A stretch of DNA of 64,000 bases from Mesorhabditis belari (taxonomy: Eukaryota; Nematoda; Chromadorea; Rhabditida; Rhabditidae). Within the stretch, counting starts at the first letter, position 1, and the number at the start of each line of letters is the position of its first letter. Location of the stretch: the NCBI GenBank assembly GCA_958450365.1, contig CAUEEP010000917.1, positions 1,140,001 through 1,204,000 of the forward strand, written 5' to 3'. The notes under the pieces were generated by a model. The model was not told where the DNA came from. It was given only the letters and a program-made list of their open reading frames with translations, and ran no database searches. The position numbers and the translations under genes were made by a program. Shown piece after piece: positions 1-64,000 of this stretch.

Positions 1-228
1 TCAATATGAAAATTGAAACATGTTGTAAATGCTCTAAAAGTATAACCATATTTGATTACCCTAGAATAGGTAGATCAAAGGTATCAATACAACCACTCAA
101 AACATTAGATCCAACTCAGACTCAGGATAAAAGTGGCCCCTCCCAACCACCGAGGGCCCCTCCCAACCCAAGTTACCAACTTGAACTCAAGCAAATTTTC
201 TTTTCCGTTATCAATTCAAAAGTTTCAC

Positions 229-1709
229 CTTGACTTCCGTTTCGAATTTCCGAAGCCCAGGCAAATATCGTTCAGTTGTTGCCTCGAAGTCCGTCTTAAC
301 CTTTCTAAAAGATTCGAATAGCCAAACTTCAGCAAAAACCGCTAAACCCACGTGAATGTCTGGTGTTTTTCCATCAAATCACCAAAAGTTGAAACGTCCG
401 TCAGAATGTTTTCCTTCAAGAGCAATTTCTGGAACATGTTAAAGTGTAGATTTCACGCAAAGTTTACCGTCTTGAAGAAGCTGACATCCTCGAGGATTCC
501 CTTGTGCAGCTCGGGCAATAAATCTTCGTAATTTTTGACAACATTCGCCGAATCATTTCGCAGTTCCACCAACATTTCACCGGCCTTAAAGCAGATTTCC
601 TTTTGATTTTAAATGAATGCCTATGCCTATGCCTACCTGTTTTGTCAATAGCGATTTGGCATCGTGCAAACGGTGTTGCAAATAAGCGCAAGAGCCACAA
701 ATCTAACGAAGAATAAAGATTAAGTTGTTTCTAAAAGAAATCGGCTTACTTTAATCCGACACATAGAGCAGTAAAACATGACGTCGATGATGTACTAAAA
801 AAAACGGGTTATTATTGGGTTGTCCAGTTATGAATGCGCGTTTTCTTACTATTTTGTAAATTTCTCAAGATACCGAACAGATGTATATGAGTGTTATATA
901 TCATTCGAAAGCTGAAGATCTCCTCTACATTTTGATATAAACAGCTTTTGGGCAAATTGACTGCACAGAAGAAGAGGTGGCCAAAAAATGGCGCCTTTGG
1001 GTGGAAGGATGCCTTTGGATCAAGTTTTGACTCCGCTCAAATTGAGTTAACCGTTTGATGTTTGGCCAATAGATATATCAATACAACTTTTTTTTTAAAT
1101 ATAACAATTTCAGAGCATCTTTTCTTTTCTGGGCGGTTATTTTACACCATAAAACTTGAGGAATAGCTAAACTGAAATCGGTTTTTTCGAAAACGACCTC
1201 TCCCTTTGTGCGGTCAATTTGCTCAAAAGCTGAATAAATTCAAAAACTTTTTATATCAAAATGTAGAGATCTTCAGCTTTCGAATGATATATAACACTCA
1301 TATACATCTGTTCGATATCTTGAGAAATTTACCAAATAGTAAAAGCGCGCATTCATAACTGGACAACCTAATAGTTTGGTTTAGCAATATATTTTATAGA
1401 TTATTTGAATAAACCAGATGAATCTTAGCTAAGAATCTCCGCTAAATCCTTTATCAACATTTTTAGATCAGCTTTGCTTTTAAATCACCATAAGAAAGCT
1501 TGGATTTTAATGGTTGGGTGGTGCTTGACCGGATCCTGTTTTAATTGCTTGCTAGACTTGTCAAGGCAATAATTGCAGCACGATTTATAGGTGTCAAGAG
1601 TTGTTTAACCTGTTTGACTCTAACAATCAACGACAAAAAAGCTTATTACCGAAAAGCTTGAAACCTTGAAAAGCCGGAAACTTTTTATCCCAGAGTTAAG
1701 AGTTTGAAA

Positions 1710-1742
<33 letters not shown>

Positions 1743-3019
1743 GCTCAAAACATAAAGCCCGACCAAGCAAATAAAGGCCTATAGCGAACAACTATGACCC
1801 AAAGATACCTTCTCATAGCACTCATCACAAGTCGGAGCATTCATGGCCGCCTGCAATTGTCGTGTCATCCTGGGCAATTCGTCGAGAAAATCTGAATCAA
1901 GATTAGTTTAGCTAGCAGCTAGCAATGAAAATTTTACCATGCAATCGATCCTTCCACTTATCACGGCTCGTCTCGCTGCCGGCGCCGCAAGTCGGGCAAG
2001 TGATCATGTACTTCATCTCCTTGTTCGCACCATTCTCATTTTGCACTCGCAACTTTAGAAAGCATCCCGTGCAAATCGTATGATTACAATACATAGCAAA
2101 AGGTTGTCTTTCAGTGATTTTGGTTGAATCTGAAAATAAAAACATGAGAAAATGGTTTTAAGCTCACAATCATCGCGGCAAACCGAGCATTCGAGCACTT
2201 TGAAGGGCTAAAAACAATCTTTATTTTTATAGCATCAACAAGAAAAACTTTCGCAAGCACATATCCCCGTTCCATTGGTGCCAAAGTTAAAGCATCTTCC
2301 TCGGCTAACATATCTGAATCAATTTTGTAAAAACTATCAAATTCTTGTAAAAAAATATCAAATTTCAACTTACCAATGAGAAAATAGGCAAAGTTTGGAT
2401 TATAGAAACAATTGCCATTGTTGCAATGATGTTTCCTGTCTTCTTTCTTCTGCGCTTTCTCCATCTCGAAGCATTCATGGCACATCGCCAAACCACATCC
2501 CAATTTTCGAGGCGATCGAGGCTGATTGGCGACTCGGGAAACTAAAGAAACAAAAAATGAAGTTTAAAAAAAAGCTTTCACATGTAACATTAACGGATAA
2601 CAGGGAATGCTAACCAGTGCTAACCAGATATGCTAACCAGTGGATAGACATTATTTGTATAACACCGTCAAACTTTTTCGCCCAAATCATTTGTTCAAGT
2701 TCATAGCTACCAAAAGCTCATTGTAGAAGGAAAAAAATGCAAAAATTGTAGGATCAAAAGGATCCAAAACGTGGAATTGCCTCTAAATCTCCAAAAGAGC
2801 AATCCGGCAAAAATTCATAGGGAAAAACGCAGAGTAAGAGCATAGCTTCATAGAGCAAGAGTTAAGAGTCTTGCCCCCAACCAAAATGTTGACCCGGTTA
2901 CGGCCCTAAACAGGGCATTTTATCCATTGGCAGCCCCGTTATCCATTAAGTATCAAATTGCCGCAAAACTTACATGGTTCTTTGCACAGAATGCAGTTGA
3001 GCGACTCGAATACTCGCAT
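229..3019 (-). CDS. RING-type zinc finger protein (family copy A), 3' end not resolved
   Basis: This is a multi-exon minus-strand gene. Its first exon (3019-2974) starts with MRVFESLNCILCKEP, and an acceptor ending in ttctttag lies two bases before the ATG, which suggests trans-splicing. The second exon (2541 down to ~2373) carries a Cys/His cluster, GCGLAMCHECF followed by HHC. The next exons give CSVCRDD, then CNHTICTGC and ITCPTC (about 2145-1940), a C3HC4 RING. Later exons read DFLDELPRMTRQL, then CDECYEK, CSMCRIK and CGSCAYLQHRLHDAK, then a helical stretch (~596-476) and KVKTDFEATTERY (~286-229). Each exon has a counterpart in copy B, which supports the model. RING proteins of this kind are usually E3 ubiquitin ligases; here that role is inferred. 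A mariner-like MITE sits in one intron. The last exon seen in copy B (DKKPGDD...) is not found here, so the 3' end may lie off the window or be lost. Confidence 0.72.
815..1371. mobile_element. mariner-type MITE with ~120-bp terminal inverted repeats
   Basis: The left arm starts TTGGGTTGTCCAGTTATG and the right arm ends with its near-exact reverse complement, CATAACTGGACAACCTAA. Both arms run about 120 bp inward to a shared block around ATTTTGATATAAA. TA dinucleotides flank both ends, the target duplication expected for Tc1/mariner elements. The ~300-bp centre has no transposase ORF, so this is non-autonomous. It lies in an intron of RING gene copy A. Mismatches between the arms show it is not brand new. 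Confidence 0.85.
1707..1743. repeat. (CACGAG)n hexamer tract
   Basis: Roughly six perfect copies of a CACGAG hexamer lie in an intron of RING gene copy A. It is a simple microsatellite with no sign of coding. Confidence 0.85.
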
Positions 3020-3444
3020 TCCTAAAGAAAATTATGTAGTCATGAAGGAATGAAAATTGAATTAATCGGGAAATTTCAAAAAACAAGTGTGCCTATTGAG
3101 GAATTTAGTTGAAATGGCAAAAGATTTTAAATAGAAACGTAGTCAAAGCAATTTAAATTTTGGCGCTACTACCGTTGACCAAGCCCTAGCTAAACCTTTG
3201 CGGATTTGAATTCTTTTTCTGTTTCCAAGCATACTGAGTCCAAAGCAAAACAAAATCAGAGCTCGTAACAAAAATTTTTTCAAAAATTAAAAGTACTAAC
3301 AATGAGATCGAACATTTCATCCAATCAAAGACTAAACAAAAAAAATTTATTGAAAAACTGACAATAGAACATTTGAAAAGAAAGCAATATCAATCCCAAC
3401 GATAAAAAAAAAACAAACAAAAAGATTTCTCAACACCAAGATTT

Positions 3445-5200
3445 TTAAGCGATCGGATCATCGCCGGGCTTTTTGTCAACCGCTTGGATCAATTCCTGAA
3501 AGAAAGAAAAGATGAGGTTTTCTTAAAAACACAACTCACTTTGACTTTTGTGCCAAAATTGTGTAGATGTGGCAAGTATTCTTCAACCGACGCTTCGAAA
3601 TCCGTCCTTAACTTTCTAAAATTGATTTATATACTCAAAACAAAGGCAAATTCACGTCAACTCCTCGTGATTCTCATACAAATTGGAAAAAGTTAGAGCA
3701 TTTTTATAAGTGTAGGTCTTTGAAAGCAGTTTCTGAAATGAGATTGAATATAATGGTGTATATATATAATGGTTTTACTTGACAAAAGCCACATATAATG
3801 GTTTTACTTGACAAAAACCGACCAATCCGAACGAATTGATTTCCTCAGAAAGTTGTTCATTCAATTGGTCGAGCATTTTATCGCACGATTTAATGGCACT
3901 CGACGAATCCACCCAATGTTGCAGCATCATGTCAGATGCCTTAAATCCGAGTTTAATAAATGCTAAATAATATAATGCGTACCCTTTTTCTCAAAAGACG
4001 ATTTGCCTTATGTAAGCGATGTTTCAGATAAGCGCAGGCACCGCAGATCTAAAAAAAGAATAGGTCAACTCTATGATCAACGGTATGATCAACTCTATGA
4101 TCGCACCTGAGAGACGCATTGAGAGCAGTGAAACATCACATCAGCAATGAACTAGAAACAATTGTAAAATACGTAAAACAGCATTAATTAAACCTACCTT
4201 TTCATGACACTCCTCACAGCCAAGAGCGTTTCTGGTTGCTTCCAATTGTCGTGTCATCTTGGGCAACTCATTCATAAAATCTAAATAGAGATTTTTATTA
4301 TAAAAATTCTTTTTTTTAACCTTGAAATTGATTTTTCTTGTTTTCACTTTTGAAAAAACTCGACTTCATGCAAGTTGGGCAAGTGATTTTTTGCTTGAAA
4401 GTGTCTGGTTTTGGTCGTTGAGCGTTCGCCGTCGGTTGTCGAGCGTTCGTCGTCGGTCGTTGAGCGTTCGTCGTGGGTCGTTGAGCGTTCGTCGTCGGTC
4501 GTTGAGCGCTCGTCGTCGGTCGTTGAGCGCTCGTCGTCGGTCGTTGAGCGCTCGTCGTCGGTTGTCGAGCCTTCAGATAGCATCCCGTGCAGATGGTGTG
4601 ATTGCAATGGAGAAGAAAAGATCTCTTTTCTCCAATCGCGCTTGAATCTAAAAGAAGTTATCTTAAATCAACCATTTCAAGCTCACATTCCTCGTCACAC
4701 ATCGGACACTTGGGGATTTTGAGGAGCTAAAACGAATCTTTGACTTTACAACAAAAATCAACCTCTGAAAGCACATATCCCCGTTCGATTGGAGCAAGAG
4801 TTAAAGTATCTTCTTGCGATAGAACATCTAAAACAATCGTTTTTTTAAACAAAAAAAAGCCATCAAATTGAACTCACCAATGAGAAAATACGCAAAATTG
4901 GAATTGTGGAAACAACCGTCACGAATACAATGATGTTTCCTTTCTTCGTCCCTTAGAGCTTCCTCTTTTTCGAAACAATTGTGACAAATTACCAATCCAC
5001 AGCCAAGTCTCAGTGGTGAACGAGGTTGATTAACGCTTCGTGCAACTAAAAATGCAACTTAGAACAATTTGCGAATACTATGGATTACCGCGGTTCACAA
5101 CAATAACAGGTTAACTTGAAAACTTTCTAGAAAAGATAAAACCCTTTCACTTACATGGTTCCTTGCACAAAATGCAGTTGAGCGACTCGAATACCTGCAT
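3445..5200 (-). CDS. RING-type zinc finger protein (family copy B) with a repeat-expanded RING loop
   Basis: This is the paralogue of copy A with the same exon plan. The start exon MQVFESLNCILCKEP begins at 5200, two bases after an acceptor ending in tttccag. It is followed by a GCGLVICHNCF...HHC zinc cluster, then LAPIERGYVLSE, CPMCDEE, and a RING exon with CNHTICTGC and KITCPTC. Then come NELPKMTRQLEATRN, CEECHEK, CSQCVSQ and CGACAYLKHRLHKA, a helical exon, KLRTDFEASVEEYL, and a last exon ELIQAVDKKPGDDPIA ending at 3445. Between the two zinc-ligand pairs of the RING, the reading frame is filled by about seven copies of a 7-residue repeat of the type AQRPTTS, absent from copy A. A minus-strand AATAAA lies ~95 bp past the stop (3351-3346). 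An E3 ligase role is inferred from the family. Whether the swollen RING still folds cannot be seen from sequence. Confidence 0.75.
4422..4570 (-). repeat. 21-bp in-frame minisatellite inside a RING exon
   Basis: About seven copies of a 21-bp unit based on CGTCGTCGGTCGTTGAGCG lie in the RING exon of gene copy B. The unit is a multiple of three. On the minus strand in the gene's frame it encodes repeats of the type AQRPTTS with no stop. The stretch falls between CNHTICTGCYLKA and KPDTFKQKITCPTC. Confidence 0.85.
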
Positions 5201-5326
5201 GTCTGGAAAGAAAAATGATTGAACGATGTAAAAGAACACTGAAAACCAATAAAAAGGCAACGGGAAGCAAAAAAAAAAGTCCACGCCTTCTTATCCTAGA
5301 GTCTAACGAACGCAAGTAACCGATCT
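5201..5326 (-). promoter_or_regulatory. upstream region and trans-splice acceptor of RING gene B, conserved with copy C
   Basis: The ~125 bp before the gene B start contain CTAGGATAAGAAGGCG, a poly-pyrimidine run and an acceptor ending ctttccag. The same block occurs in the same order and spacing before copy C at 52580-52701, on the opposite strand. Conservation up to the acceptor shows that the duplication carried the promoter or leader region. It may be promoter, 5' UTR or intron sequence. Confidence 0.6.
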
Positions 5327-5418
5327 GGAAAGAAAAATGATTATTTAGTGAAAGCAATGTCAAATCCTACTGGTTCATTGGATTCCTTGAGATCACAAAT
5401 TTCAAATCACCCCGTAAA

Positions 5419-5700
5419 GGCCGTAAAGCTTTAAAAATGTTTCCACATCGGGGAATCGTATGCGTAGATTCCGAATTTCGATAAATCAGACCTCGCTGAC
5501 ATGTCAAATTTGGGCTAAAAGGCAAAAGCTAGGCAACTTAACGCTTTTCCGCGGCTACTTTCTATTACTTAACGCTTTTCCGCAGTTTTTTCCTTTTAGC
5601 CCAAATTTGACATGTCAGCGAGGTCTGATTTGTCGAAATTCGGAATCTATTTGATTTGATTTGATTCCCCATGTGGAAACATTTTTGAAGCTCTACGGCC
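5419..5700. mobile_element. foldback (long palindromic) element
   Basis: The two halves are near-perfect inverted copies. The left half reads from ggccgtaaagctttaaaaat through GACATGTCAAATTTGGGC; the right half mirrors it and ends at ctctacggcc. The ~60-bp loop holds two direct copies of cttaacgcttttccgc. There is no coding capacity. The structure fits a MITE or foldback transposon. Confidence 0.8.
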
Positions 5701-5734
5701 TTTCCTACCGTAAATACTGTAATAGTACCCCACT

Positions 5735-5930
5735 CCCCTCGTACAGTCGCGTAGTCGCAAAAGTTTTTTAGTATTTAATTTTTTTCAAAGCGCCCGTACC
5801 TTCAAAAAATGCGTCTTTGGTATCAAAAAGTAGCTGAAATTCAGGGCTATTTTTTGATATCTAAGCGCGCATTGTAGCATAAACCAGTGTCGAGAAACAC
5901 TCGTTCAAAGCTATACTATGCAACACTCCG
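5735..5930. repeat. dispersed repeat shared with 62840-62975 (inverted)
   Basis: This stretch has the blocks GCGTAGTCGC, AGTAGCTGAAATTCAGGGC and GTAGCATAAACCAGTG. The same blocks recur in inverted orientation in a catalase intron at 62840-62975. Nearby segments 5700-5745 and 5936-5975 are also inverted copies of each other (TACCGTAAATACTGTAATAG-like), so the repeat lies inside a nest of inverted repeats. Confidence 0.6.
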
Positions 5931-5995
5931 CATTATGGGGGTGGGATACTAATACAGTATTTACGGTAAGGCCTTTTCCAGCGAAAAAAAGGTCG

Positions 5996-6713
5996 CATTT
6001 GGGGGGTGGGACAAAAGCGATCTTTTATTTGCGCACCCGACCCAAAAGCGCACTGGACCCAAAAGCGCACCCGACCCAAAAGCGCACCCCCAAAAGCGCA
6101 CTGGATCCAAAAGCGCACCCGTCCAAAAGCGCACCCGACCCAAAAGCGCACCCGTCCCAAAAGCGCACCTTTTCACTGTTGTTTTTTTGGCTTTTTGCAA
6201 ATCAATACAAAACCAAAAATTCCAAATTTATTTTCCCATGATTATTAGACTAATGTCTTTTGTTTCCGGTGCCAAAAATGAACTTCTAATTGTACTTTTG
6301 CTTCTTTATACCTTCAATAACAACCTAACCGTTTAACAGTAAAACATTTAGCAGTAAAACAATGACATAAAACAGACAAAAGTAACGATAACACAACTTA
6401 AAAACATGGCAACATTATCGAGAAACAATATGAGGCAAGAGTTGAGATAAATGTTGAACATGAGACACATTATTTCTACCATTAAGTACAGCATGAAATC
6501 TAAGAGTCTGACGATGAACAACACGATTAGTTTGAGGATACAACTGACCAAACGAGAGATTTCGTCCATTGGCAAGTTTTAGCCTGTTGATAGCATTTGA
6601 CATTTCTTTAAAAAGCCGACAAAATTGATTCGCGAAAAGCAAAAAAACAACAGTGAAAAGGTGCGCTTTTGGGTCGGGTGCGCAAATAAAAGATCGCTTT
6701 TGTCCCACCCCCC
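5996..6713. mobile_element. DNA transposon remnant with terminal inverted repeats and tandem CCAAAAGCGCAC blocks
   Basis: The left end (GGGGTGGGACAAAAGCGATC, then TTTGCGCACCCGACCC) is mirrored at 6655-6713. Inside the left arm, CCAAAAGCGCAC-type units repeat about nine times (~6047-6170), while the right arm has only one. Both arms then share a block around ttttcactgttgtttttttg. The 450-bp centre contains a minus-strand open stretch (~6600-6415, reading INRLKLANGRNLSFG and onward) that I could not assign. It could be a transposase fragment. Confidence 0.75.
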
Positions 6714-7024
6714 GCATTTGTCCCACCCCCGAATTTGTGACTCGAATATGCCAAATTCATTTGACGCAACAATTTTTTTTGTTCAAATAGCAACGTGGTG
6801 AGAAACAATCATTTAAATCAATCAATGAAACCATGAATAAAATATTTATTGTAAAATCACTGATTCAACATTCAAACGTGAAGACGCAACAAAAAAACAT
6901 TCGCGTATCAAATTTCCCGCGTGTCAATTCAGCATTTACCTTTGCATTTAAAGTTTTAGGCGAATAGCTTTAGCTTTAGCAAGCTTTAGCAAGCTTTAGC
7001 GTTGAGCGTTTCCCGCCCCCGATA

Positions 7025-7140
7025 GCGGAGGTCGCTTAAGACTATCAATAGCGGGCTCACTGTGTTTTTATGGGCCAAAACCGATAGAGTTTAATACATA
7101 AAAACATAACGCGCTATCTATGGCCTTAAGCAGACTTCGC
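7025..7140. repeat. short foldback element
   Basis: The left arm (GCGGAGGTCGCTTAAGACTA and on to TGTTTTTATG) pairs with a right arm (CATAAAAACATAACGCGCTA to GCAGACTTCGC) around a ~25-bp centre. No coding is seen. It could be a small MITE or a solo hairpin. Confidence 0.65.
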
Positions 7141-7238
7141 CAACTCGCCAACCTTCATTTCATTTCGCAACCATTGTTAATCAATTCAGTGTAATCGAAA
7201 ACCTCAAAAACTATCGCCTTGAAAAAGTTGTTAGTATA

Positions 7239-8033
7239 CAGTTATGGACAAAAGTCTTGGCGGCTCCTGGGTGGCAACTTTCAAACGCAAATTTAGAAAC
7301 CTTCCCGAGAGGCTATAAAAAAGTTGTCACAAGTATTTTTGAGCATTTTTAGATCCGCCTTTAGCTGCAATGACCGCTTGGAGCCTCCGGGGCATACTGT
7401 CAACTATATCGCGTAAAATTTGTGGCGCAATTGTCACTCAAACTCACCGTACGAAGTACCAAAGATCCGCCCTAGAGCTAAACCGTCTTCCCTTGAGTTT
7501 CGTCTATGATAAACGCCCAGAGGTGTCCAATAACATCCAAATCGGGGCTGTATGGAGAAGCTGAAACGAGTTGAACACGATTCGCGCGGAACCATCCGAG
7601 TAGTCGAACACTTCCTCCATTGGCAAATCGAATAGTGTGGCCCATAAGCAACTGACTCTTGTGGCAAAAAGCGTTGTCCTGGTAGAGGAGCCATCCTTGT
7701 CCCATTTTGGCGGTAGCAAAAGGAAGAAATTTGTTCTCCAGGATCGTCTTGTAGCCTTTAGCGGGGACAAAGAGGGGGGGGGAGAAGGACCAAAGGGCCC
7801 GGGGAGCTTCTGCCCAAACCCCAAAAAAGGGGGTTTTGGGGGGGGGGTTTTGGGCGTTTGCGTTTTTGTTGTTTAAAATAAACTTTCGAGTTCAATGCTT
7901 GGTCATAGCTAAAAGTAGAGTAAAAATGCTCAAAAATACTTGTGACAACTTTTTTATAGTCTCTCGGAAAGGTTCCTAAATTTGCGTTCGAAAGTTGTCA
8001 CCCAGGAGCCGCCAAGACTTTTGTCCATGACTG
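7239..8033 (-). mobile_element. degenerate Tc1-like transposon
   Basis: Inverted repeats of ~115 bp begin CAGTTATGGACAAAAGTC at 7239 and end with the mirror image GACTTTTGTCCATGACTG at 8033; TA flanks both ends. The minus strand between them carries transposase pieces in different frames: QDNAFCHKSQLL, VRLLGWFRANRVQL and SPYSPDLDVIGHLW. These match the second-Asp to third-acidic-residue region of Tc1-type DDE transposases (usual form QDNAPCH...SPDLNPIEHLW). Only the C-terminal part is present, it is frameshifted, and part of the interior (7780-7860) is an odd G/C homopolymer run. A further end-like copy (CTTTTGTCCATGACTG) at ~8125-8140 suggests a nested or partly duplicated insertion. Confidence 0.88.
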
Positions 8034-8289
8034 TAAATGTTGCCGAGAATTAGGCCTACAATTCTCCGTATAACACTTGCCACTTTTGAAATAAATTAGA
8101 CATTTCCCAGATACTCTTCCAGGACTTTTGTCCATGACTGTATAAAAATTAAAATAAAATTTGCATTTCAACTTTCGAGTAATCTTTCTTTTTGAGAAAG
8201 CATTTAATTATTTTCTTCCTTTTCTCGTTCTTCATTGATTTGTTTTGATTGTTTTTTTGCTTTCAGATCGATTTTTACTCTGTTCCTCG

Positions 8290-11200
8290 ATGCGATCGGC
8301 CTTCTCGACGGTGACCGTGACGCTGCTGTCGCTCGGGTGCATCGAGGTAAAATTTTCTGTATTTTGTTCCGCGACTCAGCTATATCAAATTCAAAATTCC
8401 ACGGGTTGCATGTTTCTATATTTTTGGGTTTTTGGTTGCTTTGATAATTTTTGGTTTCTATGATATCCAGCTTGTTCCTTAAAACATTGAATTATTGATT
8501 TTAGTCGTTTATCTTCGGCGCTTACCTCTCCGTGCTCAGCATCGAGTTGTCCATCAAGAATGAGATGTGAGAAATTTTTGAAATAACAAATTATTCAGCT
8601 GCCGTGCGGTCCAGGACCTTTAGGCTTTAAGGCTTTAAAGGCTTTAGGGCTTTAAGGCTTTAGGGCTTTAAGGCTTTAGGGCTTTAAGGCTTTAAAGGCT
8701 TTAAAGGCTTTAGGGCTTTAAGGCTTTAAAGGCTTTAGGGCTGTAAGGCTTTAAAGGCTTTAAGGCTTTAAAGGCTTTAGGGCTTTAAGGCTTTAAATTT
8801 AAAATTTTGTGACTCTTCAAGGAAGACTGACAAAATAATGAATTTGTCCCGCAATAAATAAGATTTTGCGGGGTAAATATCGTCTAATTTAGTCCAATTT
8901 TCTGTTTAGTTTCACGATGATTCACGGATTTCTAGCCGTCTCCGCCGTTTCGACAATCTTCAGCTTGGTACGATAATTTAAACGGCACTTTTAGAAAACG
9001 TTTGTTTCTTTCAAATTTTGATGGACTTGTGGATTTCCCGCTATCAAATGCTCCTCTTGCACTCGTTTTTCATTCTCGCATGTGCGTTTGGGTCTTGTTT
9101 TAAATATGGGTCTAATTTTAGGCACTCTTCTGCACATTTTACCCGAAGTGACGGGCTTCGAGAAGGGAAAAGCGATTATTGGTGGAGATTTTGGTTTATT
9201 TTTTAAAATCCTTTTTTAGAAAGGGGTTAGAAAGTAGATTTAAAGTTGAAATGAACCTTAATTCCTTCAATAATCTTATTTTTCCCAGCAGCTGTCGTTT
9301 TGATGGGCGCCGGGCACGGGATCAAGCTGGTCACCTATCCGCCGTACATCGCAGCTCAAGTGAGCGAATGGGAAAGGACAATTATTGGCTTGGATTAGTC
9401 TGACTTTATGTACTTTATGTACTAGATATTTGCGTATTTTGCAATCAAATCAAACAAATGCAATAATCAAGCCTCATTTTTACTTCCAAAATGCACTAAC
9501 GCTGTTAACTAAGCCTTGTTAACAGCGTTAAAAGATCAGAACGAAGCGCTAATCATCGACCAGAAGTAGTAAAATCTAATAAAGTTGTTACATTTTAGAT
9601 TTCTCATTTTTCAGGGTGGCAACGAGGGCACTGAGGCTCTCGACAAGCTGTTCACCTATTTTTACATTTACACCACCGTGGCGACTGGTTGATTTTTTCT
9701 GAAAACACTAGTATCATTGATTTAGTGATCGGAATCGTCGGCTATTCCCTCTTCGGCGAGTTCTTCTACCTCAACTTCGACATCGGGAGGCGATACGTTG
9801 TCGCATATGGTCATTTTTTTTGCCATAGACGAAGTCCGTCCCTTTTCCAGCCGTGCTCGCCTTTTTCTCGATGTGTTCTACGTGTTTATTGATATTCATT
9901 CGATGTTGCGCGTTTCCAGTGAGCGGTTTTTATTGTTTTAGAGTAACATTGGGCTCCAGGTAAAACGGACGGGGACTAGAATTTGGGTAAGTTAAAGAGG
10001 GGATCCCTTTTGTACCCCGCCACCCCACCCAACCAACCCCCCAACGTATAGAGGGGTCCGTGAAGCGGGAACAAAAGAGAAATGGTGAAAGGGACCGGGG
10101 CCCCCAAAAGGGGGAAGAATAGACAAATCATTCAATAATAACAATAGCAACTAAAATATCAGTTTGGCTCGGAGCTGACAGAGCTACAAATCTTGAAATA
10201 TTCATCTTTCTTTAGTACAATCTTGAAATATTCATCTTTCTTTAGTACAAGCGCCGCAAAGTGCTCGGCTTGACGGCGAATCTATTGCTGTTGTCGATTT
10301 GCGCCCGGAAACGCAAGAATGCTTCAAGTGAAGCTGGTGAGCTTCAGGATTTTGATTGTTTTGTATAATTTCTTTTTTTTAGATGCGGTAAACGATGAGA
10401 AGTACCCGAAGACGAACACTTTCCTTGACAACGCCTATCCGCACAAGAAACGAGCCGACATTTTGCATGTCTATCAGGTTTTGAAGGGCATTTTGAAGGG
10501 CCATTGATATTTCCTTGTTTTAGATGTTCCGAATGGCGAAATTTTTGCTTATCGCCTTGCCATTTTATCTCGTCCAAAGTGGAATGTACACGGATTGGTT
10601 GGAATTGGTGAGGAGTTGATGTTACTTAACCAAACGTCCATAGGTGTACAACGTACAACGTACAACGTAGGTGTACTTTTAGGTGTACAACATACTCTTA
10701 ACGCCATAACTTCTCATAGGCTTGCTCAATCTGCGGGAATTTGATTTCATTCGCTAGGAAATGCTCTTTTGTTGACGTTGACGTTGACGAATGATATCAA
10801 AATCTTGTCTATGAAAAGTTGTTGTGCTAAAAGCGTTGTACCGTTACGTTGTACACCTATGGACGTTCGAGAACTGTCTCTCGTTTGCCTCGTGCTGTTT
10901 GGCTGCTACTTGCTACTGGCTTTTTTTGAGTCTGCTTATTGTACTAATAGGAACGATGTACATTAAAATTTACATTCTTTCATGTGTAGCATCTTACATT
11001 GTACATGTAGAGCCCTCGATACTCAATTTCATCTCTCAATTCAGGCGTACTCGAAGCTTCACCCGTGCTCCCTTCTCATCTGCATCTCTCCCACAACTAT
11101 CATTGCCGTCAATCCACTCCTCGTCTTGGCTTTCTCCCTTTTTCACCACTATGTGACGCCGAAAATCTGCGAAAAGACCCGGTCACTTTGGGAGAAGCTA

Positions 11201-14200
11201 ACGAAATTGATGTGCAAGAGATTCCATGATGATGAGAGTGTGAGTTTGATTGATCATCATTGATTCATCATCATTTTTCTCTTTCAGTTTCGTCAACGGA
11301 AAGCTCGGAATGTCAAGGATGGCCTCAAAATGATGATCGGGGTCGCGTTTTTGATGTTGGCGCTCGTGTCGAAGTTCACGATTAAGGTGAGGGATTGGGG
11401 ATTGGTAGACTGGATTGAAATGCCTGTAAGAAGTGATTTGGCCCAATCTGATAATGTTAGCTATTGAATTTGGACTAATTGTAAGCCAACCCATTCATTT
11501 TCTCCTTTCTAGGTAACGCTCGATCAGCTCTACCCTCATCCTCCATCAGGCATCACCATATTCTCCTCACCGTCACTCGCTGAATCGGTCCTCAAATTGA
11601 AATGTGAAACGGGAGCGTTGACGATTTTTGAGCGGATGGCACAGGTGACGAGATTTGTAGTTTCAGAAACTTTTCTTTGCTTCAGAAAAGCCCACCCGCC
11701 GCCACAGTCATCTACAATTGGACGCTAAATCGTGGAGGGGATCTGCTGTTGCCGAGACACCTTGACATTGCAACGTGTGAGTTTGCCGTGTTCTTTACCC
11801 GATTTGTCATGACATTAATTTCCTTCTTTAGATTGTACCGCTTGCGATGTGTGGCTGGAGAAATCCGATGAGAAGATCATCGCGAACAACAAGGAAAGGA
11901 TCATCAACAACAACGAAACCCAGCAACAATATCTGTTTCTGCGTCGAATCGAACCGAGGCGCGGCGTTTTGCTTATTTGGATCGACGAGGAGAAGAAGGT
12001 TGGCGAGGAAATGGTGGAGATGGCCAAAATCATAAATTTAGCTCAAATCTTTAATCTTTGTCAAAAGTGAAGCATTTAAAAAGGGTTATAATGTTTACTT
12101 TCAGCTTCACACCTCCTACCTAAACGTTGAGGCGAGTCGACACGGGCCGAATTCGACACGAATGGTGACAAAGGTTAGGCTTTCGAGACTTTTCTTGGCT
12201 TAATTGATAGCTGACTTTCATGAGCTTTCTAAAGCCGATCAACAAATGTTCATTCGTCTTTAAAATCTCCACGTGATAATGTTTTTTTTTGTTTTAGGTG
12301 ATCGCTGCCGGTTGTGGGCTTACCCAGTCAACTCGACTTTATTTCACCGACGATTCCGACATCGTGCAGACCTCGGGCAGTGCCATCTACGTAATTTTTC
12401 ATGTCTAGAGACTAGAGACAATCAAATTTCATCAGGGCACTCATTATTCGACATTTTGTCATCGACAGTGCTTATCGGAGTGTGATGAACGTGAAAATGG
12501 GGGACGAGAAATGGTGCGGGCGATTTATTAACTGAATATTACACCTTTTATTTAGTAAAGATGCGAATTGCACTCTCGTCTCGATGCCACTCGAAAAATC
12601 GCTCTTCTCAGGGACACGGGGACAAATCTTGGTGCACAAAACGGATTGCTCGCCTGCCGGGCAATGGAAACAGGAAATGTCAGTGATATGGAAGTGATAT
12701 GGAAGTGATTTAACTATCCATTTCCCTCTTTTTTTTTCAGAGTTGATACCCCGGTTGGCGTCTCGTTGTTGTTGCTGCTCGTTCCGCACGTTTTCCTCGC
12801 CAACGCTGGTCGGTTTTAAGCCAGATCGGCTTGTTTTCTAAAGATCTAAGCTATCATTTTTTGTTTTTCACCAATTTACCCCATTTTTTCAGAGATTTTC
12901 CTTGTTCACGCGGCGCTCAACTTTGCCTACACGCAAACTCCATATTTGGTGAAAGACGTGATTTTGGTGGGTTTCCTCTTCCTTGTCTTTGTGTTAAATT
13001 TTAGATATTCCCATTTTTTAGATTTTCTGGCACTTCTACGCTTTAATGGGCATCGGTTTTCATTGGATTTTCGGAATTTTCGAGGTAACTTTTTGCTCTT
13101 TTAGACGGAATGGGTGTAAATTTTTGGCTTTTAGTATTTTTACCCTTTCTTTGTTTAGCACAAAACGATTGACACGATCGGGGGAGCGGCGACTTTGTTG
13201 ACGAGCCTCCTGAGGGTGCTCCTCGAGTTGGGAATGATCATCGTGACGGCGCTGGTGGGAATTATAAGAAGCTTTTATAGATTTTCCTATGCCAGGCCAC
13301 AGGCTTCAGCCCAGGGTCACACTTGAATCAAGTTCAACCAACCTAGGTCAACCCTAGAGGCCAAGGTTACACCTCACCCTGTCTAGGTTTCGGTTGGGCT
13401 GGACTGGCCTCAGTACCAGAACCTACACCAGTTTGCCTGGCCTAACTTTGCCAAAGTAGATTTGCGTCTGGCTTCAGACCTAGGACCTGGCTTTTGGAGC
13501 AATTCAACCAGTCAGCCAGTCAGCCAGTTTGTGGATGCGAAAACTTTAAGTAACTCACTCATCCTTTTAATATTTTCCCTTTCAGTACGTGCTCCGTCAA
13601 TTGCTCAAATACGAACGAGTCGCCTCGAGATTGCTTTCGGAAGAAGTGAATAATCTGGACGAGGAATGTCAACAATACAATCGGTTAACGGTACGTTTCT
13701 TTTCTCAAGTTAATCAATCTGATTTTGATTTTCAGGGGCGAAATAACTCTACGACATCACGAAAGATGAACAACGAAATGAGACGAGTTTCCGACGATGA
13801 GGATGGCGAGGGAATGGAGGATTGCGCTTTGGTCAGTTTATAGGGTCAAGAATTATAGCCTGAGAGGCTATTTTTGTCTACCCGAATTTCATCAAAATGT
13901 GTTAAATTTGCAAGTCTGACCTGAGTAAACTCATTTTTGATACGAATTTTATTTTTTTAGGCTCTCGAAACGTGGCACTCGGCGACAACAGAAGAAGAGG
14001 AAGATGTAGAAGATGATGAAGAAGGAGAAGAAGATGATGATGATGAAGAAGCAGATGAAGAAGAAGAAGATGATGAAGGAGAAGAAGAAGAAGATGATGA
14101 AGAAGAAGATGATGAAGAAGAAGAGGAAGAAGATGAAGAAGATGATGATGAAGAAGAAAATGAGGAAGAAAGAAATGGAAAGGAAACGAAACGAAAAGGA

Positions 14201-14236
14201 GAAAAAAAATTTAGACAAAATTTAGCTTTTTTATAG
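8290..14236 (+). CDS. divergent POT/SLC15-type (oligopeptide transporter family) membrane protein with an acidic C-terminal tail
   Basis: About 26 short exons encode a polytopic membrane protein. Recognisable POT-family anchors in order are: VLMGAGHGIKLVTYPPYIAA (9289-9360) at the place of the usual GTGGIKPCV; KLFTYFYIYTTVAT; a hydrophobic exon PAVLAFFSMCSTCLLIFIRC (~9826-9920); ILHVYQMFRMAKFLLIALPF then SGMYTDWLEL, in place of the family's FDQQGSRW region; IAVNPLLVLAFSLFHHYVTP; DGLKMMIGVAFLMLALVSKF; a long extracellular loop (~11514-12680); and LNFAYTQTPYLVKDVIL, in place of FSYSQAP. The last exon (13961-14236) ends in about 65 mostly Asp/Glu residues and then a basic stretch. The N-terminal ExxERF motif of proton-coupled members was not found, nor was an exon upstream of 8290, whose acceptor ctttcag lies 23 bases before the ATG. 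The protein may therefore not be a normal proton/peptide symporter. Exon borders are approximate, especially near 9950-10240. Confidence 0.66.
8618..8798. repeat. (GGCTTTAA)-type tandem repeat
   Basis: Variants of ggctttaa and ggctttagg repeat without break for about 180 bp within an intron of the POT-like gene. It is a simple minisatellite. Confidence 0.85.
9955..10125. other. compositionally aberrant intron segment (possible assembly error)
   Basis: This stretch has runs of C and G (ccgccaccccacccaacc, accggggcccccaaaaggggg) unlike the A/T-rich introns around it. It interrupts the POT-like gene between two exons. Similar texture is seen at 7780-7860 and 40760-40870. Poor consensus sequence is the simplest explanation, but real GC-rich sequence cannot be excluded. 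Confidence 0.45.
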
Positions 14237-14686
14237 ATTTTTGAATGCCTAATGGTTGTTTTTGAAGAGATTTTTGTCGGTTTTAATATGTGATTTGTGA
14301 TTTGTAGCCTTTCCTCTGCTTATTCTTGTGAAAATGAAATTTTTTTTGGAAGAGTTTTTCGGTGATTTTTTTTCAAAAAATTTGTTTTTCAAATTTTTAT
14401 CGAAAAATGCGACGAGAGATCATCCTTTTTAAATGCAAATTTTCGGGAAATGCGAAGATTTTTTGCATAAATGCGAAGAAAATAATTTTTTTTGCATAAA
14501 ATGACAATTGAAATTTCCTGATTTGAAAAATCACACAAATCGCTAAACAAATACGGAAAAAGGAAAAGATAAGCTCGTGGAGCTGACCCTGTGGCATGGA
14601 ATTGATTTTTTGGGGATAAATGCATGGAAAATACATGAAATTTGCAGATTTAGAGCATAGAGCGTTAAACGAAGCTAACGAAGCTT

Positions 14687-17094
14687 TTACGGACATCCCA
14701 ACAGGTAATTCCCCTTTGCTGTGTGCTCGGTTGAGTGGAAATATTCTTTCCACAACTCGTTGAATTGTTTCCAATCGATTGCCATCAATAGAGTCCCATC
14801 TTTTCCCTGAAAATCGTTTTTTTTTGTTTTAAATTTGAAATACGGTAGCTTTTGGTGTCTTTTAGTCGATTGCTATACTGTAACTATAGGCTTAAAAGAT
14901 ACAGTAACTTTGGGCTCAAGTTTAATGGCTCAAAGTGCCTAGTGCGTTCCAGGATCGAACATTCGAACAACTCGATTACTGTAACTTTAAGGATTACTGT
15001 AGTTTTGAGGAGTACCGGGTAACTTTAGTATAGTATGTTTAGCTAATTTTAGCTAATTTCAACCGGTAGCTAATTTTAGCTAGTTTTTAGCTAATTCTAG
15101 CTTACGGTAGTTTTCACGTCTCATCCACGGGTTACTGTAACTCACCACAGCGAACTGATCAAAAGCATGATTTGCCGTTTCGCGATCGATCGAAAAGTAC
15201 TGCATCACTTGCACGTATTCGGCCTGATCGACGAGACGATCGCCTAAAGTTTATTGAAACTTTCACAGCTTTTACTGTGCGCTCCAGAATTCGATATTCA
15301 GCCAGTCGAATGACTGTTTCACTACAGATTACGGTAGTTTTAGAGACCATTAATTTTCCAGCTTATACAGCAAGTTTTTAAAAATTCGCCTATCATATTG
15401 TAGCCTTTCCAACTTTTACTGTGCGCTCCAGAATTAGAGAGCACTCCAGAATGCACTCCAGAATGCACTCCAATTACCATTTCACTCACCGGAAGCGTCG
15501 AATAGCGTGTACATATAGTCGAGATAAACTTTCGTCCATTTCCCGTTTCGATTCTCTTTCCACAGCGCGATCCAATCGTCCAACGATAACTGAATATACC
15601 GTTTGTTGAAGCGCATTTCGCTTAAACGCTCCAAAAACCGACCTTTCCGGCCTCGTCAATCCCGGCCGCTTGTGTCAGCGAGTACCAAATCTCGGGAAAC
15701 GCCAACTTTGCGCTGATATACTCGTGACTTCTAAATTTTCAATTTTAGAGTTTAGAATTTCAAGAAATTTTCCTTTTTCTCTTTTTTTTTACCCCATCTG
15801 GAACGCATATAAACTATTCGGAGAGTTTTAAGAATCACATTTGAACTTTGAAAGAATTGCACGGCGCTGCTCGACCCCCCAGACGAAAGCTACAGTGGGC
15901 TTTTGGGCTTTGGTCATTACCAAAGCTGCACAGCGCTGCTCGACCCCCGTACGAAAGCTACTGTGGCTTTGTTTAGGAAATTTTCATTTTCCTATCCGAT
16001 CTGGAACGCACACGAACTATTCGGAAAGTTTCAACGCCCAGAATAAACTTTTCAAAAACAAAAAGTCTAGGTGTAAAGTGTACTGAAACGGAAATTTAGC
16101 TGAAATTTAGAAATTTGAGATTTTCGAAATTTTTTCACTTCTGCAACTCGGGTGCACTCCAGCATGGCTGTGGCAACATTTGAGACAGAGGTTTTTTCAG
16201 AGAATTTTTGAAAAATTGCCGAGGTCAAGAAACGCGAGAGTTTAGCGACCCTCGTCTTTAGCTATGCGTCAGATCGGATTTCCACCCTCATAACTCTCCA
16301 TCCTGGAGCGCAGGCTAGCCGCTAGGAAATGGGGTTTTTGCAGAGAAAGCTCAAATTACGTTAGTCGGTCTTTAGGGATACTGTAGGCGTTCTAGGGTAC
16401 TGTATGGGTACTGTATGGATACTGTAGCTACAGTAGGCTGCAACGTTAATGCTTTCTTTTTAAAGCCACTCACCGACTGCCCCTTGTTGCGCAAATGATC
16501 TGCGCGAGTGTGTCGAAATCTTTCCATTCCAGTGATCCGTTTCCGTTGATGTCTGAAAAGAGGTTTGGAAATGAAAATTTCAAAAAATTCTTGAATTCAG
16601 CTTGCATTCTGGACCAGAATTGCGCCTCTTCGGTACCGAGCTCTTCGGTACTGAAGGCTTATCTTAAGCGTAACACTAACCCTTCACGACCGAAGCCTTA
16701 TCTTAAGCGTAACACTAACCCTTCACGACCGAAGCCTTATCTTAAGCGTAACACTAACCCTTCACGACCGAAGCCTTATCTTAAGCGTAACACTAACCCT
16801 TCACGACCGAAGCCTTATCTTAAGCGTAACACTAACCCTTCGGTACTGAAGGCTTATCCTTATTCTGGAGTCCACAAAACACTTTGAAATAATAAAAATA
16901 AAAAAATCTTCCATTTTCGAGAATTCGATTTTTTTTTTGATTTTCATCGATTTTCTAATTTCTAATTTTCTTAATTTCGTTTTTTATTTTTTTTTTCTGA
17001 TTTGGAACTCACCAAAGAATGTGCTAAAGGCGTAGGTCCATTTGCGAAGTAAAAACGGATTGATCTCTGCCTTTTTGCCGTTTTGTTGTCTCAT
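14687..17094 (-). CDS. calexcitin-like EF-hand calcium-binding protein
   Basis: The gene starts at 17094 ([16 protein letters not shown]) and reads [11 protein letters not shown] into exon 2 (16552-16474), which carries an EF-hand loop [13 protein letters not shown] middle exon (~15727 down) gives [20 protein letters not shown], then [18 protein letters not shown], a degenerate second EF-hand. A further exon pair builds [12 protein letters not shown], a good loop with acids at positions 1, 5, 9 and 12, followed by [20 protein letters not shown]. The last exon (~14809-14687) reads [20 protein letters not shown] and ends GCP. This layout (WxxxFxTFFDxNxNG start, ~190 residues) matches calexcitin and sarcoplasmic calcium-binding proteins, cytosolic calcium sensors or buffers. 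Near 15640-15660 the frame can only be joined by a 22-bp intron or a one-base error. Introns are packed with TACTGTA-type motifs, a 39-bp minisatellite and the 12-bp box described under findings. Confidence 0.72.
15421..15480. repeat. local run of the 12-bp box
   Basis: GTGCGCTCCAGA is followed at once by three shorter partial copies (GCACTCCAGA, TGCACTCCAGA, TGCACTCCA). This is a mini-array of the dispersed box inside an intron of the EF-hand gene. Confidence 0.7.
16658..16852. repeat. 39-bp minisatellite, five units
   Basis: Five nearly identical 39-bp units begin CTTATCTTAAGCGTAACACT and end CCTTCACGACCGAAGC, in the second-exon-proximal intron of the EF-hand gene. The unit length is a multiple of three, so it gives a spurious plus-strand ORF. 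There are no unique spacers, so it is not CRISPR-like. Confidence 0.9.
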
Positions 17095-17544
17095 TTTCGA
17101 AGTTTAACTGATTTCTGAAATTCTGAAGTTGAAAGTGCCTTCGAGGACTTCCAGGACTATCAAATTTACATTGGCATAAATGAGAATTGAAAACAAAAAA
17201 TGATTTCCACAAATGTTTTCTTGTCTAAAAAGAGAAAAATAATATCGTAGCTTGGAAAAAAAATTTTTGATTTTGATTTTGATTTTGAAAATGATTCCTG
17301 AGTGAACGGGAAATCGGGGAAATCGCTTGTGCAAACGAGTTTCCTCGTTTTTAAGAGCTCCCGGCTGTTGTTAACAAGGGAAAGCTGGGGTTTGGATAGT
17401 AAAAAAAATGCAGTTTATGATGGGCATTAAGCAGACGAAAGTTTTTGCAAGAAAATCGAGGAAATCCCCAGAAACAGATCTGATCGGCTAGCTGAGTGGG
17501 AAATGTAGATGGTGAAAATCTAAAAGCATAGCCGATTCGCGCAA

Positions 17545-18000
17545 TCTGGAACGCAGCTTAGAATCTAGACTTGTTTCGATTTGGATTGGGGACGTTTGGA
17601 TGTCATATTGTAGACGAATGCTTACCCCCGCCTTTGCTAGGTCTAGATATAAGAAATCAAGAAAAATAAAAGTTGATCTTGGCTAGCTGGATGGCACACT
17701 TGAATCTAGACTTGTTGAGATTTGAATTAGGGTCGTTTGAATTTCATACTGTAGACGAATGCTTACCCTCACCGTTCCTGGGTCTAGATATAAGAAATCA
17801 AGAAAGTTTAAAGTTGATCTTGGTTAGCTGGATGGCACACTTGAATCTAGACTTGTTTAGATTTGGATTGGGATCGTTTGAATTTCATTTTGTAGACGAA
17901 TGCTTACCCCGACCGTTGCCGGGTTTAGATATAAGAAATCAAGAAAAATAAAAGTTGATCTTGGCTAGCTGGGTGTCACTCTTGAATCTAGACCTTTCTA
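17545..18000. repeat. satellite array of ~141-bp units carrying the 12-bp box
   Basis: Three full units and a partial fourth are seen. Each has GCTGGATGGCAC (or TCTGGAACGCAG), then gaatctagacttgtt, then GTAGACGAATGCTTACCC, then TAGATATAAGAAATCAAGAA. Box positions 17545, 17686, 17827 and 17968 give a period of exactly 141 bp. This array ties the dispersed box to a tandem repeat close to nucleosome length. Confidence 0.88.
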
Positions 18001-19251
18001 GATCCGGATTGGAAGCGCTTTTTATCCAATCATAATGAGGAAGTGCTGGAAATGTGTCATTGTTGAGACCAGGCCAAGTGCTAGTCCGAAACTCAAAAAA
18101 CCCAGAGAACAGCTGGCAGTAGACTGGTCTAATCTAGATAAAAGAGGAAAGGAGAAAACGAAAAAAAAAGGAATGTTTATGATCTTAAGTGATTGGGGTC
18201 AGGTGGTGTGGGGAATCGGGGGAAATGGGGAAGTCCCGGCACATGGAAACCACGAGAACTGCTCTTGAGAGAAATTTTTGACGGAAAATTTCGATTCTGG
18301 AACGCACCCAACAATTCGATGCTTTGAAACGCTTTAAATTCGAAATTTTTAAGAAGTTGGATAACTGAGAAGGGGGAAGCCTTGAGATGAGAGCTCTGGG
18401 CTCAAGATGAGAGCTCTGGGCTCAAGATGAGAGCTTTGGGTGCTAGGTAGGGAAAAGTTTTTGATGTCAGTTTCAATTCTGGAACGCACTTAATAATCTG
18501 GTGCTTTAAAATAGCTTGAATTCGGAATTTTTGAAGAATTTGGGTAATTGAACCGGTTGTACTTGGAAAAAGCTCAAATTTGGTTTATTGGTTTAAAAGT
18601 AAAAGCGTTAAATTGTTCTGTGCGCTCCAGGAAGCCGAAGCAATCACCAAAGTAGACACACTAATTATTGGAAACAGGAAGGAAAGTTGATGATCGTGGT
18701 TGGAGGTGAGAGGGGAGGAGAGGGGGATCAGAGGGGTTGGAGGAGGGGAGGAGAAGGGGGAAGGGGAAAGGTCAGGTGGTCCGCTGAAGAGAAGGAAGTA
18801 TTGCGTCTTAAAATGTTCCAAAAAACGAAGAGAAGTTTTTCTTCTTTAAAAAGAAGTCGAGGGGAGGAAGGTCCAAAGGGAAAAAGCAAAAAAAAAGCTG
18901 GATGAAGATCAAGGATGTGAAGAAAATCGCAAAAATGAGCAAAGCGGTTTTTTGAGGAATTGGTTGTGATGGATGCACTCCAGGATTGAGAAAAATATGA
19001 GGAAAGTGAAATGGATATGATGGCTGGATGGGTATTTCGGGGGGTTGATACTGATCTGCGGTTTGGGGTCAACGGATTGACGAGTCGGGGGAAGTTCTTT
19101 CGAGTCGATTCATCAAGGGTGACGTCCAGGATTCGCGAAAACGACATAGAAACAATCGTGAAGTGAGATATTTGCGCTAGAATCTATACGAATCTCTTTT
19201 TCGAGTTGAGTTTAGAGTTTTATGGTGGCAAGTGGCAAGTGGAAAGGGAAA

Positions 19252-19490
19252 ACCGTATTTCCTCGAATAGAAGATCGAGTAAAGCGTATGATCGCGTACT
19301 CGTGCGTAGCAGCCCTTTTGAAAATTTCTTTTTTTTGCATAAAAGCTTTCAATCAAGTGCTATAGAGCTGGAAAATGGCTCAAAAATCTGTTAGCTCATG
19401 TGGTATGCAGAAAAGCAATTTTAAAAGGGCTGCTAGGCAGGAGTACGCGATCATACTCTTTACCCGGTCTTCTATTCGAAGAAATACGGT
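19252..19490. mobile_element. MITE / foldback element with ~70-bp inverted repeats
   Basis: The left arm ACCGTATTTCCTCGAATAGA runs through GATCGCGTACTCGTGCG to GCAGCCCTTTTGAAAA. The right arm, from ~19420, is the reverse complement with a few mismatches and ends GAAATACGGT. The ~90-bp spacer has no gene. No clear target duplication was found. Confidence 0.8.
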
Positions 19491-19628
19491 ATTTTGAAAA
19501 TCGCTTAAATCTGAGAGCGGATGCAGTAATTTCTGGTGGTAGAACTCGAGATTTCGTTTAACATTCGCTAACACAACTAACACGCTCATGGCTGTGATAA
19601 GATCCATTTTCACGGAGGTCTTCTGACT

Positions 19629-19708
19629 GCCGAGGTGGCCTAGTGGTTAGTGCGCTCGGGTTATAGGCGAGCAGCTTGCTCTTTGGACCGGTTCAATCCC
19701 CGACGGCG
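19629..19708 (+). tRNA. class II tRNA-like sequence, UAU anticodon; functional status uncertain
   Basis: The sequence has an A box (GTGGCCTAGTGGTTAG), an anticodon-arm segment GCTCGGGTTATAGGCGAGC giving UAU after U33, a long variable region (cagcttgctctttgg), a B box (GGTTCAATCCC) and a T6 run five bases after the 3' end that would stop RNA polymerase III. A long variable arm with an Ile-type UAU anticodon is the hallmark of the published nematode-specific nev-tRNA-Ile. Against function, the acceptor pairs at only five of seven positions, there is a G/G clash at 31-39, and the 3' side of the T stem looks short. It is either a diverged nev-tRNA or a pseudogene/SINE. Confidence 0.45.
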
Positions 19709-22215
19709 CCAATTTTTTGTGTCAAATTGATCTCTTTGAAAAAGAGGCTTACTGACCTTTAATATCTTACTACGGAAAGACACCAAGGCCTATAACTTAA
19801 GGCCAAAATGGTGCCCTCGTAGAGTAAAGTGATAATTTTAAACAACAACTACCTACTCAATTAGTTTAGCTACATTTTATACGATTATATAGATGTTTTA
19901 GAAAAAAACAATAATCGGGCTCTGGCCGGACCCGAACTATGATTGTTTCCCTTGAAATCCCCACTGCTTTACCCCGACGCCATCGATGAAGTGTTTTCCT
20001 TTGCTAGAGAGCACGCACGCTAAATTTCAATGCAAAAACTTTGTTGCCAAATATCTGACGATCGAGACGTCCGCAAGAAAAACTAAAAACGGATTCGGAT
20101 TCCCCGTTTCAAACTCTAGCAGGCGACCATTTTATAGGCTTAAACTCGACCCTAAGCACCAACTAGCTCCCCCTAATTAGAATGGTCGATAAGGCTTTCA
20201 AATTTTTTTCAAATTTTAGAATTTTATGCAATCAAATAGGCTTTATCTTTTTTTATTTTAGCATTAAGAATAGGTTTGTATTGAAGAAATGGTTTAAATT
20301 GGGGATCAGCATTGGCGCGCATTGGCATTGAAGTCGTTTTAAGTTTTGAAGTGCTCGGTTTTTGCGTTTTTTAAAAATCCATAAAAACAATTGCTTTCAA
20401 GAATTTCCAAAAAAACAAAAAAAAACCCATTTTTCATAGAAACAATTGGTCTTTTTTAATCGTTTAAATAGAAATTTCATAGCGATATTATTTGTAAAAG
20501 CGTTTAAAAAAATGCTGGCGACTTTCCTTGCGCTGGTTTTCCTTCAAAAATATTTCATTTTTCAATTTCAATTTCACCAAAATCTCAAAAGTATTCAAAA
20601 GATCGAGTTCAAAATTGTCGTAACTCAAAAAACTCAAAAAAAAACGTATTCTCAAATTTCTTGCGATCTTTTCAATGGAGGTAAAAAAACAAAAGAGAGA
20701 GGTGTCAAAAGCGAAAGCCTTCTTTCCCTAATCCATCAATCCCAGTTTCCTCCCCCCCCCCGCTCTGACCGATCACATTACTGTTGACATAACTTTCAAA
20801 ATTTGAGAGAAAACTAGAGTTTGGTAGCGAACGTCACAAAAAAATCGAAATTCAAAAAAATATCTGTGCTTTCATTCGATAAATAGAGAAGCTTTGCAAA
20901 ATTCGCAAAAATAAACTAACAGCTTTGAGGCCCCAAAAAAAAAAAAAGAAAAAAACGTTCGGGAGCTGATCTATCTGGGAGTCACAGTGTTGCTTGCAAA
21001 TGGAAGTGGAAGCAAATCGGTGCTAGCTAGCAAATAAAGTTTGTGATGCTATCGGGTTAAACGTTGTTCGGCTGCTAATTTGCGTCAATTCCACGGCATA
21101 GAGCAAAACGAAAAAAGTGAAAAGTTGTTATCTGGAAGGCACATCGAAATTTGGGTCAACTTGGAGAACATGGGGAGTCAATTTTTGCGGTCTGCTGTTC
21201 ACCTGAGAGCTATTTTTAAAGGTCCGACGCAAGTGGAAAAATATTTTTTTGCGTCCGGCATGATCATGCATGGGACAGGTGTGCGGTGTGCGTTCCAGGA
21301 TGAGTCAGCTGATTGCACAAAGTACAGGTTTGTGTTTTGAAAAATTAGAAAACAAGAAGGTGAGTCGAGCACTTATTGACAACGGAGGTAATTGGGGAAA
21401 ATGGTGAAAAAAAAATAGGGTGAGTCGGGTGAAATTTGAGCCAAAAAGCTATTCAGGAGGACTGGGGCAGGTGTCTTATTAAAAGCTGTGCCCCAGACGG
21501 GGTGCGTTTACCCCGAGGAGCACAAAGGACACCGCAAGTACGGTGGTGGCGTCGAGTTCGCGCCATTTTGTGGTGGTTCCTCGAACTTTTGAGGTCCAAA
21601 TTTTTTGTGTCTTTCAAGCTGGAACGCACAACGCAGGATGCGAGCAAAAAAGTGAGCTTAAAATGGGAAAAACTTCAGTGTACCAGAGAGGGTGTGCTTT
21701 TTTGAGCATAAAGCACAAAAATTTGCTGAAAAGTGAAAACTGCTCACCGCAACTTAGCCGAGAAGCCGTTTATCGTTGAACTTTTTGTAATCTCTCTCAG
21801 TTTTCTCCCAAAAATCTCAATGAGGATTTGAACCGAGAAAATTTTTCAGTAAAGAACAGAGGTCGCCTCGGGAGGAAAAAAACGTCAACTGTTCTTTTCA
21901 TTTCATTTTTTTCGCTTTTCACCTCAATCGTGTATTTTGTGCTCAAAAATGAAATGAAAACGCAGTTATTCTGGTGCAATGATGCTCGGGAAATTTCCGT
22001 GGCTTTGGATGAGCTACCGTAATCCTTGCTAAAAGTTCTAAAGGATGCTCTTGGCAAAAGCAACCGTAATCCATCCAGGCTTGGGCGATGGATTCTTAAA
22101 GCACATCCAAGTACCGTAGTCCAATTGTCATTTTTTTCAAACCTATTTGGTGTCCATCTTGAAGTAACTTGCAAGAAGTAAGCTTTTACGCAAAATACCC
22201 TCAACTGAAAAATAC

Positions 22216-22221
22216 TTTATT
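22216..22221 (-). terminator. poly(A) signal for the mog-4 transcript
   Basis: AATAAA on the minus strand lies about 210 bp past the mog-4 stop codon. It is the first good hexamer seen after that stop. Confidence 0.5.
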
Positions 22222-22431
22222 CGAAAATAACCTCAAAAAAACGTGACAACGAATGAATTTCTCCAAGAAATATCAATAACAAAACAAACGAATATTTTAC
22301 CCGTAATATTTACAAAAAGAGAGATAGAGGGGATATTTACAAAACGGGGAAATTCCCTTAAAAAAAAGAAGATCAATGTATCATAAGTGGTGGCAAAAAA
22401 AACTAAATATAATGAAATTTCACTTTTCCTC

Positions 22432-28718
<6,287 letters not shown>

Positions 28719-29181
28719 TTCCCTGGAAATTCATGGAATACACACCCGTAAGAACACACAGAAATTAAAGCACACTGGAAAAGGTACCAGTTTAACACGA
28801 AACTAGATGTAAATAGACTGAAAGTAAGTTTTACGTGCACGAAAACCCGATAAAGCGTTGAGATTTGCACAAATTGAGCACCGAAAAGTGAATAGAAACA
28901 AAATAAACGATTAGAAATCTCTGAAAAGCAACAAAAAATTAGTCAAATCATGATAATTCACCCAAAGAGAACCCTGAAAAATCACAAAAATTTAGCATTT
29001 CAGCGTTTAAAGCACTCGCGAATCACAAAACCCTGAGAAAATTGACAAATATTGGCCGCACTACGCACTACCTTTTGAAGACTTGGAAATTCTGGAAAAT
29101 CACAGAAATTTGTCATTTTTACCTCGTTAAACTATCAAGAACTATTGAAAATCACAAAATTAGCTGAATTTCCAAACCATT
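28719..29181. other. spacer between eri-1 and mog-4
   Basis: The 463 bp between the eri-1 stop and the mog-4 start are A/T-rich. They hold several near-repeats of GAAAATCACAAAA-type wording and no gene. The two genes share a strand, so a loose operon with trans-splicing of mog-4 is possible, though the gap is longer than the usual ~100 bp of C. elegans operons. Confidence 0.4.
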
Positions 29182-30597
29182 TCACTTCTTTGGTTCCTGA
29201 GATTTGCGGTTGATCGTCGCTCGATGCAACTTTTTCGCCACCAAGTAATTATTTTTCATCTGTCCCCAGCCGGGTTCCCAGAAATCGGTGGTGGCCAACG
29301 TGAACTCTTTGACCAGCGGCTCCTTTGGCAACTTGTCCGCTTCATCCTCACTCTCCGACTCAATCGAATCCTCGTCTTCCTCACAAGAACTGCAATCCAA
29401 ATACCGTTCCGAGTAGAAATCAGCCATGCAGATGTAATGATGCTTGTAGGGGAGTCGTTTATCCCAAAGTGCTCGATCCAGCGTCTCCAGCGCTTTCACT
29501 CGATCCTCCTCTTCTTTCGCTTTTTGGCAAATCCGCTCAAAGTGTGCATCAGAGTCGCGAGCTTTCCGGATGATCGTCTGATTAATTTTTAAATCGATCC
29601 TCCGCTTTTGGATCATATGTGATGCGATTTTGGCCAAATTCTGTGCATCGATCAACCCCGAGTGCGCCCTGCCGACTGATTCCAACTTGTAGTAGTCCAA
29701 AATTCGCTGAATGCTCGTGATCCTTTTCCCCTGCTCGTCGCGCTCACCCTTGCCCTCGAGTCTAACCTCTTTCTGCTCGAAGATCCGTTTAATGTTGATG
29801 AAATTTCGGAAAATGTGGGGCAGTTTCATGCCAAGAATCAAGCATTGATAGAGCAGGAATTTCTGGAAATCGCACGGCCCATCGGTGACGAAAGCGTACG
29901 TTTTGCCGGTCCGTTGGTCCAAATTGTAGGAATTCATCCACTCACGGAAACGAAGCAAAGCCTCGGGAAAGTATGGCGCCTCGTCGACGTTTTTTTGCCG
30001 AATGTTCGTGAAATCCACGCAAAATGGGTCAAGAATCGGCCGAGCAACGGGTTTGATGTAGGTATGAAATTGAGCCACAACCTCCATCTTCTCAGTGTCC
30101 ACGAGCACTGCCGGAAACTCGATGATCTCGTGCGGGTATTGATTCAAAATCTCTTCACAGGTGCACTCAAAGTCGACGAAGATCAAGTAATTGAAGTAGT
30201 GAGCGGTCTTCTGATGAATTGGAATCGTTTGATCGACTTGATGACGTAGGATGCCCCATTCTTTGTGAAAAACCGAGCGGATGCGTTTCTTGAGGTGTTT
30301 CTTCGAGTCGCCAGTGTGCAGAAACAAATCGCCGAGAATTTTGCGCATCTCCGACGTCGACATCTCGTTCAAATGATGATGCACGCGACGGACGAGCTTT
30401 TCGTTGAGCTGCCGGGTCTTTTGGTAGGAAGTTGGCTCGAGTTTTCGCGGTTTTTGGAGTTTTCGAGGGAACTTTTCCATGGAACTCGCTGCGAGGATGG
30501 ATTCTCGTTGATCGCCCATCAAATCCTCTAATTCTTCATCATCGAAGGCGAGTAGCTCGTCGAAATCGACATTCTCGTTTGTCAAATAGTCGCCCAT
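29182..30597 (-). CDS. eri-1: ERI-1-type 3'-5' exonuclease (SAP plus DEDDh)
   Basis: One uninterrupted 471-residue frame. The N terminus is acidic. Residues ~70-110 (HHLNEMSTSEMRKILGDLFL...KKHLKKRIRS) form a SAP-type nucleic-acid-binding helix pair. The exonuclease follows: FVDFECTCEEILNQYPHEII (ExoI, Asp/Glu, with the C-T/C-E pattern of the ERI1 subfamily), CVDFTNIRQ, TDGPCDFQKFLL (ExoII) and GRAHSGLIDAQNLAKIA (ExoIII, His and Asp). A charged C-terminal extension of ~110 residues carries acidic runs, as in longer worm isoforms. ERI1 proteins trim 5.8S rRNA and histone mRNA ends and in worms work with Dicer in endogenous RNAi. The gene has no introns, while every confident neighbour has many. 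An acceptor tttcatttccag lies 25 bases before the ATG (trans-splicing or a leader intron). It lies head-to-tail upstream of mog-4. Confidence 0.93.
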   Translation of the reverse strand: MGDYLTNENVDFDELLAFDDEELEDLMGDQRESILAASSMEKFPRKLQKPRKLEPTSYQKTRQLNEKLVRRVHHHLNEMSTSEMRKILGDLFLHTGDSKKHLKKRIRSVFHKEWGILRHQVDQTIPIHQKTAHYFNYLIFVDFECTCEEILNQYPHEIIEFPAVLVDTEKMEVVAQFHTYIKPVARPILDPFCVDFTNIRQKNVDEAPYFPEALLRFREWMNSYNLDQRTGKTYAFVTDGPCDFQKFLLYQCLILGMKLPHIFRNFINIKRIFEQKEVRLEGKGERDEQGKRITSIQRILDYYKLESVGRAHSGLIDAQNLAKIASHMIQKRRIDLKINQTIIRKARDSDAHFERICQKAKEEEDRVKALETLDRALWDKRLPYKHHYICMADFYSERYLDCSSCEEDEDSIESESEDEADKLPKEPLVKEFTLATTDFWEPGWGQMKNNYLVAKKLHRATINRKSQEPKK

Positions 30598-31672
30598 TTG
30601 GTGAAGGGGAGAGTGAAGCCTGGAAATGAAAAAGTTACGATTTTATAGGGAAACTTTGACAGGAAAGAGGAAAAATCTTGAGCACAAGGAGCGTCTGATG
30701 TTTAAGAAAAGGTTCTACAATGTTTGTAACTTAAAAACTTGATGTTTAGGTGCTTTATATGCTGTCCGTTTCAAAATTGCTCGTTGGCCGTTTTTCAAAT
30801 AATTTCCTAGGTACTCTAGAAGCGGAAGTACAAAAAAAAATGAGAGAACTTTCTTAAAAACTGAAAAAAGAGAACAGAAATGTGCCAAATTGCATAAAAA
30901 AACAGCCCATTTCAAACAGTTTTTGATTCATTTTATACCATTTTTCAAACAAAAGTCATAAAAATTTCAAATATCCATTCAATCAACTGAATATTTTTTT
31001 AAAGAAGTATAAACAAATGAAAAGAAATATAAATAAATGACAAAGAAATATATACCTCAAATTCTAAAAAAATACAAATATTTAGCCCCTTAGCTGAATA
31101 TCTTTTTTCGGAATTGTTGGTATTTAAATAGAGGCGATTATTGCGTGGATCCAGCACCGTATTTTTGTATTTTGTGACGTTTCACGGCGTTGCTTAGGGG
31201 TTTTGTTTAGAATTTAGAAAAGAACACGGTATGTATCGCGGGTATTTTAATGACGAAAGCCAATAATAACTAAAGATTTGTAACTTTTAAGGATTAAACT
31301 ATTCTAACTAATTAAACTTTTAAGGATTAAAGGCTTAGTCTTTCAGCCTGAGGTGACCACCTGGTAGGATCAACCAGATATCTGAACTAAGATAAGCATG
31401 GCTTAGTCTTTAACCCGAAAAGGGATTTTAGACTTGTTTAATGGTTGATGAACGCTAAAATTAATGTTAAAACTTGAAAAACGATAAATGGTTTAAAAAT
31501 CTGGATAAAATTGTTCATCTTACGTGCTCCGTGTGAAGATTTCAGTCAAAATTTCGTGTTTTTATTTTTTGTTGTTGTTTTTAGCAAATTCGGCGTTAGT
31601 TATTCATTTTTTCAGCTTCGTTTACTTGTTTTCTTCCTCTATTTTAACATTTGACGGCTATTTTCTTTCAGA
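30598..31672. promoter_or_regulatory. divergent intergenic region between eri-1 and the snpc-4-like gene
   Basis: About 1.1 kb separates the two start codons, so both promoters should lie here. I see A/T-rich sequence, scattered short direct repeats (AAGAAATATAAA around 31020-31050, and cttttaaggattaaa twice near 31280-31330) and no ORF with similarity to anything I know. No TATA box or known operator could be assigned. Confidence 0.4.
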
Positions 31673-34600
31673 ATGATGGATCAAGAGCAATTGGATCATC
31701 ATTTTGACGACGAGGACTTGCCAGGCACGTCGCAGAGTGCTACGAGTAAGTTTAATCGTTTTTTATATTCCTTTAAAACCTGTTAAACTGATAATAGTTG
31801 GCTAAGCTTGATATTCAAGATTTCAATCAAACTTATAGTTACCTAGGTACTTAAACTTGTTATAAACAATGCTTGAAAGGTTTGGCTTGATTAATATTGT
31901 CATGCCGACAGCTTTTGAAACAAAATAGCTTCATATCGTGGCTTTTTTTTTCATTGTTCGTTTTCAGCTTCAGCTTCACTCTCGATCCTCTCCGCTCCAC
32001 CAATCATTGTCCGAGAGGCAGCTTTGGAGGTCGTTTTTTAAACTCATAGACAGGTTTATTATCTATTTTAGGTGATCGATAAGCTTGTAGCTAAAGTTGA
32101 CCATGAGCTTTGCTGCGTGAATCAACGCTTGGTGAGTTTTGGAGAACAAGAATTGTATGCAAAAATGGCTATAGTTGCAAAAAGTTGTCAGAAAAAATTG
32201 CAGCTTGATAATTTTGTATCCTTTCAGAGGAATCTCGAAGCGGACAGTTATCGTGAGGAGAACAAGAGCCTTCTTAGCCAGGCGAAGATCCCCGTCAGTC
32301 AATTCTTGCCACCCTACTTCCGGAATGATCGAGGCTATGTGAGTTTGCAAATTTTGAGCTTAAGAGCAACTCTCAGACTAAAAAAATGGCAATAATATTC
32401 ATATGAGAAGCCTCCTTAACTGAATAACATAGCTTTTGGGGGGAATGAAGCTGCCGAATATCGAGTTTTTCACAAATACTGTAAAGTACTCAGCTGTTGG
32501 TTTGCTTCATTATCTAACTAGTTAACATTCTAAGATCTTAGGGAAATGCATTGAATATAAGCAATGATGTTTATAAAACCCTAAGTCCTTTTTGTTTAGG
32601 GACCTCCACCAAATGAAGAAACTATTATGAAGCGAAACAATTTCTCGTTCGACCCACTCGTGAAAGTGCCACGGCCATGTAAGTGCGAAGATTTAAAGCT
32701 TATTCATTCATTTGTTCAGGGATTTCTCGTGAGATCAACTTTCTCAAGGCGGCTGTTCGAGAGGAGATGATCGAGATGCAGCTGAGCGATTATCGACTGC
32801 AAATCGAGCGATTGAACGAGAAGATCAATGCGTCTGGAGTGGAAACGAGTAAAGAGGAAAGGGCCGGATGGATGGCGCAAAAGGACAAAATGCTCGGAAT
32901 CATAGAATACGTGAAGTGAGTTGGATATTTGACACTTTTTGTTCCATTTTCTCTATTAAAGTAGTACTTAAATTAGAGCTAAACTCAAAGTTTATTTTCA
33001 GAACCAACGGCCCAACACTGCCGCCAAACCCGATGAAAATTAACTGGTCGAAAATTGCTGCTAAAACTGTTTGTTTTCCCGATTTTTCAGCTGATTTGCT
33101 AATTTTAGTTCAAATACTCACGCAATCCGATTGAGATCCGCTTGAAATGGATAAACGATCTCGATCCGGCCGTTAACAATGGGAAATGGTCGCCTGAAGA
33201 GATTAGGTGGATGAATGGAAGAAAAATGGTGATAATTTTGGTTCGCTTTCAGTAGCCTACACCGTTTGACCCTTGGAAAGCACGGATTCATTAATTGGTC
33301 ACTCGTTGCACAACAATTGGGCACCGGACGACGACCATTCACCGTTTTTCAGAAATATCAGGAGGACATTGCTTCTAAAATGCCAAGGTAAAGGTTTTGA
33401 ATAGTTAACAACATTACGAAATACCAACTTAATCCCTAATTTATTTTTTTCAGAGAATGGACACGGGAAGAGGACGAGAAATTGTTAGGAATTATTGAGA
33501 TGGTTCGTTGCGGGGACAAGGTTCCGTGGGAGAAAGGTAATCAAAGCTTGTCTTTTTTCCAAAATTTATTTTAGTCTCTCAATTCATGATTGGCCGCACG
33601 ATTCAACAGGTGAAAATGCGTGCGAAGTCGCTTGATCCAGCCACGAAATACGGAAGATGGACGGAAGATGAGGATTTGGTGAGTGAATGAGGTGAAGAAA
33701 AGGCAAATGAGGTGGCAACAAAGTTAAGAGCGATTTGTTGTTGAAGTTTTTCAACAAATTAGCTAGAATTGTATCTGATTTTGAAACATAAACAGGATTT
33801 CTGAAAGCTAAAAACCTGGCTGGCTTGATCTGACCCCTTTTAATCCTGGCTTGCCCTAGTCTGGGTCATTTTGGCTCAGCCTTTGACCTAGTCTATTTCT
33901 TTTTAATCTTCCCAACTTGACAACTGACCAAGGCTGGTATTAAAAAGATTTAGAGCCAATCTTGTAAGCTAACGATTACCGTACAAATTTTCGCATTTCA
34001 GCTCCTTCTCTGCGCCATCGAGAAGTTCGGCACACACGCGTGGGACAAAGTGAAGCAAACGGTGCCCGGACGAACGGAGTCACAATGTAAGCAGAGGTAA
34101 AAAAGAAAATCTGGCCAAGTCTATTGTAAGTCTAGATGGAGGAATCAACTCTCATTGGCGCATACACCAGGAGCACAAGTGAACACATGGACGTTGGAAG
34201 AAGACGAGAAATTGCTGGCCGGTGTGAATATTTTTGGGAAGGGTGGGTTGATGAGAGATTAGCTGCAACTCTATTCTTTTTAGGTAGATGGCGTGCAATC
34301 AGCGACACAATGTTGCCGGAAAGACAGATTCCGAAGATTCGCGCACGATATCTCTCGCTTGTCACGACGAAACTTCGGGTGAGTGATCCTTTTTAGGATC
34401 AGATGTTTGTGATTGTCCTTTGACTATGGCTCTTGCTTGTACCAATCTCAATCATTTAGTTGATCTCTGCCCAGGCAGACATGGTTCGCAGTGCTCAACA
34501 GGCGCTGAATGTGCGCGCGATCACACAAATGGAGAAAAAGAATCGGGTAGGGTTTGATTGATTTTGTGTTTTGTGCATTTTGTGCAATGTTTCGTTTAGC

Positions 34601-37209
34601 TTTTCGATCGTTTCAATGATTTGACCGGTCAGAACAACGAGATAATCGAATCGATTCGGAAACAGGGAGAAAATGATATGGAAGAGAGAAAAAGTGGGAT
34701 AATAGAAAATAACTCAATAAGTCTTTTTAGAGAAGTTCGCCATTTACACCACCGAAGACGAGCGACACCATGCTGAGATGAAGAAGAAAGAAATCGAGGA
34801 ATTCTACAAGAAAGAGGGCGAATTGAGCGAGGCGGTGAGCAGCGATGCGGCACAGCGATTGCTCGAGGGAATCGTCATCGATGAACAGTAAGGCATTTGA
34901 GCTTTAGCTCGACCATAAACCGACTGAACTGGCCGGCTTAAAACCTACCTTAACTCCAGTATACTGTAGATAAAACAAAGCTTGCCTTCAATATAGTGAA
35001 ATTTTTACTCCATGAGACTGACCAGAATCGTTATTGAAGCAAGTTTAAGTGAATGGGGGAAATTGGTTAGCCAAAGATGCCGTACCTAGTTAAAGCCAGA
35101 GATGTTCCAACCGGACTCACCGCAACAAAGCCAGAATCTGACTTTTGGCCCGACCCGGACAAACTGCTTAAAATATTATGCTTGAATAACCTAAACCCAA
35201 TCAATCTTCTTTCAGAGACCTCGTCGATTTGGCTGATCGCTCGGAGAAACGCCGTCGAGTGTACAATGGACGGCCGAGTGCTCCCGCGGCAAGCAGGAAG
35301 TGAGTTGTTTTTGATGTGGGAGTAATTTTTTGTGCTCTTTAGCCCATTCGAGATCGATCCGAAGACGATGCACGTGCGAACGGCGAAGAAGCTCCGCACA
35401 CCGGTCAGAGTGCCCAACTTTGAGTCGAAGATCAACGTAGACGATGAGGATTTGGCACCGGTATGACGGAAATTCTGATCATTTTGCACATTTCAATTTT
35501 TAGGAGGAAACTCGTGATGTTTTGACAAACGCGATTGCGCAAAGAATTCGTCTGAATGATGATTACTTCTTCCAGAATGTGAGTTTACCGGTCATTTTGA
35601 CCGAAAAACCAGAAATTTACATGAATTAGGGATATTTGGATGGATATTAAGACCAAGGACTAATCAAATCGTTTAGCTGTTGGCGAACGCCGATCAGCTG
35701 AAAGCGGCGATGAAGTCGAGTTTTCAAGCGGTCTTGGAAAAGGTTGGGGAATCTATAGGGTTTGAGATAAATTTTGCCATTTTTAGGTATTTCAAGGCGA
35801 TCACAACGATTTGGTCCCTTTACCACCAAATATGGCCACGCTTGCTTTACAGCAGAAATTGACGGTTTGTTCGGAAGTTTTTGATTGAAATCAATCTTTT
35901 TCAGGAGAATCGCTACAAAATGCTCAAGAGCGCCTCGCTTTATTTCGAGACGGAGAAAACGTTGGATGGAACGCCGGTGGTGAGTGTTGAAGTAATAAAA
36001 TTGGTCATTACCGTTCAATCATTCAAAACGTCATTGTTTAGGCGGAGAATCGAGCGCATATTCAATTGTCAAAGCAAATCACGGCTTCTGATGAGTTCAA
36101 GCAATTCAAGGTGAAATTTGGATGGTTTAGCGAAGTTTTAGTGTTTTTAGAATCGAATGAGGGCACTTCTCTTTGAGCCAATGCTGCTCGATACGGCACT
36201 TTGGTCAACAAAGAAAGAAGAGGAATGGATTGAGATGAAATCGAAGAAAAATGAGACAAATGGAGATGGAGAGATCGATGGACAAGGAGAAAAGGAACAG
36301 GAGAATGGACAGGTTTAGTTTGAAACAAGTTATTGTAAATAATAAACCGGCGATTAGTATCAGTTTGCAAGGATAGACATTTTAGAATGACGATTCATCG
36401 GATTTGGTCACCTCTCAACCATCAACCTCTTGTGAGGATCTTCTCGCCGAGAGACCCAAGCAAATGAACCCGTTTGACATCGAGAAGGAGGCGTCACTGC
36501 ATCGACACAAGATCGATCAAATGCTGAACGATGTGAGTTGGATTTTGGTGTAACGCTTAAAGGAGTTGAAATCTTTAAATGCTTAGCAGAATCTTACAAG
36601 TAAAATGAAGGACTACGGTCAAAAAGACACAGAATTCAGTATAACTTTCAAATTCAGATGCTCGAAATCGATGATGATGATTCGCGAATTTTTTCTTCGT
36701 CTCGTCATTCGAATGCAAGTCTCACCTCAAAGGATAATTTGATGACTACGCTGAATAGTGGGTGTTTTTAGTGGAAATAGTTGATTAAACGTTTAATAAA
36801 AAACTAGTACCGTAACTCTTGTTCTTTTAGGTTTTTTGATGCCACAGGTTCATCAAGCTCAACAGGACGTGCGAATCCCGCCGCCTGCACCAAATCCGTT
36901 GAGTCGTCCACCGGCGGCAAAGGTTTGGCTTTTTTCTTTGCAAAATTGAAAATTGAAGAATCCAAGTAAAATTCCCGTAATTCAATAGAAAAACGCATAA
37001 AGTAAACCTTTAACATAGATAATAAAAAGCCAACGCGCGGAACCAAGAGATCCAAACCGACTTGGATCATTTACCCATTTTTTTTTCAAATACCCGTAAA
37101 TTTTAACTAATCAATGTTATTAATCAATCTACAAAAAGATATTAGCCTTGTTTTCCCATGAATTAAGTTTAAACATTGTATTGTTTTTCAGAAGAAGCGC
37201 TTTGCTTGA
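31673..37209 (+). CDS. SNAPC4 (SNAP190)/SNPC-4-like Myb protein
   Basis: About 19 exons, starting one base after an acceptor tttctttcag at 31673 (MMDQEQLDHHFDDEDLPG). The N-terminal third contains a helix region (ISREINFLKAAVREEMIEMQ...RLNEKINA) and a block WSKIAAKYSRNPIEIRLKWI. SANT/Myb repeats follow: KWSPEEI...LGKHGFINWSLVAQQLG; REWTREEDEKLLGIIEMVRC...PWEKVSQFM; GRWTEDEDLLLLCAIEKFGT.HAWDKVKQTVPGRTESQCKQRW; and TWTLEEDEKLLAGVNIFGKG.RWRAISDTML. Several Trp-spaced repeats with this spacing, ahead of a long charged tail, are the pattern of SNAPC4. SNAPC4 is the DNA-binding subunit of the complex that drives snRNA and, in worms, spliced-leader and piRNA promoters. The tail includes RAITQMEKKNRLFDRF, SRKPIRDRSEDDARA and a Pro-rich end before KKRFA. 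CDC5-type proteins were considered but have only two repeats at the N terminus. Confidence 0.85.
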
Positions 37210-37396
37210 TCTCTTTTGCGGGACGATGTCACTTTTGGAACAATTACATTGAATTGGATCTACATTTTTTCAACTTATCACTTTGATCTCTTCCCTTCAT
37301 CTGATCAATTATTTTATTTGCTTTTAAAATGTGCCGGGTGTTTTCATTTCTTTTTTTCTAATTTTTTTCACTTTGTTGTTAAATGTTTTCAGTTAG

Positions 37397-37402
37397 AATA
37401 AA
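37397..37402 (+). terminator. poly(A) signal of the snpc-4-like gene
   Basis: AATAAA lies ~190 bp after the stop codon at 37209 and before the next gene's leader acceptor (ctattag at ~37620). Confidence 0.55.
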
Positions 37403-37639
37403 GCGTTTTAGAAAAAAGAAAAGCGAGGTAGGGAAAAAAGAGGTTGCTTGGTGTCGCTAGGGGATATTGCGGGGGACAAAGAATTGCCGATTCTCTGAAC
37501 GATTTGTTTTTCTGTATTTGATAGGCTCGATCGTAGTGTTGAGCATTTGTCTAAGGATTTAAGCATTTGTCTTTCGTTTGACACATCTTCACTTCATTTT
37601 CAATTTTGTCTAGCTATTAGATTGTTGCATTAAACGACG

Positions 37640-40442
37640 ATGTCCGATGACGACTCGTCCCTCGAGGAGATCCCATGGGTTCCAATTTACGTCGGACAAA
37701 AAGATCCCGACTCGTTCGCCAATCGAGAGTGGACATCGGCACCCGGTGATCGTTTCCCCTTCGACATTGTGTTAGGGTTGAAATATTTGAGCAATGTCTA
37801 CAAGGTGGTCGTCGACGTGAATCCGGAGCTCGTTCGTGAGTGCTTTTTAAAGACTTTCGTATACTTTTTTTGATCTGTCTACCTTACAGGCTTTAGAGTT
37901 ATTTGTTTTTTTGGAGTTTAGAGAATTGATTTAGCTGCGAAAATCGATGTTCAAGTGGGACGGGGTGAGCCGAATTGTGAAAACGATTTAGATGCAGCCA
38001 AAGCCGCTCACTACGGAAACAAGGGGACACTCGTTTTTAAGGTAAAAATTTAAGGAAATTCATTTCCAATGATTAAGATTGATTTTTTTGCAGATTCGCG
38101 AACGCGGAAACAACCGAATGGAGGGAAGGTTTGTAATGCGTTTTTTTTTTTCTTTTACTTAAAGGCGGAAAACCCAAGATCTTTAAAGATTAAAGATCTC
38201 TCTTCGCTGATCACGTTGGGCATTTTGTTTGGCTTATCGTTTATAAACCGTTACCGCTATCGAAAAATCCACAAAATTTGGTGAGTTGTTTTTGAGTTGA
38301 TTTAAGAGAAATCGATTTTCTAGCGATTTCTAGCGATTTCTAGCGGTTTCTAGCGGTTTCTAGCACGATTTTCTAGGTTGGCATCAATCGGGTGACAATT
38401 TTGGGCTATCCAGTGGAGAAAGATCGACCGAGAAGGGCGCCGAGCAAGAGCCGGACGAGAGGTGAGGAGGACGAGGTGGACGAGAGAATCTTGTTGATAG
38501 ATCAAAGATTTTCTTGCTGGAAAATGTTATGTGCGTTCCAGATTGAGCAAAAAATGCAAAAGAAACTTTTTACGAAAATCGTGAATGCAAATTTTCGCAT
38601 AGGGTCGAAAACGTAGTGGATCGAGTCGGAAATTTTATTGATAAAGCAGGAATTTTCTTATCGCAAAATGTTTTGTGCGTTCCAGAACGGAGAAAAATTG
38701 TGAAAATAAACGGGGAAATGCTTTAGTTTGCATTATTTTGTTTAGATCGTTCCTCATCAGCTCCGCGAAGACCACAATCGAATGGACGAGCGGGCACGCC
38801 GACGAGAATGGGAACGCCGACACGAATGAGCACTCCACAAGGATCGGAGTACGCGGTGACACGGTACAGCTAGTGGGTGATGTTGTGGTTGATGCTGTGG
38901 TTGATCCCGAAAGTGATTGAAAGTGCAACTTGAAAGTACAACTCGAAAGTACAAAATCTTTTCAGCGAAGGCGATGGGATGAGCACGAGCTCCAGCGGGA
39001 TCTCCGGTGATCCGTTGACCTCAATTCGAACGGTGAAGAGGGCTTTACAAGAGAAAATGGATGGATCGGAAGCAGTGCGTAAACGATTTGAGTTCACCAC
39101 GGATTTTCCAATATGGTTCCAATATGGTTCTACATCTGGTTCTATATATGGCTCCAATATGGCTCCAATATGGTTCCAATATGGTTCTATATATGGCTCC
39201 AATATGGTTCTATATATGGTTCCAATACGGTTCCAATATGGTTCTACATCTTGTTCTATAAATGGCTCCAATAAGTTCCAATATGGTTCCAATACGGTTT
39301 CAATACGGTTCCAATATGGTTCTACATCTGGTTCTATATATGGCTCCAATATGGTTCCAATATGGTTCCAATATGGTTCTATATATGGCTCCAATATGGT
39401 TCTATATATGGTTCTAATATGGTTCCAATATGGTTCCAATATATCTGGTTCTATAAATGGCTCCAATACGGTTCCAATATGGTTCCAATATGGTTCTACA
39501 TCTGGTTCTATAAATGGCTCCAATAAGTTCCAATATGGTTCCAATATGGTTTCAATATGCACAGTATTCCAATATGCACAGTGTTTTTAGGCGGGCAAAA
39601 ATGTCGAGGCTAGGGTTTGTCGGCGAGCGATTCAACGCTTGGAGGAGTATGAGGTAGAGCAAAAAGCTAGCTTCGCTGCCTGATTCGGTGAAATTTTTTG
39701 AATTTTTCACTAATCTGGAGTGCACGATAGGTTTTAGGCAAGAAATAATTCTTTGGTGGCGTTGTTTTTAAAATCCACTTTTTCCCTCGCTCAGACTTTG
39801 ATGCGAAATTTGTGGTATAGATTGTTTTGTTTTAAAATTCAAAAACATTTCTCGCCAATCTGGAGCTCACTATAGCAGTCACAGTAATCAGTACACATGA
39901 TTACTTTCGATTCTCTAGGTGCGCATCGAGGACCTGGCAAACCGACGGAGTAAAGCCCTCTCGGCTGGTGATACACCAGCGGTAAGCTGTCAAATGAGTG
40001 CCTGGATGCCTCAAAATCATTTCCAGGCGGAGCGCTTGAATCTCGCGATGAGCGATTGCCGGGACACGGCTTTCCGCGCGATTCACGTCGATCTGTTGCT
40101 GACGAGGAACGAGGTACGAGCCACGAAACGTTACCGAGACTGAATCTCGTTTATTCAATGGAAAAAATGATTGAATTTTTAAGAAATCCTTCTATCTGGA
40201 TAGCACATGATATTTTGGATTTGAGAAATTTGCAAAATTGAAAGGAAAATAAGTTGAAAAATGATCGGTTACGGGATCGGACTGATGACTGATTTTTCGA
40301 AAAGGAAAACTTGCCCGATTTGTTTAAAATTCTCTTATCTGGATGTCACAGAGTGTGTTGAGCTTAAGAAGAAAGCAACTTTTTCATTTTTCAGCTTCGC
40401 TCGATCGGCGTCGGGAGTCGGTGGGTCGAGGAGGAGGCATGA
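37640..40442 (+). CDS. CEP104-like centrosomal/ciliary protein, short form
   Basis: The first exon reads MSDDDSSLEEIPWVPIYVGQ, then FPFDIVLGLKYLSNVYKVVV. After further exons, ADHVGHFVWLIVYKPLP (about 38198-38280) joins VGINRVTILGYPVEKDRPRR. This order matches the N-terminal jelly-roll of CEP104 (FPQEIVLQM..., then YVDAVGQFLKLIFHQNHVNK..., NQVALVAINIIG). A Ser/Arg/Pro linker with GTPTRMGTPTRM repeats follows (38745-38862). Then come VKRALQEKMDGSEA, AGKNVEARVCRRAIQRLEEY and AERLNLAMSDCRDTAFRAIH, a coiled-coil in the position of the CEP104 coiled-coil. The protein ends LRSIGVGSRWVEEEA at 40442. CEP104 acts at microtubule plus ends and ciliary tips, but its TOG and zinc-finger domains are absent here. 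An acceptor lies ~20 bases before the ATG, and the gene follows snpc-4 on the same strand by 430 bp. The intron at 39083-39590 is almost wholly a minisatellite. Confidence 0.66.
39105..39565. repeat. CCAATATGGTT minisatellite filling an intron
   Basis: Variants of tccaatatggttctatatat and ggttccaatatggttccaat repeat for ~460 bp. Units drift in length but mostly keep a multiple of three, so both strands have long stop-free frames, which are not genes. It fits within one intron of the CEP104-like gene. Confidence 0.88.
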
Positions 40443-41060
40443 AAACGAGGGGACGAGAAATCGATGAGATTTTGCGATTTTCGATAAAAATGTTTCAGTT
40501 TTGGCTTCCAGATTGGCTAATTTACATTTAAAAATGGGTATTTTACGTGTAAATTGAGCGTCAAATCGATCGGAGAAAAATCACAGACAAAAACCTGAAT
40601 ACAGTAGATTTGCATATAAAAAGTGTCTGATTTCTGTAAAATGTCTACTGCGTTCCAGATTGGCTAATTTGCATTTAAAAATGGGTATTTTACATGTAAA
40701 TTGAACGTCAAATCGATCCGAGAAAAATCGCCCCGAATACAGTAGTTGCTACAATAGGGCGGTTATTTTTAAAAAAAAAAAGGGTTCCGATAAGGTTAAT
40801 TAAATATAAAAAAAGGGAGTTTTAATTTAAATTGGGGGGGAACGGACCGGGGAAAAAAAAAAGACAAAACCCGGATACAGTCGATTTGCATATGTGATTA
40901 CTGTAAAATGTCTACTGCGTTCCAGATCGGCTGATTTGCATTTAAAATTTTGTATTTCACATGCAAATTGCTGAAAATTGACTTTGAGAAAGCGATATTT
41001 ACAAAAAAAAACAAAATGAACAAAATGAAACGAAGGAAATGACCGAAAAATTAGCACAAA
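40443..41060. other. convergent intergenic region between CEP104-like and SLC6 genes
   Basis: It holds two to three ~147-bp units (TTCCAGATTGGCTAATTTGC, then TTTAAAAATGGGTATTTTAC, then GTAAATTGA, then CGTCAAATCGAT) starting near 40501, 40648 and, more decayed, 40915. There is also an odd homopolymer-rich stretch at 40760-40870. No gene is seen. Confidence 0.6.
40760..40870. other. homopolymer-rich segment, possible consensus error
   Basis: Runs such as aaaaaaaaaaaggg, aaaaaaaggg and attgggggggg break into a satellite-like unit whose other copies lack them. It resembles the odd segments at 7780-7860 and 9955-10125. Confidence 0.4.
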
Positions 41061-44000
41061 TCAATCGAATAGCATTTGTAGCCGACACCGTACCCGTTCG
41101 AAGGGCGTCAATTTCGCGGCGATTCTCTTATTTTCCTCGGCGATGCGCAGTGCCGCCGGGTGTTTCGGATGAACGGTGAAGAGGGCGGAGATCGGCTGTA
41201 AATTGGGGCTTTTTCTCGACAAGATCGCCATTTTTCAATGCAAATTGGCCCATCTGGGGTGCACGGGACCGTTTGAAAGCGTCAAATGTTTTTTTAATCC
41301 GCAATTTTGGTCTGGCTGACTGGGCGTACGGTATCCGGCCCAATTCACAGTCAATTTGCATTTAATAATTCATTTTTAAATGTAAATTAGCCGATCTGGA
41401 AGTCAGGTTTTTGAATGGCGTCATAAAAAACTCGAAATTCTATTGTCGGCGTTTCGTGCTGCTAAAAGGTGCTCCTTTTACCGTAGTACATATACGTCTG
41501 ACGATAAAATTTGCATTTATAAAAAATCAGACATTTGTAGAATGTTGCCTGCGTTCCAGATTGGAGAATTTGCATTTAAAAATGGATATATTATGTGCAA
41601 CTGAGGGTGAAATGGCTGCGAATTGGCTCTGTGAGCAATTACAGTAACCCGATTCACCGTAGCGTTCACAATTTTTTTGATTTCTACATTACCTCATTCC
41701 TTTGCCTGCTCTTCACAAAGTTGATCACGAAGAATGCGGGGATAAAAAGAAGAACGGAAAAGCTGAGAAACCAGCCGAAAACCTCGGTCCACATCGGGAA
41801 GATGACGTCACTGAATCGGATTCGATTGAAATTTGAGCCCAAAAATGGGAAATACTTTAGAAATTTCAATGCCAAGCGTCGATCTGGAGCACACAGTATG
41901 ATACTAGTGTACCAGAAAAGTGCGTTTACGAAATTTCACCTAGCAGTACACTACGCTTCAAATGACAAGTCTAAAAACCTCTTAGAATTTGTCTATTTTT
42001 ACTTTTTTGTACTCTGTGCGTTCCAGATCCGTGCTTTTTCATGTTTTTGGAAGGCATTCATATGTAGATTTTAGCTTAAACCGCTTGAGATCACTCTCAC
42101 TTGGGTTTCTCTCCGTATTTCATCTTTTGCGTGACTCGATCAATTCCAAGCGTCGATCTGGAGCGCACAGTATCATACTAGTGTGCCAGAAAGGCGCGTT
42201 TACAAAATTCCACCTAACAGTACACTACGCTACAAATGACAAGTCTAAAAAGCTCTTAGAATTTGTCAATTTTTACTTTTTTGTACTCTGTGCGTTCCAG
42301 ATCCGTACTTTTTCATGTTTTTGGAAAGCATTCATATGTAGATTTTAGCTTAAACCGCTCACTTTGGTGCCTCTCCGTATTTCATCTTTTGCGTGACTCG
42401 ATGCTCGACAACAGCATAGAGAATGAGCTATTGATTTTCTGAATTGAATTCCCACTAATAGCAAACCACTAACAGCCCTGGAGCCGCGTACATCCAATTA
42501 CATAAAAAGTAGAGACCAGTTGGTCCGACGATTTTCTGGAGAATCGAATTTTTCTCTCTTTTCCCGAGAATTTCCTCGAGATCACGCTTGAAGTGATGAA
42601 TGCCTAAAAAGTGGATAAAAACTACCGTAATCCTCGTAAAATGACCGTAAACATAGCAAACGAGAAACACTTCGGCTAAAATTAGCAAAACGAGCGCGAA
42701 ACCGCCGACACTCGCGTCGAACATTGTGAACCAATAGACACCGTGCTAGAAAAACGAGTTGAGAAGGAAATAGTCGCTAGAATAGTTTCTGTGACATCCA
42801 GATTGGTTTTTTATAAAACTATCAACCCAACAGGACAACAGGATTATCGATAAAACTCGAGTGTTTAAAAATCAGAAAAACGCATTTGTCCATATTAGCG
42901 TTTGGACTTTTTGAAAGCTCTGGGTAGCTGCTGTGAGTTCCAGCTTGGACTTTGGTGCAAATTTGGAGGGTGTTGTATACGGAAAAGCTAGAGTAATCGA
43001 GGGATCAAGTGAGTCACTGGATTTACAGCTGATTCTCTGGATGAAGGGTCGGCTTTCGGCTTAGCATTGGTCTATCTGGAAAGCACACTAGAGTTGGGTT
43101 GGGTTGGGTTGGGTGATTTCTTGTTTTCTCAAAATTTCTCTACCCCAGTGCACATGACGATCGTGCAAATGAACATAAAAAAGCAAAAAGCCCAATTGAG
43201 AGTTTGGCGTCGTTTCGCGAGAAATGGACTGAAATCGCATAAACAAGTGATCGTCGATTGGAGGTTTACTGAAAAGAATTCGCTTTAAAAGAGGCTTCAT
43301 TGTAGTTGTTGTTCTAGTTCTAGTTCTAGTTCTAGTTCTAGTTCTTGTTCTAGTTCTTGTTCTTGTTCTTCTTCTTCTTCTTCTTCTTGTTGTTGTTGTT
43401 GTTGTTGTTCTTCTTCTTCTTCTTCTTCTTCTTTTTTTCCAATCTTCCCCTACCAACAACAGAGCTCATTCCCAGCAACGCCAACATCAAAAAGAACAGA
43501 AACATCCACAACCATGGAAGCCACATTTCAGCTATCGCTTGCGGATAGGCGACAAAAGCCAGAGTCGTCCCTGAATGTGACACTTTAAAGGATGACTTTA
43601 AATTAAAACTTTAAAGGATGACCGGACTACCGTACTCGTAACCCATTGCAATAAATCGATTTTTGTCAAAAATGAAAATTCTATGATTCTAAACAATACC
43701 AATTTTTACATGACATCCAACTAAGAAAATCTCAAAGTTTCTTTAAAATCTGTCTACTCAAAAAAAAGTTAAGTGCATGAAAACGTTTCTAGGCGATTTC
43801 TTTCAAAAACTGCAACATTTCAACTAAAAGCTAGGGTAGGTTAGGGTGCTGGCTTAGGCTTAAGCTTAGACTTAGGCTCAGACTTAGGCTTAGGCTTAGG
43901 CTTAAGCTTAGGTTTAGGCTTAGGCTTAGGCTTAGGCTTCGGCCTATTGTAGCCTTACACTAGGCTTGTCTATCGATGCTTCAGGGCAGCTAAAGCCCCA

Positions 44001-47000
44001 TGAGCCAGATTCTAAGCCAAGTCAAGAGTCAGAGTGAAGGCAAGTCTTGACTCAAGTTCAAGGCTGAGAGGCAGAAGATAACAGAGCTGACAGGCAGAAG
44101 ATTCCCGTCTGTCTGCTTGCTGTTCTTCGGTCTGTGAACGGAGTTTTGCCCTCGTTTTGCTGTATTGTTGATGCTGACCTTCTCTAACGACTTTCTCGAC
44201 CGGTTGATTGGTTTTCACGGACAAATAGCCGAGAATCGAGAAGACGGCCACTCCGCCGAATACCGACATGAAAGCGTCGGCAAAAACGACAAAGCAAGCG
44301 TCCTAGAGTTTAGAATGATTGAAGATTGAATGATCTAGAGATCTAGAGTTTAGATGATTAAAGATCTAGAGATTAAGAGCTTAGATGATTGAAGATTTAT
44401 GGAAATACTAGTCTCACTTCAGCAATTCATTTTTTTTTATTTTTTTTTTTGAGAAAATCTAGTAAAATTTTTGCCATTCTAATAGAATGCTAGTAGAAAA
44501 AAAGCTCAACTTAGTAACTTAGTACTAGATCGACATTAGTACTAGATTTGAGGCTTCGATTAGAACATCATGAAACATCTATCTATTAAATTGGTGAATT
44601 GATACCTGCGGGACTTTGAAGCCCGCAGTTTTCAATTCAAGAATCCAATCGTTACATCTTTCTATTTACATCTTTTTATTTACATCTTTTTATTTACATC
44701 AAACATTTTACTGTAATTGCAGCTGACTTAAATGCTCACCAAAAAGCAGTTGTGCTTTCTCGGATTGAATGAAGCCATCGATGGCATTCCACCGAAACCG
44801 ATTGACAGAGAGAAACACATTTGGATTAGAGCGGATTTCCAAGTCTAAAGGAGATTGATTTGGTCATACCCTTGGCTATCTTGACACTGTTGCAACCTTC
44901 ACCCGGCAGCAACAAGACCACGGTCTCCATGTGGATCAGATTCGACCCACAGCTCTGACAGGTTAGATCAGATTAGACCCACAGCTTTACAGGCCTAGAC
45001 TCTACAGGCCTAGACTCTACAGGCCTAGACTCTATAGGCCCCAAGGCCTCTTACAGGCCCTTACAGGCCCTGAGAACTGAATCCCTGTGGAAAGAACTTC
45101 AGCTGAGATCGTAGTTACTTGATATTCTGCTAGCTTCCCGAAATCTGGACTGAAATAAGCTTTTAGGCCTTTCCCGGCGCCTTCCAGTGTCAACCCTTGC
45201 ACAAAGAGGATACCTAAACTTATTGATATTTTGAGATTTCGTGTCGAACCTCTTACCCACAATGACGTACGGAACGACAGTCGTGATGTACGAGATTTTC
45301 CCCATGAATTCAACGCCTTTCCATAGAATTACACCGCACAAAATCCACAACGCTTGCATGATCACTAGAAAGTTGGGAAATGATAATGGAGAACTGAGGA
45401 AACTGAGGGCTGCTGTGTTTTCCAGATTGGACAAAAATTTGAAAAGATTTGAAATTGGCTTAGCCACGGCTTCTAAATTGCGGAGATAAGGATTGGGTCA
45501 AGGTCCGAACGAAATTCTCGGTATTTTACTCCCCGAAATCGCTCAAAATCTTACATGACATCCAGATCGACCAAAAATTTAAAAAGATTTGAAATTGGCT
45601 TGGCCACGGCTTCGAAATTGTGGAGAAAAGGATTGGGTCAAGGTAGGAACGAAATTCTTGGCATTTTACTCCCGAAATCGCTCAAAATCTTGCATGATAT
45701 CCAGATCGGCCAAAAATTTGAAAAGATTTGAAATTGGCTTGACCAGGGCTTCTAAATTGCGGAGAAAAGGATTGGGTCAAGGTAAGAACGAAATTCTCGG
45801 TATTTCACTGCCCGAAATCGCTCAAAATCTTGCATGACATCCAGATCGGTCAAAAATTTGAAAAAAAGCGACAAATCTCAAGTTTCAACTCACCAAACAG
45901 CGGCCAATTCATGGTGATCTCTCCGCTAAAGTCTGGGCTCCTTTTGATGATGTACTGACTGAAATTTATGGTCAGAAAAGCAATTTGAGAAGAGAAAAAA
46001 ACTCGAAATAGAGCTCGGCGGGCACGATGAGATTCGTGATATTTGTAATGCAGTCTAAAATGTCGACAATTTTCTGGGTTACTGTAACCGATTTGGGTTC
46101 AGCGGTCAGAACCGCTGTCTTTGCTGTCTTACCGGTTGAATTCGAGTCACATATTGTATTCTGGAGTGCACCAAGAGAGCATACTGAAATTTGAGTCATT
46201 TTAGTGGATATAATTTTTTGGGTGTACGGTAGTTTGGTCAATTTTTAGGATTACGGTAATAAGTCGAATTTTGCTTTAGAAAACGCATTTAGAGGATGAT
46301 GTGATATCCAGATCGGCTAAAAATATGAAAATATTTGAAAGCAGATGGATGGAGGCTTTTAAAAGTCGATGGGAGAGTTTCGGGGGTTACGGTAGTTCTA
46401 GAGACTACGACAGCTTACTGTAGTTGGTTCCATGGGAGACGAATCTTTTGCTCTCACAGTTGACAATGTTTTCCCAGCCGCCAGTGACGATCTCGATTCT
46501 GAAACGACTCAGAAAAATGGCAAAAGTCTAACTACATTTAAAATCCGACTACAGTACATTCTCTGACGAAAAGCATTGCATTTAAAAGTTTAAAAGACTC
46601 AGAAAAATGTGCAGAATTTGAATAACGAGATTTCTATACGAAAAAGATTGAATTTCATTGAATTTCATTGAATTTAATTGAATTTCAACAAACTCTAATC
46701 GACTCTCTCTTGAACTTTTACGGAATGAAAGGTATTTACTTGATTATCTCAAAAATTTGCTTTTGAAAACTATAGTTCCTTTATAGTTCATATTTAGTTC
46801 CTTTATAGTTCCTTTATAGTTCCTTTATAGTTCCTTTATAGTTCCTTTATAGTTCCTATAGAAAGCTCTATATAACGAGATTTTTCTGATCTCTTCCATT
46901 CCATTACAGAGAGTCGACTTTAGTCTCATTTTGATCTCTTCCATTCCATTATCGACTTTAGTCTAATTTTGAAAGCCCTCACAAATACATAACCACCCAT

Positions 47001-48864
47001 CCAACAATCACAAAATAATAAATTGTCAATTGGGTCGACAAGCCAGCCATCGTGAAACCAATGCCTGAAATAATGGATTCAGATTCGGCAAGATTCCAGA
47101 GTACAATAGATTCCAGAACATTCTTTTTGAGGCTTCAACTAGGCCAGGCTAGTGGAAACGAATTTTGATATAAGCCTTTTTGAGAAGAGAAACCTATCGT
47201 AGTCTAGACTCAAGCCTGGACTAGAAGAGAATCTTTAGAAGCCTATAAAGAAGTTAAAGCCTCTAAGCCTCTAAAGAAGCTAAAGCCTCTAAAGAAGCTA
47301 AAGCCTCTAAAGAAGCTAAGGCCTCTAAAAAGCCTCTAAAGAAGCTCTTCTAGTGTTTCCCATTGCCAAAAGCTGGGTCAGACTGGGGAAAGCATAAAAC
47401 CAGGATTAGACCGAGATACTTCAGCTTTGCCAGGCTTGGCCTTGAAAACTTGGCTCAGATCTTGACCGATTTGATTAAGCCTTGGACCGGGAGCAAGCCA
47501 AAGACTTGCGGCAGAGCAAACCAAGCTTTTGACTTGCTAATGAGGTAGATCATCTCAGCACTGACCTTGAAACGCGGGCGCATATGTGTAGTACAGCTTT
47601 GAGGTGCCCTTTTGCACGAATTGTCCAAGTGCGAACTCGAAATAGAGCATCGGCAGGCCGAAGACAATCGAACAGCACAGATAGGGGATAAGGAAGGCAC
47701 CTGGGGGTACGGTATTTTATCCAAATTTATTTTATTTTAGAGTTACAGAAGTCAGAAAAACCCTTATCATTTGAATAACTTTATTTCTGGTGATCGAAAT
47801 TTCAAAATTCTTTCAAATTCACGTAAGCTGGATGTCACACTACGCTTTGTATTTTTTAGTTTTCTTTAAATCCAAAAAATCAGTGCACTAGAATGAGTGA
47901 GTTTGGAAAAATCCAAAGTACACGAAAATCGAATTTAACGATTTCTATTTATGTGTCGTAACCGATTATGAATGAAATTTTTTTTGGCAAATCTTTCTAG
48001 TAGAGCAATCCTTTAATGTTTGAGGACAATATTATATCATCTTGTAGCGAATTGAATTCTCCGATTATGAATGAGTGGGTCTAGGAGCGTCCAACCATCA
48101 AGTCTTTAGTCTCATTCAACGCAGAATCATTGATAATTATGTTAAATTTTTGAAATTAGCAAGATTGGATGAAAAGAAAAAAAATTAGAGCAAAAAAAAA
48201 CTGTTTGTTCAAGAGGAAACTTTGAAGTCCCATAATTTTTTCCCTTTTTATCCAATCTTTCTAATTTCAAAAATTTAACATAATTATCAATGTTTCTGCG
48301 TTGAATGAGACTAAATACTTGATGTTTGGACGCTCCTAGACCCAGTCATTCATTAATCGGCTACGACATATGCACTCACCTCCACCATTCTCGTAGGCTA
48401 ATTTGGGGAAACGCCAAATATTCCCTAAACCGACGGCAAAGCCGATACACGTCAAAATGAAAGCGGCCGAAGAAGAGAAGCGCTCTCTGCTCTCTAAAAA
48501 GTGCTCGAAAGGGTTACGGTAATAATGAAAAAGACGGAAATGATGGAAAAGCTTTCAATTTGATTTCCCATCAAAAACTTCCGAGTTTTCCGCAAAAAGC
48601 AAAAACCTTTTTTGGCAGTGAACGGGATCGAACCCGGCACCTTTGGAGTGTCGTTTACTCGACGTTTACTGTCGTTTTCTGTCGTTTACTGACGTTTGAC
48701 AAAAACCCATTGCACCATAGTAACCAAAAAACGACTTTGAACGAATATTTCTGAATTTTCAACAGTTTACCCGCTTTCTCTTCATCATTCTCGCAATCCT
48801 GGGTCTCAGTCGGATGAACGCGATGCGATTTTTTCGAATAGCGATCTTTCATCGACATCGACAT
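41061..48864 (-). CDS. SLC6-family sodium/chloride-dependent transporter (SNF type)
   Basis: The model starts at 48864 ([20 protein letters not shown]). Exon 2 carries the TM1 hallmark [20 protein letters not shown]...AYENGGG, which includes the unwound sodium-site region. Later exons give [20 protein letters not shown] with FALGQF (TM2), [20 protein letters not shown] (TM3), a Cys-containing extracellular loop, [20 protein letters not shown] (TM4), VVPYVIVG then [20 protein letters not shown] (TM5 to EL3), [20 protein letters not shown] (TM7), [20 protein letters not shown] then [16 protein letters not shown] (TM8), [32 protein letters not shown], and [20 protein letters not shown] (TM12). 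It ends [17 protein letters not shown] at 41061. Substrate cannot be told: SLC6 members carry amines, GABA, betaine or amino acids. Exon borders in EL4 and TM6 are approximate. The introns are very repeat-rich (12-bp box, telomere-like repeats, MITE, tRNA-like sequence). Confidence 0.88.
41870..42404. repeat. direct duplication of ~265 bp in an SLC6 intron
   Basis: Two copies (about 41872-42133 and 42143-42404) both contain AAGCGTCGATCTGGAGC, CACTACGCT, TTTTTGTACTCTGTGCG and TCTCCGTATTTCATC. Each copy carries the 12-bp box twice in opposite directions (41883/42016 and 42157/42300), so each looks like a small element bounded by inverted boxes. Confidence 0.85.
43307..43440. repeat. trinucleotide/hexanucleotide microsatellite (GTTCTA, CTT, GTT)
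   Basis: Runs of gttctagttcta, then cttcttcttctt, then gttgttgttgtt, then cttcttctt lie in an intron next to the SLC6 TM8 exon. They create stop-free frames of Lys/Asn or Arg/Thr that are not coding. Confidence 0.92.
43848..43950. repeat. interstitial telomere-like (TTAGGC)n tract
   Basis: About 15 hexamers, most TTAGGC with TTAAGC, TTAGAC and CTCAGAC variants, lie in an SLC6 intron. TTAGGC is the nematode telomere repeat. The tract is degenerate and internal, so it is not a chromosome end. Confidence 0.85.
44340..44720. other. intronic sequence with short direct repeats
   Basis: Repeats of tctagagattagat-type words (44275-44390) and of cttttatttacat (44660-44695) are seen. No exon could be assigned within this stretch. 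Confidence 0.4.
45415..45870. repeat. ~140-bp tandem repeat array in an SLC6 intron
   Basis: Three full units and a partial unit share CCAGATCGGCCAAAAATTTG, AAAAGATTTGAAATTGGCTT, GCGGAGAAAAGGATTGGGTC and CGAAATCGCTCAAAATCT. The box at the unit start falls at 45415, 45555, 45694 and 45834 (spacings 140, 139, 140). Confidence 0.9.
46780..46860. repeat. (TAGTTCCTTTA)n 11-bp minisatellite
   Basis: About seven copies of tagttccttta lie in an SLC6 intron. Confidence 0.88.
47950..48370. mobile_element. MITE with long inverted repeats in SLC6 intron 2
   Basis: Outer ends TATGTGTCGTAACCGATTAT and its mirror ATCGGCTACGACATA bound the element. A second copy of the end sequence lies at ~48059. The arms then pair along TGGGTCTAGGAGCGTCCAA, TTTAGTCTCATTCAACGCAG and AATTATGTTAAATTTTTGAA. 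The centre is A/T-rich without coding. The left end looks as if ~110 bp were inserted into or duplicated next to it. Confidence 0.8.
48610..48729 (-). ncRNA. interrupted tRNA-like sequence
   Basis: On the minus strand there is an A-box-like ACTATGGTGCAATGGG, then ~60 bp of a short repeat (variants of GTAAACGACAG), then CACTCCAAAGG and a B-box T arm GCCGGGTTCGATCCCG ending CACTGCCA. Stems do not close properly and the anticodon arm is disrupted by the repeat. A tRNA pseudogene or SINE head is likelier than a working tRNA. Confidence 0.35.
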
Positions 48865-48910
48865 TAAAGAGCTCCTAAAATGATAAAAGAAGCTCTTTTA
48901 TATCTTTCAA

Positions 48911-49174
48911 TTAGGCTTAGGCTTAAGCTTAGGCTTAAGCTTAGGCTCAGGCTCAGGCTTAAGCTTAGACTTAGGCTTAGCCTTAGACTTAGTGCGAAGG
49001 CTAGCGGCTAGCGCCTCGCACTAAGTCTATTTGGGTTTGGGCTGAGCCCCCATTTTCTGGACCTCAGCCGGTTCTCGGAGCTAAGGGACACCCGTTTGGC
49101 GGTGTGCTTTGGAACCCAATGGGAGTGTGTTGAAAAAATTTCAGGTCGATTTAGGCTTAGGCTTAGGCTTAGGC
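48911..49174. mobile_element. telomere-repeat-bounded element with palindromic core (copy 1)
   Basis: TTAGGC-type hexamers at 48911-48990 and 49150-49174 enclose a core. The core begins with a near-perfect palindrome, AGTGCGAAGGCTAGCGGCTA then GCGCCTCGCACT (48991-49022), followed by AAGTCTATTTGGGT and CCCCCATTTTCTGGA. A second copy with the same order lies in a catalase intron (62983-63169). No ORF is seen. This copy lies just upstream of the SLC6 gene. Confidence 0.75.
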
Positions 49175-50465
49175 ATATGTGTAGTACAGCTTTGAGGATC
49201 TTTTATATCTATGAAGATCTTTTATATCTTTCTTATCTTTATATCTTTCTTATCTTTAGATCTTTTTTATCTTTAGATCTTTCATCGAGAAGAGCTCTTA
49301 AAATGATAAAAGAAGCTCTAAAAGAAGCTCTAAAAGAGCTCTCAAAAATGATTCTTTCAAAATTCAAAGAGAAAAAACTTTTTCTAAATTTACTTCCTTA
49401 AAAAATGAATGAAAAATGAAGGAAATTTCAAGGAAAAAAGCTTTTGGTTGTTGATTTCGTTTTGATCATTTTGATGATCGAAAACGAGGTGTTCATGCTT
49501 TTTTAAATGAGCCATCCATAAAGCAAAGCATTTCCCCTTTCGAAGACAAAATATAAATGTTTCTTTTGGTGATGAAGATGAAGAAATTTTTGATTTAAAA
49601 TTCCATAACTGGAATCCATTCATTCTTGTTGATTTTGATTGAAAAATGTGGAAATTTGGTGAAATTTTTCACTCTAATTAAACCAGTAAATGGTTTATTA
49701 AAAATAAATCTAACTAAACCATTTTATTTGTAAATTTTTCGATTTTCTTTTCAACATCGCAAAAACGAAAATGCTAACAATAGAAACGAATTTGCGTTGT
49801 CTGCTAGAGTCGAAACGTAGCACGTTGTCGGTTTTTTTAATGCTTGGGACGAATGCTGGGGACGAATGCTTGGGAAAAGGCGTTGTGGAGTTGCCGAGTT
49901 GAAAATCTTAACCCCGTCATTTTTTTACAGACAAAGTAATGTCAATGAAAGATCTAACGAAACGATATTAATTCAATCTGTCATACGTTCTGAAGAAATG
50001 AAATAGATATTCAATTATATTCAACAATCAGCATTCATAGTAAAGATATTTAATACAAAATTTATTAACATTAATAAAGAAAGCAACAAATAAATGGGCC
50101 TCAACAACATTAATTTGAAGACGATGTGGTTGCCAAAGTTGTTAAGAGGCCAGGCCTCGTGAAGAGCACCTAAAAATCAAAAAAAAACTAAAAAAACCGA
50201 TATATCGGATAACAAATTATAAAAAATATATGTTAACATGACGCAATTTTAAGTATTATATAAATATCTTGCTTATTAAAAAGATAAATCAGCTACACAT
50301 TCATATACTTTATAAATTAGCTGTAATTAGATAAATAAAATATCAATAACGCTTACATTTAGTATAAATCAATTCTTATATACCATGCTAAAATAAAAGC
50401 CCATAGAACGAATCAATTTCCGTGATCGAAACTATCAATTTTTACCGGGAAAAAAACTCCACCTT
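49175..50465. other. intergenic region upstream of SLC6 and downstream of gene D
   Basis: A/T-rich DNA with short repeats (cttttatatcttt near 49190-49270, aaaagaagctctaaaagaag near 49310-49340). No supported gene. The promoter of the SLC6 gene and the 3' UTR of gene D should lie here. Confidence 0.45.
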
Positions 50466-51880
50466 TCAAACTTCAACATAGCGCACGGTACGAAGAGCCA
50501 TAATCAATTCAGCCTTCTTAACACAACCATCAAAAATCATGTAAAAGTCCACTTCTGGTCCGTTGATGTAACGTTGAGTCTGGGGATTTCTTTCCTAAAA
50601 ACAAATTGATTGAAATTGAATTAAAAACAAATATAAATTCAAAAAAGAGAATGTTCAACCTGAAGCGTCACACCCTTTACCAGCAGGTGTTGCCAATGAC
50701 GTGGAGTTTGTGCTCGCTCAAGCATCTTTATGGTCCATTCTCTTGCTTGATTGCCCCGAGGGTGCGCAAAACGGTACACCGCCCCTTCAAAGGTGATCTC
50801 GAAATGTTGAGCAGTGACATTCATCGCTGTATATTCCGAATCGAAGAATAAACGCACTGGTGGATCAGGGTTCAGAAGCGCCATGTTAGCACTAAAATAA
50901 AAAGTTCAATGATAGAATTTTATATTAATTTGACAATTAATAAGGAAAATGCGAATATCTAATGAAAATTCATAATAAAGCATCAAGAAATAAAGAAATT
51001 TTTAACTGAAATATCAAGAAATAAGAAATTTTTACGTGAACTAGTTTATGAATAAATCAATTTTTTTGAATTTTAGATTAATGTTGAACTCATAATACCG
51101 TATTGCAAATGAAAATCAAATCAGAGGAACTAACGTGTTGGTATCGTCATCATCTTCCTCGAACGAATCATCTTCAGAGTCGGTCGCAGTCTCACAAGTG
51201 GGAATTTTCAACTAAACTTGCATTTTTTGATAAATGATAAAATTAATCAGATGTAGGAAAAATTGGTTGATAATTAAACCTTCGATCTAGGTGCCAGATT
51301 AAAGGAGATTATTTTAAGCCGAATCATCTTGAAATTTTAACCATACACAAAGGTAAATAAGGTATCTACTCAATACTCTAAAACAATTTAAAGCAGGAGC
51401 AAAATCACAAAAAAGGAAAAGAAAACCTGCTCATAATTGGCCACCGTTTTCAGTTTGATGACAAAATCGCTCAAGATTCCCAGGTCCTCGAATTGCGCAC
51501 AAAAATCCACCACATGAAAGCCAAACCAAGTGTCATTCGCATTTGTTGACTGAAAAACAGACCAATAAATGAGTTAAATATGCCTTAATTTTTAGAAATA
51601 ATGATCATCCTGTAATAGAAAATAAGTGAACAAAGTTCTCCCAGATCAAACACGGATTTCATTTAGAAAAAAGTAAGAAAACCCTACCTGTAGAACCATT
51701 TCAGGTAAAGTAAGCTGAATCTTAGGAACCGTGTTGACAAAAAAGTTCCGATTTTTGCCATTTAGAGGGTAAGCGAGACGGAAAGGTTTCGAGTCATGAA
51801 CGATCTCCAAATATTCGAGTTCCACCTTGAAAGAATCGAAATCTTTGAAGAAACACAGTTGAGGTCGCATCTTGATAGCT
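50466..51880 (-). CDS. unrecognised protein with two related halves
   Basis: Five exons read on the minus strand: 51880-51693 (ATG at 51870), ~51550-51428, ~51214-51136, 50891-50659 and 50594-50466. Half one contains LCFFKDFDSFKVELEYLEIV, FRLAYPLNGKNRNFFVNTVP and, after an intron, ANDTWFGFHVVDFCAQFEDL. Half two contains VRLFFDSEYTAMNVTAQHFE, YRFAHPRGNQAREWTIKMLE and, after an intron, RYINGPEVDFYMIFDGCVKK. The halves align (xLxFF...FRxAxPxxxxxR..., an intron after a Leu-Gln, then ...VDFxxxF), so one domain of ~110 residues has been duplicated. An acidic hinge (SEDDSFEEDDDD) joins them. An acceptor ttttttcag ends 10 bases before the ATG. I know no family with this pattern and propose no function. 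Confidence 0.6.
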
Positions 51881-52579
51881 CTGAAAAAATAGATCTAGAG
51901 AAACAGATACTAAAAAGATAAAAAAGGATCAAGCAACACGAATCATCTCTTAATTATAGACTCTTACCTTGGGGGACCAAGACATGGAAAACGTTGAAAA
52001 TCAAAACGTTGAAAATTTTTTTTCTTTGAATTCGGCGATGAAATCTAGATATTCGTAATCAGCGCAAAAAACTAAGTCAGAAAAACCATTGTTTGGTGGT
52101 CATTTGCTGGGCGGGGAGGGTAAACCTCTTACCTAATCTCAGTCTTGCCAAATCAGATTCCCTTTGTGCCAAAAAGCATGAAAAATCGAATTCTCATTAC
52201 CTTTTTCTCCTAAAAACACAAAAAAAAGTTTATAAAAAGAGTCAAAACAGTAAAGAAACATAAAAAACTGAAATCTAGACAAAATTTCTGTCTTGACGAT
52301 GTTTTGGGCGTTTTTATCTTGGCCCTGTTTTGGGCGCTTTTTATTTTGACCCTGTTTTAGGATGGACCCATTTTGAGCTTTTGTTTAACATGAAACCCCT
52401 CAAATTCTTCATTTAATCATGTTTGTGACAATTTTAAGCTCAAATTTGTGACCAAATTCGATACTTTGTTGAGATCAAGCTTTGAAATTGTTCAATTTCT
52501 GCTTTTAACTTGCCATTCTCCCGAATTTGTTACGTTAAAGTGCTTTAAACCGCCCCTTATCGGAATTTTGTCGATTAAA
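51881..52579. other. region with no supported gene between gene D and copy C
   Basis: Mostly A/T-rich. It contains a GTTTTGGGCG-type direct repeat at ~52300-52360. I could not build exons that join gene D or copy C. The upstream control region of gene D is expected here. Confidence 0.4.
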
Positions 52580-52701
52580 GATCGGTTACTTGCGTTTGTT
52601 AGACTCTAGGATAAGAAGGCGTAGATTTTTTTTGCTTCTCGTTTCCTTTTTATTGGTTTTCAGTGTTCTTTTACACCGTTCAATCATTTTTCTTTCCAGA
52701 A
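52580..52701 (+). promoter_or_regulatory. upstream block and acceptor of RING copy C, duplicated from gene B
   Basis: GATCGGTTACTTGCGTT, GTTAGACTCTAGGATAAGAA and ATTGGTTTTCAGTGTTC, ending in an acceptor tctttccag, match the block before gene B (5201-5326) in the opposite orientation. Confidence 0.6.
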
Positions 52702-53830
52702 ATGATATTCGAGTCGCTCAACTGTTCTTTGTGCAATGAACCATGTAAGTTTAGCTTTTTGTTCTACGATTAACTTCGATAAAGAGATGTATGGCAGTGG
52801 TGGCGAACTGCAACAGTCGTTTGCAAGCTTTACAAGCTTTACAAACCAAAAACTAGCCAATTTAAGTGCGCAGTTGTTCTCCTTAGTCTCTAAGGTTGTC
52901 TTTGTTGGTCCCCGATATCAGTGAAATATCAATTTTATGCAGAAGTTTGTTCATGAAGTGTTTTTCTTTTAGTTGCATGAATCGTCCTCGATCACTGCGG
53001 ACGATTCATACATGAATCAGCCTCGATCACTGCGGACGTTGCACGATGGCTTTTTAGTGTGCAATGAGTGTTCTGAGAAGCCGTTGATCGAATGTTTTAT
53101 CGTCAGATATAGTTTTATCGTTTTATCCTAGTTTCAAAGTAAGTTTTGTAACTTACTTAAGCCAAAATTTTAACATTTAGACTTGCGGATTTTGCGCTTT
53201 CAAGAAACACCAGACACTGGAGCAGTTATTGTCACCTATTGGTCACCTATTGGTCACCTATTGGTCACCTATTGGGGATTGAGGTAAGATTTTGTGTAAA
53301 GCGCAAATAACTTTACTTAAGGCCGATAAAATATTGAAAGAACTTCGGACCAAATCGACAAAAGTGATCAAGATTGACAAGGATTTGTTTCCCGCGTTGC
53401 ATTAGGAAATTCGAAGTGTTATCGACTCTTTTGAAATGGTAAATTTTGTTAAATTAAAACCGGAAATATAGTTTTATTTTAGAAATTGATCTTAAGAAAA
53501 GACTAATGGATGTATCAACTTTTGCCGATTTCCAAGGAAAGCACAAGGCATTTATCTGTGTTTGTGTTTGTCTGTGTCTTGTCGGTGTTTGTCGTCAAGG
53601 GCTTCGTCAAGGTGTTTGTCTTTGATTTAATTGTCTAAAGCTAGTTTTAGGAAGCTGAATACGGACTTTGATGCCAGTCCAGAGGAGTACTTGACACATC
53701 TGCGCAAATTTAACTCAGAAGTCAAGGTGGATTGGGTTTTTCAGGAAAGAAACATAAACATCTTTAGGAAATGATGAAAACCCTCGACAAGAAGCCCGAC
53801 AAGAAGCCCGAGAGAAAAACGAATGTTTAA
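52702..53830 (+). pseudogene. decayed RING-family copy C
   Basis: The first exon MIFESLNCSLCNEP (52702) and its donor match genes A and B. Exon 2 has a tandem duplication (two copies of CTCGATCACTGCGGACG), a stop just after the acceptor and a frame change before NQPRSLRTLHDGFLVCNECS. The exons for the second zinc cluster and the RING are missing: the next piece is CGFCAFKKHQTLEQLLS, which corresponds to CGACAYLKHRL late in gene B. This is followed by KELRTKSTKVIKIDKDLFPA with a stop, then KLNTDFDASPEEYLTHLRKF and EMMKTLDKKPDKK. The stop, the frameshift and the internal loss point to a pseudogene, though a shortened protein from a later ATG cannot be ruled out. Confidence 0.65.
53226..53277. 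repeat. (TTGGTCACCTA)n 11-bp repeat
   Basis: Four to five direct copies lie inside an exon remnant of pseudogene C. The unit is not a multiple of three and shifts the frame. Confidence 0.85.
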
Positions 53831-53899
53831 AATTGTTGAATCGCTACGCGGAAAAGTTCACTCGTCTTTCATTTGGGTTTTGCTTGCTAGATTGCTAGA

Positions 53900-54000
53900 T
53901 TTTTTGTTTAGTGGTGCGACAGGAAAGCCTGAAAAGCCGTACGGCTGTTATATGGTTGCTTAGTCGGGACGATCTTCAACATGCTAGTTTTGCTAGATTC
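53900..54000 (+). pseudogene. truncated duplicate of a gene E exon
   Basis: The acceptor ttgtttag and the exon start (VRQESLKSRTAVIWLLSRDD) at ~53911 repeat the exon at ~54634 almost base for base for about 75 bp, then diverge. It is a partial tandem duplication ~720 bp upstream of the intact exon. Confidence 0.65.
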
Positions 54001-54404
54001 TTTCCCCAATAAATTGTTTGTGGATCGTTATTTTCATTGGATAAAGGCTTGAAAATACCTTGAAAGCTTCCTTTCAAGATGTTTCCTATGAAATTCGTGA
54101 TCTACGCAAGAAACTACGCCAGAAAAAGTGGTTTTAAAAGTGGAAAAGAAAGAGTATTGCCCCCCGCCCAATCCCACAAGTACCAAAATTGCTAATTTAC
54201 ATCTAAAATGTAAGATTTTCATTTAAAGGTGAAATAAATAGAAATCGAGATGAAACACTTTATCTTGATTCGCTCTTCACTTCACGTAAGCTTTCAACTT
54301 TACTAGTAAGTTTTTTTTTCTTTTCTTTATTGTTAACACTTAATTTTGTTATATTGCTTATTTTTCTTAGCAATTTTTGCATTTTCATTTAACAAAATTA
54401 GCTT

Positions 54405-54565
54405 TAGACGAGTTTAATTAGACGAGTTTAATTAGACGAGTTGAATTAGACGAGTTTAATTAGACGAGTTTAATTAGACGAGTTTAATTAGACGAGTTTA
54501 ATTAGACGAGTTTAATTAGACGAGTTGAATTAGACGAGTTGAATTAGACGAATTAGACGATTGAA
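54405..54565. repeat. (AGACGAGTTTAATT)n 14-bp minisatellite
   Basis: About eleven copies lie just upstream of gene E; the last few carry a G for T change (gagttgaatt) and shorten. Confidence 0.92.
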
Positions 54566-54633
54566 CCTCTAAACAGAATTATTACACAAAAAAAGATAAA
54601 CTCTTTCTTTTTATACTAAAACCTTTTTATTTA

Positions 54634-55210
54634 GTGGTGCGACAGGAAAGCCTGAAAAGCCGTACGGCTGTTATTTGGTTGCTCAGTCGGGACGATCTTC
54701 AACAAGCTGATCAACAACATCTCCGCGCACAATTTCACGTTGTCTTCCCGATTTATCATGTATATATTTTTTCCTCTTCATTTAATTGATTTGAAATCTT
54801 AGTTCACTCAAAAAGCCTGGGCAAAAGTGATGAAACGTGCACTCGTCGAGATGGAAAAGAAATTTTGGACTAATGATGACGAAGAAGAAGACGACGACTC
54901 GGTATCGAGCTCTTCATCGATCTCGATTAAAGTTGGAAACGTCGTTATCGACACTTTGGTATCTCTCTTTCTAGTTAAAATGTTACCAGCTTTTAGTCAA
55001 ATGAAAAACATCCTAAAGCTAAACAAGCCTCTTCAAATCTTCCACAAATCGACAATGAAGCCCGGCTCGCTCGTTTGGAGGAAGAGCTTGATAAAGTTGC
55101 CAATGAGGTCCTCCACATCTTGCAGGTTTAGATTTATTAGCTATTTTAACGTAATCTCTTGCCATTTTAGCTTCTCGGATACGAAACCAGTGAGAGAAAG
55201 CTTCGTTGAG
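54634..55210 (+). CDS. unrecognised acidic, coiled-coil protein (gene E), 5' end unresolved
   Basis: Four exons with proper borders join in frame: VRQESLKSRTAVIWLLSRDD...HVVFPIYH (~54634-54760), then FTQKAWAKVMKRALVEMEKK...DDEEEDDDSVSSSSS...VVIDTL (~54804-54957), then NEKHPKAKQASSNLPQIDNE...LARLEEELDKVANEVLHILQ (~54998-55126), then LLGYETSERKLR ending at ~55209. Features are an acidic/Ser run in the middle and a Leu-rich coiled-coil at the end. No start exon was found; it may derive from, or be fused to, the RING copy C region upstream. No family recognised. Confidence 0.45.
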
Positions 55211-55429
55211 GCCTGTGAAAAGATGAGAAGTCACTGTCGATCAAATACCCTCAATACTTGTATTTTTGTGCTTTGCTATTGCGTCAAACTTGTTGCCAAC
55301 AACGTAAATAAACGGGTTTCGAGTATTTCCTTCTCAAAAAATGAACGCTGTAAGAACTACAGATTATTACATAGAGCCACGAAAGATTTTGAGGAAATTC
55401 GAGGAAAACTTTGGTAACTTTTAGTATAT

Positions 55430-55512
55430 AATGCCGCTTGCTATATAATGTATAGTATATAATGTATGCTATATAGTATATAATGCCGCTTGAAGCAAGC
55501 GGCATTATATTA
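55430..55512. repeat. TATAATGCCGCTTG repeats and a perfect hairpin
   Basis: Repeats of gtatataatg lead into ATATAATGCCGCTT, a 5-base loop and AAGCGGCATTATAT, a perfect 14-bp hairpin at 55480-55512. It lies between gene E and the converging small gene at 55670-55897. Confidence 0.8.
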
Positions 55513-55559
55513 AGTTACTTTGCTCTTGTCATAAATCGGAATGTCCGGTCCTTCTTGAA

Positions 55560-55738
55560 GTTCAGGCAACTTCAAGCTCGGCTTTCCAAGCTCAGGCAGC
55601 TTCAAGCTCGGCTTTCCAAGCTCAGGCAGCTTCAAGCTCAGGCAACTTCAAGCTCAGGCAACTTCAAGCTCAGGCAACTTCAAGCTCAGGCAACTTCAAG
55701 CTCAGCTTTCCAAGCTCAGGCAGCTTCAAGCTCAGGCA
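55560..55738. repeat. TTCAAGCTCAGGCAAC tandem repeat
   Basis: About ten 15-18-bp units made of ttcaagctcaggcaac and ctttccaagctcaggcagc. The 16-bp form rotates the reading frame. The C-terminal part of the putative small gene on the minus strand is built from this repeat. Confidence 0.88.
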
Positions 55739-55897
55739 CGAGATGGCCAAGTTCTTTGGGGTATTGCTCAGTTGCGATAGTCTAAAGAAAGAAATTTGCT
55801 TTACTTTTAAACCTTAAAGCTGACTAAGCTTTTAAAATCTTAAAGATCAAACCACTTACCCAGAAATCATCCACAAACCCAGAAGTGTGAGCCACAT
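55670..55897 (-). CDS. possible small secreted peptide
   Basis: Exon 1 (55897-55860) encodes MWLTLLGLWMISG, a hydrophobic signal-like start, with a GTAAGT donor. Exon 2, from an acceptor ttctttag at 55781, continues LSQLSNTPKNLAISC, then LSLKLPELGKLSLKLPELEVA and a stop, for 49 residues in total. A TATAAA lies 53 bases before the ATG. TATA box, signal-like start and one intron are the plan of many small secreted nematode peptides. The C terminus comes from a minisatellite, so its sequence may vary between individuals. The gene is short and could be fortuitous. Confidence 0.35.
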
Positions 55898-55949
55898 TTT
55901 GATGCCAAATTTGTTCAATATAAGTGTCAGGGATGTTGCAAGAGAAGGG

Positions 55950-55955
55950 TTTATA
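55950..55955 (-). promoter_or_regulatory. TATA box of the small-peptide gene
   Basis: GGTATAAAC on the minus strand, 53 bases upstream of the ATG at 55897. It is one of the few well-placed TATA boxes in the window. Confidence 0.4.
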
Positions 55956-56332
55956 CCCTGGCTTGATCTAACTCGATTTCGAGTGTAAATCGAAGAAAAG
56001 CCATCAATTGCATAGGGTCTTCATGCTTTTTTGGCCTGCCCTCGAAAGTTTGAGCCAGAAAAACAGTCCTGGTTCAGGCAGGCAATTCGACTTTAAAACG
56101 AGCTTGTATCTAAAATCGAATGAAGTTGGATGACAAGGATAAGCAAAAGATCGATTATATTGTTAGTAGAACCCGATGAGGTTTCGATTAGGTTCTTATT
56201 CGAGCCTGATGAGGTTCTGAGCTATATTCTTATTCGAACCCGATGAGATTCCGATTAGTTTCTAAGCTATTTCATTTCAAAAGTCACCAAATTCTTGCTA
56301 TTTCCGATTTGTCAATGTAGACTTTTGATTTG

Positions 56333-56391
56333 ATTTGATTTGATTTGATTTGATTTGATTTGATTTGATTTGATTTGATTGATTTGATTTA
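56333..56391. repeat. (TTTGA)n microsatellite
   Basis: About eleven copies of the pentamer ttgat/tttga. The same pentamer occurs briefly inside the foldback element near 5650. Confidence 0.92.
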
Positions 56392-56769
56392 AAACAATTT
56401 GGTCCCAAGAAACCCGTACCATACTTCCCGAGACCCCCTTTTTAGATCCAATTTTAAAGTTTCCCCAAAAAAGAGTTTGCTTTCGTGTAGTTTAGTTGTG
56501 CGTCGTTCATCGCCGAAAAAAGCCAATTCCCTCCCCTCTTTTGCGCGGTAGTTTGTATGATAAGACACAATCAAATTTCCCTTTTACTGTCTTTTTCTCT
56601 CCACAAAACCCTTTCCCCAATTCCCCCCCAAATCTTCTCTTTTCTAATCTTCGATTAATCAGAGAACTTTGCGAAAAATTCTAGCACTTTCACCCTCGTT
56701 TCCTTGACCAATTCGAGAAATTTTTTTAGATGAATGAATTTTCTTTTGAATTTTATGCGATCCTAGGTT

Positions 56770-57080
56770 CATTTCAAAAATGCGTTCTTTTCTTTTCGAT
56801 CGACGGAAATTAAGTGCGCAATGTTTGTTTATTTGCTTTCTTTTTTAGTCATTTACAGATGAGATTTACGTTTTAAATTTAATTTCAGTTAACCTGACTG
56901 AAGTAAAGCTTTACTCATTAGAAAAAGAAGGTTAAAAATATAAGTGACTTCCATCGTATAGATGGAAGTCCATCGAGGATTCTGTAGGATTGGAAAACAT
57001 TTCAAAAATGCGTTCTTTTCTTTTCGATCGCGGAAATTAAGTGCGCAATGTTTGTTTATTTGCTTTCTTTTTTCCCCATT
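56770..57080. repeat. direct repeat of ~75 bp, copies at 56776 and 57001
   Basis: Both copies read AAAAATGCGTTCTTTTCTTT, TCGATCG(A)CGGAAATTAAG and TGCGCAATGTTTGTTTATTT, 225 bp apart, with only a one-base indel. The intervening ~150 bp is unique. Confidence 0.88.
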
Positions 57081-57671
57081 CTTCCGCATCAATTTTTGAG
57101 TCGTTTTCTTTAGAGAAAATCGAATTTTATATCATTTATTGGAGTTAGAATTGTAAAAAAAAATGCAATTTCGACCAAAAAACCCGTTTTTATTTTGACG
57201 ATTTTCACTCTGAAATTTCCCAAATTTCTCGCAATTTTAAGAAAGAAAAATTTTTTTTGCGTAAACTTTTTTGACTTAAAAAACTCTTTTTTACAATCCA
57301 TGAGCTCCAGGATTACGCTAGAATTATCGCTTTTTAGGCATTTACCTTGAAATATCGAGAAATTTTGAAGTCAACTCGTTTCAGTGGCGTTTTAAGATTT
57401 TCCCCATAGAATTTTCTCAGATTTCCACTAGTTTTATCGATGCTGGGTATCACTTGACCGCGGCTCAGCTAAATGGTAAAGTGATCAGCTAAATGGTAAA
57501 GTGATCAGCTAAAAGAGGTGAAAGAAAAGCCGCTTTTCACGATCAATTCAAATATTGACCCTAAGGCTGCGCTTGTGGGGAGGGAACGCTGACCCTGACT
57601 TCAATGTGCCCAATAACCCTTTTGTGATCCAGCATTTTGATCACGATTTGGGAGAATTTATGAAAACTTCA

Positions 57672-57898
57672 AATTTCTTAGCTTATCTTTATTAGCTTAG
57701 CTTTCTTAGCTTAGCTTTCTTAGCTTATCTTTCTTAGCTTAGCTCTCTTAGCTTATCTTTCTTAGCCATGCTCTCTTAGCTTTGCTCTCTTAGCTTAGCT
57801 CTCTTAGCTTAGCTTTCTTAGCTTATCTTTATTAGCTTAGTTTTCTTAGCTTAGCATTGAAGCTTATCTTTATTAGCTTTCTTAGCTTAGCATTTTTC
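57672..57898. repeat. (CTTAGCTTA/TCTTTCTTAG) repeat
   Basis: Irregular copies of tagcttagctttct and tagcttatcttt cover ~225 bp, just upstream of the catalase leader acceptor. Confidence 0.85.
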
Positions 57899-57996
57899 CT
57901 TTCCTAAGCCTTTTTCTTCTTTTTCTATTGATTAAATGTGCTCCAATTTGAATAGAATTCGATAATTTTTTCGATTTTTCAGTGAAATCAACCGAA

Positions 57997-63725
<5,729 letters not shown>

Positions 63726-63758
63726 GAAGGAAAGCGCTCAAATTAAATGCAAATGAAA

Positions 63759-63764
63759 AATAAA
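63759..63764 (+). terminator. poly(A) signal of the catalase gene
   Basis: AATAAA lies 34 bases after the stop codon. A second AATAAA at ~63833 is a possible alternative. Confidence 0.6.
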
Positions 63765-64000
63765 TGCAAAAATTTTCAAATCAACCTTTTTTATTAATTC
63801 TATTGTGATTTTTTTATAGAAATGAGTGTATTTAATAAAAAGAATTCCGTGAAACGTTGAAGCATTCGCTAAAAATCAGCTTTCATTCATTTCTGTGAGC
63901 TCCAGGATTGAGTTTCTCTATCGTTTTGAAACACATTTTTCAATCGACTTTCAAGATACTCAACCATTCTCAATTCGAATTTCTGCCGGTTCTGTTTTTT
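63765..64000. other. window tail
   Basis: A/T-rich sequence after the catalase gene with one copy of the 12-bp box (63895). No gene seen. Confidence 0.4.

What the first reader, a model, noticed from the sequence alone, without database searches (positions are those of the whole stretch)
15277..63906. A 12-bp box (about YCTGGANNGCAC) recurs ~58 times with neighbours ~142 bp apart
Hand-counted starts (±2): 15277, 15421, 15797, 16000, 16152, 16312, 17545, 17686, 17827, 17968, 18296, 18478, 18620, 18973, 21288, 21618, 38531, 38675, 39714, 39859, 40195, 40338, 40648, 40915, 41253, 41395, 41549, 41883, 42016, 42157, 42300, 42791, 42934, 43075, 45415, 45555, 45694, 45834, 46160, 46301, 47827, 57301, 59330, 59472, 59832, 60157, 60301, 60445, 61240, 61384, 61840, 61982, 62116, 62489, 62631, 63485, 63629, 63895. 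Adjacent spacings cluster at 139-147 bp. The spacing is kept when copies are direct (39714/39859), inverted (41883/42016/42157/42300), in otherwise unrelated sequence, or on either side of a catalase exon (63485/63629). A conserved short box in a fast-diverging, nucleosome-length repeat resembles the CENP-B box in alpha satellite. It could be a protein-binding site, a nucleosome-phasing signal, or the relic of one dispersed satellite.
Basis: partly seen in the sequence, partly recalled or inferred. Interest (0 to 1): 0.9.

Follow-up and report, generated by a model that had tools for sequence, protein, structure and literature searches.

The report
Twelve-base box marking nucleosome borders
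In a nematode genome, hundreds of copies of a short DNA box sit at fixed one- or two-nucleosome intervals in DNA that is often otherwise unlike, as if the sequence itself spelled out where nucleosomes and a box-binding protein must sit along certain chromosome regions.

Summary
Confirmed, and stronger than reported. The window (a nematode; 207.6-Mb assembly) holds 78 boxes; 264 kb around it hold 793, about 8.5 expected. Spacing is quantised: of 284 non-redundant units 184 lie at 138-146 bp, 5 at 147-149, 44 at 150-155, 16 at 161-165, direct and inverted alike. Gaps of 180-280 bp are rare (12 of 749); a second class lies near 290-340 bp. Beside each box the DNA carries the classical nucleosome pattern: AT-rich dinucleotides peak about 15, 25, 35, 45 and 56 bp from the midpoint between boxes, which is GC-rich (202 non-redundant units). 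Other contigs repeat this. The box core diverges about a quarter as fast as its spacers. My reading: a protein-binding site at the nucleosome entry/exit that sets a sequence-written nucleosome lattice over regional chromosome domains. It works like a CENP-B box or a pairing-centre motif, but fails the CENP-B letter test. Binding protein, domain function and species are unknown; no chromatin data exist here; remote common ancestry of many units is not excluded.

The parts
8460..8615 (-). Two boxes (12-mers starting 8460-, 8604-), 144 bp apart
   Evidence: weight-matrix hits listed
14942..19130 (.). Box cluster: 14942-,15277-,15421-,15439-,15451-,15797+,16000+,16152-,16302+,16864+,17001+,17545+,17686+,17827+,17968+,18296+,18478+,18620-,18973-,19119- (each 12 bp). 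17561-18012 is a local tandem array of period 141
20974..21629 (.). Boxes 20974+,21131+,21288-,21618+ (157, 157 and 330 bp apart by start)
23843..23854 (+). Single weaker box
38531..43086 (.). Box cluster: 38531-,38675-,39714+,39859+,40195+,40338+,40501-,40648-,40915-,41253+,41395+,41549-,41883+,42016-,42157+,42290-,42791-,42933-,43075+; includes the alternating inverted run 41883/42016/42157/42290
45415..48809 (.). Boxes 45415-,45555-,45694-,45834-,46160+,46301-,47827+,48798+; 45421-45864 is a local tandem array of period 140
57300..63906 (.). Box cluster: 57300-,57442+,59163+,59330-,59472-,59832+,60157+,60301+,60320+,60445+,60464+,60745-,60901-,61240+,61384+,61680-,61840-,61982-,62116-,62489+,62631+,63485+,63629+,63895-; 60147-60501 is a local tandem array of period 144
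42022..42162 (.). Example of one inverted box-to-box unit (centre to centre 141 bp), read as one nucleosome with its dyad near the middle
   Evidence: spacing; WW/SS pattern of 202 such units (inferred for the single case)

Best explanation
The box (about YCTGGANNKCAC, constrained over some 16 bp) is the binding site of a sequence-specific protein that sits where DNA enters and leaves the nucleosome. Between two neighbouring boxes the DNA is written to wrap one nucleosome (centre-to-centre about 142 bp, or one or more helical turns longer) or two (about 294, 304, 315, 326 bp), with a dyad about 71 bp from each box. Boxes therefore act as borders and rulers that lock nucleosomes in translational and rotational register over regional chromosome domains of hundreds of kilobases. 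Shown: the box, its constraint, the quantised orientation-independent spacing, the phase-locked nucleosome sequence pattern, the regional clustering. Inferred: that nucleosomes really sit there, that a protein binds the box, and that box occupancy leaves room only for a short (about 120-bp) or partly unwrapped particle, because 142 bp is less than a full 147-bp core. The domain's purpose is least certain: a pairing-centre-like or centromere-like chromosome function is my leading guess.
For: Spacing quantised near 142, 152, 163 and 173 bp in units without detectable relatives and in 284 non-redundant units of 120-199 bp: 3 at 120-129, 7 at 130-133, 0 at 134-137, 184 at 138-146, 5 at 147-149, 44 at 150-155, 10 at 156-160, 16 at 161-165, 3 at 166-169, 8 at 170-174, 4 at 175-199. 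With the main peak left out, the best period between 6 and 20 bp is about 10.8 bp (147-180 bp, n=96, Rayleigh p about 2e-7), and 10.75 bp for the 280-350 class (n=142, p about 1e-7). Gaps of 180-280 bp: 12 of 749 against 287 under a shifted exponential. WW peaks at about +-15, 25, 35, 45 and 56 bp from the midpoint, SS in antiphase, GC-rich centre; 0 of 100 rotated controls reach the power; the same in 40 relative-free units, on 233 free sides of boxes and in two-nucleosome gaps, in the window's own 78 boxes (0 of 500 random draws), and around 111 boxes on other contigs. Non-box CTGGA sites show none (447 sites). Core mismatches 162/4362 (3.7%) against spacer 14937/107901 (13.8%) in 486 self-alignments (sums of the bins). 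Alleles: 0 of 270 core changes against 89 of 7930 overall. Genome-wide: 4930 direct pairs 130-160 bp apart against 6 for the reversed control. Regional: all six ATCCTGGAGCGCAC on C694 lie in 1.078-1.261 of 1.56 Mb; 25 of 38 copies of AATTCTGGAACGCACA lie on two contigs of 1.46 Mb together.
Against: No chromatin or protein data. A 10-bp WW rhythm also exists in box-free DNA of the block, so only its phase-locking is special. 342 of 471 units have a relative at E<=0.01, so duplication is a main source of copies and counts are not independent. Only 107 of 761 inter-box segments have no relative at E<=0.05; of these 70 lie at 130-180 bp, 28 at 280-350 and 3 at 180-280, and the 28 alone give only p about 0.03 for helical phasing. 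On other contigs 12 of 98 gaps are under 130 bp, most of them on C77. Small sets of part-matching sites (8-62 sites) gave amplitudes of 0.02-0.05, through small numbers or decayed boxes. A weak strand-specific consensus is left in non-redundant units. The allele test expects only 3 changes, so zero is weak (p about 0.05). In the closest self-alignments (under 5% spacer divergence) the core/spacer ratio is only 0.57. The genome-wide control at 200-230 bp and the inverted-pair searches did not complete. Neighbouring full 147-bp nucleosomes would overlap at 142 bp.
Confidence: 0.66

Rival explanations
1. Relic of one old, much diverged satellite or dispersed repeat. The box marks a recombination, amplification or transposition signal, and the 142-bp interval is inherited from the ancestral unit rather than maintained.
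For: 342 of 471 units have relatives in the block; true tandem arrays of period 140, 141 and 144 occur in the window; weak strand-specific consensus of 1.2-1.6 bits per side; in Meloidogyne a conserved box lies at some monomer junctions (PMC3694981, abstract, one section read).
Against: Neutral drift from 142 would smear the spacing; instead there are valleys at 147-149 and 166-169 and peaks one helical turn apart. Inverted pairs keep it (106 of the 284 non-redundant units). Two-unit gaps peak at 314-315, not 284, and 155 of 185 gaps of 250-380 bp hold no decayed box scoring 5 or more. Conservation is concentrated in the box. Related unit pairs differ by 0-4 bp (294 of 336) or 8-9 bp (26), rarely 5-7 (5).
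Confidence: 0.22
2. Meiotic pairing centres: the box is the site of a HIM-8/ZIM-like zinc-finger protein, and its domains pair and move chromosomes in meiosis (a domain function, compatible with the lattice).
For: C. elegans pairing centres are 12-base motifs enriched at one end of each chromosome (PMC9071541, section read); here a 12-bp box clusters in domains, several near contig ends (C548 3.27-3.85 of 3.96 Mb; C563 1.02-1.22 of 1.35; C701 mainly 1.70-1.78 of 2.01).
Against: C569 has its main domain at 1.54-1.86 of 3.76 Mb, away from a contig end; no chromosome-specific variant was shown; one-nucleosome spacing is not, to my recall, a known pairing-centre feature; no HIM-8/ZIM homologue was looked for.
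Confidence: 0.25
3. Centromeric (CenH3) chromatin with a CENP-B-like or Meloidogyne-like box between short centromeric nucleosomes (a domain function, compatible with the lattice).
For: 142 bp minus a box of about 20 bp leaves about 121 bp, the DNA that I recall a CENP-A core protecting; [quoted passage not shown] CenH3-associated repeats with a conserved 19-bp box are reported for Meloidogyne (PMC9673304, passages).
Against: CENP-B letters not met; genes lie inside the block, the catalase exon 18 bp from a box; the nematodes described in what I read are holocentric, and in C. elegans CENP-A is not tied to repeats (PMC9071541, passages).
Confidence: 0.22
4. A looping protein that joins neighbouring boxes, with helical phasing but no nucleosome.
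For: Quantisation near the helical repeat is what looping predicts.
Against: Looping alone does not forbid 180-280 bp, nor give a WW pattern with a GC-rich midpoint.
Confidence: 0.06

Closest known systems
CENP-B box in human alpha satellite / mouse minor satellite
   Same: Short conserved box in nucleosome-length units, in the linker between particles
   Different: Here many units are not alignable, orientation is free, spacing is quantised in helical turns, and the essential bases are not met
Meloidogyne CENP-B-like box and CenH3-associated 19-bp box
   Same: Nematode; short box kept among divergent repeat families. The published CENP-B-like box was called so at 10-12 of 17 matches; the present consensus reaches 10 of 17 in one register, which random 40-mers also reach
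   Different: Those are satellite families (eleven divergent satDNAs; five families with the 19-bp box); here hundreds of units in regional domains. The 19-bp box paper was not held, so its letters were not compared
C. elegans pairing-centre motifs (HIM-8/ZIM)
   Same: 12-base motif clustered in chromosome domains of a nematode
   Different: Nucleosome-quantised spacing is not mentioned in what I read; binding protein unknown here
Nucleosomes positioned by 10-bp WW periodicity, and PATCs, in C. elegans
   Same: 10-bp WW rhythm with SS in antiphase (PMC7706728, passages)
   Different: There tied to promoters or introns; here phase-locked to a 12-bp box in arrays

Membership tests
CENP-B box satellites | Essential bases of the CENP-B box (pattern recalled) | tested here: not met
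   No box tested (793, less any cut by the block's ends) reaches 8 of 9 essential bases (best 7), against 3 random 40-mers; mean 5.5 against 5.1
CENP-B box satellites | Overall match to the 17-bp box | tested here: inconclusive
   Consensus 10 of 17 in one register; mean best match 9.0 around boxes against 8.8 in random 40-mers, both up to 12
CENP-B box satellites | One conserved box per nucleosome-length unit | tested here: met
Satellite DNA | Head-to-tail homologous tandem units | tested here: inconclusive
   Some arrays and many related units exist; 107 of 761 inter-box segments have no relative in 264 kb at E<=0.05, and 106 of 284 non-redundant units are inverted
Meloidogyne 19-bp CenH3 box | Box letters and CenH3 association | not testable with these tools
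   Paper not held; no ChIP data
Pairing-centre motif arrays | Clusters of a short motif in particular chromosome domains | tested here: met
   Searches (first 100 of 175 and of 112 places listed; all 38): concentrated on a minority of contigs
Pairing-centre motif arrays | One chromosome end; HIM-8/ZIM binding | not tested
   No chromosome map; no HIM-8/ZIM search was made
Nucleosome-positioning DNA | WW at minor-groove-inward positions, SS in antiphase, about 10 bp, symmetric about the dyad (recalled) | tested here: met
Nucleosome-positioning DNA | Nucleosomes mapped in vivo or in vitro | not testable with these tools
   No chromatin data

The most novel reading that the evidence does not exclude
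A chromosome-scale chromatin lattice written in DNA largely without sequence homology: a short box plus one- or two-nucleosome, helically quantised spacing plus rotational phase are the selected features, and almost nothing else is. The box protein and nucleosomes form a special repeated particle (box-bound linker with a core shorter than 147 bp) that marks domains for a chromosome-level function such as pairing or kinetochore assembly.
Probability: 0.4. Interest if true: 0.95.

Novelty: new variant of a known kind. Interest (0 to 1): 0.86.

Why it matters
It would be a natural case where the nucleosome ruler can be read from sequence alone. The rarity of 180-280 bp gaps, the helical steps and the WW pattern predict dyads almost to the base. 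It also offers a clean test of whether boxes such as the CENP-B box are kept because they fix nucleosome register rather than because of satellite descent, and it names chromosome domains in which to look for nematode pairing or centromere function.

Tried and rejected
Second motif GCTACNGTAAYC: enriched in the block (484 hits), but its exact form lies on many contigs, including ones with few or no boxes listed (first 100 of 706 places), and WW phase around it is weak (0.009-0.012 against 0.049 and 0.097); not made part of the finding. Search for another motif in the middle of 290-345-bp gaps: mainly A-rich words. Decayed middle boxes as the reason for long gaps: true of a minority only. CENP-B essential bases: not met. 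Rfam at gathering thresholds: nothing in the window. Box letters in the paper library: 57 papers hold one of six 11-mers; the 20 listed look unrelated by title. Genes: 1 of 10 window reading frames given to Pfam matched (Catalase-rel). Species: not identified; the best-scoring relatives of the ERI-1-like protein at window 29182-30642 are Caenorhabditis proteins at 38-42%; a second reading frame gave nothing; the COX1 family search did not complete. No print of this lattice was seen in searches (listings, with passages of a few papers); that is not proof of absence.
Full report
WHERE. The window is C694:1140001-1204000 of an unnamed 207.6-Mb assembly in 714 contigs. An ERI-1-like exonuclease gene (29182-30642, minus) has Caenorhabditis proteins as best-scoring relatives at 38-42%, followed mostly by other nematodes, and TTAGGC arrays occur, so this is a nematode; the species was not identified. 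I fetched 200 kb next to the window and worked on the joined 264-kb block, plus 65.7 kb from other contigs (chosen because a box search hit them) as a check.

THE BOX IS REAL. With up to one mismatch it occurs 63 times in the window against 3.5 in shuffles. A weight matrix refined on the block finds 793 boxes against 8.5 in Markov sequence, 78 of them in the window. Constraint covers about 16 bp, with CTGGA, G/T, CA and C strongest. Genome-wide the exact 12-mer occurs 4498 times against 71 for the reversed control. Boxes fill long stretches of the block (commonly 13-23 per 4 kb) and are absent from others, among them the ERI-1 gene.

SPACING. Neighbouring boxes in the same orientation mostly lie 139-146 bp apart with a smaller class at 151-157; inverted neighbours show 138-144 and 149-155. 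After removal of related units (blastn), 284 non-redundant units fall as 3 (120-129), 7 (130-133), 0 (134-137), 184 (138-146), 5 (147-149), 44 (150-155), 10 (156-160), 16 (161-165), 3 (166-169), 8 (170-174), 4 (175-199); 106 of the 284 are inverted, with peaks at the same lengths and relatively more at 150-155 (32 against 42 at 138-146; direct pairs 12 against 142). Without the main peak the strongest period between 6 and 20 bp is about 10.8 bp (n=96), and for gaps of 280-350 bp 10.75 bp (n=142). Only 12 of 749 gaps under 700 bp lie at 180-280 bp, against 287 for a shifted exponential; in the window alone it is 4 of 77. The second class peaks at 314-315 bp, not at twice 142, and 155 of 185 gaps of 250-380 bp contain no decayed box scoring 5 or more. 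Among 336 related unit pairs the lengths differ by 0-4 bp in 294, 8-9 in 26 and 5-7 in 5. The strictest set, 107 segments without any relative at E<=0.05, has 70 at 130-180, 3 at 180-280 and 28 at 280-350 bp; its two-nucleosome class alone is too small to prove phasing (p about 0.03).

NUCLEOSOME PATTERN. Centred on the midpoint between boxes, 202 non-redundant units of 137-147 bp show WW peaks at about 15, 25, 35, 45 and 56 bp on both sides, SS in antiphase and a GC-rich centre; the 10-bp power is 0.26 against at most 0.012 in 100 rotated controls. These are, from general knowledge, the places where the minor groove faces the histones. Forty relative-free units show the same. Measured from the box, peaks at about 14, 26, 35, 46 and 56 bp recur in the nine gap classes examined and on 233 free sides, in the window's own boxes (0 of 500 random draws) and around 111 boxes on other contigs. 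CTGGA outside boxes gives nothing (447 sites, amplitude 0.004-0.006 against 0.049 and 0.097 at boxes; GCAC outside boxes, 879 sites, 0.006-0.011); sets of 8-62 part-matching sites gave 0.02-0.05, through small numbers or decayed boxes. A 10-bp rhythm as such is also present in box-free DNA here; the phase-locking is what is special.

CONSTRAINT. In 486 self-alignments that span a box the nine core positions differ in 162 of 4362 and the spacers in 14937 of 107901 (sums over the bins; ratio 0.27 pooled, 0.57 in the closest bin); these alignments are not independent. Two haplotype contigs (C159 and C569) differ at 89 of 7930 sites and at 0 of 270 core sites, where about 3 are expected. The box carries about 21 bits, the spacer 0.17-0.22 bit per position of which 0.05-0.09 is sampling bias. 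In 278 non-redundant units a W/S phase model explains 2.6-3.5 bits per side and a strand-specific consensus a further 1.2-1.6 bits, so a distant common origin of many units is not excluded.

DISTRIBUTION. Rare box variants cluster. Of CGATCTGGAACGCAC (first 100 of 175 places listed) most lie on C159, C491, C548 (only 3.29-3.85 of 3.96 Mb), C569 (only 1.54-1.86 of 3.76 Mb), C640, C668 and C688. ATCCTGGAGCGCAC (first 100 of 112 listed) has six copies on C694, all at 1.078-1.261 of 1.56 Mb, but also single copies on many contigs. AATTCTGGAACGCACA (all 38 listed) has 25 on C491 and C688, 1.46 Mb together. Segmental copies inflate such counts. Direct pairs 130-160 bp apart number 4930 genome-wide against 6 for the control, tandem arrays included; the 200-230-bp and inverted genome-wide searches did not complete. 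On the other contigs sampled, 56 of 98 gaps lie at 130-180 bp, 13 at 280-350, 1 at 180-280 and 12 under 130 bp, most of the last on C77.

MECHANISM. One or two nucleosomes fit between boxes, rarely one and a half; the dyad lies about 71 bp from each box; changes come in helical turns so that rotation relative to the box is kept. The simplest reading is a protein bound to the box at the nucleosome edge that fixes register. Because 142 bp is shorter than a full 147-bp core, a bound box leaves room for about 120 bp of wrapped DNA, which recalls CENP-A-type or partly unwrapped particles; that step is inference. What the domains do is open; pairing-centre-like and centromere-like functions both fit what is known of nematodes and can be tested.

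NEAREST KNOWN. See Closest known systems and Membership tests. The arrangement works like a CENP-B-box satellite, but the essential CENP-B letters are not met; the consensus reaches 10 of 17 in one register, a level that the Meloidogyne papers call CENP-B-box-like and that random 40-mers also reach. The spread over often non-alignable, freely oriented units has no match in the passages and listings that I saw.

Noticed in passing
264-kb block C694:1060001-1324000; genome: A second motif, about GCTACNGTAAYC, has 484 weight-matrix hits in the block, often 60-80 bp from a box in about 10-bp steps; 706 exact AGCTACAGTAACC genome-wide against 8 reversed, partly in short tandem runs.
   Followed up: partly
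window 28165-28590: A dispersed element of roughly 400 bp with 39 further copies listed at 91-97% identity (only the best candidates were scored) and ends that match each other in reverse; probably a short DNA transposon (inferred). No box falls in it.
   Followed up: no
window 43851-43943, 48911-48992, 62989-63056; genome: Interstitial TTAGGC (nematode telomere-type) arrays in the window and long ones inside contigs.
   Followed up: no
window 15421/15439/15451, 60301/60320, 60445/60464: Box doublets or triplets 12-19 bp apart, breaking the one-nucleosome rule.
   Followed up: no
C159:317001-325000 and C569:1546001-1554000 (L056, L057): Two apparent haplotypes of one box domain, 1.1% apart; their two larger indels (11 and 23 bp) lie in box gaps over 700 bp.
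   Followed up: partly
window 8618-8796: CTTTAAGG minisatellite starting within 20 bp of a box.
   Followed up: no
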